From NCBI RefSeq assembly GCF_023634065.1, contig NZ_JALKCV010000017.1:1-64000 (forward strand): DNA of 64,000 nt. Direction: 5' to 3'. The notes below the pieces were generated by a model. That model worked only from the letters and a program-made list of their open reading frames with translations, made no database searches and was not told the DNA's origin. The position numbers were made by a program, and so were the translations under genes. The stretch comes from Microbulbifer litoralis (GTDB lineage: Bacteria > Pseudomonadota > Gammaproteobacteria > Pseudomonadales > Cellvibrionaceae). Below, piece by piece: positions 1 through 64,000 of the stretch (position 1 is the first letter of the stretch; the number at the start of each line of letters is the position of its first letter).

Positions 1-16
1 CGGCGGATCGAAAGGC

Positions 17-47
17 GTAGCCCGGATGGAGCGCAGCGGAATCCGGG
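17..47. repeat. short REP-like palindrome upstream of the hydroxylase gene
   Basis: The arms CCCGGAT (21-27) and ATCCGGG (41-47) flank a GGAGCGCAGCGGA centre, preceded by GTAG. From memory, the word 'GTAGCCCGGAT...GCGCAGC...ATCCGGG' is scattered between genes of many high-GC proteobacteria. No function can be read from it here. Confidence 0.55.
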
Positions 48-167
48 ACGGGATGCGCCCTGCCAATCACTGTGCACTCCGTAACTTGAGTAATAGGCTC
101 TATACAAATCAGGTAACAGTCCGCCGCGCCGAATGCGGCACCGATTAGATACAGTATCTCAGGGATC

Positions 168-1340
168 ATGAGCAACGCAGAATCCGATTACCGGTACCGA
201 AAACGACGGGTAAAGCTGGACAGGCAACGGGAGTTCCGCCTCGGTGAGGGGCGCATCAGTGGATACAGTTCCGTCTTCCTCGGAGCACTCAGCCTGCTGG
301 CCGTGCTCGCCTACCTCTACCCGTCCTACCTCACCACTATCGAACTGCGCCAGGTGTACGATGCCGGGGCACTGCAGAAAGTGCTGAAATACGGCATGTA
401 CTTTTCACTGCTGTTCGGTGTCCTGACACTGGTCCTGCGCCGCCACAAACGCCTGGGAATTACCGGCATTGGCCTGACCCTGATCGCGTTTGCCCTGGGC
501 GGCTATTCGATACCGGTGGGGCCGGTAGAGCCGCGCCGGCTGTCCCTCGGCGTGGACTGGCTGATCCTCGCGCTGCTGGGATCCGTATTCGTCTTCATGA
601 CCCTGGAAAAGCTGTTTCCCAAATACCGCAACCAGGTGATCATGCGCCCGGAATGGGATCTGGACCTGTTCTATTTTTGCCTGAACCACCTGTTGATCTC
701 CGCCATCCTCATCTACGGCAACTACCACGCCAGCCATTTCCACTGGGCAGTGAGCCCGGCGGTAAAGCAGTCGGTACAGTCAATCCCGCTGCTGTTACAG
801 GTGGCGCTGATCATACTGTGTGCGGATTTCGTGCTCTACTGGGAACACCGCCTGTACCACGAGGTATCGTGGCTGTGGCCGGTGCACGCGGTGCATCACT
901 CGGTTGAGCATATGGACTGGCTGGCGGGATCCCGCGGACATTTCCTGCAGGTATTTTCCGAGCGCGCGATGGTGCTGGTGCCACTCTATCTGCTGGGGCC
1001 GGACCAGGCGGCACTGGATATTTATGTAGTATTCGCCGCGCTGCAGGCGGTGCTGATCCACAGCAACCTGCGCTTTACCTTCGGGCCATTGAAATACGTG
1101 TTTGTGACCCCGCAATTCCACCACTGGCACCACAGCTCGGAAAAGCCCGCAATCGACACCAATTACTCTGCGCACACGGTGCTGTTCGACCGGCTTTTCA
1201 ATAGCTACCACATGCCGGAAGAGCACTGGCCTGCGGAGTACGGCACCACCCGTCGGCTGCCCCGTTCCGTGATCGGCCAGATGCTCTACCCGATTACCGC
1301 CCTGGTGAAAAGATCACGCGGCGCGCCACCTCCGCACTGA
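168..1340 (+). CDS. sterol desaturase / fatty acid hydroxylase family membrane protein
   Basis: This is a 390-residue integral membrane protein of the fatty-acid-hydroxylase superfamily, whose members use a di-iron centre to hydroxylate or desaturate lipids at the membrane. Three histidine clusters are visible: HRLYH (residues 227-231), HAVHH (240-244) and HHWHH (318-322). Together they give the eight-histidine pattern expected for the metal site. Hydrophobic segments lie near residues 33-52, 75-92, 96-115, 130-147, 167-183 and 205-224. The ATG at 168 is preceded by AGGG with short spacing, and by an odd small palindrome AGATAC-A-GTATCT (147-159) that could be a regulator site. The gene stands alone and converges on the next gene. 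The family assignment is firm, but the lipid substrate cannot be deduced. Confidence 0.88.
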   Translation: MSNAESDYRYRKRRVKLDRQREFRLGEGRISGYSSVFLGALSLLAVLAYLYPSYLTTIELRQVYDAGALQKVLKYGMYFSLLFGVLTLVLRRHKRLGITGIGLTLIAFALGGYSIPVGPVEPRRLSLGVDWLILALLGSVFVFMTLEKLFPKYRNQVIMRPEWDLDLFYFCLNHLLISAILIYGNYHASHFHWAVSPAVKQSVQSIPLLLQVALIILCADFVLYWEHRLYHEVSWLWPVHAVHHSVEHMDWLAGSRGHFLQVFSERAMVLVPLYLLGPDQAALDIYVVFAALQAVLIHSNLRFTFGPLKYVFVTPQFHHWHHSSEKPAIDTNYSAHTVLFDRLFNSYHMPEEHWPAEYGTTRRLPRSVIGQMLYPITALVKRSRGAPPPH

Positions 1341-1343
1341 GAC

Positions 1344-1673
1344 CTAACCCTGGCTACTGTTGCAACGGCGGTCCAGTTGCCAGAGGTCGAACGCGGGTTC
1401 TTCATAGGGGTGTGACTCGCGCAGGGCAGCCAGCGCCGCATCCACCACTTCATCCGCGCAGACCATTTCCACCCGGTATTCGTCCACCTTTTCCACTTCG
1501 CCGGTCCGGCCGATAAACGGCTGGCTGCCATCCAGCGGCCGGAACTGGCCGGTGCCTTTGAGTTGAAAGCAACAGGAATCGTAATCGCCGATACGGCCGG
1601 CGCCGGCGGCAAACAGCGCCTGCTTGACCTTTTCGGTGTGGGTTTCCGGAATATAGACGCAGAGTTTGTACAT
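1344..1673 (-). CDS. NIF3-like / YqfO C-terminal domain protein (CutA-like fold)
   Basis: This 109-residue protein begins MYKLCVYIPETH and ends with the hallmark HPYEEPAFDLW. That pattern matches the small stand-alone domain inserted in YqfO/NIF3 proteins, often annotated 'NGG1p interacting factor NIF3'. The fold is related to CutA/PII, and no reaction is established. I chose the ATG at 1673 because AGGA sits about 8 nt upstream and the family begins at this point; a longer frame to 1757 has no family support. The gene runs convergently with the hydroxylase gene, 3 nt away, and lies downstream of cnoX on the same strand with a 135-nt gap. Confidence 0.8.
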   Translation of the reverse strand: MYKLCVYIPETHTEKVKQALFAAGAGRIGDYDSCCFQLKGTGQFRPLDGSQPFIGRTGEVEKVDEYRVEMVCADEVVDAALAALRESHPYEEPAFDLWQLDRRCNSSQG

Positions 1674-1808
1674 GGTTTTTCCTGGTTTTATCAGCCTGCC
1701 GTTCGGCTGAACCTTGTGTTTGCGCTGCTTTTCCCTGAACCTCAGGCTTACGGGCACCGGCCGGAGGTGCCACCAGCAGCCACGGCCAATACAAACCCCA
1801 CCGAAAAA

Positions 1809-2663
1809 TCAATAAAGCAACGTCATCAACTTGCGCTGGTACTGGGTTGCCAGTGGATCGCCGGCGCCGAGGCTCTTGACGATATCCAGGTAGGCCTGCC
1901 TGGCGGCGCCGTCGGCATAGTTCATGTCGCTGCGCAGTACATTCAGCAGCAGGTCCAGCGCCTCCTGCGGGCGGTGGGCCTGGCTGTATTGGACCGCCAG
2001 TTTGTAGGCGGCATCGAAATCGCCCGGGTTCTGTTCCAGCGCCTGCTGCAGGCCCTTGATCTCCGGTGACTCTGCGGCCTGTTGCTTCAGCTCCAGCTGC
2101 GACATCAGTTGCTGGTAGTCGCTGTCCTGGTCTGCCAACAGTATCTTGCCCAGCACCGTCTCCGCCTCCTGTACCCGGTTCTGCTCCAGCAGTACCGCGG
2201 CCAGCTGCTTGGCGATATCCTGGCGTTCGCCGGATTCGCTGTAGGCCTCACGCAACACCGGCAACGCTTCATCCAGCTTGCCCTCACCCACCAGTTGCTT
2301 GCCCTGCTCGAACTTCAGGTCACAGGGCTTGGGCAGGTACTTGTCCAGCATTTCGCGGATCTGCTTTTCCGGCTGTGCGCCGGCAAAGCCATCCACTGGC
2401 TGGCCCTCTTTCAATACCATCACCGTGGGCAGGCTGCGCACCCCCAGTTGGCCGGCCAGCATCTGCTCCGTATCGGCATTGACCTTCGCCAGCAGGAACT
2501 GGCCGTCGTACTCCGCCGCCAGCTTCTCCAGCACCGGCATCAACTGTTTGCACGGCTCGCACCAGTCCGCCCAGAAATCCACCACCACCGGGCGCATCAT
2601 CGACTCCTCGATCAGCACCTGCTGGGCATTTTCCTGGGTTACATCGACAATAAATTCGTTCAC
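1809..2663 (-). CDS. cnoX: thioredoxin-TPR co-chaperone CnoX (YbbN family)
   Basis: This 284-residue cytoplasmic protein has an N-terminal thioredoxin fold (about 1-110) with the motif WCEPC (Cys35, Cys38), followed by a helical TPR-like region (about 115-284). The architecture is that of YbbN/CnoX, a holdase that protects proteins under oxidative (chlorine) stress and hands clients to GroEL/DnaK. E. coli CnoX has lost the first active-site cysteine, while this copy keeps a full CXXC and could therefore be redox-active as well. The start MNEFIVDV fits the family. The gene sits 39 nt downstream of the DUF4349 lipoprotein gene on the same strand. Confidence 0.88.
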   Translation of the reverse strand: MNEFIVDVTQENAQQVLIEESMMRPVVVDFWADWCEPCKQLMPVLEKLAAEYDGQFLLAKVNADTEQMLAGQLGVRSLPTVMVLKEGQPVDGFAGAQPEKQIREMLDKYLPKPCDLKFEQGKQLVGEGKLDEALPVLREAYSESGERQDIAKQLAAVLLEQNRVQEAETVLGKILLADQDSDYQQLMSQLELKQQAAESPEIKGLQQALEQNPGDFDAAYKLAVQYSQAHRPQEALDLLLNVLRSDMNYADGAARQAYLDIVKSLGAGDPLATQYQRKLMTLLY

Positions 2664-2702
2664 AACTGCTCCTGATTCTTCCGTTGGCCCCTACAGCCAA
2701 TT

Positions 2703-3527
2703 CTACCGTTTCCTGACGCGGATCCAGATTCTGCGCAGAATATACAGGACAACCGCCAGCAATAGCAGCCACGGCAGCAAGTAGGCGATCGCCGCGATGA
2801 CATCCGAGATACCACTGGACAGGCGCGAGCCGAAGCTGCGCAGCGACAGCCGGATCGGCTGCATAAACGACTGCTGGGAATGGGACACCAGCGAAATGTC
2901 CACCAGGTCCATCTCCACCCGCTGCAGCAGTTTCTGCCTCCGCCCCTGGGCGAACTCCAGGTCGGATTGCACCTCGGCCAGTTTCTCGGCGATCTTGACC
3001 AGCGATTCCACATCCGTGTCCGCCCTGTCATTCAACGCCTCCAGCTTGCCGCGATAGTCCTGCAGCATCTCCAGGCGCTTCTGGTTGTCGACGATGGCAT
3101 CGCCGAGGTCCTCGACCTCGATCGACTTCTGGGTCGTCTCACCGCCCTCCGCCGCCAGGCTCAGCGCTTCTGCCACCCCTTTGGGCAGGATGCGCAGGTT
3201 GATGCTGCCGTGCACATAGTTGTCGGTACTGAGGCGGCTGCCGAGCACCGTGCAGCGGTACTCAGTATCTGCCGCACACCAATCGAGGATGCGATTGTAC
3301 TGCGCTTCCACCCGGCCGACCGGCAACTCTGTCGTCACCCGGTGCCGGTAGGCCAGGTACCTGGACCTGGTCCGCTGCGCCTCGGCCACCTTGAGTTCCG
3401 CTTTGAAGGCTGACGGCTCTGCCATGGCCATCACCGCATCGTCGGAATCGCGACTGGTGCAGCCGGCAACCCATAGCAGGGCGATCGCCGGCAGTGCCAA
3501 CCCCATCAGTTTGACTGCAACTTTCAT
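2703..3527 (-). CDS. DUF4349 domain lipoprotein
   Basis: This 274-residue protein has a signal peptide ending in the lipobox V-A-G-C (Cys at about 22) and is probably anchored by lipidation. A DUF4349 region follows (about 80-235), with a long amphipathic, coiled-coil-like stretch (about 150-215). A C-terminal transmembrane helix near residues 246-266 ends in a basic tail. DUF4349 proteins are widespread membrane-associated proteins of unknown role. The neighbours are MmcQ-like and cnoX genes on the same strand with short gaps (9 and 39 nt), so one transcript is likely. The function is unknown. Confidence 0.8.
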   Translation of the reverse strand: MKVAVKLMGLALPAIALLWVAGCTSRDSDDAVMAMAEPSAFKAELKVAEAQRTRSRYLAYRHRVTTELPVGRVEAQYNRILDWCAADTEYRCTVLGSRLSTDNYVHGSINLRILPKGVAEALSLAAEGGETTQKSIEVEDLGDAIVDNQKRLEMLQDYRGKLEALNDRADTDVESLVKIAEKLAEVQSDLEFAQGRRQKLLQRVEMDLVDISLVSHSQQSFMQPIRLSLRSFGSRLSSGISDVIAAIAYLLPWLLLLAVVLYILRRIWIRVRKR

Positions 3528-3536
3528 TCACTCTAC

Positions 3537-3926
3537 CTAGCGGTAAATAGCCCCGCTGCCATAAGCCAGCTCCAGCGCCTCCCGCTCCACTTTGCGCAGG
3601 CCCTTGACCACCAGCCCGTAGGAGCGATCCATCATCCGTTCAATTTCACCATCCGGCACGCTGCCGTCCAGCAGCACCGTGTTCCAGTGTTTCTTGTTCA
3701 TATGGTAACCAGGCAGGACACCGCTGAAGATATCCCGCAGTGCCTGGGCCTCGTCCGGGTCGCACTTGAGATTGGTGCGGGCCACGGTGTTTTCAACGCC
3801 CAGGGTCGCGAACATCCGGCCCTTGACCTTGAACACCGCCACCCCGGGGCCAAAGGGAAAATCCTCCACCGCTTCCGGACGGGAGAGCAGATAGCCGCGC
3901 GCTGCCTGGTAGTCCATGCGCGTCAC
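3537..3926 (-). CDS. MmcQ/YjbR family protein
   Basis: This 129-residue cytoplasmic protein has the MmcQ/YjbR (double-wing, CyaY-like fold) pattern: an early F-P-F-G, a K-V-x-G-R-M-F strand, a central K-x-x-P-E/D-x-A-like segment, and the conserved H-M-N-K-K-H-W-N-T-V near residues 75-84. The family is often annotated as DNA-binding, but its function is not settled. Translation probably starts at the GTG at 3926, which overlaps the TGA of the upstream DUF885 gene (GTGA), implying translational coupling. An ATG four codons in (3917) is the alternative. Confidence 0.85.
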   Translation of the reverse strand: MTRMDYQAARGYLLSRPEAVEDFPFGPGVAVFKVKGRMFATLGVENTVARTNLKCDPDEAQALRDIFSGVLPGYHMNKKHWNTVLLDGSVPDGEIERMMDRSYGLVVKGLRKVEREALELAYGSGAIYR

Positions 3927-5278
3927 CAGTCCAGCGACGACGGCAAGCGCGGCGAGGACAGCAGCGTGGCGAAGCGCTGCCAGCGCTCGTCCGGCGAGGC
4001 CACGCCCTGCTCCACGTAATCCGCCACCAGCTGCTTGCCCCAGTTGTAGTTGATCACGTAGGCGCCGTAGGTATCCACGAAGCGCTTGCGCTGGGCGGCC
4101 TTCTCCGGGCTCTTGACGGTGTATTTCTGGAACAGCGCCACCACCTGGTCGCCCTCTATCTCGCCGTCGATATACTGGCGGGCGATCTCGTTGCCGGCGT
4201 AGCCCAGTTGCTCGATCAGCTCCAGCACGCGATCGTATTTCTCCGCCTGCGAGGGATCTAGGCCGGCCAGCGGATAGAGTACTTCCTTTTCAAACCGTGT
4301 TTTTTCCTCACCGGGAAACGCCAGTTCGATGCCGTAGTTGGCGCTGCCCTCGGCGATCAGGGACTGGGGGCTGAACAGCGGGTAGACGCTGTACTCGATC
4401 CAGCCGCGGTCGTCCACCAGTGCCCGTTCCAGCAGTGCGTTGTAGGTGTGGTGGCCGGGATAACCCTCGTGGCAGCCGAGATCGATGGCGCGGTCGATCA
4501 TCACCGGCAGTTCGGTGTTGATCTGGATCAGGCTGCGGGCGCCGCCCCGATACCAGTTGTAACCGCTCCAGGGTTTGTCGGTGACATACTCCAGCACGAA
4601 ATGTTCGTCCGCCGGCAGTTGGATGTGTTTTTTGGTGCGCTCGCGGCAGGCATCGATGGCGGCATCGAATACCGCTTCCATTTTGTCATCGGGAATCACG
4701 AACTGTTTTTTGAAAGCCTGTACGCGCAGGTGCAGCGGTTCGTCGCCGGGCAACAGCTGGTCCAGCTCCGCCAGCACCGGTTCGAAGTCCGCCAGTTTCC
4801 GTTGCGGCGGCCGGGTGTCGTAGAGGAGCTGTGTCTCGCGCTCGAAACTGGGCCCGGCGGCACCGGCCAGGCTCTCGGCGTGGGCGATCACCGCCCGCAG
4901 CTGGGTTTTCAGGTAGTGGCGGCGCAGGTTTTCCAGATCACCGTCCGCCGGGATCTCCGCCGGCAGCTGCTGTCGCAACGCTCTGGCGCGCTCCGCGATT
5001 GCGGCCGGCGTCGCGTCACTGGCGGCCGCCTGTTGTTTCAGTTCTTCCGGACCGTAGTAGGCGTCCACATAGCTGTCGTCGTGGTTGCCGAGTTCCAGTA
5101 CCAGCAGTACATAGTCCCGCGCCAGGCGATCCATATCCGGGGCCTCTTCCACCGCGGAACCGGCCCCTGCACTGTTTTCCGGTGCCGCCGCAGACTGTCG
5201 CTCACCGCCGCAGCCGGCCAGGGCAAGGAACATTATCATCGCGGCCAGGAACCTGGGCGGAGGCTGTAAGAATTTCAT
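3923..5278 (-). CDS. DUF885 family lipoprotein (first of two in the window)
   Basis: About 451 residues from the ATG at 5278. A signal peptide ends in the lipobox L-A-G-C, so the mature protein is probably an envelope lipoprotein. The body is DUF885, with its hallmark HEGYPGHH near residue 273 counted from the ATG. That motif looks like the metal-binding helix of zinc peptidases, but I cannot confirm a reaction. The N-terminus could extend four residues to 5290. The 3' end overlaps the MmcQ-like gene by GTGA. A second, longer DUF885 lipoprotein lies at 19740. A 9-bp hairpin (5308-5330) sits about 30 nt upstream of the start. Confidence 0.85.
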   Translation of the reverse strand: MKFLQPPPRFLAAMIMFLALAGCGGERQSAAAPENSAGAGSAVEEAPDMDRLARDYVLLVLELGNHDDSYVDAYYGPEELKQQAAASDATPAAIAERARALRQQLPAEIPADGDLENLRRHYLKTQLRAVIAHAESLAGAAGPSFERETQLLYDTRPPQRKLADFEPVLAELDQLLPGDEPLHLRVQAFKKQFVIPDDKMEAVFDAAIDACRERTKKHIQLPADEHFVLEYVTDKPWSGYNWYRGGARSLIQINTELPVMIDRAIDLGCHEGYPGHHTYNALLERALVDDRGWIEYSVYPLFSPQSLIAEGSANYGIELAFPGEEKTRFEKEVLYPLAGLDPSQAEKYDRVLELIEQLGYAGNEIARQYIDGEIEGDQVVALFQKYTVKSPEKAAQRKRFVDTYGAYVINYNWGKQLVADYVEQGVASPDERWQRFATLLSSPRLPSSLDW

Positions 5279-5307
5279 ACCGGTATCCATGCTTTATGAT
5301 CATTATC

Positions 5308-5330
5308 GGTTCTCGGCGGGCCCGAGAACC
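5308..5330. other. perfect 9-bp hairpin between a small Cys-rich gene and the DUF885 gene
   Basis: GGTTCTCGG and CCGAGAACC are separated by CGGGC. No T-run follows on either strand, so this is not a classical intrinsic terminator. It lies just after the Cys-rich small gene and just before the DUF885 start, so it could be a weak terminator, an mRNA-processing stem or a regulator site. Confidence 0.4.
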
Positions 5331-5367
5331 AAGTGCCGGTAATCCTAGGCGAAATCGCGCCGCAGTG

Positions 5368-5586
5368 TCACTGCCCCGCCCAAGTCGCACCGCGACCGCG
5401 GGCCTTGTCGTGGCACTCGGCACACCGGCGGCAGCGCAGGCAATGGATCAGTATACGGATCCCGTTGCCGATTGCCGTCAGCAATCCGAGCGGTGGCATG
5501 GCCGGCATATACAGCGGCGGTTCCGCGGGCCGCGGACGCAGTTTCAGCTTGCAGTTGCATGCCCCGGGGCGTTTGGCATCGGACAT
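5368..5586 (-). CDS. small Cys-rich hypothetical protein
   Basis: This 72-residue protein begins MSDAKRPGACNC. It carries a CxC pair at about residues 10-12 and a C-terminal cluster CLRCRRCAECH, so six cysteines in all, around a Pro/hydrophobic middle. I recognise no family. The spacing resembles a metal-binding knuckle. Evidence that it is real: a strong GAGAGGAG ribosome-binding site 6-8 nt before the ATG at 5586, and a position divergent from the LysR gene at 5712, the usual arrangement of a LysR regulator and its target. It is transcribed toward the DUF885 gene, 90 nt away. Confidence 0.5.
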   Translation of the reverse strand: MSDAKRPGACNCKLKLRPRPAEPPLYMPAMPPLGLLTAIGNGIRILIHCLRCRRCAECHDKARGRGATWAGQ

Positions 5587-5653
5587 CGGATTCTCCTCTC
5601 TCACCGGTGAGACCGCTTCAGGTCAAGTCGGGAGATAGAGTGCTCCGACGCAA

Positions 5654-5682
5654 TTGTTAAATACAGCGAAAACATCTACATT
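5654..5682 (+). promoter_or_regulatory. candidate sigma-70 promoter of the LysR gene
   Basis: TTGTTA (5654-5659), a 17-nt spacer and TACATT (5677-5682) predict a start near 5689, inside the palindrome that follows and about 23 nt before the LysR ATG. This was found by eye only. Confidence 0.4.
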
Positions 5683-5683
5683 G

Positions 5684-5706
5684 ACCTTTCAGAAAAATTG
5701 AAAGGT
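5684..5706. promoter_or_regulatory. perfect inverted repeat, likely LysR autoregulatory site
   Basis: ACCTTTCA (5684-5691) and TGAAAGGT (5699-5706) flank GAAAAAT. The core reads TCA-N7-TGA, a T-N11-A LysR-type box. It covers the predicted transcription start of the LysR gene and ends 5 nt before its ATG, a good place for autorepression. It lies in the divergent region shared with the Cys-rich small gene. Confidence 0.45.
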
Positions 5707-5711
5707 ACAGC

Positions 5712-6608
5712 ATGACCACCCCCGATCCGGCAACACCGGGTACTGCCACCCCACTACTGGACAGCGAACTGCTGCGCACCTTTGTCGCCATCGCCGAGTG
5801 CGGCAGTTTTACCCGGGCCGCACGCCAGGTATTCCGGACACCGTCGGCCCTGAGCATGCAGATCAAGCGGCTGGAAGAGACCCTGGGACGCACGCTGTTC
5901 GTGCGCGAGGCGCGCCGGGTAAGACTGACGCCGGATGGCGAAATACTGCTGGGCTACGGGCGCCGCCTGCTGAAGCTGAACGAGGAGGCGCTGGGCCGCT
6001 TCCTCTCCCCGACCCTCCAGGGCCGGCTGCGGCTCGGCACCCCCGACGATGTGGGAACGCGCGTCCTGCCGCGGGCGCTCACCCAGTTCGCCCGCTCCCA
6101 CCCGGCCGTGCAGGTGGATGTGACCCTGGGGCGCAGCTCGGCGCTGTCGGAGCAGCTGGATGCGGGCAAACTCGATGTGGTACTGATCACCGCCGGCAAT
6201 ACCGATCAATCGGGGCAAGGCGGCCGGCTGATCCACACGGAGCCGCTGGTGTGGGCGGCGCGCGAGGGCGGTGTCGCCGCACAGCACAAGCCGCTGCCGC
6301 TGGCGCTCGCCGGCCCCGACTGCGCCTGGCGCGGCATGGCACTGGCGGCCCTGGACGGGGCCGGCATCGGCTACCGGATCGCCTATACCAGCGAACACTG
6401 CGCGGCCCAGGAGGCGGCGATACTGGCCGACCTGGCGATCGCGCCCTTTCCACTCAGCCTGGTGCGGGCGCCACTGCGGAAACTGGGGGCAGACGCCGGC
6501 CTGCCGCCGCTGGGCGAATACCATATCGCTCTGCGTCAGCGACGCGGGGCGGGACAGGCCGCGGAGGCCCTGGCCGAGCATATGGCGGAGGCGTTCCGCG
6601 GCATTTAG
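5712..6608 (+). CDS. LysR-family transcriptional regulator (LrhA/HexA-like)
   Basis: This 298-residue protein has a LysR winged helix-turn-helix at about 16-75 (F-T-R-A-A-R-Q-V-F-R-T-P-S-A-L-S) and a substrate-binding domain from about 100. The stretch L-L-x-T-F-V-A-I-A-E with L-G-Y-G-R-R-L-L and the later A-G-I-G-Y-R-I-A-Y resembles the LrhA/HexA branch more than metabolic LysR proteins. The ATG at 5712 follows GGTACAGC, which is a weak RBS. A candidate promoter and a palindromic operator lie immediately upstream. The likely targets are itself and the divergent Cys-rich gene. The ligand is unknown. Confidence 0.85.
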   Translation: MTTPDPATPGTATPLLDSELLRTFVAIAECGSFTRAARQVFRTPSALSMQIKRLEETLGRTLFVREARRVRLTPDGEILLGYGRRLLKLNEEALGRFLSPTLQGRLRLGTPDDVGTRVLPRALTQFARSHPAVQVDVTLGRSSALSEQLDAGKLDVVLITAGNTDQSGQGGRLIHTEPLVWAAREGGVAAQHKPLPLALAGPDCAWRGMALAALDGAGIGYRIAYTSEHCAAQEAAILADLAIAPFPLSLVRAPLRKLGADAGLPPLGEYHIALRQRRGAGQAAEALAEHMAEAFRGI

Positions 6609-6650
6609 CAACAGGGAATACGCCATTTCCCCGCCTCTCGTCTCAACTGC

Positions 6651-7811
6651 TCAGTAGCCGGTCATCTCCAGGTAACCGACACCGGTGTGGCTACCCGCCA
6701 CCGCGACATTGCCCTCCCAGTAGGGAAATACCGTGTCCATCCAGCGATTCTCGCTCTGCGCCGTTACCGTCACGTCCAGGTTCCGGGCCGGCAGGCGCAG
6801 CCGCCAGCGGGTGGGCAGTTTCCGCCCGGCCACGGTGCTGTAGCCCTGCGGTATCAATTGCAGGTCATCGCCATCGAGCGCGACGGTGTGCCCGTCGCGC
6901 GCAATCCAGCTGCCGCCGATAAAGTCGCCGCCGCCCTCGCCGGCCCCGCGCAGGCGAAACGCCATCAGCCTGGCGCCGCCGTCCAGGTGCAACGAAAACC
7001 AGTCCCAACCCGGCTGGTCCGCTCCCAGCAACTGGCTGCTCCACTCTCGATCCAGCCAGGCGACGCCGCGCACGCGGTGCCTGTCGCCGTCGATCTCCAG
7101 CCAGCCGCGGGCGCGGTAAAACGGCTGGCTGTAATAGTGCGAGCCCAGGCCGGCCGCGGACTTGCGGCTGAAGCCCGCCTCGCCGTGCAATACCAGCGGG
7201 CCGTCGGCATCCAACTGCAGGCGGTAACCGAAATCGCGCCCGCCATCGCTGCCACGGGCCGAGACCTGCAGCCGTTCGAGCGCATCGCCGCCGGCCTCGT
7301 TGCCGCGACTTTGCAGTTGCCAGTGATCCAGCCAGGCCCGGAAGGGCTCGGCCCGCACACCCGCCTGGCCGCGGCGATCGGGAAATGCCATGCCACGGGC
7401 GAAGCGCTCGGCAACCAGGTGTGCGTCCGGCGTCGATACCGCGGCGTGGGCCATCCACAACTGGCGGCTGGTCCAGGGCGAGTCCCCACCGGTATCGTCG
7501 CCGGGCGGCGCCAGCGCCTGGCGAAACAGCGTCCACTGAATGCCCAGCGGCGTGCCGTCGGCGTCCTCGAGGTTGGCGGTCAGGTACCACCACTCGATGC
7601 GGTAGCCCGGGTGGGAACCGTGGTCCGCGGGGAAATGCAGTTTCGCACCCGGCCGGGCCCGGGTATAGCCGTCCGCCCCGCCTGCCAGCCCGGCAAAACT
7701 CTCCGGGCCCGGCCGCCCGCTATCGCGCAGCAATAGTGCCGCGACTGCGAGCAACAGCGCCGCAATCCCGAGCGTGGCAAGCATCGATTTCCGGTGTGCG
7801 GCAAAACTCAT
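6651..7811 (-). CDS. AttH/CrtC-type lipocalin-like secreted protein
   Basis: This 386-residue protein has one N-terminal membrane/signal segment (about 10-28) and then an AttH/CrtC double-lipocalin body. The markers are I-E-W-W-Y-L-T-A-N near residue 70, Q-W-T-L-F-R-Q and W-L-D-R-E-W-S-S-Q-L, and D-W-F-S-L-H-L-D. Relatives are called 'carotenoid 1,2-hydratase' or 'predicted secreted hydrolase', but outside carotenoid clusters they accompany FtsX-type ABC transporters. That is the case here: the ATG at 7811 overlaps the permease stop (ATGA), so the three genes form one coupled operon. I infer a periplasmic partner handling a hydrophobic ligand, not a carotenoid enzyme. Confidence 0.8.
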   Translation of the reverse strand: MSFAAHRKSMLATLGIAALLLAVAALLLRDSGRPGPESFAGLAGGADGYTRARPGAKLHFPADHGSHPGYRIEWWYLTANLEDADGTPLGIQWTLFRQALAPPGDDTGGDSPWTSRQLWMAHAAVSTPDAHLVAERFARGMAFPDRRGQAGVRAEPFRAWLDHWQLQSRGNEAGGDALERLQVSARGSDGGRDFGYRLQLDADGPLVLHGEAGFSRKSAAGLGSHYYSQPFYRARGWLEIDGDRHRVRGVAWLDREWSSQLLGADQPGWDWFSLHLDGGARLMAFRLRGAGEGGGDFIGGSWIARDGHTVALDGDDLQLIPQGYSTVAGRKLPTRWRLRLPARNLDVTVTAQSENRWMDTVFPYWEGNVAVAGSHTGVGYLEMTGY

Positions 7812-10300
7812 GGCGCTTCGAACTCCGCCAGTAACCGGCGCGGCGATGTCCGCCACAGGCGCCAGGCCGGCAGCAGTGCGGCGAGCAGTGCCACTCCCAG
7901 TGCCAGCAGCAGCGCCATCAAAATCTGCAGCGGGAACAGATGCAGCGGCAGGCGCCAGCCGAAAGCCGCGACGTTGATCACCGCCACCAGGCTCCAGCAC
8001 AGGGCGATGCCGAGCGGTACCGCCAGCAGCGCCGTGACCAGCGCCGCGGCGCCCAGCTGCACAAAGCCGACCCCGACCAGTGGTCCCCGCGGCACTCCCA
8101 GCGCCCAAAGGGGCGCCAGTTGGCCGCGGCGCTGGCCACTCTGCGCCAGCAGGCTCGACAGCAGTGCCAGCGCCGCCACGCCCAGGGTGAGCGCATTCAG
8201 CGCGCGGGTGATGGCGAAAGTGCGTTCGAACATATCGGTGGCCAGGCGCCGCACCTGGCGCTGGTCGGTCAGGCGGGCGCCATCGATTCCAGGCGCACTG
8301 CGCAAATCCCGCCGCAGTGTGTCAATGGCTTCCGCTGGCAATGAGGGCTCCAGCAGCAGGTCGATCCGTTCCGGCGGCGCCCGAAAGCGTTCGCCGACAA
8401 GCGCGGTGCTCAACAGCACCTCGCCGCGCGGATTGCCGTAGTCGGGGTAGATGGCGACGATATCCAGTGGCAGCGGGCCGGCGGGGCTCGACAGCTGCAG
8501 CCGCTGCCCCGGCGCCAGCCCGGTGGACAGGGCCAGCTGTTCGTTGATCATCGCCGCGCCACCGGCAAACTGCCGCCACGCCGATGCCGGATCCCCGCCG
8601 GCATCCAGGAGCGGCCAGCGCCCGGTCACGGCCGGGTGCGGCGTAATGCCGTGGACGCCGACCGGCTGTGCCAGATAGCCCTCCCCCGCCAGCAGGGTGC
8701 TCCCGGCCTCGCTGCGCGGCAGTTGCACGGCGATATCGTCGCGCGCCGCCAGCCAGTCGCGGGCCGCCTGGTATTGTGCGGCGGGCACTCGCAGGTAGAG
8801 GTCCGCCAGCAGCCGTTTGTCCAGCCAATCGAGGAACGTCAGCCGAAAACCGCCGACCATGCCGCCGACACCCAGGTTGGCCGACAGCGCCAGCAGCAGC
8901 GCCATCATCGCCACCGACAGGCGCGGCAGTTGCAGTTGCAGGTCGGCCATCGCCCACTGCGCCAGCGGGCGCCGTCGCAGCAGCCGGCCGGCGCCGGCCA
9001 CGATCGCGGCCAGCAGTGGCGGCAGCCACAGCGCGCTGCCAAACAGCGCCGCCGCGACCATCGCAAACCCTGGCACCAGTCCCTGCGCCGGCGGCCGCTG
9101 TGCCAGCCACAGCAGCAGGCCCGCGGCCAGCAGCCAGGACAGGCCGCCGACCAGCGCCATGGCGCGCAACTGGCGCACGAACCGCCCGCGCCAGGCCTGC
9201 GCCTGCCCCAGGCCCAGCACATCCAGCCGCGCCGCCCGCCACAGGGTGCCGAGCCCGGCGGTCAGCAGCCCGCCCAGGGTCACCGCCAGCCCGCCCAGCC
9301 AGAAGTGCCACGGCAGTACCAGCCGGCTGCCCACCCGCTCGCCGTAGAGGGACTGCAGGCTGGCGGCCACATCCGGCAGCAGCCAGCGGGCCAGTCCCAC
9401 GCCGCTGACAATCCCCAGCGCGGCCCCCAACAGTCCCAACAGCAGTAACTCCACCAGTAGCAAACCCACCAGCCCGCGCGCGGAGACACCCAGCGCGCGC
9501 AGCGTGCGCATTGCGCCCAGGCGCTGCTCCAGCACCAGGCTGAGGGCGGCGTGCACGATCAGCAGCCCCACCACCAGCGCCAGCAGGCCCATGGCGGTCA
9601 GGTTGAGATGGAAGCTGTCGCTCAGTTGGCCGGGACCGGCCCGGTTGGCGGCCGCATTGCGCACCAGGAAGTCCGGCAGTTCCAGCCGGGCATCCGGCGC
9701 CAGCAGCAGTTGATCGGGACCCTCGCGCCCCAGCAGTTGCAGCGCGGCGGCAATATCCATGACCAACAGGCCCAGCGGCAGCGCCGGGGCCGTTTCCAGC
9801 GGTGGCAGCCCGCGCCCGTCGGCCAGCGCCGGTGGCGCGCCGCCGGCCCGGATCGCGGCGCGGGTGTCGGCCGCCGCGCGCGCCACATAGGGCGGCAGCA
9901 GGAACGCCGCCAGCGACGCGGTGCCGCCGGCGCTGTCAAAGCCGCTGCCCTGCGGCAGAGTCAGCGGATCGATACCCATCACCTCCAGGCGGCTGCCGTC
10001 GGCCAGTTCCACCTCGCCGGTGACCAGCGGCGACACCGGTGCGCCCGCCAGCCGCAGCGACAGGTAGTCGTCCGCCGACAGCGGGCGGCCGTCGCGGCGT
10101 TCGATGCGGTCGAGGTCGTTGCCGAACAGCGCCTCGCTGCGGGCGTAGCTGTCGCGCGCCGAGGCGTTGATCGCCTGCACACCGCTCCAGAGCGCACCGG
10201 CCACCCATAGCCCCAGCAACAGCATGGCGAGCTGGCCCGGATGGCGGCGGTAATGGGAAAGCAGGGTCTGAAGTGCAGTTCGCAGCGGCGCGACCGTCAC
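7808..10300 (-). CDS. FtsX/MacB-type ABC transporter permease (YbbP-like)
   Basis: About 830 residues. It has an N-terminal membrane helix (about 15-35), a large periplasmic MacB-like domain, a first FtsX block (about 235-400) with further helices, a second periplasmic domain, and a final FtsX block near residues 700-820. This ten-helix, ~800-residue plan matches E. coli YbbP rather than LolC/E. The GTG at 10300 overlaps the TGA of the ATPase gene (GTGA) and is the natural start; an upstream in-frame extension inside the ATPase gene is only shadow coding. It is coupled at the other end to the AttH-like gene. The substrate is unknown, with lipid-like molecules the likely class. Confidence 0.88.
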   Translation of the reverse strand: MTVAPLRTALQTLLSHYRRHPGQLAMLLLGLWVAGALWSGVQAINASARDSYARSEALFGNDLDRIERRDGRPLSADDYLSLRLAGAPVSPLVTGEVELADGSRLEVMGIDPLTLPQGSGFDSAGGTASLAAFLLPPYVARAAADTRAAIRAGGAPPALADGRGLPPLETAPALPLGLLVMDIAAALQLLGREGPDQLLLAPDARLELPDFLVRNAAANRAGPGQLSDSFHLNLTAMGLLALVVGLLIVHAALSLVLEQRLGAMRTLRALGVSARGLVGLLLVELLLLGLLGAALGIVSGVGLARWLLPDVAASLQSLYGERVGSRLVLPWHFWLGGLAVTLGGLLTAGLGTLWRAARLDVLGLGQAQAWRGRFVRQLRAMALVGGLSWLLAAGLLLWLAQRPPAQGLVPGFAMVAAALFGSALWLPPLLAAIVAGAGRLLRRRPLAQWAMADLQLQLPRLSVAMMALLLALSANLGVGGMVGGFRLTFLDWLDKRLLADLYLRVPAAQYQAARDWLAARDDIAVQLPRSEAGSTLLAGEGYLAQPVGVHGITPHPAVTGRWPLLDAGGDPASAWRQFAGGAAMINEQLALSTGLAPGQRLQLSSPAGPLPLDIVAIYPDYGNPRGEVLLSTALVGERFRAPPERIDLLLEPSLPAEAIDTLRRDLRSAPGIDGARLTDQRQVRRLATDMFERTFAITRALNALTLGVAALALLSSLLAQSGQRRGQLAPLWALGVPRGPLVGVGFVQLGAAALVTALLAVPLGIALCWSLVAVINVAAFGWRLPLHLFPLQILMALLLALGVALLAALLPAWRLWRTSPRRLLAEFEAP

Positions 10301-10962
10301 AGCGCGGCCTCCGCAATGCGGCCGCGGCTGAGCCGCAGGCAGCGGTCGAGCGGCGCCGCCACCCGCGGGCTGTGGGTCACCATCAACAGTGCGCAGCCGC
10401 TGTCCCGGACCAGCTCCAGCAACAGCGCCAGCACCCTGTCGGCACTGCGTTCGTCGAGATTGCCGGTGGGTTCGTCGGCCAGCAGCAGCGCCGGTCGCGC
10501 CGCCAGCGCGCGGCCGATCGCGAGGCGCTGCTGCTGGCCACCGGAGAGCTGTTCCGGGTAGCGCCCGGCCATGTCCGCAAGCCCCAGGCGCCGCAGCAAC
10601 TCCCGGGTCCAGGCGGTCTCCTCGCGCCCGGCGAGCCGCGCCTGCAGGCGCAGGTTGTCGAGCACATCCAGGCTCGGCACCAGGTGGAACTGCTGGAATA
10701 CCAGCCCCAGCCGCCGGCGGCGACATTCCGCCCGCGCGGGCTCGTCCAGCGCCGACAGCAGCCGATCGTCGAGGCGCACTTCACCGCTGTCGGGCGTATC
10801 CAGCCCCGCCGCCAGGTGCAACAGCGTCGACTTGCCGCTGCCGGATTCGCCCATCAGCGCCAGGCTCTCGCCGGCGGCCAGGCACAGGTCGACACCCCGC
10901 AATACCGGCAGGGGACCCTGGGGTGTGGGATAGGACTTGCGGATCCCGCGCAGTTCCAGCAT
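10297..10962 (-). CDS. ABC transporter ATP-binding protein (LolD/YbbA-like)
   Basis: This 221-residue cytoplasmic ATPase begins MLELRGIRKSYPTPQG. Walker A is GESGSGKST (38-46), the Q-loop region is L-G-L-V-F-Q-Q-F-H-L-V-P, the signature is LSGGQQQR, Walker B leads into D-E-P-T-G-N-L-D, and the H-loop is M-V-T-H-S. The D-E-P-T-G-N-L-D form is typical of the LolD/MacB/YbbA group. I chose the ATG at 10962 for its AAGGA RBS; upstream methionines lack family support. It is the first gene of a three-gene coupled operon with the permease and the AttH-like protein. Confidence 0.9.
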   Translation of the reverse strand: MLELRGIRKSYPTPQGPLPVLRGVDLCLAAGESLALMGESGSGKSTLLHLAAGLDTPDSGEVRLDDRLLSALDEPARAECRRRRLGLVFQQFHLVPSLDVLDNLRLQARLAGREETAWTRELLRRLGLADMAGRYPEQLSGGQQQRLAIGRALAARPALLLADEPTGNLDERSADRVLALLLELVRDSGCALLMVTHSPRVAAPLDRCLRLSRGRIAEAAL

Positions 10963-11039
10963 GGCGATTCCTTGCGATTCCGATACGAGCATAATGCCCG
11001 CTGCCACAACGGACTATGGGGCAAGGTGAGCCGCGCGGT

Positions 11040-11921
11040 CTATAGATCGCGCTGCAGGCATTTGCCGATAAAACTGCACAGCGCGCGCACCCTGTGGGTA
11101 TCGCACATGTCGCGGTGGGTAAGCAGGCGGAGTTCCGAGGTCCAGTCGTCCGGTGGCGGCAGCAGGCGACACAGGCGATCGTCGCCGCGCGCCTGCCACA
11201 GGGCGAGCGGCGCGATACCGAAACCGGCGCGCACGGCATCGGCAAACTGGTCGACGCTGCTGCAGCGCAACGCGATCTGTTTGTCCGGCACCCAGCGATC
11301 CACCCATTGCGCCAGCGGGTCCGGCGCCGCACTGCGGCCGAGGCCGATAAAGCGGTGGTGGCCGATGCGCTCCAGGCTGTCGAAACTACCCTTTTCGCGC
11401 AGGTAGTCGGGGGAGGCGAACAGGCTGTAGCGCAGCGGCATCACACTCTGCACGACACAGTCGGGCGCATCGGGCCCGGCACCGCAGCGGATACCGATAT
11501 GGGCCTCACCGCGACCGGGGGACGGCGCGCCGGTGCCGCACTCCAGCTCCAGTGCAACGCGCGGGTGACGGCGCTGGAAACGCTGTAACAAAGGCGCCAC
11601 CGGCGCCAGCAGGCTGGCCGGCACACTGACCACCAGCGTGCCGCTCAATTGCTCGTCGGCGCCGCGCACACTGCCCACCAGGGTATTCAGTTGCGCCTGC
11701 ATGGATTCCGCAGCGCGCATCAATTTGCGTCCGGCCTCGGTGGGCACATAGCCGCGGGCGTGGCGGTAGAACAGGCGCGTGCGCAGGGATTTCTCCAGTG
11801 TATCCACCCGCCGCAGCACCGTGGAGTGGGACACCCCCAGTTGCTCGGCGGCGCCGGAGAGAGTGCCGGCGCGGGCCACCGCCAGCGCGTAGTGCACGTG
11901 ATTCCAGTCGTTGACCTGCAA
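11040..11921 (-). CDS. LysR-family transcriptional regulator
   Basis: This 293-residue protein has an N-terminal winged helix (about 6-64; A-G-T-L-S-G-A-A-E-Q-L-G-V-S-H-S-T-V) and a LysR effector domain from about 92. The D-W-N-H-V-H-Y-A-L-A start and S-H-S-T-V-L-R-R recognition helix are typical of a LysR branch that senses unknown ligands. The start codon is TTG at 11921, behind a GGAGGGGGAG run 4-5 nt away. It is transcribed away from the Mut7-C gene at 11977, sharing a roughly 55-nt intergenic region. The target is unknown. Confidence 0.83.
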   Translation of the reverse strand: MQVNDWNHVHYALAVARAGTLSGAAEQLGVSHSTVLRRVDTLEKSLRTRLFYRHARGYVPTEAGRKLMRAAESMQAQLNTLVGSVRGADEQLSGTLVVSVPASLLAPVAPLLQRFQRRHPRVALELECGTGAPSPGRGEAHIGIRCGAGPDAPDCVVQSVMPLRYSLFASPDYLREKGSFDSLERIGHHRFIGLGRSAAPDPLAQWVDRWVPDKQIALRCSSVDQFADAVRAGFGIAPLALWQARGDDRLCRLLPPPDDWTSELRLLTHRDMCDTHRVRALCSFIGKCLQRDL

Positions 11922-11976
11922 GTTGCTCCCCCTCCGGATTGATTAAACTGTTGCCACACCGCAGGTGCAGCGAACC

Positions 11977-12717
11977 ATGCTCAGCGTCTCTTTCCACTTC
12001 TACCGCGAACTGAACGATTTCCTGCCAAAACAGTGGCGGCAGCGGGAGTTTGCGCGGCAATACCCACTGCCGGGGTCGGTCAAGGATGCGATCGAGAATC
12101 TCGGCGTGCCGCACATAGAGGTGGACCTGATTCTCGCCAATGGCGTGTCGGTCGATTTCGACTACCGGCTCGGCGACGGCGATCGCATCGCGGTCTACCC
12201 GCTATGCGAATCCCCCGACATCAGCCCGCTGACCCGACTGCGACCGGCGCCGCTGCGCAGGCCACGCTTTGTGCTCGACTGCCACCTGGGCAGGCTGGCC
12301 CGCCACCTGCGCATGCTCGGTTTCGACACCCTGTTTTACCGCCACTGCGACGACGATACGCTGCTGGAGATCTCCGTCTCGCAGCGGCGCATACTGCTGT
12401 CCCGGGACCGCGGTCTGCTGAAACACGGGCGCCTGCAGCGCGGCTATTTCGTTCGCGCGACCGCGCCAAAGCTGCAGATCACGGAAGTGGTCGAGCGGTT
12501 GCAACTGCGGCACAGATTCACGCCCTTCAGTCGCTGCCTCGCCTGTAACGGCTTGCTGTCTGCCGTGGACCGGGAGGCGGTCTTGCAGCGGCTGCCGGAA
12601 AATACCCGGCGCTATTTCCGCGACTTTTTCCAGTGCACCGACTGCGCCAGGGTTTACTGGAAAGGCAGCCACTACCAGCGCATGCAGCAGTTGGTGCGGG
12701 AGCTGGCCGCGCGCTGA
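11977..12717 (+). CDS. Mut7-C RNase domain protein with N-terminal ubiquitin-like domain
   Basis: About 246 residues. The first ~85 form a MoaD/ThiS-like ubiquitin fold, with G-V-S-V-D-F-D-Y-R-L-G-D-G-D-R-I-A-V-Y-P near the end. The rest is the Mut7-C PIN-like domain, with F-V-L-D-C-H-L-G-R-L-A-R-x-L-R-x-L-G-F-D-T and R-I-L-L-S-R-D-R-G-L-L. A C-terminal zinc knuckle uses C-L-A-C and C-T-D-C pairs. The predicted role is RNA cleavage, perhaps in toxin or RNA-decay contexts, but it is not established. The ATG at 11977 is preferred over an in-frame GTG at 11965. A canonical RBS is not obvious. Confidence 0.8.
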   Translation: MLSVSFHFYRELNDFLPKQWRQREFARQYPLPGSVKDAIENLGVPHIEVDLILANGVSVDFDYRLGDGDRIAVYPLCESPDISPLTRLRPAPLRRPRFVLDCHLGRLARHLRMLGFDTLFYRHCDDDTLLEISVSQRRILLSRDRGLLKHGRLQRGYFVRATAPKLQITEVVERLQLRHRFTPFSRCLACNGLLSAVDREAVLQRLPENTRRYFRDFFQCTDCARVYWKGSHYQRMQQLVRELAAR

Positions 12718-12722
12718 ACGAA

Positions 12723-13109
12723 CTACACCAGCATCGGCTGGCCGCGCTTGCACAATTGGATTGCCAAACCCCAGGGATCGCGCATCATCACCAGGTGCGA
12801 GCCATCATCGAGACACACCTCGTCGACAAACGTGGCCCCGGCTTTTTCCAGTTCCGCGCGGCGCGTTTCCGGCTCCGGGCAGACGAATGCCAGGTGCAGC
12901 AGCAGCGGGTTCATATCGCCATAGGAGGGCACCTGATCACTGGGATTGTTGTAGATCTCGATCATCACCTGGCCGCTGGAATCGGCGAGAAAATGGGTGT
13001 ACGGCGGCCGGTCCAGGCTGCGCGCCACACGCATATCACAGTGTTTCGTGTACCAGCCGGCAACGGCCACCGGGTCGGCCACATTGAAGGCAAAATGTTC
13101 GATTTTCAT
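12723..13109 (-). CDS. VOC-family (glyoxalase/bleomycin-resistance fold) protein
   Basis: This 128-residue protein has two βαβββ modules: MKIEHFAFNVADP at the start, and H-L-A-F-V-C-P-E-P near the middle with a terminal D-P-W-G-L-A-I-Q-L. The metal-ligand positions of the vicinal-oxygen-chelate fold look usable (H5, a Glu near residue 51, H72). The substrate is unknown. Its ATG overlaps the TGA of the upstream pectate-lyase-like gene (ATGA), so the two are translated as a pair, which is unusual for a cytoplasmic VOC protein and a secreted lyase. Confidence 0.82.
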   Translation of the reverse strand: MKIEHFAFNVADPVAVAGWYTKHCDMRVARSLDRPPYTHFLADSSGQVMIEIYNNPSDQVPSYGDMNPLLLHLAFVCPEPETRRAELEKAGATFVDEVCLDDGSHLVMMRDPWGLAIQLCKRGQPMLV

Positions 13110-14383
13110 GGCGATGCTCCTCGCTCAACTTCCCCGGCCAGCCGCTGCAGCCAGGCCTCTGTGTCATCCGGGATTTCCAGCGGCCGGTGCACCGGTTCCG
13201 CGCGCGGATAACCGCCCACCTGTTCCTGGCTGTCGATAATGCGCCCGCGGCGCGCGCGAAAATCCGCCACGATACGCCGGTCCACCGGATCGCGATCCGC
13301 CGGGCGCGCACCGGCGTTGGCGAGCAGGTAGCCGGCCACCGCCTCCGCCGGCAGCGGCTGCAGCCCCGCCGGCCATTGCGGTTTTTCCGCCAGCAGGCGG
13401 ACAGCGCCCTGGGTCAGGTTCATCGGTTCGCCATCCAGGTTGTAAACCCGGTTGTCGCCGAGAAAGGCGTCGCCCCGGTAGGACACCAGCGCCAGGTCGC
13501 TGTAGGTATCGCGACCGTAATAGAGCAGGTTACCGACCACACTGACCCGCGGATTGGCCGGGGCGAAGCGGGCATCGCGCCACTCGTCGTCGATATAGCC
13601 GAGTTGCACCGCGGCGGAGCCGGGGTTATAGATCAGGTTGTTGACCACCACGCCGGTGGCGTGGGCCTTGAAATAGGGATTGCGGCGGTCGTTGTGGGCG
13701 AAAAGGTTGCCGATCAGCGCTATCTCGGTGCTGAAATCGTGTACCAGCACGCCCTTGGAGTGGCGACCCTTTTTATGGCTGGCGTAGTCCAGCGCCTCGG
13801 CGATGATGGAATGACTGATGGTGACGCGGTGCGAAGTCTGCCCGGCACCGAGGGTGCGCGGCCCCGAGGCGGACATATTTTCATCCACCGCCCAACTGGT
13901 GGAGCAGTGATCGATGTGCACATTGTAGGCCCCGGCGCCGGAAACAGAGATGGCGTCGGGGGCCCAGCCGCTGCGCGCCGGCTGCCCCGCGTCGCCGGGC
14001 CGCACGCGGATATGCTGCACGCGCACATCGTGGGTGCGGATGGAGAGCCCGCCGCGGATCAGGGTGATCCCCGGCGACGGTGCCGTCTGCCCGGCAATCG
14101 TCAGGTAAGGTTCGTCGACCGGGATATTGCGGCGTGCCAGGTCGATCACGCCGCCCACTTCGAACACCACGATGCGCGGTCCCACCGCTGCCAGCGCACT
14201 GCGCAGCGAGCCCGGGCCGGCGGCGTTGAGATTGGTCACCCGGATCACTTCGCCGCCGCGCCCGCCCGCGGTATCCAGGCCAAAGCCCTGCAGGCCGCGC
14301 AGGTCCAGGTTCGGTTGTGCAACCAGGGAACAGGCCGCGCCCCACAGGGCTGCCGACAGGTAAAAACGGCGGAGCCAGGTCAT
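13106..14383 (-). CDS. secreted pectate-lyase-like right-handed beta-helix protein
   Basis: This 425-residue protein has a Sec signal peptide (about 1-22, ending A-C-S-L-V-A-Q). The mature part is a parallel beta-helix with repeated short strands and the landmarks G-G-R-G-G-E-V-I-R-V-T-N-L, G-P-G-S-L-R-S-A-L, S-P-G-I-T-L-I-R-G-G-L, N-V-H-I-D-H-C-S-T-S-W-A-V-D-E-N and V-T-I-S-H-S-I-I. This is the pattern of pectate-lyase-like (PL1-related) proteins, which cleave galacturonan by beta-elimination outside the cell. Which polysaccharide it cuts cannot be settled by eye. Its end overlaps the VOC gene start. Confidence 0.83.
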   Translation of the reverse strand: MTWLRRFYLSAALWGAACSLVAQPNLDLRGLQGFGLDTAGGRGGEVIRVTNLNAAGPGSLRSALAAVGPRIVVFEVGGVIDLARRNIPVDEPYLTIAGQTAPSPGITLIRGGLSIRTHDVRVQHIRVRPGDAGQPARSGWAPDAISVSGAGAYNVHIDHCSTSWAVDENMSASGPRTLGAGQTSHRVTISHSIIAEALDYASHKKGRHSKGVLVHDFSTEIALIGNLFAHNDRRNPYFKAHATGVVVNNLIYNPGSAAVQLGYIDDEWRDARFAPANPRVSVVGNLLYYGRDTYSDLALVSYRGDAFLGDNRVYNLDGEPMNLTQGAVRLLAEKPQWPAGLQPLPAEAVAGYLLANAGARPADRDPVDRRIVADFRARRGRIIDSQEQVGGYPRAEPVHRPLEIPDDTEAWLQRLAGEVERGASP

Positions 14384-14761
14384 CGCATCACTCCCCAGGC
14401 AATCTTATTGTTTCGGCAGCAATAATCAGTGTTACTGACCCTGCCCTTATTGGCCTTACCAAATCTATCAACACCAGACTTTAACATACCAATTTTATTT
14501 TTGAACAGCGATTTGGACAGGCCAAAACCTGTTTCTACTCTACCGGCTCACTGCGAGGTGCAAAACGAACTTTGGCGGCACAGCCGCCGATCGCGACCCC
14601 ACACGAATCCGGCTTCCATTTCCGCAACCCATTGCAACATGGGAATTATTTGATTAAATTGCCCATATCGGTAATTATTCAAGGACCAAATCGGGCATTG
14701 ACTACCGGAAAGTACTGAAGTGGTCACCGATAGAGTTCGCAAGCAGCAACAGGAGCTGAAT
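14384..14761. other. AT-rich gene-free leader upstream of the toxin-antitoxin pair
   Basis: No convincing gene lies here. The first ~180 nt and the stretch 14640-14700 are clearly richer in A+T than the surrounding coding DNA, which suggests inserted material. The imperfect palindrome GGGAATTATTTGATTAAATTGCCC (14641-14664, arms GGG-AATT/AATT-GCCC with one gap) overlaps a candidate promoter and could be the antitoxin's operator. Confidence 0.5.
14650..14677 (+). promoter_or_regulatory. candidate promoter of the Xre/RES pair
   Basis: TTGATT (14650-14655), a 16-nt spacer and TAATTA (14672-14677) lie about 85 nt before the favoured antitoxin start. The -35 box sits inside an imperfect palindrome, compatible with autorepression by the antitoxin. 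This was found by eye. Confidence 0.35.
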
Positions 14762-15124
14762 GTGCACAAGATACAGGTCGCCCCGGACCAGGCCCTGGCC
14801 GAAGGCTTTTTCGGCGCCGCCGCCGCCCTCGGCCTGGGCAACAGTGAACTGATGGCCATACTCGGCCTGAGCCGCTCCTCCCTCGGACGCCTGAAACAAT
14901 CGGGCACCATCGACCCCCGCTCCAAGACCGGCGAGATCGCCATGCTGGTCATCCGCATCTACCGCTCCCTGGTGCCGCTGAACGGCGGCGATGCCGACAA
15001 CATTCGCCACTTCATGCAGACCTACAACCGCCACCTTGGCGGGCGTCCGGTGGAGTTGATCCAGCGCATCGACGGTCTGGCCCTGACCTGTAACTACCTC
15101 GACGCCCTGCGGGGCGCGGCCTGA
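14762..15124 (+). CDS. MbcA/ParS/Xre-type antitoxin
   Basis: About 120 residues. It has an Xre-like helix-turn-helix (L-M-A-I-L-G-L-S-R-S-S-L-G-R-L) followed by the MbcA/ParS (DUF2384) toxin-binding region, which contains R-I-Y-R-S-L and a C-terminal L-A-L-T-C-N-Y-L-D-A-L-R-G. It pairs with the RES-domain gene 18 nt downstream, so it is the antitoxin of a type II system. It should bind and inhibit the RES enzyme and repress the operon. I favour the GTG at 14762 because AGGAG (14751-14755) lies 6 nt upstream; an in-frame GTG at 14720 would add 14 residues but has no good RBS. Confidence 0.85.
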   Translation: MHKIQVAPDQALAEGFFGAAAALGLGNSELMAILGLSRSSLGRLKQSGTIDPRSKTGEIAMLVIRIYRSLVPLNGGDADNIRHFMQTYNRHLGGRPVELIQRIDGLALTCNYLDALRGAA

Positions 15125-15142
15125 TACGGCCGCTGTACAGGG

Positions 15143-15886
15143 ATGAGTATCTGGAGAGAAACCGGCGGCACCAACTACGTGCAGCCGCTGGACGGACAGT
15201 GCTGGCGCGTGGTGGAAAGCCAGCGCCAGGTGGCGACAGTGGCCATCACCAGCAGCCTGGAGAGCCAGGCGGTACTGGAGGAATTGCTGGAAGCGCACAG
15301 CAAGCCACCGCTGCCGCCGGCGGCCGCAGACCTGCACTACCTGCTCGGTTCGCCATTCCGCTACCCGCCGCTGCTGTGGGGATCGCGCTTCGGGCGGCGC
15401 TTTGAGCCCGGTATTTTCTACGGTGCGGTGAAGCTGGACACGGCGCTGTCGGAGTGCGCCTTTTACCGCTTCGTCTATCTGTCGGGCATGGAGACGCCGC
15501 CGCCCAATCGCATCAATTCACAGCACACCGCTTTCACGCTGCGCTACCGCTGCGAGCGGGCGGTGCTGCTGCAGCGGCCACCGTTCGACGCCTACCCGTC
15601 GCTCAGTTCTCCCAGCAGTTATCGCGACAGCCAGGCACTGGGAACCGAAATGCGCGAGAACCGGGTGCAATTGGCCCAGTTCCGCTCGGCACGGGACGGC
15701 AACGGGGGTATCAATGTGGCGGTATTCGACCCTGCGGCACTGGCATCGCGGCGGCCGGGCCGCGAGACAGGCTTCTACTCGCAGGCGACACCGGAGCAGG
15801 TGGAGTTCAAGGTCGGTAGCCGCCTGTATCGCTTCGAGCGCAGCGAGTTCGAGGTGGACGGCCACCTGCCGCTGCCCCCGGGGTAA
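15143..15886 (+). CDS. RES-domain toxin (NAD+-degrading family)
   Basis: This 247-residue RES-domain protein is the second gene of the Xre/RES pair. The core W-G-S-R-F-G-R-R-F-E-P-G-I-F-Y-G-A (79-95), containing the R-x-x-x-x-x-x-G-x-x-Y-x-A pattern, is followed by T-A-L-S-E-C-A-F-Y-R, supplying the family's Arg, Tyr and Glu. Characterised RES toxins (MbcT, the Pseudomonas Res proteins) destroy NAD+ and halt growth until the antitoxin neutralises them. Its order (antitoxin first) and 18-nt gap are typical. The 3' end abuts nhaA on the opposite strand with no gap. Confidence 0.88.
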   Translation: MSIWRETGGTNYVQPLDGQCWRVVESQRQVATVAITSSLESQAVLEELLEAHSKPPLPPAAADLHYLLGSPFRYPPLLWGSRFGRRFEPGIFYGAVKLDTALSECAFYRFVYLSGMETPPPNRINSQHTAFTLRYRCERAVLLQRPPFDAYPSLSSPSSYRDSQALGTEMRENRVQLAQFRSARDGNGGINVAVFDPAALASRRPGRETGFYSQATPEQVEFKVGSRLYRFERSEFEVDGHLPLPPG

Positions 15887-17335
15887 TTATCTGGACGACT
15901 CACCAGATTCCCCGGCCTCGCTGCCGGAGAAAGCCTCTTCGCCCGTCGACACCACCTCATCCTCGGACAGCGGCGCCCGGCTCAATACGATAAAGCCGAC
16001 TCCCCCGGCGATCACCGAGGCCAGCAGCACACCGGCCTTGGCCTGCACGAGCAGTTCCGGCCGACCGGCAAATGCCAGTTCGGAGATGAAGATCGACATG
16101 GTAAAGCCGATCCCACCGAGCAGTGCCACGCCGATGATATGGTGAAAGCTGGCGGCCTTGGGTAAACGCCCCAGGCCCAGCTTCCAGCCGATCCAGGTGG
16201 CGCCGACAATCCCCACCAGCTTGCCGAATACCAGGCCGCTGATGACCCCCATGGTGACCGGGTTGAGCACCGCATCACCACTGGTAAAGCTGTCGATCGG
16301 GATACCGGCATTGGCCAGCGCAAAGATGGGCACCACCAGGAATGCCACCGGCGTGTGCAGGCGGGTTTCCATGCGCTGCAGCGGCGACTGCGCCAGGTTC
16401 ACACCGTTGTCCAGCGCCATCACCCGCGCGCGCAGGGCGTCGTTGGCGATGATCTTGTCACCGGGCCGGAAACAGCGATCGAAGCTGCGGATGATATCCT
16501 TGACGAAGGTACTGAACGCCACCGGGTCATACTTGGGCCGCGCCGGCATCGCCATGGCGGTGATCACCCCGGCCAGCGTGGCGTGTACGCCGGTGATATA
16601 GAGTTCATACCAGAGCAGTATCCCGACAAAGATAAACACCGGGGAGCGGCGCACACCGGCGGCCTTCAGCAACCACATGATGACCACCAGGGCCCCGGAG
16701 GCCATCAGTGCGGTCATGTTCACTTTCTCTGTGTACCAGATGGCGATCACCAGGATGGCGCCGAGGTCGTCCACAATCGCCAGCGCCACCAGGAAGGTCA
16801 CCACGGCCCGCGGCACCCGGTTGCCCAACAGCGCGATACAGCCGACCGCAAAGGCGATATCCGTGGCCATCGGGATCCCCCAACCGCGCTCCGCCTCACC
16901 ACCGGCATTGAATGCGGCGTAGATCAGCGCCGGCACCACCATACCGCCGATGGCCGCCATCACGGGCAGGATCGCCTGTTTCAGGTCCGACAACTCTCCC
17001 ACCAGGAATTCCCGCTTCAGCTCCAGGCCGACCAGGAAAAAGAAGATCGTCATCAGGCCGTCGTTGATCCAGTGATGCAGGCTGAGCGAGAACTCCCAGT
17101 CACCGGCGCTCAGCGAGACAGGCAGGTGCAACAGGTGCTTGTAGCCCTCCTGCAGTGGCGAGTTGGCGATAATCAGCGCCACCACCGCGCACAGCATCAG
17201 CAGGATGCCACTGCTGCTCTGGCGGTGTATAAACTCTTCGAATGGAGTGACCAGGCGGCCGAAAGCGCTCTCGAGCGGCGCCTCAAAGACCTTGCCCTTG
17301 CGGATCCTGAATTTGTCCAGAACGCTCTTCGCCAT
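15887..17335 (-). CDS. nhaA: Na+/H+ antiporter NhaA
   Basis: This 482-residue inner-membrane protein exchanges cytoplasmic Na+ for external H+. It has about 12 hydrophobic segments, and the family signatures are all visible: F-F-F-L-V-G-L-E-L-K-R-E, A-T-D-I-A-F-A (discontinuous helix region) and the paired aspartates in A-I-V-D-D-L-G-A-I-L. It is longer than E. coli NhaA (388), mainly by an N-terminal extension of about 25 residues, a longer central cytoplasmic loop, and an acidic Ser/Glu-rich tail. It is transcribed divergently from tlyA. It suits a salt-exposed, marine lifestyle. Confidence 0.94.
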   Translation of the reverse strand: MAKSVLDKFRIRKGKVFEAPLESAFGRLVTPFEEFIHRQSSSGILLMLCAVVALIIANSPLQEGYKHLLHLPVSLSAGDWEFSLSLHHWINDGLMTIFFFLVGLELKREFLVGELSDLKQAILPVMAAIGGMVVPALIYAAFNAGGEAERGWGIPMATDIAFAVGCIALLGNRVPRAVVTFLVALAIVDDLGAILVIAIWYTEKVNMTALMASGALVVIMWLLKAAGVRRSPVFIFVGILLWYELYITGVHATLAGVITAMAMPARPKYDPVAFSTFVKDIIRSFDRCFRPGDKIIANDALRARVMALDNGVNLAQSPLQRMETRLHTPVAFLVVPIFALANAGIPIDSFTSGDAVLNPVTMGVISGLVFGKLVGIVGATWIGWKLGLGRLPKAASFHHIIGVALLGGIGFTMSIFISELAFAGRPELLVQAKAGVLLASVIAGGVGFIVLSRAPLSEDEVVSTGEEAFSGSEAGESGESSR

Positions 17336-17446
17336 ACCGCCTCTAAACCGGGAACCTCTTCCTTCAAGAATAGAGGTTCTACAAAGGGGGACCAGGCGTT
17401 AGCATGGCGCCTCGTCCCCCACCCTGCCTACAGTGAACAGCACACC

Positions 17447-18202
17447 ATGACGCGCCTGGATCAACTGCTCGTACAGCGTAATCTCGCCAACTCCCGCACC
17501 CACGCGAAAAAACTGGTGGATGCCGGCCGGGTGCAGCTGTCGTCAGGTGGTGACTGGCAGGTCGCCAGGAAGCCCGGCCAGTCGGTGGGCGGGGAAACGG
17601 CGCTGCGGGTGGAACCGCTGCCGGAGGATCGCTATGTGTCCCGGGCGGGGCTGAAACTGGCGGCGATTCTCGACCATACGGGCCTGGACCCGCGCGGCTG
17701 GCAAGCCCTGGACGTGGGCTGTTCCACCGGCGGTTTCAGCGACTGCCTGCTGCAGCGCGGCGCCGCGCAGGTGGTGGGTGTAGAGGTGGGACGCAACCAG
17801 CTGGCGCCCCGACTGCGCGACGACCCGCGCATGCAACTGTTCGAGGGCGTCAACGCCCGTTACCTGCAAAAGGCGCAGCTGTCCCCTTATGGCGACGCCG
17901 GTTTCGATGCCGTTGTGATGGATGTGTCCTTTATCTCGCAGACCCTGATACTGCCGCAACTGCCGCCGCTGATGAAAAGCGGCGGGCAGCTGTTGAGCCT
18001 GGTCAAGCCCCAGTTCGAGGTGGGCCCCGAACATATCGGCAAGGGCGGGCTGGTGCGCGACGAAAGTCTCTATAACAAGGTTCGAGAGAAAATCACCGGG
18101 CTCTGCCTCGAGCTGGGGTTCGAAGTGCGGGACACTATCGACAGCCCGATCCGCGGCGGCGACGGCAATCGCGAATTCCTGCTGTGGGCAGTGCGCGCTT
18201 AG
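17447..18202 (+). CDS. tlyA: TlyA-family rRNA 2'-O-methyltransferase / hemolysin-like protein
   Basis: This 251-residue cytoplasmic protein has an N-terminal S4 RNA-binding domain (about 1-60; R-L-D-Q-L-L-V-Q-R-N-L-A-x-S-R) followed by an FtsJ-like SAM methyltransferase domain. The latter shows A-L-D-V-G-C-S-T-G-G-F-S-D-C-L-L, V-M-D-V-S-F-I-S and L-V-K-P-Q-F-E-V-G. TlyA proteins methylate ribosomal RNA; the old 'hemolysin' name is historical. The ATG at 17447 matches the conserved MTRLDQLL start. An open frame running in from upstream is shadow coding opposite nhaA. It stands as a single gene divergent from nhaA. Confidence 0.9.
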   Translation: MTRLDQLLVQRNLANSRTHAKKLVDAGRVQLSSGGDWQVARKPGQSVGGETALRVEPLPEDRYVSRAGLKLAAILDHTGLDPRGWQALDVGCSTGGFSDCLLQRGAAQVVGVEVGRNQLAPRLRDDPRMQLFEGVNARYLQKAQLSPYGDAGFDAVVMDVSFISQTLILPQLPPLMKSGGQLLSLVKPQFEVGPEHIGKGGLVRDESLYNKVREKITGLCLELGFEVRDTIDSPIRGGDGNREFLLWAVRA

Positions 18203-18280
18203 GGGCACACATGGTTGCCCCCTCGCTATCCGGGTGTCCCTGATTGCAATTGGGTCAGCTTCCTGGCATCAACCGGCACA

Positions 18281-18742
18281 CTACGGAATTTCCGTCACCA
18301 CCTCACTCCTGACAGAATTGGCGATAAAACACTGTTCGTGGGACTGGTGGTGCATTTTCTCCAACTGCTTCCTGGAGGGCACTTTTTCCCCGGAAAAACG
18401 CACCTGCGGACGCAGGGTAACGCGGGTGATCGACATGCGTCCCCGCTCGTCTTTTTCCATTGCGCCCACCGCATCGTCGCTGTACTCGTCGATCACAAAA
18501 CCGCGCCTGGCCGCAATCGCCAGGAAAAACAGCATGTGGCAACTGGACAGGGAGGCGACGAAGGCCTCCTCCGGATCGACGTTTTCCGCCACCGAACCCG
18601 GCAGCGGCACGATATGCGGCGACGACGAGGCCGGCACCTCGAGGCCACCATCAAACTGCCACAGATGACCGCGGCTGTAGCGGTTGTCACCGAACGGCTG
18701 ATCGCCCCTTTGCCAAAGCACTCTCGCAAAATACTCGGACAT
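18281..18742 (-). CDS. OsmC-family peroxide-reductase-like protein
   Basis: This 153-residue OsmC/Ohr-fold protein shows both reactive cysteine regions: S-L-S-S-C-H-M-L-F-F near residue 65, and Q-C-F-I-A-N-S near the C-terminus. The family reduces organic hydroperoxides with a Cys pair. This member belongs to the general OsmC branch rather than Ohr, judging by its Y-S-R-G-H-L-W-Q-F-D-G-G-L-E-V-P-A-S-S-S-P N-terminal region. The ATG at 18742 has GAGGAGG 8 nt upstream; the GTG at 18748 would sit too close to it. The gene converges on tlyA. Confidence 0.87.
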   Translation of the reverse strand: MSEYFARVLWQRGDQPFGDNRYSRGHLWQFDGGLEVPASSSPHIVPLPGSVAENVDPEEAFVASLSSCHMLFFLAIAARRGFVIDEYSDDAVGAMEKDERGRMSITRVTLRPQVRFSGEKVPSRKQLEKMHHQSHEQCFIANSVRSEVVTEIP

Positions 18743-18806
18743 AACCACGCCCTCCTCGCAGCAAACAGAAAAGGATTTTACTACCGGGTGGCGGATAGGG
18801 ATATCT

Positions 18807-19037
18807 TCAGCCGAGCAGTTTCTCCAGCTTGGCCTTGAAACGGTGGTCGGGCACCTCGGTGGGGGACCGGGTGCGGGGGGGGCGTGTCACCAGTTCGCCC
18901 TGGCAATTGGGGCAGCTGTGCGACAGTTGTTCCGCACACCGCGGACAGTAGGTACATTCAAAGGAGCAGATATAGGCCTGATCGGCCAGCCCCAGCGAGG
19001 CGCTGCAGCGCTCGCAAGTCGACTTCATTCGCAACAT
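18807..19037 (-). CDS. DUF1272 small zinc-knuckle protein
   Basis: This 76-residue protein carries eight Cys in CxxC-type pairs (C-E-R-C, an I-C-S-F-E-C-T-Y-C block, C-P-N-C). That matches DUF1272, a small zinc-ribbon family of unknown function. The start MLRMKSTCERC at 19037 fits the family; longer frames do not. It sits between the OsmC gene and phhB, all on the minus strand, but with gaps of about 65 and 100 nt, so co-transcription is possible rather than clear. Confidence 0.8.
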   Translation of the reverse strand: MLRMKSTCERCSASLGLADQAYICSFECTYCPRCAEQLSHSCPNCQGELVTRPPRTRSPTEVPDHRFKAKLEKLLG

Positions 19038-19137
19038 GGCAGCCCCGTGTCTATCCGGATTCCTGGCGTATTCCACGCCGTTTACGGCGGTCCGGAAACC
19101 GGACCGCCACTCGGGTATAGACGGGCTGCCGCCTGGC

Positions 19138-19482
19138 TTACTCCGCCTCTACCTGTTTGTCAGTGCGTGCGGCCATGATGAAATCGTTCTTGTGCAACCC
19201 GCCGGCCTCGTGGCTCCACCAGGTCACAGTCACTTTGCCCCACTCGGTCAACAGTGCCGGGTGGTGGCCGACTTCTTCCGCGATCGCACCCACGCGGTTG
19301 GTGAACGCCAGGGCCTGCTTGAAATTGCGAAACTTGAACACGCGCTCAAGCTGCATGATTCCGTCGCGGGTGACCGGCGTCCAGTCGGGAATTTCCCGAA
19401 GCAGCTCCGCCAATTCTTCATCGCTGACCAGCGGTGCGTCTGCGCGGCATGCTTCACACGCCTGTTGGGCAAGTTCAGTCAT
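19138..19482 (-). CDS. phhB: 4a-hydroxytetrahydrobiopterin dehydratase (PCD/DCoH)
   Basis: This 114-residue protein has the PCD core: W-x-P near residue 34, F-x-F-x-x-F-x-x-A-L-A-F near 48-60, and the active-site run [20 protein letters not shown] (71-90), followed by G-G-L-H-x-x-D-F. It dehydrates the 4a-hydroxypterin left by phenylalanine hydroxylase so that the cofactor can be recycled. No phhA lies within the window. GAGGACC lies upstream of the ATG, and the leader is very AT-rich. Confidence 0.92.
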
Positions 19483-19739
19483 GAAAAGGTCCTCAAATAG
19501 TTTTAATTATTTTCTATTTTGTGCGGGACCTCACTCTAACCGCGCCCCCGGAGCGAGACAAGCACACCGGGAAAAAACGCATTTTATGTGGTTTCCGAAG
19601 CCGGTTATGGGACAGAGTCCTAAAAACAGACAGCTCGCCGAGCCACCCCGGGGCATCGGTTCCGAAGCGCAGGAAATTGCGAAACCCTAGTACAAATATG
19701 GTAATTTCGACGCCTGACTCCCCCGATTAGAGGTATTCC

Positions 19740-21563
19740 ATGAAACCCGCGATTCCCGCCCTCGCCGTGTTGCTGGGCCTGGCCGCCTGCGACCACCAGA
19801 ACACCCCAAGTCCCCGACCGGCCAATACAGCCACCACTCCGGAATCCGCCGCCGGCACACCGGCCGATGCTTCGGACAGTGTCGCCTTCCAGCAACTGTC
19901 AGAGCGCATGGTGGAAGATCTGTGGCAACTGTTTCCCTCCTGGGCGGTACACGAGGGCTACTACGCCGCCGCCGACCGGCTGCAGGTTCCCGACGACGCC
20001 TATCGGGAACGCGTGCTGGCGTTCGTCCGCGACTACCGCAGACAGTTCGGGGAGATAGACAGCAGCGGGCTCGACGCCAATGCCAGCAGCGACCTGTCGC
20101 TGATCCGGAATTTCCTCGACCGCACCGAGTGGGAAATCACCGAGTTCAGGGGCTATCAATGGAACCCCGCCCAGTACAACGTCTCCAGTACCTTTGCCGT
20201 GATCCTGAAGGCCGATTACGCGCCGCTGGACGAACGCCTGCGCACCTTCAGCACACGCATGGCAAAGGTCCCCGACTACTATGCCGCGGCGGAGCAGTCG
20301 CTGGGCACGCCGGCGGCTCCGCAACTGGCTCTCGCGATCCAGCAGAACGAAGGCGCGCTGAGCGTATTCGACGAGTCGCTGGAGCAGAAGCTGGCCGGCA
20401 GCGGCCTGGACGCCGGGGAAAAAGCGCAATTCAACCGACGCCTTGAAGCCACCCGCTCCGCCATCCGCAATTACATCGCCTTCCTGCAGGACAGGCAGAA
20501 GGAACTGGATGAAACCCGGCAATACAGGGATTTCCGCATAGGCGAAAAGCTCTATGAGGAAAAGTTCCACTACGAGATCCAGATCGATATGACGGCGGAG
20601 CAGCTCTACCAGCGCGCGCTGCAGGAAAAGGCCAGGCTGCACGAACAGATGGCCGGGCTGGCGGACAAGCTGTGGCCGGAATACTTCCCGAACCGCCAGC
20701 CGCCGCAGGACAGGCTGGAGCGGATTGCCGCAGTCCTGGAAAAGCTCTCCCTGCACCACGCCACAAAGGAGACTTTCAAGGCCGAGGTGGAAAAGCAGAT
20801 CCCGGAACTGGCCGAGTTCGTGACCAGACACGACCTGCTGTCCCTGGACCCCGGCAAGCCGCTGGTGGTGCGCACCACGCCGCCCTACATGCGCGGTTTT
20901 TCCGTCGCCTCGATCAATGCCCCGGGCCCCTACGACAAAGGCGCCAATACCTATTACAACGTGATGCCGACCGGTGAGCTCGGTGACGAGCAGGCCGAGA
21001 GCTTCCTGCGCGAGTACAACAGCTACCTGATGCAGATCCTGAATATCCACGAGGCGATTCCCGGTCACTATACGCAGCTGGTGTACGCCAATCGCTCGCC
21101 GAGCCTGATCAAGAGCATCCTCGGCAACGGCGCCATGATCGAGGGCTGGGCGGTGTACGCCGAACGTATGATGCTGGAGGCCGGCTATGGCGATTTCTCG
21201 CCGGAGCTGTGGCTGATGTACTACAAGTGGAACCTGCGCACGGTGACCAACACCATTCTCGACTACGAGATCCAGGTGAAGGGTATCGACGAAGACCGGG
21301 CCATGGAGCTGATGGTCAAGGACGCCTTCCAGCAGAAGGCCGAGGCTGCGGGCAAGTGGCGGCGCGCCACCCTGAGCCAGGTGCAATTGACCAGCTACTT
21401 TGCCGGCTATGCGGATATCCTGGCGCTGCGTGAGGAAATGAAAGAGCAGCTCGGCGAGAACTTCGACCTGAAGGCCTTCCACGAGCAGTTCCTCAGTTAC
21501 GGCAGTGCGCCGGTGCCGGTGATTCGGGGATTGATGCTGGAGAAACTGGACGTAAAAAGCTGA
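19740..21563 (+). CDS. DUF885 family lipoprotein (second, longer copy)
   Basis: This 607-residue protein has a signal peptide with lipobox L-A-A-C (Cys at 17), so it is predicted to be lipidated in the envelope. The Pro/Thr/Ala-rich linker after the lipid cysteine is followed by a DUF885 domain over most of the protein. The hallmark H-E-A-I-P-G-H-Y-T-Q (about 438-447) corresponds to HEGYPGHH in the copy at 3923-5278. The motif looks like a metal site, but no activity is known to me. The two copies are distant paralogues of different length. The gene is alone, and a palindromic repeat follows directly. Confidence 0.86.
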   Translation: MKPAIPALAVLLGLAACDHQNTPSPRPANTATTPESAAGTPADASDSVAFQQLSERMVEDLWQLFPSWAVHEGYYAAADRLQVPDDAYRERVLAFVRDYRRQFGEIDSSGLDANASSDLSLIRNFLDRTEWEITEFRGYQWNPAQYNVSSTFAVILKADYAPLDERLRTFSTRMAKVPDYYAAAEQSLGTPAAPQLALAIQQNEGALSVFDESLEQKLAGSGLDAGEKAQFNRRLEATRSAIRNYIAFLQDRQKELDETRQYRDFRIGEKLYEEKFHYEIQIDMTAEQLYQRALQEKARLHEQMAGLADKLWPEYFPNRQPPQDRLERIAAVLEKLSLHHATKETFKAEVEKQIPELAEFVTRHDLLSLDPGKPLVVRTTPPYMRGFSVASINAPGPYDKGANTYYNVMPTGELGDEQAESFLREYNSYLMQILNIHEAIPGHYTQLVYANRSPSLIKSILGNGAMIEGWAVYAERMMLEAGYGDFSPELWLMYYKWNLRTVTNTILDYEIQVKGIDEDRAMELMVKDAFQQKAEAAGKWRRATLSQVQLTSYFAGYADILALREEMKEQLGENFDLKAFHEQFLSYGSAPVPVIRGLMLEKLDVKS

Positions 21564-21631
21564 TTAGATAAAAGGGAGACGGCGTAAAAACGCTTCACCC
21601 TTGTGCTGTGTCTCCACCCTCTCGTTAGACA

Positions 21632-21846
21632 GTGCGGTGGCGGCCCTGGTACCGGGAGCTATTTGCGGGACACGCCGTGAATACATCCCTGTAGGCTTGT
21701 CGGCGAGGTCCCTCTCGCCGACAGTCCCGCAAATAGCTCCCGGCACCAGGGCCTTCGCATCGGCATTGGAATTTTTATCGGGCCGGGGGATAAGAATCAA
21801 CAAGCCGATGCGAAGGCGCTGAGTTCGCTTACCAGCACTAAGCCAA
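21632..21846. repeat. palindromic repeat family, copy A
   Basis: This copy has two hairpins. In hairpin 1 the left arm (21645-21671) pairs with the right arm (21724-21750) over 27 nt with one mismatch. Within it, TGTCGGCGAG (21698-21707) and CTCGCCGACA (21714-21723) form an inner 10-bp stem with a 6-nt loop, and the unpaired 21672-21697 holds the family core ACGCCGTGAATACATCCCTG. In hairpin 2, GCCTTCGCATCGGC (21751-21764) pairs perfectly with GCCGATGCGAAGGC (21804-21817). It fills the 369-nt gap between a DUF885 gene and a thiolase gene that converge. No protein gene is visible. Confidence 0.85.
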
Positions 21847-21932
21847 ACTACCCTGCCCATTTAAAAAACGACGAATACGAGAAGTCGACATTACGGGCGC
21901 CACTGTGCGGGGAACAAAGCCCCCGCGAAAAA

Positions 21933-23123
21933 TCAAACCCGCTCAATAGCCACCGCAGTCGCCTCACCGCCGCCGATACACAGGCTGGCAACCCCCTTCT
22001 TCAGGTCGCGTTTCTCCAGCGCCGCCAGCAGCGTCACCAGGATACGCGCCCCGCTGGCCCCCAGCGGGTGGCCGAGGGCGCAGGCGCCGCCGTTGACGTT
22101 GACCTTGTCGTGGGGCAGGCCCAGCTCGCGCATCGCGGACATGGTGACCACGGCGAAGGCCTCGTTGATTTCGTACAGATCCACCTCGTCCGCGGACCAG
22201 CCGGTTTTCTCCAGCAGCGCCTGCATCGCACCCACCGGCGCGGTGGTGAACCACTCCGGTTCTTGGGCGAACTGGGTCTGGCCGCGCAGCACCGCCAGCG
22301 GCTTCAGGCCGCGGGCCTTCGCCTCGCTCTCGCGCATCAGCACAAGCGCGGCCGCGCCGTCGGAAATGGAACTGGCGTTGGCGGCCGTCACGGTACCGTC
22401 CTTGCGGAAGGCGGGTTTCAGTTGCGGGATCTTGTCCGGGCGCGCGCTGCCCGGGCCCTCGTCGACACTGACAACCGTATCGCCGCGGCGGGTGGAAACC
22501 GTCACCGGCGCGATCTCGCGCTCGAAAGCACCGCTCTCGATCGCCCCGTTGGCGCGGGCCAGGGATTCGATCGCGAAATTGTCCTGCTCCTCGCGAGTAA
22601 AACTGTACTTGTCCGCGGTGCACTCGGCGAAAGTGCCCATCAGCTTACCGTCGTAGGCGTTTTCCAGGCCGTCCAGGAACATATGGTCCAGTACCTCTCC
22701 GTGACCCAGGCGCATGCCGCCGCGGGCCTTGGGCAACAGGTAGGGCGCGTTGCTCATGCTCTCCATACCACCGGCGACCACGACTTTGGCATCGCCGGCG
22801 AGCAGCGCATCGCGGCCCATCATTACCGTCTTCATGCCGGAACCGCACACCTTGTTGACGGTGCTGGTGGGCGTACCGGCGGGGATACCGGCCCCCAGTG
22901 CCGCCTGGCGTGCCGGCGCCTGGCCGAGACCGGCGGGCAGTACACAACCCATCAGTACCTCGCTGACATCGGCCGCGGCCACACCCGCATCCTCCAGCGC
23001 CGCGCGGATGGCCGCGGCGCCCAGTTCCGGCGCACTCACCGCGGACAGGGCACCCTGCATGGCGCCCATCGGCGTGCGCGCCAAACCGACTATCACTACC
23101 GGATCTGAAGTTACATCGCTCAT
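21933..23123 (-). CDS. acetyl-CoA C-acyltransferase (thiolase)
   Basis: This 396-residue enzyme forms or cleaves beta-ketoacyl-CoA by a Claisen reaction. The active-site residues are in place: nucleophile Cys93 in V-C-G-S-G-M-K, a His in N-G-G-A-C-A-L-G-H-P-L-G, and the second Cys in C-I-G-G-G-E-A. Length and motifs fit the biosynthetic/acetoacetyl-CoA (AtoB/PhaA-like) type, but substrate length cannot be decided. The ATG at 23123 (MSDVTSDPVV) has GGGAGC upstream. It stands alone; promoter elements shared with the divergent LemA gene are not clear. Confidence 0.9.
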   Translation of the reverse strand: MSDVTSDPVVIVGLARTPMGAMQGALSAVSAPELGAAAIRAALEDAGVAAADVSEVLMGCVLPAGLGQAPARQAALGAGIPAGTPTSTVNKVCGSGMKTVMMGRDALLAGDAKVVVAGGMESMSNAPYLLPKARGGMRLGHGEVLDHMFLDGLENAYDGKLMGTFAECTADKYSFTREEQDNFAIESLARANGAIESGAFEREIAPVTVSTRRGDTVVSVDEGPGSARPDKIPQLKPAFRKDGTVTAANASSISDGAAALVLMRESEAKARGLKPLAVLRGQTQFAQEPEWFTTAPVGAMQALLEKTGWSADEVDLYEINEAFAVVTMSAMRELGLPHDKVNVNGGACALGHPLGASGARILVTLLAALEKRDLKKGVASLCIGGGEATAVAIERV

Positions 23124-23297
23124 ACTGGCTGCTCCCAAAATCTGTGCCGCCGCGGATTCGGCGCCGGCAGTAATCGTTATTGCCGCGACATTATAACCGA
23201 AGCGGTCCCCTCCGCGGCTATCCGCCCTTGGCAGTATGTCCGTCTCGCCATCGTGATAATATCGGTGCCAGCAAACACAATAAGGGCGAAATGCAAT

Positions 23298-23894
23298 ATG
23301 GAGATTTCAACCGTTGTCTGGCTGGTCGCCATCGCCGCACTGCTGTTCTACACAGTCGGCATCCACAACAAACTGGTTTCCCTGAAAAACCGTTATGAAA
23401 ACGCCTTTGCGCAGATCGAGGTGCAGCTGAAACGCCGTTACGACCTGATCCCGAATCTGGTCGAGACCGCCCGCGGCTACCTGAAACACGAGCGCGAGAC
23501 CCTGGAGGCGGTGATCAGTGCCCGCAATAGCGCCCTGGCCGGTCTCAGGCACGCCGCCGACAACCCGGGCAACCCGAACGCCATCGCCGACCTGGGTCAC
23601 GCCGAGGGGGCACTGGCCGGCGCCCTGGGGCGGCTGAATGTCGTCATGGAGGCCTACCCGGACCTGAAGGCCAACCAGAACATGATGCAGCTGACCGAGG
23701 AACTGACCAGCACCGAGAACAAGGTCGCCTTCGCGCGCCAGGCCTTCAACGACTCGGTGATGGCCTACAACATCTACAAGCAGAGTTTTCCGCCGGTGTT
23801 CTTCGCCGGCTTCTTCGGCCATCGCGCCGATGCCCGGCTGCTGGAATTCGCCGATTCCGAGGCCATGCAGGCCGCGCCCAGGATCGAGTTCTGA
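23298..23894 (+). CDS. LemA family protein
   Basis: This 198-residue protein has one N-terminal membrane helix (about 6-20) and a LemA helical bundle. The signatures are N-R-Y-E-N-A-F-A-Q-I-E-V-Q-L-K-R-R-Y-D-L-I-P-N-L-V (32-56) and Y-P-x-L-K-A-N-Q-N. LemA proteins are membrane-anchored and of uncertain role, and often sit beside a membrane metalloprotease, as here. The ATG at 23298 matches the family; an out-of-frame ATG lies 7 nt upstream. The M48 protease gene begins 23 nt downstream, so the two form an operon. Confidence 0.9.
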   Translation: MEISTVVWLVAIAALLFYTVGIHNKLVSLKNRYENAFAQIEVQLKRRYDLIPNLVETARGYLKHERETLEAVISARNSALAGLRHAADNPGNPNAIADLGHAEGALAGALGRLNVVMEAYPDLKANQNMMQLTEELTSTENKVAFARQAFNDSVMAYNIYKQSFPPVFFAGFFGHRADARLLEFADSEAMQAAPRIEF

Positions 23895-23917
23895 TTCGGG
23901 AAGCACCGGGGTTTTAA

Positions 23918-25882
23918 ATGAATTTTTTCGAATACCAACACAGGGCGCGCCGCAACAGCGGCCTGCTGACGGGCCTGTTCGCACTGGCCGTGACGCTGCT
24001 GATCAGCATCACCACCCTGCTCGCCGCGGCCATGGTGGCCTGGTCCCGCGGCCAGGCCTTTTCGCTGTCCGGTATCGGGCGGATACTGGGCTGGGACGCG
24101 GTGGCATCCATCGCGTTGGCTATCGCCGCGGTGATTGCCCTGGGCAGTCTCTACAAGCTGCGCCAGCTGGCCGCCGGCGGGCGCGCGGTGGCGGAATCCC
24201 TCGGCGGGCGCAAGATCAATGTATCGCAGCACTCGGCCGCCGAGCGGCGCGCGCTGAATGTGGTGGAGGAAATGGCGATCGCGTCCGGCACCCCGGTACC
24301 GGATGTGTACCTGCTCGACGACGATGCCATCAACGCCTTTGCCGCCGGCTACCAACCCGGCGATGCCGTGATCGGCCTGACTCGCGGCTGTATCGAGCAA
24401 CTGGATCGCGATGAACTGCAGGGGGTGGTGGCGCACGAGTTCAGCCATATCCTCAACGGCGATATGCGCCTGAATATCCGTATTGTCGGCCTCCTGAACG
24501 GCATCCTGATCATCGGCCTGCTGGGCTACTGGCTGTTGCGCGGCAGCACTTTCGGCTCCGGGCGCGGCAACCGCGGCCGCGTGGCACTGCTCGGCATCGG
24601 CGCCGGCCTGGTGGCAATCGGCTACACCGGCACCTTCTTCGGCAACCTGATCAAATCCGCCGTCAGCCGCCAGCGGGAATACCTGGCCGATGCCTCGGCC
24701 GTGCAGTTTACCCGCAACAACGCCGGTATCGCCGGTGCGCTGAAAAAAATCGGCGGCTACAGCGGCGGCTCGCAGCTGAAAGCCGGCCGCGCGGCGGAAT
24801 TCAGCCATCTGTATTTCGCCAGCGGCCTGAAAAAGTCGTTTGCCAACCTGTTTTCCACCCACCCGCCACTGGCGGACCGCATCGGGCGGCTGGATCCCCA
24901 CTGGAACGGCCATTTTTCCCGCACCGGCGAGGGCGCGGGCCTGTCCGTGAGCACGGCGCAGGATGCCCAGGTGATGGGAGTGGCGCCGGGGTCCCCGGGA
25001 GCGGCGACCTTCGACACGATCGCCAGCGCCATCGACAACCGTATCGGCAACCCGGACGAACAGCAGGTGCACTACGGCCGCCAGCTGCTCGCGAGCGTAC
25101 CCGCCGCGCTGAAACAGGCCGCACACGATCCGTTTGCCGCGCGCGCCCTGATCTACCACCTGCTGCTCTGCGAAGATCCACAGCAGCGGGAACAGCAGTG
25201 GCAACTGCTACAGGGAATGACCCACCCCGCGGTTTTCCGCGAGATGCAGAAACTGGAACCGGCGCTGGCGACGCTGCCGCCCAATGCGCGCCTGCCGCTG
25301 CTCGATCTCTGCGTACCGGCACTGAAATCGCTGGTTCCGCAACAGTACCAGGTGTTCAAGCGCAACCTGATCAGGCTGCTGCGCAGCGACAACCGCGTGG
25401 AGCTTTGGGAATGGGCGCTGTACCGGGTACTGATGCACGCCCTCGAGGGCACCCCGGACCGGCAGCGCCTGTCGGGGAAAAGCAATGCGCAGCGGGACGC
25501 CAACGCCTTCCTGCTCGCCGCCATCGCCCACACCGGGCAGGCTCACTACCTCGACGCCAAACGCGCTTACGAGACAGGCCTGAACAGCCTGCGGCAGGCA
25601 ATCACGCCGTTGCCGGCGGCCGCCGATATCACCCTGCAGCGACTCGACAAGGCCCTGGCCATCGCGGCTGCGGCGACACCACTGCGCAAACCGGCGCTGC
25701 TGAAAGCCATGGCGGCCACCGCAGCACACGACGGCATCATCGAAGCGCGGGAGGTGGAATTGCTGCGGGCGGTCGCCGACAGCCTGGACTGCCCGATACC
25801 TCCGATTCCGGGCAATACGCCATTACCGGCGGACCGGAACGCGCGCCGGCGGCAGGGCGATGCCGCCAACGTCGACCACTGA
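23918..25882 (+). CDS. M48-family membrane metalloprotease with C-terminal extension
   Basis: This 654-residue protein has two N-terminal membrane helices (about 18-42, 60-78) and a zinc-protease domain with HEFSH (173-177) and the downstream zinc Glu in R-E-Y-L-A-D-A-S. Further hydrophobic segments flank the site, as in HtpX-like enzymes. The C-terminal 300 or so residues are not part of the protease core. The final stretch A-A-T-A-A-H-D-G-I-I-E-A-R-E-V-E-L-L-R-A-V-A ends in C-P-I-P-P and resembles the tail of TerB-like or stress-related helical domains. It is co-transcribed with lemA, which suggests membrane-protein quality control. Confidence 0.88.
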   Translation: MNFFEYQHRARRNSGLLTGLFALAVTLLISITTLLAAAMVAWSRGQAFSLSGIGRILGWDAVASIALAIAAVIALGSLYKLRQLAAGGRAVAESLGGRKINVSQHSAAERRALNVVEEMAIASGTPVPDVYLLDDDAINAFAAGYQPGDAVIGLTRGCIEQLDRDELQGVVAHEFSHILNGDMRLNIRIVGLLNGILIIGLLGYWLLRGSTFGSGRGNRGRVALLGIGAGLVAIGYTGTFFGNLIKSAVSRQREYLADASAVQFTRNNAGIAGALKKIGGYSGGSQLKAGRAAEFSHLYFASGLKKSFANLFSTHPPLADRIGRLDPHWNGHFSRTGEGAGLSVSTAQDAQVMGVAPGSPGAATFDTIASAIDNRIGNPDEQQVHYGRQLLASVPAALKQAAHDPFAARALIYHLLLCEDPQQREQQWQLLQGMTHPAVFREMQKLEPALATLPPNARLPLLDLCVPALKSLVPQQYQVFKRNLIRLLRSDNRVELWEWALYRVLMHALEGTPDRQRLSGKSNAQRDANAFLLAAIAHTGQAHYLDAKRAYETGLNSLRQAITPLPAAADITLQRLDKALAIAAAATPLRKPALLKAMAATAAHDGIIEAREVELLRAVADSLDCPIPPIPGNTPLPADRNARRRQGDAANVDH

Positions 25883-25887
25883 ACGGA

Positions 25888-26502
25888 TCAATGCTGGTAG
25901 ACGGGTCCTATGCCCATGGTCCACAGGATCACTGAGCCGACCATCACGGTCACCATCATGACCAGCGCTACGGTGATGACCGCCCCGGCGTAGAGAAAGG
26001 CGCGCTCCTTGCCCATATTCATCAGGATCGGAATTCCCTCGTAGATCAGGTAGACGGAGTAAATCCCCGCCAGGCCGATCACTGCGACCGCGAGCCACAC
26101 ATGGGGGTAGAGGAGAATGAGACTGGCGATAAAAATCGGCGTGGTGACGAATACCGCGAGGGCCGTGCCCTCATAGTGGCGCGTTGCCTCGTCATCCTCG
26201 ACACCGTAGGAGCGGGCCATCCAGTTGATGAATTCGCCCAGCAGATAGACCCCGAGCAGGATCGCGAAGTACATGACCACGGCCAGTACCGCGGCGCTGT
26301 TGGGGGTCAGCCGGCTCAGGTGCCCGCCCAGCTCGAACCCCACCCGGGTGACACCGATATAAGCGGCCACACTGGGGATCAGAGCCAGGATCGGCACGTG
26401 GCTGAGATACACCTGGAGGAAGGAGTGCCGGTCGGCGCGGATCGCTTCCCACTCCTTGTCGGGGTTGGTGAAGATACCGATGGTATGGCTGAGCAGGCGC
26501 AC
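25888..26502 (-). CDS. Yip1-family membrane protein
   Basis: This 204-residue integral membrane protein has about five helices. The N-terminal signature is I-F-T-N-P-D-K-E-W-E-A-I-R, seen at the start of bacterial Yip1 (PF04893) proteins, followed by helices near 32-52, 68-90, 112-130, 138-157 and 172-195. The GTG at 26502 is chosen because AGGGAGA precedes it by 6 nt and the family begins M-R-L-L-S-H. Its function is unknown. It converges on the M48 gene (5-nt gap). Confidence 0.82.
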   Translation of the reverse strand: MRLLSHTIGIFTNPDKEWEAIRADRHSFLQVYLSHVPILALIPSVAAYIGVTRVGFELGGHLSRLTPNSAAVLAVVMYFAILLGVYLLGEFINWMARSYGVEDDEATRHYEGTALAVFVTTPIFIASLILLYPHVWLAVAVIGLAGIYSVYLIYEGIPILMNMGKERAFLYAGAVITVALVMMVTVMVGSVILWTMGIGPVYQH

Positions 26503-26631
26503 ACTGTCTCTCCCTTTGCTGGCCCTGCTAGCAGTATCGGGGCCCGGGAACAGATTCACCAATGGAAAACAGGAATAAGACGCCATTTTGTCGCGCGCCT
26601 GTTCCCTGCCCCCAAGCAAGTTGTCCGGCGA

Positions 26632-27834
26632 TCACGATTTGGCGGTACAGACCCGGTTGCGGCCACCGCGCTTGGCCCGATACAGCGCCTTGTCGGCAGC
26701 CTGCAGCACCTCGGTGGGCGACTTCATCCCGGCACTGCTGGAGGCGATGCCGACACTCACCGTCGTCCTGATCACCTTGCCGCCGCCCTGCCCCCGGCGA
26801 CCGCGGGCCTTGGCGTCGCTCTTGCGCGAGCGACCGGCCGAACGCAGCCGCAGCGGGTAGTCGGCGATCTTCTCGCGCATACGCTCCAGCGACTGCTGCG
26901 CCCGCTCGCGATCGCGGCCGGGCACCACCACCACGAACTCCTCGCCACCGTAGCGGAACGCGTGCCCACCGCCGTGGCGCGCGATCTGCGCCGCGACCAT
27001 CCGCAGCGCCTGGTCACCCACCTGGTGGCCGTGGCGGTCGTTGAGCTTCTTGAAATGGTCGATATCCACCACGGCAATACTGAAGTGGCGCCCGAGCGTA
27101 AGCAGGTAGCGGCTGTAGGCCCGCCTCGACGGGATACCGGTCAGGTCGTCGCGAAACGCCAGCTCGTACACAGTGCGCACCGCCAGTATCAGCAACAGGC
27201 CGCCGATCACCAGCGCAAACAGGGGCAGCGACGCCGGCATCCCACCGAACACGGAACCCAGCACGAGCAGCAGGATACAGGTGAGCAGCGCGGCACCGGT
27301 CTGGTCGGCACGGCGTATCCAGGCCGCCAGGACAACCGGCACGGCGCCGGCCAGAAGCAGGTCCGCCGCGGTGTATCCATCCAGCAGGGATGCCGGCAGG
27401 CCGCTGCCCGGCAGTGGCAGTCCGCCCGTCAGCCAGCGGGCACAGCACTGGCGCAGGAAGAAGAAGGCGGCCACTTGCGCAGCGACTAGCGCCCCGAGCA
27501 GGAGACCGAAGCCGTTCAGCGGGCTGCGGTCGCGCGTCCAGGCCAGTACCGCCAGGTTGAATGCGAGCAGGGCCAGCAGCAGCTCGGCTTCCGCCGCATC
27601 GATGAACGAGGTATCGAGCGCCAGGTAGCAGCCCAGCACGAGCAGCGCGGCAACCCCCACACGGCTGGCCTTGAAGAACACGCCCAGGGCCGCCGCACTA
27701 CCAAGCAGGGCCAACGGCAGCGCCGGCAGCGGCAGTGTATCGAGATCGAGCCATTGGAAATGCTGCGCAACCAGTGCCGCCAGCGGCAGAACCGGCAGCC
27801 AGCCGTGGCGCAGCCACTGCGTGATAGAAAGCAT
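26632..27834 (-). CDS. membrane diguanylate cyclase (GGDEF) with a basic insertion
   Basis: About 400 residues. The N-terminal half has seven or eight membrane helices (about 12-235) and the C-terminal half is a GGDEF domain starting near F-R-D-D-L-T-G-I-P-S-R-R-A. The active-site signature is R-Y-G-G-E-E-F, the catalytically acceptable GGEEF form, so c-di-GMP synthesis is predicted. No R-x-x-D inhibitory site precedes it. An unusual Arg/Lys/Gly-rich insertion of about 25 residues (about 325-350) lies before the final V-S-V-G-I-A strand. The ATG at 27834 gives the membrane domain its full length, though its RBS is poor. The membrane sensor is of no named family that I recognise. Confidence 0.85.
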   Translation of the reverse strand: MLSITQWLRHGWLPVLPLAALVAQHFQWLDLDTLPLPALPLALLGSAAALGVFFKASRVGVAALLVLGCYLALDTSFIDAAEAELLLALLAFNLAVLAWTRDRSPLNGFGLLLGALVAAQVAAFFFLRQCCARWLTGGLPLPGSGLPASLLDGYTAADLLLAGAVPVVLAAWIRRADQTGAALLTCILLLVLGSVFGGMPASLPLFALVIGGLLLILAVRTVYELAFRDDLTGIPSRRAYSRYLLTLGRHFSIAVVDIDHFKKLNDRHGHQVGDQALRMVAAQIARHGGGHAFRYGGEEFVVVVPGRDRERAQQSLERMREKIADYPLRLRSAGRSRKSDAKARGRRGQGGGKVIRTTVSVGIASSSAGMKSPTEVLQAADKALYRAKRGGRNRVCTAKS

Positions 27835-27881
27835 GTTGGTGTTATTTTTCTGAATCGGGCCCGCCCGGACACGGCGGGGCT

Positions 27882-27914
27882 CCGGACACCGGCGGCGGAG
27901 CCACCGGTGTCCGG
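27882..27914 (-). terminator. strong hairpin after sspB
   Basis: CCGGACACCGG (27882-27892) and CCGGTGTCCGG (27904-27914) form a perfect 11-bp stem, 3 nt past the sspB stop on the minus strand. It lacks an immediate U-run, so it is either a weak terminator or a 3'-end stabiliser of sspA-sspB mRNA. Confidence 0.45.
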
Positions 27915-27917
27915 CAA

Positions 27918-28340
27918 TTATTTGACGACCCGCAGAGAGGGCTTCCTGGAGGACTTCCTGCCCAGGCTGGTGGGCGGCGTGGGCTCGGGTGGCTCGGGCG
28001 TCTCCTCCGCCTCGAACACCATACCCTGGCCATTCTCGCGCGCGTAGATGCCCACCACGGCCCCCACCGGTACCTGGATATCCGTGGGCACCCCGCCGAA
28101 GCGGGCGTTGAAGCGGATGGCGTAGTTGTCCATCGTCAGGCCCGCGACCGCGGTTTCGGACACGTTGAGCACTATCTGGCCGTCCTCGTTGACGTGCTGT
28201 TGCGGCACCAGCACACCGGCCAGGTGGGTGTCCACGAGAATATAGGGAGTGCACCGGTTGTCGGTTATCCACTCGTAAAACGCCCGCAGGATATACGGGC
28301 GGTTGGATGTCATGTCCGGTTTACTCAAGTCACTCTCCAT
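27918..28340 (-). CDS. sspB: ClpXP specificity-enhancing factor SspB
   Basis: About 140 residues. The substrate-binding domain is clear: R-P-Y-I-L-R-A-F-Y-E-W-I-T-D-N, then V-R/I-R-F-N-A-R-F-G-G-V-P and I-Y-A-R-E-N-G-Q-G. A flexible Glu/Pro-rich linker follows, and the C-terminal L-R-V-V-K tail is the ClpX-tethering motif. SspB delivers ssrA-tagged proteins to ClpXP. It lies 76 nt downstream of sspA, the conserved pairing. The start at 28340 has AGG 8 nt upstream; an internal ATG at 28313 (MTSNRPY) is an alternative. Confidence 0.94.
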   Translation of the reverse strand: MESDLSKPDMTSNRPYILRAFYEWITDNRCTPYILVDTHLAGVLVPQQHVNEDGQIVLNVSETAVAGLTMDNYAIRFNARFGGVPTDIQVPVGAVVGIYARENGQGMVFEAEETPEPPEPTPPTSLGRKSSRKPSLRVVK

Positions 28341-28416
28341 TAAAGTTGCCTGCGAGGGGATCTGTGCCCGCCGTCCGCGGCAGGGCGCCAATCCGCGCCC
28401 TGGGGCGGTCCGCCTG

Positions 28417-29043
28417 TCAGCGCATTTCCCGTTCGTACTCGGTCAGGCTCTGCTGGAAGGCGTCGCGCGTGAACAGGCGATCCATATAATCCAGCAGCGG
28501 CTTGGCCTGCTTGGTCTTCGGCAGACTGATCTCGAAGTGCTCCAGGCGCCACAGCAGCGGGGCCATGCAGCAATCCACCAGGGAAAACTCCTCGTTGAAG
28601 AAGAACGGCAGGTCCGTAAACAGCGGGGCAATGCCGACGAAGCTGTCGCGCAGGTCCTTGCGAGCCGCGGCGACATCTTTGCCCCCCGCTTCGATTTTCT
28701 CCACCAGCGGGCACCAGTCCCGCTCGATGCGGTGCATTATCTGGCGGCTCTGAGCCCGCGCCACCGGATAGACCGGCAACAACGGCGGATGCGGGAAGCG
28801 CTCGTCCAGATATTCCATCATAACCTTGGTTTCGAACAGCACCAGGTCCCGATCCACCAGCGTCGGCAGGGAGTTGTACGGGTTGAGGTCAGCCAGCTCC
28901 GCGGGCTTGTCGTCCGGATCCACATCGATAATATCGACGGAAACCCCCTTTTCCGCGAGCACGATGCGCACGCGGTGGCTGTAATGATTGCGACCATCGG
29001 AAAAGAAGGTCATGGAGGAGCGCTTGTTGGTCGGCACACCCAT
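28417..29043 (-). CDS. sspA: stringent starvation protein A
   Basis: This 208-residue protein has a glutathione-S-transferase fold: a thioredoxin-like N-terminal domain (about 8-85) and a helical C-terminal domain. The hallmark [17 protein letters not shown] is present. SspA binds RNA polymerase and helps acid and stationary-phase survival. It has no GST activity because the catalytic residue is replaced in the family. It heads sspA-sspB and lies downstream of petABC behind a terminator-like stem. The leader contains a GGCCGGCA/TGCCGGCC hairpin. Confidence 0.95.
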
Positions 29044-29066
29044 CTTCTAACTACCTCGAACTAATC

Positions 29067-29086
29067 GGCCGGCAACAATGCCGGCC
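29067..29086 (-). other. perfect 8-bp hairpin in the sspA leader
   Basis: GGCCGGCA and TGCCGGCC flank a 4-nt loop. A TTGACA word lies just upstream on the minus strand, but no matching -10 box at normal spacing was found. The stem may be part of the sspA 5' leader. Confidence 0.3.
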
Positions 29087-29103
29087 TGTGTCAATAAACG
29101 CAC

Positions 29104-29124
29104 AAAAGCGCCAGTGGCGCTTTT
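29104..29124. terminator. bidirectional intrinsic terminator between petBC and sspA
   Basis: AAAAGCGCC-AGT-GGCGCTTTT is a 9-bp palindrome with A and T runs at its ends, so it can act on both strands. For the minus strand it follows the petA-petBC operon by about 100 nt. Confidence 0.6.
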
Positions 29125-29227
29125 GGCCAGCCTTCTGCTGACCCGGGGGTGAAGCACTGGTCTGTACTTCAAAAAGGGCGGCGGAAACAGCTCCACCACC
29201 CGGAGATCCAGGAAACGCTCGCGCCGA

Positions 29228-31429
29228 TTAATGGCCCACGTCTTTCCAGTATTCGCGGTTCAGCAACCAGGCGAAGATGAAGAACACCAGGATAAACGCC
29301 AGCACGTAGAAACCGACGCGCTTGCGGTCCTCTGCCATCGGCTCGGCGATGTACTCCATGAAGTTGACCAGATCGTACATGGCCTTGTCGAACTCTTCCG
29401 GCGACATGGAGCCCTTGACGTTCTTCACTTCCAGGCTGCCGCAGTCGGCATCCATGATCGGGTTGCCCAGTTCATCGCGCACAACATGGCCGTGCTCGCG
29501 TTTGGGGCCGGGGGCGCACTCGGGCAGCCCCTGCAGTTCCATCAACACGTGCGGCATGGCCACGCTGGGGAACACCTTGTTGTTCACACCGGTCGGGCGG
29601 CTGTCATCCTTGTAGAAACTGCGCAGGTAAGTGTAGAGCCATTCCGGTGAACGGGCCCGGGCCACCAGCGTCAGGTCCGGCGGCGCGGCGCCGAACCAGT
29701 CCTGGGAATCGTCCGGGCGCATGGCGATTTTCATCAGGTTGCCGATCTTGTCGCCGCCCAGTACCAGGTTCTGCATCATCAGTTCGTTGGGAATCTCCAG
29801 ATCGCGCGCCACCCGCTCCCAGCGGGAAAAGTTGGCGCTGTGGCAACCCATGCAGTAGTTGACGAAGTACTTGGCACCGCGCTGCAGGGACGGCTTGTCC
29901 TGCAGGTCGATGTTGATGTGGTCCAGCGGTACCCCGCTCTCGGCACCGACCGCCTTGATCGGCAGGAAGGCCAGCAGGCCGACGATAACGATACCACCGA
30001 ACAGCACACCGAAGGTCTTGCCACCGGACGGGCTGGTGACGCGTTCCGGCTCCGGATGGACTTCATCGCGACCGGTCAACCACGGCAGTGCGGCGAAGAA
30101 GGCCGCCAGCACCAGCGCCGCGACACCGATATACACACTCGCCTTGAAACCGCCGACTGCCATCCACAGGAACATCAGTGCGAACAGGCCGCTGACAATC
30201 CAGGAGGCGACGCCCTTGCGCTCGGTCGGGTTGCTCCAGATGGGCATGGTCACGAAGAAGGCGAAATAGAACAGCGTCGCCACCTGCGCCAGGAAGTTGC
30301 GGCCCGGCGTCGGCGCCTGCACACCCAGGTAACCCAGGATGATGAACACCGCGGCGAATACCAGCAGCAGCGCCTTCGGCAGTATGCCCTTGTAGCGGAT
30401 GGAGCGCACCGGGCTCTTGTCCAGCCACGGCAACACGAACAGGATCGCGATCGCCGCGCCCATGGCCACCAGCCCCAGGAACTTGGCGGTCAGCGGGCCG
30501 ATATCGATGGTCACTGCGCGCAGGATGGCGTAGAAGGGCGTGAAGTACCAGACCGGCGCGATGTGTTCCGGGGTCTTCAGCGGGTTGGCCTCTTCGAAGT
30601 TGGCGTGCTCAAGGAAGAAACCACCCATCTCCGGGAAGAAGAATACCACCACGCAGAAGATGAACAGGAACACGGCCACGCCCACCAGGTCGTGCACGGT
30701 GTAGTAGGGATGGAAGGGTACACCGTCTTTCGGGATACCGTTCTCGTCCTTGTTCTTCTTGATCTCGATGCCGTCCGGGTTGTTGGAGCCGACTTCGTGC
30801 AGCGCCAGGATATGCAGTACCACCAGCAACACCAGCACCAGCGGCAGCGCGATCACATGCAGCGAGAAGAAACGGGTCAGGGTGATACCGGAGATCAGGT
30901 AGTCACCGCGAATCCACTGCACCAGGTCCTCGCCTATGCCGGGTATCGCACCGAACAGGGAGACGATCACCTGGGCACCCCAGTAGGACATCTGGCCCCA
31001 GGGCAACACGTACCCCATAAAGGCCTCGGCCATCAGCACCAGGTAGATGCACATGCCGAAGATCCACACCAGCTCGCGCGGCGGCTTGTAGGAGCCGTAC
31101 ATCAGGCCGCGGAACATATGCAGGTAGACCACCACGAAGAAGGCCGAGGCCCCGGTGGAATGCAGGTAGCGGATCAGCCAGCCCCACTCCACATCGCGCA
31201 TGATGTACTCGACCGAGGCGAAGGCGCCCTCGGCGGAGGGATTGAAGCTCATCACCAGCCAGATGCCGGTGAGCAGCTGGTTGACCAGTACCAGCATCGA
31301 CAGCACGCCGAAGAAGTACCAGAGGTTGAAGTTCTTGGGCGCGTAGTACTTGCCCATGTGTTTGTCCCAGGCCTGGTATATCGGCAGGCGCTGGTCGACC
31401 CAATCACCAAAAGCGGTTAACCAGTTCAT
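29228..31429 (-). CDS. petBC: fused cytochrome b / cytochrome c1 of the bc1 complex
   Basis: One 733-residue frame encodes two subunits of ubiquinol-cytochrome c reductase. Residues 1-405 are cytochrome b, with heme-ligand helices around Y-L-H-S-T-G-A-S and S-L-H-V-I-A-L-P ... L-H-I-L-A-L-H-E, and P-V-W-Y-F-T-P-F-Y-A. Two additional helices (406-426, 431-450) precede the usual cytochrome-b ending P-E-R-V-T-S (461-466). A signal-like helix (473-491) follows with a possible cleavage site after V-G-A (496). The cytochrome c1 part has C-M-G-C-H (526-530), the axial-Met region A-M-P-H-V-L, and a C-terminal anchor. Gammaproteobacteria usually have separate petB and petC; Bradyrhizobium fbcH is the classic fused precedent. 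It is coupled to petA by ATGA. Confidence 0.95.
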   Translation of the reverse strand: MNWLTAFGDWVDQRLPIYQAWDKHMGKYYAPKNFNLWYFFGVLSMLVLVNQLLTGIWLVMSFNPSAEGAFASVEYIMRDVEWGWLIRYLHSTGASAFFVVVYLHMFRGLMYGSYKPPRELVWIFGMCIYLVLMAEAFMGYVLPWGQMSYWGAQVIVSLFGAIPGIGEDLVQWIRGDYLISGITLTRFFSLHVIALPLVLVLLVVLHILALHEVGSNNPDGIEIKKNKDENGIPKDGVPFHPYYTVHDLVGVAVFLFIFCVVVFFFPEMGGFFLEHANFEEANPLKTPEHIAPVWYFTPFYAILRAVTIDIGPLTAKFLGLVAMGAAIAILFVLPWLDKSPVRSIRYKGILPKALLLVFAAVFIILGYLGVQAPTPGRNFLAQVATLFYFAFFVTMPIWSNPTERKGVASWIVSGLFALMFLWMAVGGFKASVYIGVAALVLAAFFAALPWLTGRDEVHPEPERVTSPSGGKTFGVLFGGIVIVGLLAFLPIKAVGAESGVPLDHINIDLQDKPSLQRGAKYFVNYCMGCHSANFSRWERVARDLEIPNELMMQNLVLGGDKIGNLMKIAMRPDDSQDWFGAAPPDLTLVARARSPEWLYTYLRSFYKDDSRPTGVNNKVFPSVAMPHVLMELQGLPECAPGPKREHGHVVRDELGNPIMDADCGSLEVKNVKGSMSPEEFDKAMYDLVNFMEYIAEPMAEDRKRVGFYVLAFILVFFIFAWLLNREYWKDVGH

Positions 31430-32025
31430 GCGCTGCCCTCCTGATCCACGCCAATCACGATTACGTCGTCGCTGTCATAGGAATACGGCGGAATATCCAT
31501 ATTGGTGGGAGCCGGAACGCCTTTGTATACGCGGCCGGCCAGGTCGTACTTGGAACCGTGACAGGGGCAGAAGAAACCGCCCAGCCAGTCGGCACCACCC
31601 AGGTCGGCGGCGCCCACTTCCGGGCGATACATGGGCGCGCAGCCCAAATGGGTACAGAGCCCCACCATCACCAGCAACTGCGGCTTGATGGCGCGGTTCT
31701 CGGGGTCCACATAAGGCGGCTGGTTGGATTCCTCGGACATGGGATCGCGCAGCTGCGGCTCAACCTTGACCAGGTTTTCCAGGGCCTCTTCACTGCGGCG
31801 CACGACATAGACCGGCTTGCCGCGCCACTCCACGGTGACCATCTGGCCCGGCTCCAGCTTGCCGACGTTGTATTTGACCGGCGCACCGGCAGCCTTGGCC
31901 CTGGCGCTCGGATTCCAGGATTTCACAAAAGGTACGGCGACACCAACGGCACCGGCACCGCCAACCACCGAGGTAGCGGCGGTCAGGAAACGGCGCCGTC
32001 CTACGTTTACACCGTCATCACTCAT
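31426..32025 (-). CDS. petA: Rieske iron-sulfur subunit of the bc1 complex
   Basis: This 199-residue protein has a twin-arginine-type N-terminus (G-R-R-R-F-L, 9-14), one membrane helix (about 15-34), and the Rieske domain binding a [2Fe-2S] cluster through C-T-H-L-G-C (124-129) and C-P-C-H-G-S (153-158). It passes electrons from quinol to cytochrome c1. It is the first gene of the pet operon. Its stop overlaps the start of the petBC fusion (ATGA), so the stoichiometry of the complex is probably set by coupled translation. Confidence 0.96.
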   Translation of the reverse strand: MSDDGVNVGRRRFLTAATSVVGGAGAVGVAVPFVKSWNPSARAKAAGAPVKYNVGKLEPGQMVTVEWRGKPVYVVRRSEEALENLVKVEPQLRDPMSEESNQPPYVDPENRAIKPQLLVMVGLCTHLGCAPMYRPEVGAADLGGADWLGGFFCPCHGSKYDLAGRVYKGVPAPTNMDIPPYSYDSDDVIVIGVDQEGSA

Positions 32026-32126
32026 GACGTTTTTCTCCCATCACAGCGGCTCTTCATTGATACGCGCTGACCCAAACCCAAAAACTGTACCTACGGAGAA
32101 GTCCCGCCCGGCGTACTGCCGGCGCA

Positions 32127-32155
32127 AATAAACCCCATAAATCAAGCGGATACAA
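32127..32155 (-). promoter_or_regulatory. candidate promoter of petA-petBC
   Basis: On the minus strand, TTGTAT (32150-32155), a 17-nt spacer and TTTATT (32127-32132) predict a start near 32120 and a leader of roughly 95 nt. The rest of the 357-nt gap between petA and the rpsI terminator holds no gene that I can support. Confidence 0.35.
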
Positions 32156-32382
32156 ATTCGCGCAATGTTAAAGAAAATGCCAAGTTGATACAAGGCAGCG
32201 ACGCAGGGAACGTCGGGAATCGCGCGTCGAACTGGCGAGAAAATAAGCAGATCTGCTCGCAGCATGCGGCCTGCGGTTAGCGGTCCATAACCCCGGCAGC
32301 ACCGGGACCGACCGCCACCCGCAGCAGCCCGCACCCACAGTGCCGGGGCAATCTGCAGCGCGGGAGCCGAAAGCGGGCGAAT

Positions 32383-32410
32383 AAAAAACCCGGCGATCGC
32401 CGGGTTTTTT
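32383..32410. terminator. intrinsic terminator of rplM-rpsI (bidirectional)
   Basis: The sequence is a perfect palindrome: AAAAAACCCGGCGA and its complement, giving a GC stem with six A/T on each side. It begins 9 nt after the rpsI stop. Confidence 0.85.
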
Positions 32411-32419
32411 GCAAGCAGC

Positions 32420-32812
32420 TTAACGCTTGGAGAATTGCGGTCTCTTGCGCGCTTTGCGCAGACCGATCTTCTTCCGCTCCACTGCACGGGCGTCGCGGGT
32501 CACGTAGCCCGCAGCGCGCAGCGGCTGGCGCAGCGCTTCGTCGTACTGCATCAGGGCGCGGGTCAGGCCGTGGCGGATAGCGCCCGCCTGGCCGAAGGAA
32601 CCACCACCCTTGACAGTGACGTTGATGTCGAACTTGTCGACCAGGTCTGCGGATTCCAGCGGCTGACGCACGATCATGCGAGCCACTTCGCGACCGAAGT
32701 ACTGGTCCAGAGAACGGCCGTTCACAGTGATTTTGCCTTCACCCTGCTCGATAAATACGCGCGCGGTGGAGGTCTTGCGGCGGCCGGTACCGTAGTATTG
32801 AGTAGTTGCCAT
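32420..32812 (-). CDS. rpsI: 30S ribosomal protein S9
   Basis: This 130-residue protein begins [20 protein letters not shown] and ends in the basic [11 protein letters not shown] tail that reaches the decoding centre. It is fully collinear with the E. coli protein (130). It lies 14 nt after rplM, and an intrinsic terminator follows. Confidence 0.98.
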
Positions 32813-32826
32813 AAGAATCTTTCCGT

Positions 32827-33255
32827 TTAGATCGCCAGGTCGATCGGCTGTTGCGCCGCGTGAGGATGTTCACTGCCTTTGTAGACTTTCAACTTCCTGA
32901 ACATGGCGCGACCCAGCGGACCCTTCGGCAGCATGCCCTTGACGGCACTCTGGATGGTGCGCTCGGGCGCCTTGTCGATCAGCTTTTCAAAGCTGATGGA
33001 CTTCAGACCACCGGGGTAGCCGGAGTGGCTGTGGTAGATCTTGTCTTTGGCTTTGTTTCCGGTAACACGAACCTTTTCCGCGTTGATCACAACGATGTAA
33101 TCACCAGTGTCAACGTGGGGCGTGTACTCAGGCTTGTGCTTGCCGCGCAGACGGCGGGCGATCTCGGCGGAGATGCGACCCAGGGTCTTGTCTGCAGCGT
33201 CAACTATATACCAGTCGCGTTTGACCGCTTCCGGCTTGGCACTGTAAGTCTTCAT
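32827..33255 (-). CDS. rplM: 50S ribosomal protein L13
   Basis: This 142-residue protein, [20 protein letters not shown]..., has the conserved [11 protein letters not shown] and G-M-L-P-K-G-P-L-G motifs. The ATG at 33255 is the family start; in-frame upstream codons are leader. In E. coli the operon is controlled by L13 binding to its own mRNA leader. A GGCCCG-GTTCG-CGGGCC hairpin in this leader (33273-33289) is a candidate for the same role. Confidence 0.98.
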
Positions 33256-33272
33256 GTTATAAAACCTGCAAT

Positions 33273-33289
33273 AGGGCCCGCGAACCGGG
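33273..33289 (-). promoter_or_regulatory. leader hairpin upstream of rplM, possible L13 autoregulation site
   Basis: GGCCCG and CGGGCC pair around GTTCG, between the promoter and the rplM start, about 18 nt before the ATG. L13 autoregulation is known in E. coli, but the structural match was not tested. Confidence 0.35.
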
Positions 33290-33310
33290 CCGTCCCACAA
33301 AAGAGCGCGG

Positions 33311-33339
33311 ATAGTACATAAGGAGTGTACGCTTTTCAA
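33311..33339 (-). promoter_or_regulatory. rplM-rpsI sigma-70 promoter
   Basis: On the minus strand, TTGAAA (33334-33339), exactly 17 nt, then TACTAT (33311-33316). This is a near-consensus promoter about 50 nt before the rplM start, consistent with strong ribosomal-protein expression. Confidence 0.7.
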
Positions 33340-33374
33340 GCGATTTTGGGGTGATCCCATCAGCCAGCCACCTA

Positions 33375-33600
33375 AGCTGGCGCGGTGGCGGCTCCGCTAC
33401 CGGGGGCGCCTTGCGGGACACGCCGTGAATCCATCCTTGGAGGCTTGTCCGCGAGGTCCCTCTCGCAGACAGTCCCGCAAGGCGCCCCCGGCATCGAAGC
33501 CTTCGCATTTAACCTCTGAGTTCTGTACCAACTGCCGATAAAATCACCATAGGTCGATGCGAAGGCCCTGCTGCCCCGAAGCCAACTTACTGCCACCCGC
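33375..33600. repeat. palindromic repeat family, copy B
   Basis: In hairpin 1 the left arm (33400-33419) pairs perfectly over 20 bp with the right arm (33472-33491). The inner stem TGTCCGCGAG/CTCGCAGACA has one mismatch. The core reads GTGAATCCATCCTTGGAGGC. In hairpin 2, GCCTTCGCAT (33499-33508) pairs with ATGCGAAGGC (33557-33566). It fills the gap between the rplM promoter and zapE. Confidence 0.85.
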
Positions 33601-33606
33601 CCCTAC

Positions 33607-34731
33607 TCACTCAGGCCGATGCGGCCGCGCCAGATACTCGTGCGACTGCATCTCCAGCAGCCGACTGACCGTCCGTTCAAATTCAAACTTCAGGTGCTTG
33701 CCGGCGTAGAGCTGCTCCACCGGCACCTCCGCCGAGATCACCATCTTGACGCAGCGGTCATAGAATTCGTCCACCAGGTTGATAAAGCGCCGCGCCTGGG
33801 CCTCCATGCGCTCGTCGAACTGCGGCACCTCCGCCAGCAGCACTGTGTGGTATTCCCGCGCCAGCTCGATATAGTCGTTCTGCGAGCGGGGACCGTCACA
33901 GAGATCGCTGAAATCGAACCAGGCCACATCGTCGGCCACCTTCAATGCGCGGATGCGCCGCCCCTCGATATCCAGGTCGACCCTGGTCTCGACCTCGCAG
34001 CCCTCCACGATCAGCCGCTGGAAGCTGCGTTCGAGGCTGGCGCTGGCGTCGGCGCCCAGCGGAGCGTGATAGAGCTCCGCCTTTTCCAGCGCGCGCAGGC
34101 GGTAGTCGGTGCCACCGTCGACATTGATCACCCGGGTATGCTGCTTCAACAACGCGATCGCCGGCAGGAAGCGGGCCCGCTGCAGACCGTCCCTGTACAG
34201 CCCCTCGGGCTCGATATTCGACGTCGCCACCAGCGTGACACCGCGGCGGAACAGCGCCTCCAGCAGGCCGGCCAGGATCATCGCGTCGGTGATGTCGGAC
34301 ACGAAAAACTCGTCAAAGCAGAGCACCCGGGTTCGCGCCGCAATCCGCTCCGCCACCTGCTCCAGCGGATTCTTCTCGCCCGCCAGGTCCTTCAGCTCGC
34401 GGTGCACCTCGCGCATGAAACGGTGGAAATGTGTGCGCTGTTTCTGTGCAAACGGCAGCGCCTCGTAGAAGGCATCCATCAGGTAGGTCTTGCCGCGCCC
34501 CACCCCGCCCCAGAAATAGAGGCCGCATTCGGGCTGCGCCGCACCACGCCAGAAGCCGCGGATCCTTCCCCACAGGCCGCCCCTGCCGCCCGCCGACAAC
34601 AGGCGCTCGTACAGATCCTGCAACGCTTCGACGGCTGCGGCCTGCGCCGGGTCGGCGACAAAATCCGGGTGCTGCAGATCGCGCTGGTAGCGCTCTGCGG
34701 GCGATAGCAACGAAGGGCTGGCTGGCGACAT
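33607..34731 (-). CDS. zapE: cell division protein ZapE (AFG1-like ATPase)
   Basis: This 374-residue AFG1/ZapE P-loop ATPase has Walker A G-G-V-G-R-G-K-T near residue 76 and Walker B V-L-C-F-D-E-F-F, followed by D-I-T-D-A-M-I-L. The sensor-like region is L-V-A-T-S-N-I-E-P-E-G-L-Y. ZapE acts at the Z ring during constriction, and eukaryotic relatives act on mitochondrial proteins. I start it at the ATG at 34731 (MSPASPSLLSPAERY); the longer frame has no support. It faces zapG across a 208-nt divergent region. Confidence 0.93.
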   Translation of the reverse strand: MSPASPSLLSPAERYQRDLQHPDFVADPAQAAAVEALQDLYERLLSAGGRGGLWGRIRGFWRGAAQPECGLYFWGGVGRGKTYLMDAFYEALPFAQKQRTHFHRFMREVHRELKDLAGEKNPLEQVAERIAARTRVLCFDEFFVSDITDAMILAGLLEALFRRGVTLVATSNIEPEGLYRDGLQRARFLPAIALLKQHTRVINVDGGTDYRLRALEKAELYHAPLGADASASLERSFQRLIVEGCEVETRVDLDIEGRRIRALKVADDVAWFDFSDLCDGPRSQNDYIELAREYHTVLLAEVPQFDERMEAQARRFINLVDEFYDRCVKMVISAEVPVEQLYAGKHLKFEFERTVSRLLEMQSHEYLARPHRPE

Positions 34732-34939
34732 GACTGGCTGGAAAAACCGACTGACTGCTGTGAAGGGCGCCACTCTACCAAAATCGAGCGCCGTTTTCGC
34801 CAGACCGGAAAGACCGGCGCCTGCGCGCATCCTTCCGCCCTTTAAGCTCTTCTATGTCCGGTCCGGGGTAGAATTGAGTATACTGTTCTCACCGTCACGG
34901 ATGGTCGGTGCAATATTCACTGTCGAGGAGGATGTATTC

Positions 34940-35386
34940 GTGCACTCAACATCGGTTTTGATTCTGGTCGGCATTCTCGGCCTGGCCCTGGGCGCCCTGC
35001 TGGCTTTCCTGGCTGTGCGCGGCCGCAAAAACGTCGACCGCACCCAGGAACTGGAGCTGCGCCTGCGCGAAGCCAACAACAAGCTGGAGGACTTCCAGCT
35101 GCAGGTCAACGAGCACTTTGACCAGACTTCCCAGCTGGTTCACAACCTGACCGAGAGCTATCGCGAAGTTCACGAATACCTGGCCAACAGCGCGATGCGC
35201 CTCTCCAGCCAGGATATCGGCCGCCAGATGCTGGAGGCCGGCAGCGGCAAGCTGAGCGATAACGACGAGAGCCTGAAAAAGGTCACGCCGCCGCGGGACT
35301 GGGCCCCGAAAGAGCCGGGCGCCAAGGGCACCCTGGACGAGGACTTCGGCCTGGATGAAGAGCCGCTGGTCTCAAACAACAAATAA
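34940..35386 (+). CDS. zapG: Z-ring associated protein ZapG (YhcB/DUF1043)
   Basis: This 148-residue inner-membrane protein has one N-terminal helix (about 6-24), then a charged coiled coil (about 30-95) and a disordered tail with P-R-D-W-A-P. This matches YhcB/ZapG, which links envelope growth and division. The GTG at 34940 has GGAGG 8 nt upstream and gives the usual short periplasmic start. It is divergent from zapE, and a terminator follows. Confidence 0.87.
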   Translation: MHSTSVLILVGILGLALGALLAFLAVRGRKNVDRTQELELRLREANNKLEDFQLQVNEHFDQTSQLVHNLTESYREVHEYLANSAMRLSSQDIGRQMLEAGSGKLSDNDESLKKVTPPRDWAPKEPGAKGTLDEDFGLDEEPLVSNNK

Positions 35387-35403
35387 CAGAACCCCGAAAA
35401 AAC

Positions 35404-35432
35404 AAAGGCCGGCATATCTGCCGGCCTTTTTT
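35404..35432. terminator. bidirectional terminator between zapG and sat
   Basis: GGCCGGCA (35407-35414), loop TATC, TGCCGGCC (35419-35426), flanked by AAA and TTTTTT. It serves the convergent zapG (plus) and sat (minus). Confidence 0.85.
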
Positions 35433-35436
35433 ATGG

Positions 35437-36627
35437 TCACTGCTTCTGGTAGTAGTCCATCAGGATCTGCGCCACTTCCGGGCGCGAGAACTCCGGCGGC
35501 GGCGCGATGCCGTCACCCAGCATCTGGCGCACCTTGGTGCCGGACAGCAGGATAAAGTCCTCTTTGGTGTGATCCGGCACATCGCGCATCATCACCACCT
35601 TATTCAACTTCTTTGAGTAGGCCGTATGGTCCGCGCGGAAGATCTCGATCTCCAGCGCCCCCTCCGGAACCTTCTCATCGAAGATGGCCTGCGCATCGAA
35701 AGCGCCGTAGTAATCGCCCACACCGGCGTGGTCGCGGCCCACGATCAGGTGGCTGCAGCCGCAGTTCTGGCGGAAGACCGCGTGCAGTACCGCTTCGCGC
35801 GGGCCCGCGTAGAGCATGTCGAAACCGTAGCCGGTCACCATTACGGTGTTGGCCGGGAAATACAGTTCCACCATCTTGCGGATGGAGGCATCGCGCACCG
35901 GTGCCGGGATATCGCCCGGCTTCAGCTGGCCCAGCAGCATGTGGATCAGCACACCATCCGCATCCACACCCTCCAGCGCCATTTTGCACAGCTCCTCGTG
36001 GGCGCGGTGCATCGGGTTGCGGGTCTGGAAGGCCACCACCTTGTTCCAGCCGCGCTCGGCGAACTCGTGGCGGATCTCCACCGCGGTGCGGAAGGTGTCC
36101 GGGAAGTCGTTCTGGAAATAGCTGAAGTTCAGCACCTCGATGGCACCGGAGATCAGTTTGCGGCCGGTGGACTTGAAGGTCGCCACGCCCGGGTGCTTCT
36201 CGTCCAGGGTGCCGAACACCTGTTCGGCCATGGTATCCAGCTGCTCGTCGGAGACAGTCTCGATCGCCTCCACATCCATGATCGCCAGCACCGGGTTGCC
36301 CTCGACGTTCGGGTCGCGCAGGGCGATACGCGAGGCGCCCTCGATGGCACTGGTGTCCTCCACCATGTTCACCACCGGCACCGGCCAGAAGAGGCCATCC
36401 TTGGTGCGCAGGCTCTCGGAGACACTCAGCGCATCCGCCAGGTTCATGTAACCGTGCAGCGGATTGAAGTAGCCCGCCCCCAGCATCACGGCATTGGCCG
36501 CCGCAGCGGAGCTGACGACGATGGACGGCAGCGATTCCGCCTCGTGCATCAGCTGGTGATGTCGTTCACTGTCGTAGACGAAACGGGGCTGCAGCTCCAT
36601 GCTGCCGTGCGGACGAACCAGGGACAT
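35437..36627 (-). CDS. sat: sulfate adenylyltransferase, homo-oligomeric (Sat/ATP sulfurylase)
   Basis: This 396-residue enzyme makes adenosine-5'-phosphosulfate from ATP and sulfate. The motif Q-T-R-N-P-M-H-R-A-H-E (around 190-200) combines the QXRN nucleotide motif with H-x-x-H, and G-R-D-H-A-G-V-G is present. It is the one-subunit type typical of dissimilatory, fungal or some assimilatory systems, not the CysD/CysN heterodimer. The ATG at 36627 has GGAGACC upstream and a good promoter. In Pseudomonas the cysD-cysNC genes occupy about this place, so the window shows a different enzyme for the same step. Confidence 0.94.
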   Translation of the reverse strand: MSLVRPHGSMELQPRFVYDSERHHQLMHEAESLPSIVVSSAAAANAVMLGAGYFNPLHGYMNLADALSVSESLRTKDGLFWPVPVVNMVEDTSAIEGASRIALRDPNVEGNPVLAIMDVEAIETVSDEQLDTMAEQVFGTLDEKHPGVATFKSTGRKLISGAIEVLNFSYFQNDFPDTFRTAVEIRHEFAERGWNKVVAFQTRNPMHRAHEELCKMALEGVDADGVLIHMLLGQLKPGDIPAPVRDASIRKMVELYFPANTVMVTGYGFDMLYAGPREAVLHAVFRQNCGCSHLIVGRDHAGVGDYYGAFDAQAIFDEKVPEGALEIEIFRADHTAYSKKLNKVVMMRDVPDHTKEDFILLSGTKVRQMLGDGIAPPPEFSRPEVAQILMDYYQKQ

Positions 36628-36677
36628 AGAGGTCTCCAAATACTGATTGCTAGGGATCTTGGAATTTTGGACCCGCC

Positions 36678-36705
36678 ATTATACGGATCTGGCGCCGATG
36701 ACCAA
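36678..36705 (-). promoter_or_regulatory. sat promoter
   Basis: On the minus strand, TTGGTC (36700-36705), 16 nt, and a perfect TATAAT (36678-36683). The predicted leader is about 44 nt. Confidence 0.55.
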
Positions 36706-36802
36706 CGCCCCTGCCCGGCAGGCTTTACCGGGCACCTGGCCGCAGGTGACACGACCGCGCCAATCCCGGCTCACAACCGCCGACCAATACCGCCTGCGCG
36801 TG

Positions 36803-36808
36803 TATAAT
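36803..36808 (+). promoter_or_regulatory. -10 element of algW promoter
   Basis: A perfect TATAAT lies 24 nt before the algW GTG, but no -35 box is recognisable at 16-18 nt upstream. It may need an activator, or be the -10 of a promoter using another mode of recognition. Confidence 0.4.
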
Positions 36809-36831
36809 GCGCGCAAATTGAGGAGTTGCGA

Positions 36832-37971
36832 GTGTCACCGAAACAGATTCTGCAAGACTGGGCCGCGCCGGCAGTCATCGGGCTGGCCGTGGCCGGCGCC
36901 CTGCTGCTGTTCTTCCCCCAACTGCGCGGCGGACCCGGCACCCCGGAGGCCGACGAGTGGCAGGGGCCGGTTTCCTATGCGCGGGCGGTCAGCCTGGCCG
37001 GCCCGGCCGTGGTCAACATCTATACCCGCCAGGCGGTACCCCAGCGGCGCCACCCGCTGTTCAACGACCCCCTGTTCCGCCACCTGTTCGACAACATGAA
37101 CGTGCCCCAGCGGGAGCGCATGCAGTCCAACCTCGGCTCCGGCGTCATCGTCAGCGACGACGGCTATATCCTGACCAACCACCACGTCGTGGACCAGGCG
37201 GAGGCCATCGTCGTGCTGCTGGCGGATGGCCGCGAGGCCCAGGCGCAACTGGTGGGCTCGGACGCGGATTTTGACCTGGCGGTACTCAAGATCGACTTGC
37301 CCAACCTGACCACCATCGAAGTGGGCGATCCGGAGCGAACCCAGGTGGGCGACGTGGTGCTCGCCATCGGCAACCCGTTCGGCGTCGGCCAGACAGTGAC
37401 CCAGGGCATCATCAGCGCCACCGGCCGCTACCTGGAGAACAGCGGTACCGGCAGCTACCTGCAGAACTTCCTGCAGACGGACGCGGCGGTAAACCCCGGC
37501 AACTCCGGCGGCGCCCTGGTGGACGCCCGCGGCCGGCTGCTCGGCATCAACACCTCGATACTGAACCAGAGCGGCTACTCCGGCGGTATCAGCTTTGCCA
37601 TACCGGCCAATATCGCCTTCAAGGTGATGCAGGACATCATCGAATTCGGTCGCGTGGTGCCAGGCTGGCTGGGCATCGAGGCCAGCGCGGTAACACCGCA
37701 GCTGGCGCGCGCCTTCGACCTGGGCAGCAGCAACGGCGTCATCATCACCGCCATCTACGACCAAGGTCCGGCCTTCGACGCAGGGCTGAAACCGGGCGAT
37801 GTCATCACCCATATCGACGGCCTGCCGATCAACGACGGCAAGCGCGGTGTCGCCGCCATGGCGACACTGCGCCCGGGCGATACGGTTTCCATCACCTTTG
37901 TGCGCAAAGGCGAAACACAGACCGTGTCGGCAACGGTATCGGAGAAACCGCGGCCCCAGCGGCAGAGCTGA
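36832..37971 (+). CDS. algW: periplasmic serine protease AlgW/DegS (HtrA family)
   Basis: This 379-residue HtrA protein has an N-terminal membrane anchor (about 11-28), a trypsin-like domain with His118 (T-N-H-H-V-V), Asp148 (D-F-D-L-A-V-L) and Ser225 (G-N-S-G-G-A), and one PDZ domain (about 280-370). DegS/AlgW senses misfolded outer-membrane proteins and starts cleavage of the anti-sigma factor, releasing the envelope-stress sigma factor. One PDZ domain and the position beside hisD-hisG-murA match Pseudomonas algW. The GTG at 36832 has AGGAG 6 nt upstream. Confidence 0.92.
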   Translation: MSPKQILQDWAAPAVIGLAVAGALLLFFPQLRGGPGTPEADEWQGPVSYARAVSLAGPAVVNIYTRQAVPQRRHPLFNDPLFRHLFDNMNVPQRERMQSNLGSGVIVSDDGYILTNHHVVDQAEAIVVLLADGREAQAQLVGSDADFDLAVLKIDLPNLTTIEVGDPERTQVGDVVLAIGNPFGVGQTVTQGIISATGRYLENSGTGSYLQNFLQTDAAVNPGNSGGALVDARGRLLGINTSILNQSGYSGGISFAIPANIAFKVMQDIIEFGRVVPGWLGIEASAVTPQLARAFDLGSSNGVIITAIYDQGPAFDAGLKPGDVITHIDGLPINDGKRGVAAMATLRPGDTVSITFVRKGETQTVSATVSEKPRPQRQS

Positions 37972-38007
37972 GCCGCGGGCTGTCACGACAATAAAACAGG
38001 GGGAATC

Positions 38008-38445
38008 GTGCGCACGCTGATCATTGCCAGCCTGCTACTCTGCGCCGCGGCGGCCAGCGCCGACAGTGGCGACCGCGAACAGCTTGCAAGTCTGCTAAAC
38101 AGGTTTCTCGCCGGCGCCGCCGACGATGTGTCGGTCCACCGGCGCTTCTGGGCCGAGGACCTGATCTACACCAGCTCCTCCGGCCAGCGTTTCGGCAAGG
38201 CGGAGATCCTGCGGGGATTTGCAAGCGGCGGCGAGCCGGTGGCGACAAGCTATCGCGCCGAGGATATCGATATCCGCCTGTTCGGGGATACCGCGGTGGT
38301 GGCCTTCCGGCTGGTGGGCGACGACCGGAGCTCGAACAAACCGGTGACCAACAACTACTTCAACACCGGCACCTTCGTAAAACGCGACGGCCAGTGGCGC
38401 GCGGTAGCCTGGCAGGCGACCAGGATTCCGGTCGACACCGACTGA
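38008..38445 (+). CDS. secreted NTF2-like (nuclear transport factor 2 fold) protein
   Basis: This 145-residue protein has a Sec signal peptide (about 1-18, ending A-S-A-D) and then an NTF2-fold domain with F-W-A-E-D-L-I-Y-T-S-S-S-G and a final W-R-A-V-A-W-Q strand, as in DUF4440/SnoaL-like proteins. No catalytic residue can be assigned. The GTG at 38008 follows AGGGGGAATC. It lies 36 nt after algW and may share its transcript. It occupies roughly the place where Pseudomonas carries hisC. Confidence 0.75.
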   Translation: MRTLIIASLLLCAAAASADSGDREQLASLLNRFLAGAADDVSVHRRFWAEDLIYTSSSGQRFGKAEILRGFASGGEPVATSYRAEDIDIRLFGDTAVVAFRLVGDDRSSNKPVTNNYFNTGTFVKRDGQWRAVAWQATRIPVDTD

Positions 38446-38461
38446 TTCCGGCCCGTCCCTT

Positions 38462-39787
38462 TTACTTTTCTTTTACCCGGTACCCGGCCGAACGGGCGTG
38501 GGCCTCGAGTCCCTCGCCGCGGGCCAGGGTGCCGGCGACGCGCCCCAACCGGTCCGCACCCTCGGGCGAACAGTAGATGATCGAACTGCGCTTCTGGAAA
38601 TCGTATACCCCGAGCGGCGAGGAGAAGCGGGCCGTACCGCTGGTGGGCAGCACGTGGTTGGGGCCGGCACAGTAGTCGCCCAGCGCCTCCGCGGTATGGC
38701 GCCCGAGAAAAATGGCACCCGCATGGCGGATCTGCGGCAGGTATTTTTCCGGCGCCTCCACCGAAACCTCCAGATGCTCCGGTGCGATGCGGTTACTGAC
38801 TGCGATCGCGTCCTCGATGGAATCCACCCGTACCAGCGCGCCGCGGTCCTGCAGCGAGCGACCGGCGATATCCCGGCGCGGCAGATCCCCCAGCAGCTTT
38901 TCCAGGGACGCGGCCACCGCATCGATAAATGCGGTATCCGGGCTCAACAGGATGGACTGCGCCTGCTGGTCGTGCTCCGCCTGGGACAGCAGGTCCATGG
39001 CGATCCAGTCCGGATCCGTTTTGCCGTCGCAGATCACCAGGATTTCCGAGGGGCCGGCAATCATATCGATGGCCACGCGGCCGAACACGGCGCGCTTGGC
39101 CGCGGCGACGAAGATATTGCCGGGGCCGACGATCTTGTCCACCCGCCGGATACTGTCCGTGCCGCAGGCCAGTGCCGCCACCGCCTGCGCGCCGCCGACG
39201 GTGAAGACCCGGTCGACACCGGCAATTGCAGCGGCCGCCAGCACCAGGTCATTCAACTGGCCGTCCGGGGCCGGCACCACCATGGTAATGGAGTCGACAC
39301 CGGCCACGCTGGCCGGAATGGCATTCATCAGTACCGAGGACGGATAGCTGGCCTTGCCGCCGGGCACATAGATACCGACCCGCTCCATGGGCGCGATCTG
39401 CTGCCCCAGCACGGTGCCGTCCGCCTCGCGGTACTGCCAGGATTCCTGCAACTGGTGGCGGTGGTAGTCGCGAATGCGGCCCGCGGCCGCCTCCAGCGCG
39501 GTGCGCTCCGCTGCGGGGATGCGTTCCAGAGCCGCCTGCAGGTCCACCTGCGACAGGCTGAAATCCGCTGCACTGCGCAGCTCGCGGCGATCGAAACGGT
39601 TGGTGTACTCGATCACCGCATCGTCCCCGCGCTCGCGCACCTGTTGCAGTATTTCCGCAACCGTGGCCTCGACCTGCGTATCGGCGACGGACTCCCAGGC
39701 CAGCAGCTCGTCGAGCTGGCGGTCGAAATCCGTATCGCGACTGTCTAACCGGCGAATATTGATCATGGCTGGATGGCTACTGCTCAT
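38462..39787 (-). CDS. hisD: histidinol dehydrogenase
   Basis: This 441-residue enzyme performs the last two steps of histidine synthesis, two NAD-dependent oxidations of L-histidinol. Landmarks: [18 protein letters not shown], the Zn-ligand region S-Q-A-E-H-D-Q, and P-E-H-L-E-V. Two starts are possible: the ATG at 39787, overlapping hisG by 11 nt, or the ATG at 39766, which gives a family-like MINIRRLDS start. Neither has a strong RBS. It is last in the leftward run mlaC-ibaG-murA-hisG-hisD. No hisC lies in the window. Confidence 0.96.
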
Positions 39788-40406
39788 TGACTGCTGCGGC
39801 GAGTTTTTCGATCAGGGCGTCGATCGGCCGATACTTCATTTTCATCGACGCCTTGTTCACGATCAGGCGGCTGCTGATCGGGGCGATGGTCTCCCGCGCC
39901 TCGAGGCCGTTGGCCTTCAGGGTATTGCCGGTATCGACGATATCGACGATCTCGTCGGCCAGGTCCATCAGCGGCGCCAGCTCCATGGCGCCGTAGAGCT
40001 TGATGATATCCGCCTGGCGCCCCTGGGCCGCATAGTAGCGCTTGGCGCTGTGCACAAACTTGGTCGCCACCTTGATGCGCCCCCGCGGCAACTCGGCCCC
40101 CTTGATGCCGGCGGTCATCAGGCGGCAGCGGGCAATACCGAGATCCAGTGGCTCGTAGATACCGTCGGCACTGTGCTCGAGCAATGTGTCCTTGCCGGCC
40201 ACGCCCAGGTCGGCGGCGCCGTGCTGGACATAAGTGGGCACATCCACCCCGCGCAGGATCAACAGGCGCACGCCCTCCCGGTTGGTGGGGAATATCAGCT
40301 TGCGGCTCCTGGAAATATCCTCCAGCGGTTCCAGCCCCGCGGCGGCGAGCAGCGGCAGGGTTTCCTTGAGGATTCTCCCCTTGGTCAGGGCAATGGTGAT
40401 TTGCAT
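39777..40406 (-). CDS. hisG: ATP phosphoribosyltransferase, short form
   Basis: This 209-residue HisG has the signatures [17 protein letters not shown] and [13 protein letters not shown]. It catalyses the first step of histidine synthesis. At this length it lacks the C-terminal feedback domain, so it belongs to the HisG-S class that needs the regulatory partner HisZ, which must be encoded elsewhere. It lies 78 nt after murA. Confidence 0.96.
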
Positions 40407-40484
40407 GGCGATTATCGTTTTATCGATTTGGCGGCGCGACGGGCGCGCCGCCCGGGAATTGAAACGGCCCCGCAGGGCCCGGGC

Positions 40485-41747
<1,263 letters not shown>

Positions 41748-41759
41748 TCAGTCGGGGCC

Positions 41760-41993
41760 TTAGTGTCCGGCTTCTTCCGGGGTGAGCGTCTGCATCTGAA
41801 CCGCGTGCAGGGTGCCGTCGGCGATCTTTTCGCCCAGCGCCGCGTAAACCAGCTGCTGTTTCTTGAGGCGAGTCAGGCCGTTGAAGGCACTGCTCACCAC
41901 GGTGACCATCAGATGACTGCCCTCGAAGGCGACATCGGCGTGGCTGTCGGGAATATGCCCCTCGATCAGGGCCTTGATTTCTTCTGGTTGCAT
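41760..41993 (-). CDS. ibaG: BolA-family protein IbaG
   Basis: This 77-residue BolA-like protein (M-Q-P-E-E-I-K-A-L-I-E) has the conserved V-x-x-E/D-G-S-H-L-M-V-T-V-V-S and S-x-x-F-x-G-L-x-R-L-K-K-Q-Q-L-V-Y. IbaG binds monothiol glutaredoxins and [2Fe-2S] clusters. It lies directly upstream of murA, the conserved position. I see no mlaB gene between it and mlaC, where one is normally found. Confidence 0.9.
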   Translation of the reverse strand: MQPEEIKALIEGHIPDSHADVAFEGSHLMVTVVSSAFNGLTRLKKQQLVYAALGEKIADGTLHAVQMQTLTPEEAGH

Positions 41994-42082
41994 AGGTGGG
42001 AAGTGCGTTGTTGGATTGAAAACAGCGCGCAAGTGTACTGGAAACCGGCGGGCCGCGCAGCCTCGGCGGCCCGCCGCACAGA

Positions 42083-42733
42083 TCAGCCCACCTGGTCGGC
42101 GACGCGATCCGAGGACCAGTTGGCGATCACCTTGTCGAGATCGCCGTGCGTCTGCATGGACTGGGCGAACTGGCTGCGGAACGTCTTGCCCAGGTTGACG
42201 CCATTGAGGATCACATTGATCAGCTTCCACTGGCCGGCGCGGTTGCGCACCAGGGTATAGGAAACCTTGGTGACCCCCTCTTTACTGCGCACTTCCTGCA
42301 ACACATTGACCCGGTTGCCACTCGGCGCCGAACCCGGGTTGACCACTCGCACGTCCATATCGCCGAAGGTGGCGACACCGCGGGCAAAGGTGGAAATCAG
42401 GTCCTGGCGGAATGCCTTGGAGAAGCGCGCGCGCTGCGCTGCCGTGGCCTGCTTGGCATAGCGGCCCATGACGCCCCGCGCGATGAAGTCAAAATCCACC
42501 ACCGGCGTCAGCACACTTTCCACCTCGCTGAAGTAGCGCTGCGGATCGGAATTCATGTACTGGGCGTTTGTGCGAATGACACCCAGCAGGTTCTGGGACA
42601 CCCCCTCGATCATCGTATAAGGGTTCTCGGCCGCGCTGGCAAAAGGCGCCCAGGCGGAAACCATCAGCGCACAGGCGGCAACCTTGACCCACTGCATGAG
42701 GCCCCTGCGGCCCCCGTTCATCGATGTATTCAC
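42083..42733 (-). CDS. mlaC: periplasmic phospholipid-binding protein MlaC (Ttg2D)
   Basis: This 216-residue protein has a signal peptide (cleavage near A-S-A-A-E at about 35). The body is MlaC: a V-D-F-D-F-I-A-R-G-V-M-G-R-Y segment, then V-R-S-K-E-G-V-T-K-V-S-Y-T-L, and a G-V-N-L-G-K-T-F-R-S-Q-F end. It carries phospholipid between the outer-membrane MlaA complex and the inner-membrane MlaFEDB. In related genomes it sits within mlaFEDCB next to murA. Here only mlaC is present, with yrbG starting divergently 243 nt away. A partner ABC transporter must be elsewhere, or the system is reduced. Confidence 0.93.
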   Translation of the reverse strand: MNTSMNGGRRGLMQWVKVAACALMVSAWAPFASAAENPYTMIEGVSQNLLGVIRTNAQYMNSDPQRYFSEVESVLTPVVDFDFIARGVMGRYAKQATAAQRARFSKAFRQDLISTFARGVATFGDMDVRVVNPGSAPSGNRVNVLQEVRSKEGVTKVSYTLVRNRAGQWKLINVILNGVNLGKTFRSQFAQSMQTHGDLDKVIANWSSDRVADQVG

Positions 42734-42975
42734 AACTCATCTCCCATTGGTAAATCGATCCTTGGACGCCCATGGCGTACAAAAGTGCCATGGTGCCGCC
42801 GCCACTCGCGGTTGCGGACCGCAAAAGACTTCCCCCGATCGTCCGTTAATCGCTGGAGCTGACAGCGGCGGCGCCAGACTATACCATGGCCGCGCCCCAT
42901 GATGCGGCGACGCGTCGCAAGCACGCCGTGATCCGTCGCACCGGAAGGCCTTTTTACTCCCAATAAGAGGTTAGC

Positions 42976-43941
42976 ATGTCGGAAGTGTGGCTGGCGGCGC
43001 TGGCGGTCGTGGCGGGATTTGCCGGCCTGGTCTGGAGTGCCGACCGCTTTGTCGCCGGCAGTGCGGCGCTCGCGCAGCGTCTGGGCCTGTCCAAACTGGT
43101 CATCGGTCTCACCATCGTCTCCCTCGGCACCTCCGCACCGGAAATCATGGTCGCCGTCAGTGCCGGGCTGCGCGGCGCCGGCGAACTGGCCGTCGGCAAC
43201 GCCATCGGTTCCAACCTGGCCAATATCGGCCTGGTGCTCGGCGCCACCGCGCTGATCGCCCCGCTGCCCGTCCAGCGCCACCTGATCGGCCAGGAGATCC
43301 CGCTGCTGCTGGTAGTGACGGCCCTGGCCGGTTTCATGTTGCGCGATGCGCGCCTGACCGCGGTCGAGAGCCTGATCCTGCTGGGCCTGCTGGTGCCCCT
43401 GCTGTGGCTGACGGTGCGCTACAAGAAACGCCACCACGGCGAGGAAGAGGAAGATGTCGAAATCCGCGACTACAGCCGCTTCCGCGCCACCGCCTGGTTC
43501 CTGGCCGGACTCGCCGCGCTGCTGGCCAGCTCGGAGATCCTGGTCTGGGGGGCGCAACACCTGGCCACGGCGGCCGGTGTCAGCCCGCTGGTCATCGGCC
43601 TCACGGTGGTGGCGGTAGGCACCAGCCTGCCAGAACTGGCGGCATCGATCGCCAGCGCCCTGCGCGGCCACTACGACCTGGCCCTGGGCAATATCATCGG
43701 CTCCAATGTATTCAATATACTCGCGGTCATGTCCGTACCGGGTATCATTCACACCCTGGAAATGGAGCAGGCCGTTTTCTCCCGCGACTACCTGGCGATG
43801 CTGGCCATGACATTGCTGCTGGTAGCGGCGATCTCAGCCAGCCTGTGGCGCCGCCCCGTCGGTGCGCATCTCGGCCGGCGCCTGGGCGCGCTGCTGCTGG
43901 CCTGTTACGCGGCCTACTACTGGCTGCTGTTTCACCACTGA
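42976..43941 (+). CDS. yrbG: calcium/sodium antiporter YrbG
   Basis: This 321-residue inner-membrane protein of the Ca2+/cation antiporter superfamily has about ten helices. The duplicated alpha repeats are visible: G-L-T-I-V-S-L-G-T-S-A-P-E with G-N-A-I-G-S-N-L-A-N-I-G (first half), and G-L-T-V-V-A-V-G-T-S-L-P-E with G-N-I-I-G-S-N-V-F-N-I-L (second half). It heads the conserved yrbG-kdsD-kdsC-lptCAB cluster and lies divergent from mlaC. Confidence 0.94.
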   Translation: MSEVWLAALAVVAGFAGLVWSADRFVAGSAALAQRLGLSKLVIGLTIVSLGTSAPEIMVAVSAGLRGAGELAVGNAIGSNLANIGLVLGATALIAPLPVQRHLIGQEIPLLLVVTALAGFMLRDARLTAVESLILLGLLVPLLWLTVRYKKRHHGEEEEDVEIRDYSRFRATAWFLAGLAALLASSEILVWGAQHLATAAGVSPLVIGLTVVAVGTSLPELAASIASALRGHYDLALGNIIGSNVFNILAVMSVPGIIHTLEMEQAVFSRDYLAMLAMTLLLVAAISASLWRRPVGAHLGRRLGALLLACYAAYYWLLFHH

Positions 43942-44001
43942 CAGCGAACCCGCGGAAGCTCCTGCACTCTCAAACCAAGAACCTGACACCAGAGTAACCG
44001 A

Positions 44002-44973
44002 ATGACCCAAGACCTGATTCTGCAAGCGGGCCGGCGCACCGTACTGATGGAAACGGAAGCCGTGGCCGCGCTGGAACACCGTATCGACGGAGCTTTCAAG
44101 CGCGCCTGCGAACTGATCCTGCAGTGCCGCGGCCGCGCCATCGTCACCGGCATGGGCAAATCCGGCCATATCGGCCGCAAGATCGCCGCCACCCTGGCGA
44201 GCACCGGCACCCCCAGCTTCTTCGTGCACCCGGGCGAGGCCAGCCACGGCGACCTGGGTATGATCACCCGCGACGACCTGGTAATCGCCATCTCCAACTC
44301 CGGCTCCTCCGCCGAGGTGCTGACCCTGCTGCCGCTGCTGAAGCGCCTCGGCGTCCCGATGATCAGCATGGCCGGCAAGGCGGACTCGCCGCTGGCACAG
44401 GCGGCGGATGTCCACCTGGACATCTCGGTGGAAACCGAGGCCTGCCCGCTGGGCCTGGCGCCGACCTCCTCCACCACCGTCACCCTGGTGATGGGCGACG
44501 CCCTGGCGGTAGCACTGCTGGAGGCCCGCGGCTTTACCGCCGAGGATTTTGCCTTCTCACATCCCGGCGGCGCCCTGGGGCGACGGCTGCTGCTGAAAGT
44601 GGAAGATGTAATGCACGCCGGCGACGAATTGCCGCAGGTGGCACCACGGACGCTGCTGTCCCAGGCCCTGCTGGAAATGACCAGCAAGGGCTTCGGCATG
44701 ACCACCGTGGTCGACGATAAAGGCTCCCTGCTGGGGGTATTCACCGACGGCGACCTGCGCCGGGTCATCGACCACAAGGTGGAACTGGACAAAGCTACCA
44801 TGGAAGAAGTGATGAGCCGCCGCCCGAAAACGGTATCCAGCGAAACCCTGGCCGCCGAGGCACTGCGGATCATGGAGGACAACAAAATCACCGCGCTGGT
44901 GGTCGAGGACGACGCGCGCCACCCGGTCGGGCTGCTGCATATGCACGATATACTGCGGGCCGGGGTGATTTGA
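44002..44973 (+). CDS. kdsD: D-arabinose-5-phosphate isomerase
   Basis: This 323-residue protein has a sugar-isomerase (SIS) domain (about 35-180; G-M-G-K-S-G-H-I-G-R-K and S-N-S-G-S-S-A-E) and two CBS domains (about 205-320). It makes arabinose-5-phosphate from ribulose-5-phosphate for Kdo. It lies 60 nt after yrbG. Eight exact copies of GGGACTC follow its stop, separating it from kdsC. Confidence 0.96.
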   Translation: MTQDLILQAGRRTVLMETEAVAALEHRIDGAFKRACELILQCRGRAIVTGMGKSGHIGRKIAATLASTGTPSFFVHPGEASHGDLGMITRDDLVIAISNSGSSAEVLTLLPLLKRLGVPMISMAGKADSPLAQAADVHLDISVETEACPLGLAPTSSTTVTLVMGDALAVALLEARGFTAEDFAFSHPGGALGRRLLLKVEDVMHAGDELPQVAPRTLLSQALLEMTSKGFGMTTVVDDKGSLLGVFTDGDLRRVIDHKVELDKATMEEVMSRRPKTVSSETLAAEALRIMEDNKITALVVEDDARHPVGLLHMHDILRAGVI

Positions 44974-44978
44974 TTGCC

Positions 44979-45034
44979 GGGACTCGGGACTCGGGACTCG
45001 GGACTCGGGACTCGGGACTCGGGACTCGGGACTC
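44979..45034. repeat. 8 x GGGACTC tandem repeat between kdsD and kdsC
   Basis: Eight uninterrupted 7-bp units begin 5 nt past the kdsD stop. A related, partly degraded run of the complementary word GAGTCCC is found at 59285-59341, upstream of yhdP. As a perfect short tandem array it is a candidate for length variation by replication slippage. A GTAGGGTG..CCCTAC palindrome follows immediately. Confidence 0.95.
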
Positions 45035-45037
45035 CAG

Positions 45038-45081
45038 GTAGGGTGTGCCGTGCGCACCGCCAGGTTAACGGTGCGCCCTAC
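45038..45081. repeat. partial GTAGGGTGCGCC-type palindrome, copy 1
   Basis: GTAGGG (45038-45043) and CCCTAC (45076-45081) are the ends, and GCGCACCG (45052-45059) with CGGTGCGC (45069-45076) is the inner stem. This is a shorter relative of the perfect palindrome at 49226-49279. Confidence 0.7.
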
Positions 45082-45189
45082 GATTTGAAAGAATACCGAA
45101 GCTCAAAGCAAAGACGCCGCTGCCGCCCCACAACCGACTTACGGGCACCGCGCCCCCGAACTGCGAAAGGAATATCTGAAGGACAGACT

Positions 45190-45744
45190 GTGACTGCAAC
45201 AGAAGAACAACTGAACCAGGCGCTGAAAAAAGTGCGCTGGCTGGTACTGGACGTCGACGGCGTACTGACCGACGGCCGCCTCTATTTCGACAACAACGGC
45301 AACGAACTGAAAACCTTTCACACCCTGGATGGCCACGGCATCAAGATGCTGCAGAAATCCGGTGTGCAGGTGGCCATCATCACCGGCCGCCGCAGCAATG
45401 TGGTGGAGCGCCGCGCGCACGACCTGGGTGTCCGCAAGCTGATCCAGGGCCGTGAGGACAAATTTGCCGCCCTGGAGGAACTGCTCGGCGACGAGAGCTG
45501 CCGCCTCGAGGATATCGCCTACGTCGGCGACGACTACCCCGACCTGCTGGTAATGACCCGTATCGGCTGCCCCATCTCGGTTCCCAATGCGGCGCCGCCG
45601 GTGCGGGAGCGCGCCCTGTGGATCACCGACACCCGCGGTGGCGAGGGCGCCGTGCGGGAAGTGTGCGACCGCATCATGCAGGCACAGGGCAGCTTCGACG
45701 CCGCACTCGCCCCCTACCTGGCCACCGGTGAAGGAGAACACTGA
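45190..45744 (+). CDS. kdsC: Kdo-8-phosphate phosphatase
   Basis: This 184-residue haloacid-dehalogenase phosphatase removes phosphate from Kdo-8-phosphate. The nucleophile and acid are Asp21 and Asp23 in L-D-V-D-G-V-L-T-D-G, and the metal site is in Y-V-G-D-D-Y-P-D-L. The GTG at 45190 has AAGGA upstream; a longer in-frame stretch crosses the tandem repeat and is not coding. Its TGA shares one base with the lptC ATG. Confidence 0.95.
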   Translation: MTATEEQLNQALKKVRWLVLDVDGVLTDGRLYFDNNGNELKTFHTLDGHGIKMLQKSGVQVAIITGRRSNVVERRAHDLGVRKLIQGREDKFAALEELLGDESCRLEDIAYVGDDYPDLLVMTRIGCPISVPNAAPPVRERALWITDTRGGEGAVREVCDRIMQAQGSFDAALAPYLATGEGEH

Positions 45745-46310
45745 TGCGCAGCTGGCTGCCTCTGGTCATCGTGGTCGCGCTGATCAGCGCCGGACTCTGG
45801 TTTGCCGAGAGCGAACCGGAACAGCTGATGGGCAAGCGCCCCACGCCCCAGCAGCAGGACCGGGCCGCCGACCTGGTGATCCGCGACGCGCGCACCCGGC
45901 ACTTCAACACCGGCGGCACCCTCGCCTACCGCGTGGACGCCGAACGTATCACCTTCTTCCAGTTCGCCCGCCGCGACCGCGCCGACCTGACCGAACCGCG
46001 TATACTCTTTTACCAGGAAGACAGCCCCAAGTGGCGCACCGAATCCCGCACCGGGGTCGCGCACAACAACGGGCAGCGCGTGGTCCTGAAAGGCGATGTC
46101 GTCATCAATGAACTGCCGGAACCGGGTGGCATCCGCCTGGATACCCAGAGCATAACCATCAAACCGCGCGAGGAATACGCCGAGACGGACAAAATTGTTA
46201 CCATTACCGCCGGCCCCAACCGCACCCAGGGCAGAGGCCTGCGCGCTTTCCTGAAGGAAGACCGGGTGGAAATCCTCTCCGAGGTACAGAGTAGCTATGA
46301 AACCGATTGA
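45744..46310 (+). CDS. lptC: LPS export protein LptC
   Basis: This 188-residue protein has one N-terminal membrane anchor (about 4-21) and a periplasmic beta-jellyroll that receives LPS from LptBFG and passes it to LptA. Family features: an L-x-x-P/E-R-I-L-F-Y strand, then an R-V-V-L-x-G-x-V-V-I and a T-Q-S-I-T-I-K-P-R end. The start shares one base with the kdsC stop, and its end overlaps lptA by 14 nt. Confidence 0.93.
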   Translation: MRSWLPLVIVVALISAGLWFAESEPEQLMGKRPTPQQQDRAADLVIRDARTRHFNTGGTLAYRVDAERITFFQFARRDRADLTEPRILFYQEDSPKWRTESRTGVAHNNGQRVVLKGDVVINELPEPGGIRLDTQSITIKPREEYAETDKIVTITAGPNRTQGRGLRAFLKEDRVEILSEVQSSYETD

Positions 46311-46839
46311 ATTTCTGCGGCCCCTCGCCGCCGCCGTCGCGCTGGCCCTCAGCGCGCAGGTCGCCGCCCTGCCGGACGACCGCAGCCAGCCGATCAAAGT
46401 GCAGGCGAAAAAACTCGAGGCCAACCGCGGCGAAAACCTGTCCGTCTACAGCGGCGACGTGGTCATCACCCAGGGTTCCCTGCAGATTCGCGCCGATCGC
46501 GTGGAAGTCCACGGCAACGAAGCCGGCGAAATCAACCGCGTGGTGGCCATCGGCAAACCGGCGCATTTCCAGCAGCAGGTGCAACAGAGCCAGAATCCGG
46601 TCAAGGCCCGCGCCCGGCGCATCGAATTCACCGTCGCCTCGGATGAACTGCACCTCACCGGCGACGCCCACGTCGACCGCGATGGCAACACCCTGACGGC
46701 GGAAAAAATCGATTACGACCTCACCAGCGAACAGATGCAGGCCCACGGCCAGTCCGGCGACGGCCGCGTGGAAATGATCTGGAAGCCGGAAAAGAAAACG
46801 ACGGAACAGCAGTCGGCCAACGACGGGCAAAACCAGTAA
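46297..46839 (+). CDS. lptA: periplasmic LPS transport protein LptA
   Basis: This 180-residue protein has a signal peptide (about 1-26, cleavage near V-A-A-L), then a beta-jellyroll beginning Q-P-I-K-V-Q-A-K-K-L-E-A and including Y-S-G-D-V-V-I-T-Q-G-S-L-Q-I-R-A-D-R-V-E-V. LptA filaments bridge the periplasm for LPS. Its start is inside the lptC 3' end. Confidence 0.95.
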   Translation: MKPIEFLRPLAAAVALALSAQVAALPDDRSQPIKVQAKKLEANRGENLSVYSGDVVITQGSLQIRADRVEVHGNEAGEINRVVAIGKPAHFQQQVQQSQNPVKARARRIEFTVASDELHLTGDAHVDRDGNTLTAEKIDYDLTSEQMQAHGQSGDGRVEMIWKPEKKTTEQQSANDGQNQ

Positions 46840-46880
46840 CATAGAGCGGCCGCCGTCGCAGAATTGATTCGGAACACACT

Positions 46881-47606
46881 ATGCCAACGCTGAAAGCGTT
46901 ACATCTCGCCAAGCAGTACAAAAAGCGCAAGGTCGTACAGGACGTTTCCGTCAGCGTCACCAGTGGCCAGATCGTCGGCCTGCTGGGCCCCAACGGTGCC
47001 GGCAAGACCACCTGCTTCTATATGATCGCCGGCCTGGTGCAGGCGGACGCCGGCCAGGTGATGATCGACAACGAGGACATCACCTGCCTGCCGATGCACG
47101 GCCGCGCCCGCAAGGGCATCGGCTACCTGCCGCAGGAGGCCTCGGTGTTCCGCCGCCTGTCGGTGCGCGACAATATTCTCGCCATCCTGGAGACCCGCAA
47201 AGACCTGTCCCGCGACGAGCGCCGGGCCCGGGTGCAGGAACTGCTGAACGAGTTCAATATCACCCATATCGAGAACAGCCCCGGTATGGCGCTGTCCGGT
47301 GGCGAGCGCCGCCGGGTGGAGATCGCCCGCGCCCTGGCCACCGACCCGGCCTTCGTGCTGCTGGATGAACCCTTCGCCGGCGTCGACCCCATCTCGGTCA
47401 ACGATATCAAGCAGATAGTCCGCCACCTGCGCGACCGCGGTATCGGCGTGCTGATCACCGATCACAATGTGCGCGAGACGCTGGATATCTGCGAGACCGC
47501 CTATATCGTCAGCGAGGGCCACATCATCGCCTCCGGCACACCCACCGAGGTGCTGAACAACCAGCAGGTGCGCGAAGTCTACCTGGGCCACGAATTTACC
47601 ATCTGA
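46881..47606 (+). CDS. lptB: LPS export ATPase LptB
   Basis: This 241-residue ABC ATPase has Walker [10 protein letters not shown], the Q-loop Y-L-P-Q-E-A-S-V-F, signature L-S-G-G-E-R-R-R, Walker B with [11 protein letters not shown], and D-H-N-V-R-E-T-L. It powers LPS extraction with LptFG, which is encoded elsewhere. It lies 41 nt after lptA. Confidence 0.97.
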
Positions 47607-47679
47607 CGCCACAGGCGGAGCGCTGGCCGCGACCGGGACACGCGTCTTCGGCACACTTATTGCTTGTAATCGTCCCGAC

Positions 47680-47746
47680 AGAGGGTTAGTCTGCAACCTC
47701 CTTGATATGCAGACGAATAATCCGCCGAATCGGCATCATACCCTCT
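47680..47746 (+). promoter_or_regulatory. nested inverted repeats in the rpoN leader
   Basis: The outer arms are AGAGGGT (47680-47686) and ACCCTCT (47740-47746); the inner arms are GTCTGCA (47689-47695) and TGCAGAC (47708-47714). All are perfect 7-bp matches. The outer right arm ends 4 nt before the rpoN ATG, and no usual SD sequence precedes that ATG. Confidence 0.5.
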
Positions 47747-47750
47747 GATT

Positions 47751-49205
47751 ATGAAGCAGTCCCTCCAGTTAAAACTCGGCACACAGCTGACCATGACGCC
47801 GCAGCTGCAACAGGCCATCCGCCTGCTGCAACTGTCGACGCTGGACCTGCAGCAGGAGGTGCAATCCGCCCTCGACAGCAATCCGCTGCTGGAGATGGAC
47901 GGCGAAGAACAGCCCGAGGCACCGCGGGAACGGGACACCCAGGCGACACAGCCAGAAGAACAGCACACCGCAAACAGCACCGATCCGTCCACCGACAGCG
48001 ACTGGAACCAGGATATCCCCGAGGATCTGCCGGTGGATACGCGCTGGGACGACGTCTACGGCAGCGGCAGCAGCAGCTACAGCGGCGTCGAAGCCGACGA
48101 ATACGCGCTCGACCAACGCAACACCGCCCCCGACAGCCTGCACGACCACCTGCTGTGGCAACTCAACCTCACTCCCCTGACGCCGCTGGACCGGCTGATC
48201 GCGGAAAACCTGATCGACGGCATCGCCCCCAGCGGCCTGCTGGAATCCTGTCCACTGGATCTCGCCTCAGCGCTGGACGCTGAAAAAGAAGAGGTGCTGG
48301 CGGTACTCAAGATCATCCAGCAGTTCGAACCCGCCGGCTGCGGCGCGCGCGACCTGCGCGAATGCCTGCTGCTGCAACTGCAGCAGCTCCCCGTCGAGAC
48401 ACCCTGGCTGGAACAGGCCCAGATTATCGTCGAACGCCACCTGGAACTGCTCGGCAAGCGCGATTTCCGCCAACTGAGCCGGCGCACGCGCCTGAGCGAA
48501 GCCCAACTGGGCGAGGCCATCCGGCTGATCCAGACCCTCAACCCCTACCCGGGCGAGGCGTTCGGCGGCGAAGAGCCCCAGTACGTGGTGCCGGATATCA
48601 TCGTCAGCCGCCGCCAGCAGCGCTGGCTGGTGGAGCTCAATCCTGAGACCACCCCCAAGCTCCGCATCAACGGCGACTACGCCTCCCTGATCAAGCGCGC
48701 CGATAACTCCAGCGATAACAACTTCCTGCGCGACAACCTGCAGGAGGCGCGCTGGTTCCTGAAGAGCCTGCAGAGCCGCAACGAAACCCTGCTCAAAGTC
48801 GCGTCCTGTATCGTCGAGAAACAACAGGGGTTCTTCGAACTGGGACCGGAGGCGATGAAGCCCATGGTGCTGGCGGATATCGCCGAGACCATCGGCATGC
48901 ACGAGTCCACCATTTCCCGGGTCACCACGCAGAAGTACATGCTCACCCCGCGGGGCGTGTTCGAGCTCAAATACTTCTTCTCCAGCCACGTCAGCACCGA
49001 CTCCGGCGAGGACGCCTCCTCCACCGCCATCCGCGCCATGATCCGCAAGCTGGTGGACGGCGAGGAACCGCGCAAGCCCCTGTCCGACAACAAGATCACC
49101 CAGGAACTCGACCAACAGGGCATCAAGGTGGCGCGGCGCACCGTGGCCAAGTACCGGGAATCCATGGGCATCCCTTCCTCCAGCGAGCGCAAGCGGCTGG
49201 TTTGA
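47751..49205 (+). CDS. rpoN: RNA polymerase sigma-54 factor
   Basis: This 484-residue protein has the glutamine-rich activator-contact region I (M-T-P-Q-L-Q-Q-A-I-R-L-L-Q-L-S), an acidic region II (about 50-110), the core-binding region, a helix-turn-helix, and the RpoN box A-R-R-T-V-A-K-Y-R-E near 462-471. The start MKQSLQLKL is canonical. It directs nitrogen, motility and other enhancer-dependent promoters. It lies 144 nt after lptB and may have its own leader. Confidence 0.97.
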   Translation: MKQSLQLKLGTQLTMTPQLQQAIRLLQLSTLDLQQEVQSALDSNPLLEMDGEEQPEAPRERDTQATQPEEQHTANSTDPSTDSDWNQDIPEDLPVDTRWDDVYGSGSSSYSGVEADEYALDQRNTAPDSLHDHLLWQLNLTPLTPLDRLIAENLIDGIAPSGLLESCPLDLASALDAEKEEVLAVLKIIQQFEPAGCGARDLRECLLLQLQQLPVETPWLEQAQIIVERHLELLGKRDFRQLSRRTRLSEAQLGEAIRLIQTLNPYPGEAFGGEEPQYVVPDIIVSRRQQRWLVELNPETTPKLRINGDYASLIKRADNSSDNNFLRDNLQEARWFLKSLQSRNETLLKVASCIVEKQQGFFELGPEAMKPMVLADIAETIGMHESTISRVTTQKYMLTPRGVFELKYFFSSHVSTDSGEDASSTAIRAMIRKLVDGEEPRKPLSDNKITQELDQQGIKVARRTVAKYRESMGIPSSSERKRLV

Positions 49206-49225
49206 CGGCGGGACCGGGACTTTCA

Positions 49226-49279
49226 GTAGGGTGCGCCGTGCGCACCGGGCGCTTCAATGGTGCGCACGGCGCACCCTAC
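49226..49279. repeat. perfect 21-bp GTAGGGTGCGCC palindrome between rpoN and hpf
   Basis: The left arm (49226-49246) and right arm (49259-49279) match perfectly around a 12-nt loop. A degenerate relative lies at 45038-45081 in the same gene cluster. It could stabilise rpoN mRNA or partly terminate it. The remaining 220 nt to hpf hold a GGGTGC...GCACCC stem but no gene that I can support. Confidence 0.85.
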
Positions 49280-49496
49280 AGTCGGAAAAGAATATCGAGA
49301 TCCGTGCGAAGGCCCAGCTTTTCAGACCCGCACCGACCACCTGGTCATAAATGGCCTGGGCGTCCCCTTCGACCCGACCGGCAACCAAACCCCGAACTTT
49401 GAGTGTATCCTTCCATTCTGGCGAACTTCCTAGTAGGGTTGCCGCCCTGACGGGGGTGCCGCCGGAGTACCGCATGCACCCGAAGAGGAGAAATCC

Positions 49497-49787
49497 ATGC
49501 AGATCAATATCAGTGGCCATCATCTCGATGTGACCCCGCCGATCCGCGATTACTGCGAAAGCAAACTGGAAAAACTCTCCCGTCACTACGACAACATTAC
49601 CACCGCCCAGGTAATTCTCTCTGTCGAAAAACTGGTACAGAAGGCCGAGGCCCGGGTACACATTAATGGCCACGACCTGGTTGCGGGCTCGGAAGACGAA
49701 GACATGTACGCGGCCATCGACGCTGTGTCCGACAAGCTGGATCGTCAGCTCAAGAAGCACAAAGAGAAGTTGCAAAAGCACCGATAA
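49497..49787 (+). CDS. hpf: ribosome hibernation promoting factor (short form)
   Basis: This 96-residue protein, M-Q-I-N-I-S-G-H-H-L-D-V-T, has the conserved Y-C-E-S-K-L-E-K-L and D-M-Y-A-A-I-D-A-V-S-D-K-L-D-R-Q-L-K-K-H-K. It binds the 30S decoding region in stationary phase. GAGGAG lies upstream of the ATG. It follows rpoN, as in most gammaproteobacteria. Confidence 0.96.
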   Translation: MQINISGHHLDVTPPIRDYCESKLEKLSRHYDNITTAQVILSVEKLVQKAEARVHINGHDLVAGSEDEDMYAAIDAVSDKLDRQLKKHKEKLQKHR

Positions 49788-49790
49788 GTT

Positions 49791-50252
49791 ATGACATTGG
49801 AAGCATTACTCTCTCCCCGCCTGAGTCTCTGCCACCTGGCGGGGAGCAGCAAAAAGAAATTGCTGCTCAATATTGCCCAGGCCATTGACGAACAGTATCC
49901 ACAACTCGACGCCGATACCATTTTCAACCAGCTGATCGCCCGCGAACGCCTCGGCTCCACCGGTATCGGCGAAGGCGTGGCCATTCCCCACTGCCGCCTG
50001 CCGGGCTGCGAGAAGCCCATCGGCGTGCTCTGCACCACCGAACCCGCCGTCGATTTCGACGCCGCCGACCGCCAGCCGGTCGACCTGCTGTTCGCGCTGC
50101 TGGTACCCGAGGACTCGGAGCAGGAACACCTGGACACCCTGGCCGAAATCGCCGCCCTCTTCTCCGACAGCCGCGTGCGAGAGAAGCTGCGTCGCGCCGA
50201 AAGCGGCGACGAGCTCTATGCGCTGGCCATCGACAGCGCCGCGGCCGCCTGA
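49791..50252 (+). CDS. ptsN: nitrogen-PTS EIIA protein PtsN
   Basis: This 153-residue EIIA-Ntr domain protein has the phospho-acceptor His67 in V-A-I-P-H-C-R, and L-x-A-R-E-R-L-G-S-T-G-I-G-E-G-V before it. It accepts phosphate from the Npr protein (ptsO) and regulates potassium uptake and other targets. It begins 3 nt after hpf. Confidence 0.96.
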   Translation: MTLEALLSPRLSLCHLAGSSKKKLLLNIAQAIDEQYPQLDADTIFNQLIARERLGSTGIGEGVAIPHCRLPGCEKPIGVLCTTEPAVDFDAADRQPVDLLFALLVPEDSEQEHLDTLAEIAALFSDSRVREKLRRAESGDELYALAIDSAAAA

Positions 50253-50362
50253 AGCCACGATTGAATATCAAAAAACAACGAAAACCGGACATTGAGTCAC
50301 AGCGCATAATCCCGGATCATTGGTCTCTGATAATTTGATCATTGATAGTTGGTATTCGAACA

Positions 50363-51244
50363 ATGCGCCTGGTGATCATCAGCGGCCGTTCCGGCTCCGG
50401 TAAAAGCTCCGCCCTGCAACTGCTGGAGGATGTCGGCTTCAACTGCATCGACAACCTCCCGGCCAGCCTGCTGCCCGAGCTGGTCAAGCGGGTGCGCGAA
50501 CAGGCACCCGGGGACGACACCCCAAACGCCCTCGGCAGCCCCCGCCTGGCGCTGGGCATCGACGCCCGCAACCTGTGGCAGGATGTGCAGCAGGCGCCGC
50601 GGGTGATCGGGGAACTGCGCGAGAGCGGCGTGCAGTGCGATGTGATTTACCTGGATGCCCGCTCGCCGGTGCTGGTACAGCGTTTCAGCGAAACCCGCCG
50701 CAAACACCCGCTGTCCGACAACCGCACCCACCTGCTGGAAGCCCTGAACCGGGAAAAGGAACTGCTGGCACCACTGGCGGCCATGGCCGACCTGGTGATC
50801 GATACCAGCAGCCTCAGCCTGCACCAGCTGCGCGACCTGGTAAAAACGCGGGTGGTGGGGCAGGAATCGCCGGGAATGGCGATACTCTTCCAGTCGTTCG
50901 GCTTCAAGCACGGCGTGCCGGTGGACGCGGACCTGGTCTTCGACCTGCGCTGCCTGCCCAACCCCTACTGGGTGGCCGAGCTGCGCCAGAAAACCGGCCT
51001 GGATCCGGAAGTGGCAGAATATCTCCGCAGCCACCCGCAGACCGACGATATGGAGCGGGATATCACCGGCTTCCTGGAGCGCTGGCTGCCGGCCTACCAG
51101 AAGAGCAATCGCAGCTATACCTGTATCTCCATCGGCTGCACCGGCGGGCGCCATCGCTCGGTCTACATGGTCGAGCAACTGGCCAGGGCCTTTGCCGGCC
51201 ATTTCGACAATGTACAGGTCCGCCACCGCGAACAGCAGCAGTAA
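50363..51244 (+). CDS. rapZ: RNase adapter protein RapZ
   Basis: This 293-residue protein has Walker A G-R-S-G-S-G-K-S (8-15) and the C-terminal part that binds small RNAs and GlcN6P: C-T-G-G-R-H-R-S-V. RapZ guides RNase E to the GlmZ small RNA and senses GlcN6P in E. coli. The start ATG at 50363 is inferred from the family. Confidence 0.95.
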   Translation: MRLVIISGRSGSGKSSALQLLEDVGFNCIDNLPASLLPELVKRVREQAPGDDTPNALGSPRLALGIDARNLWQDVQQAPRVIGELRESGVQCDVIYLDARSPVLVQRFSETRRKHPLSDNRTHLLEALNREKELLAPLAAMADLVIDTSSLSLHQLRDLVKTRVVGQESPGMAILFQSFGFKHGVPVDADLVFDLRCLPNPYWVAELRQKTGLDPEVAEYLRSHPQTDDMERDITGFLERWLPAYQKSNRSYTCISIGCTGGRHRSVYMVEQLARAFAGHFDNVQVRHREQQQ

Positions 51245-51272
51245 ACCAACCGAGCCAGGCCGAACACCCCCC

Positions 51273-51542
51273 ATGCAGAAAAGCCGCCTACAGATCATCA
51301 ACAAACTGGGCCTTCACGCCCGCGCCGCCAGCAAATTTGCACAGACCTCGGCCCGCTTCTCCGCCGATATCAGGGTGGGCTGCCAGGGCAAGTCCGTGGA
51401 TGGCAAGAGCGTGATGGCCCTGATGCTGCTGGCCGCGGGCAAGGGCACCGAACTGGACCTGGAGGTGGAGGGCGCCGACGAGCAGGCGGCCCTGGAAGCC
51501 CTGTGCGAGCTGGTCGCCGATCGCTTCGGCGAGGCGGAGTGA
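51273..51542 (+). CDS. ptsO: phosphocarrier protein Npr (PtsO)
   Basis: This 89-residue HPr-like protein has the phosphorylated His15 in K-L-G-L-H-A-R-A-A and the S-V-M-A-L-M-L-L regulatory-serine helix. It relays phosphate from EI-Ntr to PtsN. It completes the rpoN-hpf-ptsN-rapZ-ptsO block. The RBS is weak; translation may depend on rapZ. Confidence 0.93.
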   Translation: MQKSRLQIINKLGLHARAASKFAQTSARFSADIRVGCQGKSVDGKSVMALMLLAAGKGTELDLEVEGADEQAALEALCELVADRFGEAE

Positions 51543-51697
51543 CCCCCGTAAGAAGACAGAGGGATATCCTCCCCGCCCCCTCAGCAGCCATTACCACAAT
51601 CGATTCCAGAGCCTGCTGATAGTATGATCGCGGCCTGTAGACGCTCCCGCAGTCGCGGGGCCGAATCGCAGATTCCGCATTGACGAGACCCCCTTCC

Positions 51698-53065
51698 GTG
51701 CCCAGCCAGCCCCCCGCCGACATCAAGTTCCGCCCCCAGAACCAGCTCAGCGAGCTGGTGGCGGCGCTGGACAGCGGCACCGGGCGCGAGGTGCGGCGCA
51801 TGCTGCAAACCCTCACCCCGCAGAGCATCGCACAGCTACTGGAAAGCTCCCCGCCGCGCATCCGCCAGGTGCTGTGGACCCTGGTCGACCGGGAGGTAGA
51901 GGGCGAAGTCCTGCAGGAACTCACCGACGAAGTGCGCAGCCAGATCCTGGCCACCATGGATACCGAGGAGATGGTGGCAGTCATGGAGGGGCTGGACGCC
52001 GACGACGTCGCCGACATACTCCAGGACCTGCCGGAACGGGTCATGGGCGAGGTCCTGTCGGCGATGAAGGAGACAGACCGCGCGCGAGTCGAGGGCGTGC
52101 TCGCCTACGACGAGGAGACCGCCGGCGGCCTGATGGACACGGATACCATCTCCGTGCGCCCCAACCTGACCCTGGATGTGGTGCTGCGCTACCTGCGCCG
52201 CCACGAGCAACTGCCCGAATCCACCGACAGCCTCTTCGTGATCAACCGCAAGGGCCAGTACATCGGCCTGCTGCCGCTGTCGAAGCTGCTCACCACCGAT
52301 CCCGGCGTCACCGTACGCGAGGTGGTCAATACCGACGTGGAGCCCATCCCGGCGGATATGGCAGACACCGAAGTCGCGCGACTGTTCGAGAAGTACGACT
52401 GGATCACCGCGCCGGTGGTGGACGAAAACAACCGCCTGCTCGGTCGCATCACCATCGACGACGTGGTGGACGTGATCCGCGAGGACGCCGACCACTCGCT
52501 GATGAGCCTGGCCGGCCTGGACGAGGAGGAGGACACCTTCGCGCCGGTGCGCCGCACCGCCCGCCGCCGCGCCCTGTGGCTGGGTATCAACCTGCTCACG
52601 GCACTGCTGGCATCCTGGGTCATCAGCCTGTTCCAGGGCACCCTGGACAAGGTGGTGGCGCTGGCGGTGCTGATGCCGATCGTCGCCAGTATGGGCGGCG
52701 TGGCCGGCAGCCAGACGCTGACGGTGGTGATCCGCGGCATGGCGCTGGGCCAGATCGGGCGCAGCAACCTGAGCTGGCTGCTGTCCCGCGAGCTGGGCGC
52801 GGGCGCACTGAACGCGCTGCTGTGGTCCGCCGTCATGGGCGGGGTCGCCGCCATCTGGTTCGACGACGGTCGCATCGCGCTGATTATTGTCGCGGCCATG
52901 GTGATCAACCTGATCACCGCCGCCGTGGCCGGTGCCATACTGCCGGTATTGCTGCGGGCCATGCGCATCGACCCGGCGCTGGCCGGTGGCGTGGCCCTGA
53001 CCACAGTGACCGATGTAGTGGGCTTCATGGCATTCCTCGGCCTGGCCACCTGGTATTTTGGTTAA
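51698..53065 (+). CDS. mgtE: magnesium transporter MgtE
   Basis: About 455 residues. It has an N-terminal helical MgtE-N domain (about 10-130), two CBS domains (about 135-260) with Mg-sensing acidic residues, a plug linker, and five membrane helices with the pore regions P-I-V-A-S-M-G-G-V-A-G-S-Q-T and a late T-D-V-V-G-F-M. It mediates Mg2+ uptake gated by intracellular Mg2+. The GTG at 51698 is chosen; a TTG at 51680 is also in frame. Neither has a clear RBS. Confidence 0.94.
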   Translation: MPSQPPADIKFRPQNQLSELVAALDSGTGREVRRMLQTLTPQSIAQLLESSPPRIRQVLWTLVDREVEGEVLQELTDEVRSQILATMDTEEMVAVMEGLDADDVADILQDLPERVMGEVLSAMKETDRARVEGVLAYDEETAGGLMDTDTISVRPNLTLDVVLRYLRRHEQLPESTDSLFVINRKGQYIGLLPLSKLLTTDPGVTVREVVNTDVEPIPADMADTEVARLFEKYDWITAPVVDENNRLLGRITIDDVVDVIREDADHSLMSLAGLDEEEDTFAPVRRTARRRALWLGINLLTALLASWVISLFQGTLDKVVALAVLMPIVASMGGVAGSQTLTVVIRGMALGQIGRSNLSWLLSRELGAGALNALLWSAVMGGVAAIWFDDGRIALIIVAAMVINLITAAVAGAILPVLLRAMRIDPALAGGVALTTVTDVVGFMAFLGLATWYFG

Positions 53066-53085
53066 TGAATCACACGGTAAGATGA

Positions 53086-53601
53086 ATGGAAGAGTTTGAC
53101 GATTTCGACGAAGACCTGCCGAAGAGCAAAACGCGGGTCAAACAGGAAATGCACGAACTGCAGGAACTGGGCCGGCAGCTCGCCGAACTGGGCAGGGCCC
53201 AATTGGCGGAAGTGCCGCTGGAAGCCGACATGCGCGAGGCCATCGAAACGCTGCACCGGATCAAGTCCAACGAGGCGCGCCGCCGACAGATGCAGTATAT
53301 CGGCAAGCTGATGCGCAACACCGACGCCGAGGCGATCGAGGCTGTGCTAACCCGATTCAAGGAACGCGACCAGCAGCACCTGCGCTTCGACAGGATGGCC
53401 GAGGACTGGCGCAAGCGACTGCTGGAGGAAGGCAAGGCCGCACAGAGCGAATTTTTCGACCGCTATCCGCAGGCGGATCACCAGCAACTGCGCCAGCTGG
53501 TCCGCGATTCACAAAAAGAGATCAAGAACGGCAAGCCGCCCACCAACCAGCGCAAGCTGTTCCGCTTTCTGCGCGATTTCTTTATGCAGGAAGTATCCTG
53601 A
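53086..53601 (+). CDS. darP: ribosome biogenesis factor DarP (YjgA, DUF615)
   Basis: This 171-residue acidic-then-basic helical protein has the family marks K-S-K-T-R-V-K-Q-E-M-H-E-L-Q-E-L-G, A-R-R-R-Q-M-Q-Y-I-G-K-L-M-R and R-K-L-F-R-F-L-R. DarP joins late 50S assembly. It begins 20 nt after mgtE. In Pseudomonas its neighbours are pmbA and tldD; neither is present here. Confidence 0.93.
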   Translation: MEEFDDFDEDLPKSKTRVKQEMHELQELGRQLAELGRAQLAEVPLEADMREAIETLHRIKSNEARRRQMQYIGKLMRNTDAEAIEAVLTRFKERDQQHLRFDRMAEDWRKRLLEEGKAAQSEFFDRYPQADHQQLRQLVRDSQKEIKNGKPPTNQRKLFRFLRDFFMQEVS

Positions 53602-53606
53602 CTGTC

Positions 53607-53934
53607 GGGGCGAGCCTTGTGTTCGCCCTGTTTGTTAGGGGCATTCCAGGCTGTTGTTAGAGAGCTTGGTGGCGGTGCTGCTACCGATAGCGGTTTGCCA
53701 GACACGCGGTGAATACATCCCTGTACGCTCTAATCGACATCCCTGTCTCATAAGGTCTGGCAAACCGCTATCGGTATCAGCACCTTCGCATCGACATCGG
53801 ATTTCTATCTGGCTACCTGGATAGCTCAAAAGGAGCACTGAAACTGATGCGAAGGCCCTGCCGCCACGGGGCTGGCTTACAAGCATCAGTCTGAAGTGCC
53901 ACAAATATAAAGGGCGAGCACAAAGGTTCGCCCC
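53607..53934. repeat. palindromic repeat family, copy C, inside an outer inverted repeat
   Basis: In hairpin 1 the left arm (53674-53703) and right arm (53755-53784) match over 30 nt with one mismatch. The core GTGAATACATCCCTGTA is present (53710-53726), but the inner stem is not. In hairpin 2, CCTTCGCATC (53783-53792) pairs with GATGCGAAGG (53846-53855). Around this is an imperfect outer repeat: GGGGCGAGCC at 53607-53616 against GGTTCGCCCC at 53925-53934. The whole 342-nt gap is repeat; no gene is visible. Confidence 0.85.
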
Positions 53935-53943
53935 AATCACCAA

Positions 53944-54783
53944 TCACTCGCCACTGGTCTCCGCCTGCCACTCAAACAGGTTCAGCTCGATAAAGAAGAA
54001 GGCCACCAGCCACAGGAAGGCATCCCAGAAATCCAGGAAGCTGCCGTTGACCCCCCAGTAGATGGCACACAGCAACAGGGTGGAATACAGCAGCACCTTG
54101 ACCACCTGGCCGTAGCGCATGATCCTGTCCGACAGCTGCTGGCGCAGCTGCAGCCACACCTCGAACGCCAGGATAAACACCACCAGCAGCCAGGTGCCGG
54201 CATTGATCACATCCACCCACGCCAGCCACTCGATCTCGCTCCAGGTCGCCGCGTCGCCGACCACCATCGCATCCATCAGCCTCAACATCTGCGCATCGCC
54301 CAGCGCCGCACAGTTCTGCGCCGCCAGCGGTACATAATCGTCCTGCTCGACCACCAGCTTCCAGTCGCCGCTGGCCGCCAGGTCACAGGCACCCCGGGCC
54401 ACCGGCGCCAGGTCGGTGACCGATAGCATCTCCGCCACGTAGCCGTAAAACGAATAGATGATGAACAGATAACAGAAAGCGGAAATGGCGTTCAGCGACC
54501 ACTTGACCCCACCGCGAATCCTCTCGTCCGCCAGCACGAAGGTCTCCAGCTCAAACACCAGCAGCAACAGCACCCAGGCCAGGGTATCGATGGAGTCGTT
54601 GTAGGCCTCGATCACCTTGCCCAGCTGGACACCATCGGCAAACACGGCACCGGCGGCGGCGTGATTCTCGACGAAGAAAGCGTAGACATTGTAGGCGAGT
54701 AACAGATAGACGGTGTACTTGAACACCCGGAAGAGCAAATAGCGATTGACGGGAAACCCTGCCAAATTGGCCACCTCAGACAT
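53944..54783 (-). CDS. hypothetical six-helix membrane protein
   Basis: This 279-residue protein has no family that I recognise. Six hydrophobic helices lie at about 14-37, 64-84, 95-119, 188-213, 226-246 and 248-269. A soluble loop of about 70 residues (120-187) contains two cysteines and is probably outside the membrane. The ATG at 54783 begins MSEVANLAGF. It stands between repeat copy C and yhdP, at the place where tldD and its neighbours are found in Pseudomonas. Coding potential is good (normal codon use, long frame), but function is unknown. Confidence 0.7.
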   Translation of the reverse strand: MSEVANLAGFPVNRYLLFRVFKYTVYLLLAYNVYAFFVENHAAAGAVFADGVQLGKVIEAYNDSIDTLAWVLLLLVFELETFVLADERIRGGVKWSLNAISAFCYLFIIYSFYGYVAEMLSVTDLAPVARGACDLAASGDWKLVVEQDDYVPLAAQNCAALGDAQMLRLMDAMVVGDAATWSEIEWLAWVDVINAGTWLLVVFILAFEVWLQLRQQLSDRIMRYGQVVKVLLYSTLLLCAIYWGVNGSFLDFWDAFLWLVAFFFIELNLFEWQAETSGE

Positions 54784-54916
54784 TTGCGCGGACCTCTGTT
54801 GATTATTGTTCTACCTCTCACGCACGGCCAAAGCCACCGCGCACAGACACAATATCGAATAATTATTCGGTTTCTTCAATAGCGAGAACAAAATCCGGGC
54901 CCGGGGTGCCCCGGGA

Positions 54917-57900
54917 TCAGCGGCCCCCGGCTGCCGGCGCCGCCGGCAGGAAACGGTCGGCTTCCGGCTGCGGACGGCTGTCCGAGACCGCCGGCGGCGC
55001 CCCGGTACTGTCGGGCGGCGGGCGCCGGCGGGCCTCCGCCTCGGATCCCTGGCGCTGCGCGCCATCGCCGTCGAACAGCTTGTCGAAGCGCACCTCCGGC
55101 TCGTCCCATTTGCCGCTGATGCGGTAACTGACACTGGCCATGTTATCCACCTGCTTCTTGAACGCCTTGCTGATCAGGTAAACCCCCGCCGCCGCCGGCA
55201 GGCCGCCCGCCAGCGCCGCGATCAGCGCCAGGTTATTGCCCACCGGCAGGGTCGCCACCAGGGTCAGATTCAGGTCCTCGCGCTTCAGGTTGACCCGCCC
55301 GGCCATCTGCAGCTCGCTGGTGGGCCCCTCCACCTGGATCGGCACCGCGATCAGCAACTCGCCATCGCCCTCGAAAAAGACCTCACCGCGCACCTGGTCA
55401 AAGGCCATGCCGTTCTGGTACAGATCGGAGAAGTCCAGCCGCAGGCGGCGCGCCCAGGTATCGAAGTTGAACAGCGACAGCAGGCGCAGCACGGCGGAGC
55501 CGGCGCTGTCGGTGGCGCGCATGAAACGGCCGTCGCGGATATCGATCTTCAGTTCGCCGGACAGGCGATTGGCCGCCACCTGGGCCGGCGAGCCGTCCCA
55601 GCGCAGCGCCGTATCGAAAATGGCGGTCTCGCTCTCGATGGCCGGCTCCTGGCCCCAGGCCCGCTGCACGTCGGCCAGGTCATCCGCCAGCAGGCGGCCG
55701 ATAAACTGGGAGGATTCGTTGCCCTCCTCGTCGCGCAACCACATCAACTGGGCACCCAGCTTGTTGTCGCCCCGGCCGCGCCCCTCGACGCGCACACCGC
55801 GCGCGGCGCCGCGGATATCGCTGATCACCAGCCGCGACTGCGACGGCCGCAGGCGGAACGACCAGCGACCCATGTCCTCTTCGCCGACCCGCAGGCTGTC
55901 GGTACTGAAATCCACCTGCGGCAACTGCGTGAAATCGAAACCGGCCCAGGCATCGGTTTCCTCCTTCTTCGCCGCGCCGCCGCCCTGCGACGATTGTGGC
56001 GCGGGCAGGTGCAGGTGGCTCAGGTCCAGTTGCAGCGGCGTGGCCCCGTTCATGACGCCACTGACACTGCCCGACGCCATGGCACTGTCGAACTGCAACT
56101 GCCAGTCGGCCCCGAGACCGCGTCCGCGGACGTGGATATGTTCGATATCCACCGCACCCAGCTGCAGCCGGTCGGTGCTCAGGTCGAGGGTGATCGGCAG
56201 CGGATTGTCGATGTCCGCCGCGGCTGCGCCGCCACTGTTTTCATGGTCGGATTCGCCGCCCTTGCCACCGAACACTGCCAGCGACTGCTGCCAGCGCGGC
56301 AGGTCGATCTGCGACAGGTCGCCGCTGATCGCCAGGCCCCGCTCCCGCGGCAGCTCGGCCTCGGCATTGAGGGCGATGGCAGCGCGGTCGACAACGCCGT
56401 CCACCTGCCAGAACTGCCCCTGCAGGTGTTCGCCGTAACTGAGATTGAACAGGCTGCCCTGCTCGCCGATCGGTACCCGCAGTACGTAGCGGGTTTTCTC
56501 GTCCGCCACCTTGCCCAGCGGCGGCGGCAGGTCCACCGCGACACCCTCCAGGTCGGACGTCATTTCGAAGATGGCCGAGTAGGGTTTCTCCTTGCTGGCC
56601 GCGGGGATGGTCACCAGCGCGCGGTAGTCGAAGACACCGTCCAGCCAGGCCAGCTCGGGGCGACCGCTCCAGTCCTGCACCGCCTCGATGCTGTTGCTGC
56701 CATCGATCACCACCTGGGTGTCCCGCTCGTCGCCGTCACCGATATGCTCGATACGCGCCTGCAGCGGCCGACCCCAGAGATCGCCGCTCAGGCGGGTGCC
56801 GGCCAGGCCGTCGTCGCTGTCGTAATGGATGCGCCCGCCCAGCCCATCGATATCCAGGCGCAGCTTGTCGAGACGCAGGTCGCCGCCCTGCAATTGCAGC
56901 TGTACATTCTGGCGCGCCGGCAGTTCGGCGCCGCCGAGGGGCTGGGACAGGGTCAGGTCGCCACTGATACGGCCGCCCAGTTGCCAGTCGTCAAAGGCGC
57001 TGCCCAGGCGCTCGCGCAGCGGCGATTCGCGCAGCAGTCGCAGGCCGTCGGATGCCGGCCCCTCCAGCCTGGCATGCACCCCCAGCAGGGAGCCGTCGCC
57101 GGTGGGGCTGGGGGTCACTCCCACCTCGATATCGCGCGCGGCGATATTCCACAGCGTCGCCGCCTCGGCGTTGACCAGTACATTGCGGTCGTTGACCAGC
57201 AGGCGCGCGGAGATATTCCTCGCCGCCGGCCAGCCCGGCGCATAGTCGAGCGCGCCGTCGGTCACATCCGCCGCCAACTGCACTGTCTGCCGCTCCGGGT
57301 GGTCGCCCAGGGCCAGCAGTTCGGGATCCTCGCCCTCGCGATAACTGCTGCCGCGGTAGATGAATCCCGCGCGCGAGACGCGGCCGGGATTGTCGCTGCC
57401 CAGGCCATCGGCCAGCCAATTGCGCAGGTCGTCGCTGACGGTGTGGGGCACCAGTTGTCCCTGCGCCGACACCGGTGCGTCGCGCAGCCCCAGTGCCAGG
57501 GTGAATTCGGCCGGGCGGCTGTGGGGCACGAACGGCAGCTGCAGCAGGAACTGGCCGCGGATGTCGCCCTGCTCGCCGCCGAGCCGCAACAGCCCGGAGT
57601 TGACCTGTACCGAGTTGTTGTCGCGATCGACCTGCCAGGCGACGGTGCCGCCGACACGGGTGAATTCGAAAGCGTTCTCATAGAGTTTGGGGAACTGGAT
57701 ACGAACGCCGTCGCCCCCCGCCAGCTGCGCGAAACCGTCGCCGCCGCGCATTTCCAGGTAGCCGTTCAATCCCTGCACCGCCGGGGCACCGCGGTGGGCG
57801 GCGGCAGTCAGGTCGCGCAGGTTGGCGCTCAGGGCAATTCCACCGTCGGCGCCGCGGGCAAACTGTACCCGCTCCAGGCGACCGGAGGGCGCGAGCGCCT

Positions 57901-59122
57901 GCAGCCACTCCGCGGCCGGCCCCTCCAGCAGGGCCATTCGTTCCAGAATGCGGCTCCAGGCCCCCAGTTCGATGCGGTCCACCGACAATTGCAGGCCGCT
58001 CTCCGCGCTGTTGCGGGCCTGCAGGTTTAGCGGAGGCATCGGCAGGTCGCGCCAGTCCAGCTCTACCTGCTGCAGCGCCAGGCGCCAGTTGCCGCCCGGC
58101 TGCCAGTGGCCGGAAAGATCGCCGGACAGGCCGCGCAGGGGCTCCAGCAGCGAAGGCTCGCGCTCGGCGCCGGTTTCCCGCGCGGCATCCACTTCCAGTT
58201 GCGCCAGTTCCAGGCGGCCGCGCAGGCGGTAGCCGCTGTCGGCCTCGCTGTGCAGCCAGAGGCTGCCGCGGGCCATTTTGCGGCCACGCCAGTGGTATTT
58301 TTCCGGCAGGGGCGTCAGTTGCTGCAACAGCGCGATGGTGTCCGCATCCACCAGCATGTCGTTCAACTGCACATAGCCATTCAGTGAGAAATCGTCGCGG
58401 TCGCGCGGGTTGCCGCGCCCCTCGAGGATCAGGCGCAGCGTCTCGCCCTGCCCCAGAAGTGCGTGCCCGGAGGCACCATCGGAATCCTGTGCAACGCCGG
58501 CAGTGGAGGAAATAAAGGCCCGCGCCGTCAGGCGGTGGAAGTCGCCGGCGTTTTCCAGCTGTATTCGCGGCAGGTTCATCTCGGCCCTGGCGCCGTCGGC
58601 GAGGCGCAGGCGGATACTGGCATTGCGCACCTGGACTTTGGGGCCCAACTGGAAGATGCGCGCCGGGTCGCCCAGGCGCGGGGCACCCGCAGCCTCTTCC
58701 GCCGCGGCGCCATCGGCGCCGGGCGGGAATCCCTCGATATGCCAGCCGCCGCTTTCGGTACGGCTCAACTCGGCGGAGAAATCCCGCACCTGCAGGTTTT
58801 TCCACACCAGTTCGCGGTTCCAAAGGCTCGAGAGCAGGTCCAGGTGAAACAGGCCGTAGCCCATATGCACTTCGCCGTTTTCCCCCAGGCGCAACTCGTC
58901 CAGTTGCAGCGCCACTTCGAGGGCCCGCCAACGCAGCGACAGCCGTTCCATCTGCACCGGCACACCGAGGCGCGCCGACAGCCAGTTGCTGATCTGCGGG
59001 CGGTAGTCCTCCACCAGCGGCGAAAGCATGCGACCGGTCTGCACCAGGATGGCGAGGCTGATGACCAGGGTGATGGTCAGCAGCCAGAACTTGCGGGCGA
59101 GCCAGCGCAGAGTCCCCGTCAT
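54917..59122 (-). CDS. yhdP: YhdP family AsmA-like lipid transport protein
   Basis: This 1401-residue protein has one N-terminal membrane anchor (about 10-28) and a very long beta-rich periplasmic body. DUF3971 and AsmA-C-type segments are recognisable (D-I-R-D-G-R-F-M-R-A-T-D-S-A-G near 1195, and the L-x-R-L-L-S-L-F-N-F that follows). YhdP, TamB and YdbH are proposed bridges moving phospholipid to the outer membrane. E. coli YhdP is 1266 residues, so this one is longer, partly through a Pro/Arg-rich tail. It is in its usual order with rng and maf. Confidence 0.92.
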   Translation of the reverse strand: MTGTLRWLARKFWLLTITLVISLAILVQTGRMLSPLVEDYRPQISNWLSARLGVPVQMERLSLRWRALEVALQLDELRLGENGEVHMGYGLFHLDLLSSLWNRELVWKNLQVRDFSAELSRTESGGWHIEGFPPGADGAAAEEAAGAPRLGDPARIFQLGPKVQVRNASIRLRLADGARAEMNLPRIQLENAGDFHRLTARAFISSTAGVAQDSDGASGHALLGQGETLRLILEGRGNPRDRDDFSLNGYVQLNDMLVDADTIALLQQLTPLPEKYHWRGRKMARGSLWLHSEADSGYRLRGRLELAQLEVDAARETGAEREPSLLEPLRGLSGDLSGHWQPGGNWRLALQQVELDWRDLPMPPLNLQARNSAESGLQLSVDRIELGAWSRILERMALLEGPAAEWLQALAPSGRLERVQFARGADGGIALSANLRDLTAAAHRGAPAVQGLNGYLEMRGGDGFAQLAGGDGVRIQFPKLYENAFEFTRVGGTVAWQVDRDNNSVQVNSGLLRLGGEQGDIRGQFLLQLPFVPHSRPAEFTLALGLRDAPVSAQGQLVPHTVSDDLRNWLADGLGSDNPGRVSRAGFIYRGSSYREGEDPELLALGDHPERQTVQLAADVTDGALDYAPGWPAARNISARLLVNDRNVLVNAEAATLWNIAARDIEVGVTPSPTGDGSLLGVHARLEGPASDGLRLLRESPLRERLGSAFDDWQLGGRISGDLTLSQPLGGAELPARQNVQLQLQGGDLRLDKLRLDIDGLGGRIHYDSDDGLAGTRLSGDLWGRPLQARIEHIGDGDERDTQVVIDGSNSIEAVQDWSGRPELAWLDGVFDYRALVTIPAASKEKPYSAIFEMTSDLEGVAVDLPPPLGKVADEKTRYVLRVPIGEQGSLFNLSYGEHLQGQFWQVDGVVDRAAIALNAEAELPRERGLAISGDLSQIDLPRWQQSLAVFGGKGGESDHENSGGAAAADIDNPLPITLDLSTDRLQLGAVDIEHIHVRGRGLGADWQLQFDSAMASGSVSGVMNGATPLQLDLSHLHLPAPQSSQGGGAAKKEETDAWAGFDFTQLPQVDFSTDSLRVGEEDMGRWSFRLRPSQSRLVISDIRGAARGVRVEGRGRGDNKLGAQLMWLRDEEGNESSQFIGRLLADDLADVQRAWGQEPAIESETAIFDTALRWDGSPAQVAANRLSGELKIDIRDGRFMRATDSAGSAVLRLLSLFNFDTWARRLRLDFSDLYQNGMAFDQVRGEVFFEGDGELLIAVPIQVEGPTSELQMAGRVNLKREDLNLTLVATLPVGNNLALIAALAGGLPAAAGVYLISKAFKKQVDNMASVSYRISGKWDEPEVRFDKLFDGDGAQRQGSEAEARRRPPPDSTGAPPAVSDSRPQPEADRFLPAAPAAGGR

Positions 59123-59284
59123 CGGAAGCCTCCGTGATAACGGGGCTCAACAAACAATCCGGACCCGAGACCCGGTAACACGAGAGAAACCTGTACCAGG
59201 ACGCGGCCTGCTGCCCGCGCCAGCGCTTTCGTATTGCTCCCGGCGCGCCTGGCCGAATCGGCAGGAGCGTGCTTGCAGGCGAAC

Positions 59285-59341
59285 CCGGGTCCCGAGTCCC
59301 GAGTCCCGAGTCCCGCTTGCGTCCGAAGTCCCGAGTCCCGG
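59285..59341. repeat. GAGTCCC direct repeats upstream of yhdP
   Basis: Roughly four units of CCCGAGT at 59287-59314, then, after a short interruption, two more at 59327-59341. This is the complement of the perfect GGGACTC array at 44979-45034. It lies in the 228-nt gap between rng and yhdP. Confidence 0.8.
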
Positions 59342-59350
59342 GCGCCGCCT

Positions 59351-60841
59351 TCACACAAGAACAATGTCATACTGCTCCTGGTTGTAAATGGGCTCCACCT
59401 GGAACTGGATGGGCCGGCCGATAAACTCTTCCAGGTCGGCCACATTGGCCGATTCCTCGTCCAGCAACAGGTCGATCACCACCTGGCTGGCGAGCACCAT
59501 GATCTTCTCGCTGTCGTAGGCGCGGGCCTCGCGAATGGTTTCGCGAAAAATCTCGTAACAGACGGTCTCCGCGCTCTTCAGGGTACCGCGCCCCATGCAA
59601 ACCGGGCAGGGCTCGCACAGGAACTGGCCCAGGGATTCCCGCGTGCGCTTGCGGGTCATCTCCACCAGACCCAGTTCGGACACACCGGTGATGCTGGTCT
59701 TGGCGTGGTCCCGCTCCAGTGTCTTTTCCAGCGTGCGCAGTACCTGGCGCTGGTGCTCCGTATCCTTCATATCGATAAAGTCGATGATGATGATGCCGCC
59801 CAGGTTGCGCAGCCGCAGCTGCCGGGCGATGGCGGTGGCCGCCTCCAGGTTGGTCTTGAAGATAGTCTCTTCGAGATTGCGATGTCCGACAAATGCGCCG
59901 GTGTTGACATCGATGGTACTCATCGCCTCGGTCTGCTCGACGATCAGGTAGCCACCGGACTTCAGGGTCACCTTGTTGTGCAGCGCCCTGTGGATTTCCT
60001 CCTCGACGCCATAGAGATCGAACAGCGGTCGCTCGCCGGGGTAGTGCTCCAGGCGCCCGGCAATTTCCGGCGCGTACTTGCCGGCAAACTCCGCCGCGCG
60101 GCCGTGGGCCTCGCGGGAGTCGATGCGGATCTTCTCCGTGTGGGGCCGCGCCAGGTCGCGCAGCGCGCGCATGAACAGCGGCAGGTCCTCGTAGATCACC
60201 GACGGCAGCGACCGCGACTTGATGCGGTTTTCCAGCTCGCCCCAGAGTTTGTACAGGAAGGGGATATCGCGCAGCAGCTCGTCCTCGCTGACACCCTCGG
60301 CCACGGTGCGCAGGATAAAGCCCCCATCGCCGCTCTGCCCCTCCTCCGCCAGCTTGGCCGAGGCCTGCTCCACCAGCTGTCGCAGGCGCTCGCGCTCGCC
60401 GTCGTCCTCGATACGATTGGAGATCCCGATATGCCGGGTCTGCGGCATATACACCAGGTAGCGGGCCGAGACGGACAGGTGGGTGGTCAGGCGCGCGCCC
60501 TTGCTGCTGATCGGGTCCTTGACCACCTGCACCACCAGCGACTGGCCCTCGCGCACCAGGGCGCGGATATCCGCCACCTCGGCATTCTCGCGGGATTCCA
60601 TGCCCTCCTCGTCCAGCGGCGCTATGTCGGAGGCGTGGATAAAACCGGCCCGCTCCAGGCCGATATCGACGAATGCCGCCTGCATGCCGGGCAACACGCG
60701 CACCACCTTGCCCTTGTAGATATTGCCGACGATGCCGCGGCGCGCGCTGCGCTCCAGGTAGACTTCCTGTAACACACCGTTTTCCACCAGCGCGACGCGG
60801 GTCTCCATCGGGGCGACATTGATCAATAATTCTTCGCTCAC
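59351..60841 (-). CDS. rng: ribonuclease G
   Basis: This 496-residue endoribonuclease of the RNase E/G family has an S1 domain (about 35-125; [23 protein letters not shown]), the catalytic Asp region I-I-I-I-D-F-I-D-M, and the Zn-link C-E-P-C-P-V-C-M-G. It matures 16S rRNA and cuts certain mRNAs. The GTG at 60841 overlaps the maf TGA (GTGA) and has AGGA upstream. Confidence 0.96.
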
Positions 60842-61485
60842 GCATCCTTCCTGTTCGTGACTGTCTTCCCGCTCGCCGACGGCTCCCGCCAATAGGGTAT
60901 GCCCGCTTTCTCCAGCATCGGTACCAGTGCCTCCAACGGCAGGCCGACCACGTTGCTGTAGCTGCCGCTGATGGATTCCACCAGCGCCGCACCCAGCCCC
61001 TGGATGCCGTAACCGCCGGCCTTGTCGGCGGGTTCGCCGGTGCGCCAGTAGGCGTCGACCAGCCGGTGGTCGAGATGGCGGAAACGCACCCGGGTCTCCA
61101 CCAGATGTTCGAACTGGCGCCCGTCGCCGCGCAGGCAGATGGCGGTCACGACCGCGTGTTCCCGCCCGGACAGCGATCGCATCATGGATTCAAAGTCGGT
61201 GAAATCCCGCGGCTTTTCCAGCACCTGTCCGCCGGCCAGGACCAGCGTATCGGCGCCCAGGGCCCAGAGTCCGGTCGCAGGTGCACCGGCCAGCGCCAGT
61301 CCGGCGGCGGCCTTGTTGCGCGCCAGGCGCGCGACGTAGGCACGCGCTCCCTCATCCTCGCCCTGCTCTTCGGGCACATCGGGGGTCAGGCGGGAGAAGG
61401 GCACGCCGATCTGCTCCAGCAGTTCCGCGCGGCGCGGCGAGCCGGAGGCGAGGAGGAGTTGGCTGTGAGCTGGGAGTTCAGGCAC
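60838..61485 (-). CDS. maf: Maf-family nucleoside triphosphate pyrophosphatase (YhdE type)
   Basis: This 215-residue protein has the Maf signatures L-L-A-S-G-S-P-R-R (10-18), K-A near the centre, A-D-T-L-V, and [10 protein letters not shown]. It hydrolyses dTTP/UTP or modified pyrimidine NTPs; YhdE is the branch found next to rng. The GTG at 61485 is the start. It lies about 110 nt after mreD. Confidence 0.94.
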
Positions 61486-61596
61486 GGTACTGCTTATTGT
61501 TTGTCTGGATTGGAGACCGATTATAACGGCATCGATCGAAAAATGATCGCCCTTTACCCGGCTTTACTCTTCGGTTGCGACCGGTCGGTCTCCACT

Positions 61597-62076
61597 TTAC
61601 CTGACCTGCAGGCGGCCGGCCATCAGGCCCAGCCAGGGCGCCATCCAGGGCCACAGCAGGGCGCTGGTGATCGCGGGCCAGAGAAAAGTGAGGCCGGGCA
61701 CCGGCTTGCCCGCCAGGCCGTGTACCCAGTTGCCCACCACCTGGTTGATGCCGACGAGGATAAATACCCACATCAGTTGCTGGGCGGGGTTGAACGCGCG
61801 GGTGCGCTGGTAGGTGAGCAGGCTGAAGTAGGCCAGCACCGCCAGGGCCAGCGCGTGGGTGCCGAGCACCGAACCCGTGACCAGATCCTCGAGGATCCCC
61901 ACCATCCAGGCGAAGCCGACACCGAGGCTCTGCGGCATGCGCGTGATCCAGAAGATCACCAGCAGTGCGGTAAAAGACGGGCGGAACCAGAGCCAGTTGT
62001 ACGGCAGCGGCATGACTGCGAGCAGCAGTGCCAGCAGGACCGTGACGGCGATGAACCAGCGGTTATTCGCTTCCAA
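61597..62076 (-). CDS. mreD: rod shape-determining protein MreD
   Basis: This 159-residue membrane protein has five or six helices; the family marks are P-L-P-Y-N-W-L-W-F-R-P-S-F and G-I-L-E-D-L-V-T-G-S-V-L-G-T-H-A-L. It works with MreC, RodA and PBP2 in lateral wall growth. The start is TTG at 62076, overlapping the mreC end by 14 nt, so translation is coupled. Confidence 0.93.
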   Translation of the reverse strand: MEANNRWFIAVTVLLALLLAVMPLPYNWLWFRPSFTALLVIFWITRMPQSLGVGFAWMVGILEDLVTGSVLGTHALALAVLAYFSLLTYQRTRAFNPAQQLMWVFILVGINQVVGNWVHGLAGKPVPGLTFLWPAITSALLWPWMAPWLGLMAGRLQVR

Positions 62077-62929
62077 GGTCCCGCTCTCTGTCGTTGCCCT
62101 GGGCCGTATCGCGCTCTTCGATCACCGCCAGCACAAAACGGCTGCGGTTCATGCGGCCGCGCGGCTGTACTTCCGCCTCGGCAAAGGCGTGGCCGGGGTC
62201 ACGCCGCACGGAGATGACCTCGCCCACCGGGTAGCCGGCGGGAAAGCGGCCACCGAGACCGGAACTGAGCAGCAGGTCGCCCTCGCGGATATCGCTGGTA
62301 TTGGCCAGGTGGCGCAATTTGAGACGGTACAGGTCGCCGGTGCCCTCGGCCACGGCCCGCACGCTGTTGCGCAGCACCTGTACCGGGATGGCGTGGCTGG
62401 CATCGGTGATCAGCAGCACGCGGCTCGAGGAATCGCCGGCTTCGATCACCTGGCCCAGCAGGCCGCTGGCATCCATGATCGGCGTGCCCAGGCCGACACC
62501 GTCATCGCGCCCCTTGTCGATGACCAGCACGTGCTCGAGAGGATCCGGCGACACACCGATAATCTGAGCCACCAGCACCCGCTCATCGACGGAGTCCGCC
62601 GAGTTCATCAGCTCCTTGAGCTGGGTGTTCTCGGCCTTTACCGAGGCCAGCAGCTGGCTGCGCTGCTCCAGCAGCAATACCTGGCGCTTGAGGCGGCTGT
62701 TTTCTTCCAGCAGTTCCTCCCGCGAACGCAGCTGCTCCCCGGCCCAGTTGCCCACCCGATCGGGGGTATCAGTAATCCAGTAGAAGGGTGACACCAGCCC
62801 GGTGACACGCTCGCGCAGAGGCTGCAGCCAGTCGGTGTAGATGTTGATCACAATCAGCGCCGCCGCCACCAGGCCCAGCACAAGGATGCGGGATTCCGGC
62901 GAGGGGCCGCGGGTAAATAGCGGTTTGAT
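62063..62929 (-). CDS. mreC: rod shape-determining protein MreC, non-canonical start codon
   Basis: About 288 residues. It has a short cytoplasmic N-terminus, one membrane helix (about 15-33), a coiled coil (about 65-105) and the beta-domain with V-I-D-K-G, G-V-V/L-G-Q-V and S-G-L-G-G-R-F-P-x-G-Y-P. It organises the elongasome in the periplasm. The conserved N-terminal block K-P-L-F-T-R-G-P-S, matching E. coli M-K-P-I-F-S-R-G-P-S, is encoded upstream of the first ATG/GTG/TTG. Translation must therefore start at ATC (62929, with a GGGGGT box 6 nt upstream) or at CTG (62935); a TGA lies six codons further up. A GTG at 62881 would lose that block. Confidence 0.9.
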   Translation of the reverse strand: MKPLFTRGPSPESRILVLGLVAAALIVINIYTDWLQPLRERVTGLVSPFYWITDTPDRVGNWAGEQLRSREELLEENSRLKRQVLLLEQRSQLLASVKAENTQLKELMNSADSVDERVLVAQIIGVSPDPLEHVLVIDKGRDDGVGLGTPIMDASGLLGQVIEAGDSSSRVLLITDASHAIPVQVLRNSVRAVAEGTGDLYRLKLRHLANTSDIREGDLLLSSGLGGRFPAGYPVGEVISVRRDPGHAFAEAEVQPRGRMNRSRFVLAVIEERDTAQGNDRERDLGSE

Positions 62930-62996
62930 GGGCAGACCCCCGTCTACAGGTCAGTTCAGTGAGTTGTTGTTATCGGATTGTGGCCCGGTATTGACT

Positions 62997-63200
62997 TTGG
63001 CACCCTCGGGTGCCTGTAAGCGAGATCCGGGCGGCGCTGCTGCCGGTATTCGTTTGCGGGACTGTTGGCGAGAGGGGCCGAAGGCGCCGTGAATACCTGG
63101 AGCGGCCGGGCCACCTCGCCGACAAGCCTACAGGGATGTATTCACGGGGGGACGCCTAGTCCGTGTCCCGCAAACGAATACCGGTAGCAGGATCGCCCCG
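62997..63200. repeat. palindromic repeat family, copy D (inverted orientation)
   Basis: The left arm (63037-63062) and right arm (63165-63190) match over 26 nt with one mismatch. The core appears as its complement, CCTCGCCGACAAGCC-TACAGGGATGTATTCACG (63114-63146), so this copy is reversed compared with A-C. The CTTCGCAT hairpin is missing. A CACCCTCGGGTG palindrome (63001-63012) lies nearby. It fills the 307-nt gap between mreB and mreC. Confidence 0.85.
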
Positions 63201-63236
63201 GAGTTCGCTAACATCCCCCGAGGCTATAACCAAACG

Positions 63237-64000
<764 letters not shown>

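Follow-up and report, generated by a model that had tools for sequence, protein, structure and literature searches.

Strand-biased stem mismatches suggest selection on folded single-stranded DNA in an apparently unnamed hairpin repeat of Gammaproteobacteria

Why should the arms of a DNA hairpin keep pairing when their sequence is not kept? The question was raised by four palindromic repeats (copies A to D) in a 64,000-nt stretch of Microbulbifer litoralis DNA (the window; contig NZ_JALKCV010000017.1 of assembly GCF_023634065.1, referred to below as the own genome), in which an initial annotation had seen either selection of a folded form or homogenisation of the arms. All four copies were found to be present, and core matches at 3 mismatches number four in the window, compared to 0.02 expected by chance. 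The strand read in that annotation is called here the top strand, and its complement the bottom strand. Each repeat unit folds into a T-shaped (three-way) hairpin of ~100 nt, in which a variable palindromic stem of ~25-30 bp and almost free sequence (P1) closes two small hairpins, hp1 and hp2. The core, described at first as single-stranded, itself forms the hp1 hairpin (TACA-TCCC-TGTA; TCCA-TCCT-TGGA in copy B), with another small hairpin after it.

In copy A (plus strand), the 30-nt left arm of P1 (21642..21671) pairs with the right arm (21724..21753), enclosing hp1 (TACATCCCTGTA; 21682..21693) and hp2 (21698..21723), whose bottom-strand loops read AGGGAT and AGGGAC, respectively. The arms of copy B, on the same strand, lie at 33390..33419 and 33472..33501, the right arm having a near-identical counterpart at the orthologous site in genome G016; the stem of its hp1 (TCCATCCTTGGA; 33430..33441) differs from that of copy A on both sides, and hp2 occupies 33446..33471. 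Copy C, likewise on the plus strand, has paired arms at 53674..53703 and 53755..53784, with hp1 at 53714..53725 and hp2 (GACATCCCTGTC) at 53736..53747. Copy D lies on the minus strand between mreB-like and mreC-like genes, with paired left and right arms at 63165..63190 and 63037..63062, the core with hp1 at 63127..63145, and additional inserts within the tip. Although the arms differ in sequence, each copy pairs without gaps over 18-28 bp with at most one mismatch (A, 28 bp/1 mismatch; B, 18 bp/0; C, 28 bp/1; D, 24 bp/1). When lengthened to 30 bp, the stem of B has 3 mismatches.

Copies A-C had also been credited with a second hairpin. Its sequence is present, as CCTTCGCATC...GATGCGAAGG in A (21752..21816) and C (53783..53855) and as CCTTCGCATT...GATGCGAAGG in B (33500..33565), but it is not an independent hairpin. 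Intact composites elsewhere (L018 in the own genome; L286, L315, and L345 in G016) consist of two hairpin modules in inverted orientation around this sequence or a variant of it, which is therefore the junction between modules. Copies A-C are each the one module remaining of a former inverted pair: the junction of copy A leads to a lost inverted partner, as judged from the intact composites, and that of copy B has no second module here, whereas G016 has one. Among 111 cross-genus copies, neighbours less than 450 bp apart were inverted in eight cases and direct in two.

The family proved far larger than four copies. The own genome contains 64 core copies at up to 2 mismatches (reversed-pattern control, 0) and 89 covariance-model matches, and across 40 genus genomes the model gave a patchy copy number, from 0 to at least 104. 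The same plan, P1 closing two small hairpins, occurs in many Gammaproteobacteria, mainly between genes; in the phylum sample, where copy counts were scored up to 10 (so that 10 means at least 10), csrA-positive genomes of other classes lack it. The cross-genus set covers some of the copies, being selected by the 17-base core among the matches listed; of the later model matches, from 100 of 119 loci, 37 of 138 lack that core. Carriage by phages or plasmids was rejected, as copy A had no match in the phage or the plasmid collection and the exact core had one match in viral contigs. No Rfam family reached its gathering score in the window, nor did any of 12 weak matches on ten element loci, and no description of the family was found by core strings or keywords within the open-access literature searched. 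Two CsrA-related RNAs described in the portion of PMC9788540 consulted are different from the repeat. The family, apparently without a name so far, extends over much of the Gammaproteobacteria and reaches about 100 copies per genome in some marine bacteria.

Covariation was measured, in place of R-scape, by counting pairs and comparing the counts with those of shuffled and slid arms. For 88 distinct cross-genus copies (from the 89 of 118 with an arm score of at least 11 and a tip length within range), P1 scored 0.725, compared to 0.181 for shuffled arms (0 of 500 as high) and 0.248 for the best slid register. For 60 distinct own copies (from 61 of 65, leaving out L054, window copy D, and two that lack ACAC), the score was 0.512 versus 0.159 shuffled and 0.107 best slid. 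Further pair types separated poorly from the shuffles (18 of 500 as high for the own set, 33 of 500 for the cross-genus set), as did cross-genus pairs altered on both sides (24 versus 23.3 shuffled; 142 of 500 as high). Mean pairwise arm identity between genera is 31%. The stems of hp1 and hp2 covary also, while their loops mostly remain ANGGAN on the bottom strand; the closing pair of hp2 is C-G in 79 of 88 copies, and the two pairs beneath it vary.

Orthologous sites were compared at 30 of 40 loci per protein for three window sites, with a model scan on both gene sides; stretches on the wrong gene side (L290, L291, L316, L322, L348, and L349) were left out of the sequence comparison. G016 has orthologous flanks in 8 of 20 regions, site C is occupied in G039 and G027 as well as in G016, and the weak match at site D (L349) is no more than a GC hairpin. 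In five orthologous copy pairs, hand-picked as having arms of the same lineage, 6 compensated and 8 one-sided changes were counted in 147 base pairs, the compensated changes being confined to two of the five. The arm difference of copy D was excluded from these in-situ changes because D is a rearranged copy. Across orthologous sites, the same arm, a compensated arm, or a module replaced, flipped, or lost was observed. Of two candidate reversals of orientation, L206/L374 alone is a real flip; tip flipping as a general process was rejected, since the other, L208/L384, more probably reflects a single composite that lost one half in one genome and the opposite half in the other. The covariation noted at the outset was thus borne out between genera, within the own genome, and in two of the five orthologous pairs, and further copies were plentiful.

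The residual mismatches of the stem revealed which strand is kept folded. On the top strand, A·C exceeded G·T by 82 to 17 in the cross-genus set (92 of 118 copies) and by 49 to 4 in the own genome (63 of 65 copies), where part of the excess comes from a single mismatch that many copies have inherited; within the inner 18 bp of 54 distinct arms, from the own genome only, the counts were 12 and 2. The excess was found with either strand as the sense strand, the G·T:A·C counts being 8:34 (cross-genus) and 1:7 (own genome) for the plus strand, and 3:12 and 2:14 for the minus strand. The excess of top-strand A·C over G·T indicates that the bottom-strand fold is the one kept, whatever direction the neighbouring genes run. 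Because a cruciform is strand-symmetric, this bias also disfavours one of the folded forms first suggested.

The mismatch tolerance is closer to DNA than to RNA energies. On the bottom strand, 103 distinct cross-genus arms contain G·T 95 times, A·G 27, A·C 20, G·G 19, C·T 7, A·A 6, T·T 5, and C·C once. In a post hoc test with ViennaRNA averages, on copies that are related by descent, a DNA mismatch-energy model with free kappa outperformed its RNA counterpart by 11.2 log units (4.5-19.6 when copies were bootstrapped; fitted kappa, 3.8 for DNA and 1.5 for RNA). The margin varies with the transition bias, from 3.2 log units (27.5 versus 30.7) at kappa 2 to 22 at kappa 4, and DNA was also favoured in 78 distinct genus arms, by 1.8 log units. 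These findings suggest that selection acts on one strand, the bottom strand in its folded, single-stranded DNA form. Of the folded forms in the initial annotation (RNA stem, cruciform, or transposase substrate), a single-strand DNA substrate therefore fits best, and RNA fits the mismatches worse.

The reading that we favour, with a probability of roughly 0.5, is that the repeat is non-autonomous and structure-dependent, its bottom strand serving as folded single-stranded DNA that is moved or replaced by a putative enzyme. The bottom strand would fold as in integron attC sites or REPs; the enzyme would recognise the T-shape and the two GGA loops and would move or replace the module; copies with a badly folding bottom strand would fail to propagate; and modules, often inverted pairs, would turn over as units at fixed sites. 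The single-stranded state in the cell, the mobility, and the enzyme are what we infer beyond the observed fold, covariation, strand specificity, and module turnover. Both enzymes considered as partners, Y1 transposase (see below) and reverse transcriptase, gave negative results; a resident reverse transcriptase was rejected as a necessary partner, as 17 of 40 genus genomes are positive and the own genome has 89 elements and no match. At the ends of P1, no target-site duplication stood out: candidate 6-mers were found in 3 of 104 copies, compared to 0.95 for re-paired flanks, and 4-mers in 18, compared to 11.2. Mobility alone accounts less easily for the compensated changes in situ than module replacement or a function at the site would. 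Also counting against this reading, most of the bottom-strand loops match the binding site of CsrA, an RNA signal.

The main rival is a CsrA/RsmA-binding RNA, in which the bottom strand is transcribed, two ANGGAN hairpins ~23 nt apart bind one CsrA dimer, and up to ~100 copies, their fold under selection, serve as a decoy or regulate locally. On the bottom strand, 113 of 138 cross-genus copies have two ANGGAN hexaloop (or AGGAN pentaloop) hairpins, as do 59 of 61 from the own genome, and such loops are missing from the top strand in 136 of 138 and 61 of 61. Among shuffled sequences, two such loops arose in 0 of 2760 (cross-genus) and 1 of 1220 (own), and one in 90 and 58. The GGA motifs are 22-24 nt apart in 110 of the 113 and all 59 two-loop copies, and the pattern extends to those 37 cross-genus copies that the core had not picked out (30 with two loops, 6 with one, 1 with none). 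For CsrA sites, the portions of PMC7652899 and PMC4347634 consulted describe placement in the loop and an optimal distance between sites of more than 18 nt. Moreover, hp1 (UACAGGGAUGU) can be set against the SELEX consensus RUACARGGAUGU, the nearly constant closing pair of hp2 sits above variable pairs, all 30 element-positive genomes in the phylum sample have csrA, and elements are few in most of the 8 genus genomes with at least 5 csrA genes (1, 1, 3, 3, 4, 7, 14, and 80; phylogeny not controlled).

Nevertheless, orientation relative to genes is random (16 versus 16 in the own genome, 23 versus 19 across genera), the mismatch bias is alike whichever strand is sense, 104 pairs of flanks hold no conserved promoter or terminator, and the mismatch spectrum is better fitted by DNA energies. 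The element is also missing from the csrA-positive genomes of other classes mentioned above, and 24 of 138 cross-genus and 2 of 61 own copies have one such loop only. A function in read-through mRNA was rejected on the same lack of orientation bias and the similar mismatch bias in both contexts. The apparent absence of csrA from 5 of 40 genus genomes (with 99, 2, 102, 59, and 103 elements) is not usable against CsrA, since the stretch beside the csrA-neighbouring gene has a masked run in each of these and in a sixth genome with a partial csrA match. Taken together, an RNA of this kind appears rather unlikely. A broader proposal joins its loops to the favoured DNA substrate: throughout the class, only the folded bottom strand would be the substrate, the stem would be free, a putative enzyme would read the T-shape and the two GGA loops, and bottom-strand transcripts would probably be CsrA/RsmA ligands whose load could tune Csr. 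This we offer tentatively.

Homogenisation of the arms by template switching, the other answer given at the outset, or by gene conversion from one inverted arm to the other would require no function at all. It accommodates well-paired arms that are unrelated between genera, the compensated changes at two orthologous loci, and the module flip at L206/L374. However, it predicts unbiased residual mismatches rather than the strong excess of A·C; in many own copies, among the 63 of 65 that have ACAC, recurrent mismatches persist in the outer arm beside a well-paired, copy-specific inner arm; and the stems of hp1 and hp2 covary around loops that are mostly kept. The strand bias and the recurrent outer-arm mismatches favour a selected fold over homogenisation alone, which is quite improbable as a full account and may contribute.

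The initial annotation also likened the family to REP/BIME elements and pointed to a RAYT. Movement of a REP/REPIN by RAYT, a Y1 HUH transposase, would suit the inverted, mainly intergenic hairpin pairs, the preferred single-strand fold, and the five Y1_Tnp genes of the own genome. RAYT as a necessary partner was rejected: among the 40 genus genomes, G012, G021, and G035 have 50, 47, and 17 copies and no Y1_Tnp (PF01797) match, and none of the five own Y1 genes has a core (up to 5 mismatches) within 1.5 kb. Copy number does not correlate with Y1 number (rho -0.06), and the tag at the hp1 end is not conserved (GTAG in 43, GTAC in 34, and GTAA in 12 of 89 copies), making this origin very unlikely. 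Ordinary bidirectional terminators or RNA stabilisers of 3′ regions, for which 19 convergent versus 8 divergent gaps among 64 placed own copies might speak, are the least probable explanation, given that a T-run lies within 15 nt of the arm in just 2 of 104 copies on one side and in none of the 104 on the opposite side, and given a conserved tip more elaborate than terminators need, and a strand bias independent of gene direction.

Several known systems resemble the repeat in part. ERIC/IRU and MITEs are likewise palindromes of Gammaproteobacteria, 100-300 bp long and located between genes; the arms of the hairpin repeat share no sequence across genera. CsrB/RsmZ-type RNAs have in common with it ANGGAN hairpin loops at a spacing compatible with one CsrA dimer, whereas the repeat has two sites, up to ~100 dispersed copies in random orientation, flanks without promoter or terminator, and no Rfam gathering-score match in the window. 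If the CsrA-like loops matter, repeat content would be linked to a global regulator. Like REP/BIME/REPIN elements, the repeats are mostly intergenic palindromes of high copy number with inverted pairs. REPs, however, are palindromes of 20-50 nt with a GTAG (or CGTC) tag, compared to ~100 nt, a free stem, and a three-way junction here, and the repeat dispenses with Y1 genes and does not keep GTAG. REP/REPIN palindromes are recognised by TnpA-REP (RAYT) as single-strand DNA hairpins, according to the portions of PMC8266576 and PMC3733652 consulted.

With integron attC sites, the repeat shares a bottom-strand-specific fold and variable, covarying arms. The core sites of attC read RYYYAAC/GTTRRRY, a pattern that the arm ends show in 1 of 104 copies when read in one orientation and in none of the 104 when read in the opposite one; unlike attC, the repeat is dispersed and has two fixed-loop hairpins at its tip. 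The residual stem-mismatch spectrum may offer a test, from sequence only, for the functional strand of palindromic repeats and for DNA versus RNA action, and the repeat provides a defined substrate for an enzyme search. In the portions of PMC2727003 and PMC2117344 consulted, the single-strand fold of the attC bottom strand matters and its structure is recognised without sequence conservation; the hairpin repeat joins the few cases in which the shape of DNA, rather than its sequence, is selected.

The four copies (A to D) that the initial annotation had placed in the window were confirmed at their positions. Each consists of a long palindromic stem (P1, ~25-30 bp) topped by two small hairpins, hp1 (a TACA-TCCC-TGTA hairpin) and hp2, and the annotation's claim that the arm middles are copy-specific, with the partner arm matching, holds for P1 in all four. 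A search of the whole genome with the conserved 17-base core of the hp1 region returned 64 copies at up to 2 mismatches and none for the reversed pattern, and a covariance model derived from copies in other genera found 89 (best 104 candidates scored). Arms were computed for 63 of 65 extracted copies, and the copies combine several kinds of arm with three kinds of tip. A gagtccc unit occurs in tandem runs close to copies at loci L014, L024, L029, L033, L035, L043, L044, and L045 of this genome.

The covariation proposed for the four copies was borne out in both the cross-genus and the own-genome sets, with scores far above shuffled and slid controls. For 88 distinct cross-genus copies among the matches listed, the score was 0.725, compared with 0.181 in shuffles (0/500) and no more than 0.248 with a slid partner; for 60 distinct copies of the own genome, it was 0.512 versus 0.159 and 0.107, respectively. 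Two-sided change was observed at 24 of 28 pairs in the cross-genus copies, the remaining four being those of hp1, which are fixed by the core search. In 37 model-found copies without the exact core, the hp1 stems also change two-sidedly (TAC/GTA, CCC/GGG, TCC/GGA, CTC/GAG, CAC/GTG).

Searching genome contigs with the exact core recovered at least 119 stretches, and the cross-genus copy set is a core-conditioned sample drawn from the matches listed. Among these, 80 titles are, judged by their names, gammaproteobacterial, although one of the 80 says only Proteobacteria; the genera include Microbulbifer, Halomonas, Marinobacter, Sedimenticola, Luteimonas, Stutzerimonas, and Idiomarina. A long arm palindrome was present in 96 of the 118 listed copies with enough flank, compared to 1 of 118 random places, and mean pairwise arm identity between these copies was 31%, the arm sequences being unrelated. 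In a phylum sample, scanned with stricter filters and the best 10 candidates per genome, 30 of 398 genomes were positive, all in the window's own class; in a genus sample, 38 of 40 were positive, with 0 to at least 104 matches per genome. As the initial annotation had supposed, no named family was matched in Rfam or the literature searched. The four-copy observation stands, and grows to a repeat family across much of the class.

Outer ends like AACTCAAGTTTCGG..TT / CTCCGAAACTTGAGT surround the hairpin at L010, L013, and L016 of the own genome and at L119 in Sedimenticola; ends common to such distant genera suggest a shared larger mobile frame. Inverted ends resembling GTAACTATTCAGC flank copies L101, L122, L165, and L089 in other Gammaproteobacteria and are a candidate for another such frame. 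At positions 788-2223 of L264, from relative G231, six direct tandem units lie at a spacing of 226-229 bp, with five hairpin-element matches at that spacing.

Three window sites (B, C, and D) were followed in 30 of the 40 genus genomes, fetched per protein and then scanned. At sites B and D, the element was also found in one relative only, G016 (protein identity 95% at B and 92% at D). Site C, which lies downstream of darP, also carries modules (P1, hp1, and hp2 units) in G016 (84% protein identity), G039, and G027, with arms differing from the own copy and among the three, although one G027 module resembles the own. Because the modules at this intergenic position differ in their arms between the four species, it is perhaps a favored location or else an ancient one at which modules have turned over. 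G016 holds complete composites of two inverted modules; the corresponding copies B, C, and D of the own genome each have a single module. Ten orthologous comparisons were made with G016: the arm was the same or nearly so at L213, L256, and B, changed with compensation at L250 (4 pairs) and L206 (2 pairs), and swapped for another type at C and L251; at L208 the opposite half of the composite was present, and L248 and D were not comparable owing to rearrangement of the own copy. Across 147 base pairs in five same-lineage pairs, picked by hand, 6 two-sided changes were still paired and 8 changes were one-sided. L206/L374 is a real flip of a module within its flanks. These outcomes reveal that modules turn over as units and that arms also change pairwise.

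A perfect palindrome is identical on both strands, so only mismatches can tell the strands apart. Scored with equal penalties and read on the strand used by the initial annotation (the top strand), mismatches in the own genome were 49 A·C against 4 G·T (38 against 2 when counted by copy); across genera, among the matches listed, they were 82 against 17 (46 against 7), and there both arms contributed (AC 43, CA 39). The own-genome excess is partly one mismatch inherited by many copies; when 54 distinct own arms were counted over their inner 18 bp, the ratio was 12 to 2. Top-strand A·C is G·T on the complement. Strand-blind processes, such as neutral decay, cruciform extrusion, or arm homogenisation, should give 1:1. 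Thus, the fold of the bottom strand is the one that is kept.

The bottom-strand mismatch spectrum of 103 distinct cross-genus arms among the matches listed, divided by mutational expectation, was compared with ViennaRNA energies. At a transition bias (kappa) of 4, the order was G·G, A·G, G·T, followed by A·A, T·T, then C·T, A·C, and finally C·C; at kappa 2.4, G·T ranked first. Mean DNA penalties rank G·G, G·T, A·G, T·T, A·A, C·T, A·C, C·C, whereas under RNA parameters G·U leads by a wide margin and A·G is close to last. In a one-slope model with kappa free, DNA energies outperformed RNA energies by 11.2 log units (4.5 to 19.6 in a bootstrap over copies), with fitted kappa of 3.8 and 1.5, respectively. 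The margin was 3.2 at kappa 2, 22 at kappa 4, 5.8 on the inner 20 bp only, and 1.8 for 78 distinct genus arms; for a top-strand reading, the slope was negative (the wrong way round) with both parameter sets. Under these energy models, a post hoc test on one core-conditioned sample, the spectrum is fair evidence favoring single-stranded DNA. The favored interpretation is that the element depends on its structure and acts as single-stranded DNA by way of the bottom strand.

The main rival is a CsrA-decoy RNA, in which bottom-strand transcripts would be putative CsrA ligands; it owes this standing to the loops, a consensus likeness, a largely constant closing pair, and the co-presence of csrA. 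Two ANGGAN hexaloops (or AGGAN) were found on the bottom strand of 113 of 138 cross-genus copies among the matches listed and 59 of 61 own copies, spaced 22-24 nt apart in 110/113 and 59/59, and such loops were absent from the top strand in 136/138 and 61/61; shuffles gave two loops in 0/2760 and 1/1220. In 101 of the 138, the hp1 loop is dictated by the core search, so the other 37 copies give the fairer figure: two loops in 30, one in 6, and none in 1. The hp1 sequence, UACAGGGAUGU, compares with the CsrA SELEX consensus RUACARGGAUGU given in two reports (PMC4347634, PMC7652899). The hp2 closing pair is C-G in 79 of 88 listed cross-genus copies, while the pairs beneath vary, and csrA was found in every one of the 30 genomes that were positive in the phylum sample. 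Against this rival stand the DNA-like spectrum, the random orientation of the element to genes called by a simple longest-ORF rule (16 vs 16 in the own genome; 23 vs 19 across genera among the matches listed), and 104 pairs of flanks in which no promoter or terminator signals were found. The two ideas are not mutually exclusive, as any bottom-strand transcript would resemble a CsrA ligand. Genus genomes G003, G004, G006, G009, G010, G014, G029, and G036 have 5 to 19 csrA matches each, and the other readable ones have 1 (2 in G019). Genomes with at least 5 csrA genes tend towards few element copies (Mann-Whitney p 0.004, with no tree used), a trend that may reflect one clade. Read-through mRNA was rejected as the source of the strand bias, since G·T:A·C is similar whether the plus or the minus strand is the one read by flanking genes (among the listed cross-genus matches, 8:34 and 3:12, respectively; for own copies, 1:7 and 2:14) and orientation is random.

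The REP-associated transposase that the initial annotation had suggested seeking did not emerge as a partner of the element: three genomes holding 17 to 50 copies have no Y1 match at the Pfam threshold, and copy number tracks neither Y1 number (rho -0.06) nor reverse transcriptase number (rho -0.08). The own genome gave no reverse transcriptase match. At L069 (1045-1932), it encodes a Y1_Tnp-like protein with HAYVLLPNMVQII at the place of the HUH motif, where RAYT-type enzymes have two histidines; judged from its sequence, the catalytic motif is perhaps lost. The attC core motifs were absent from the element, which on the favored interpretation works like attC or REP but is a member of neither. 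CGTC-1 repeat dimers of H. neapolitanus are reported to lie in a 41-bp palindrome (PMC3733652) containing 'attcacg', a string similar to the conserved UUCACG bulge on the bottom strand of the present element. By this likeness, the CGTC-1 palindrome may be a related frame.
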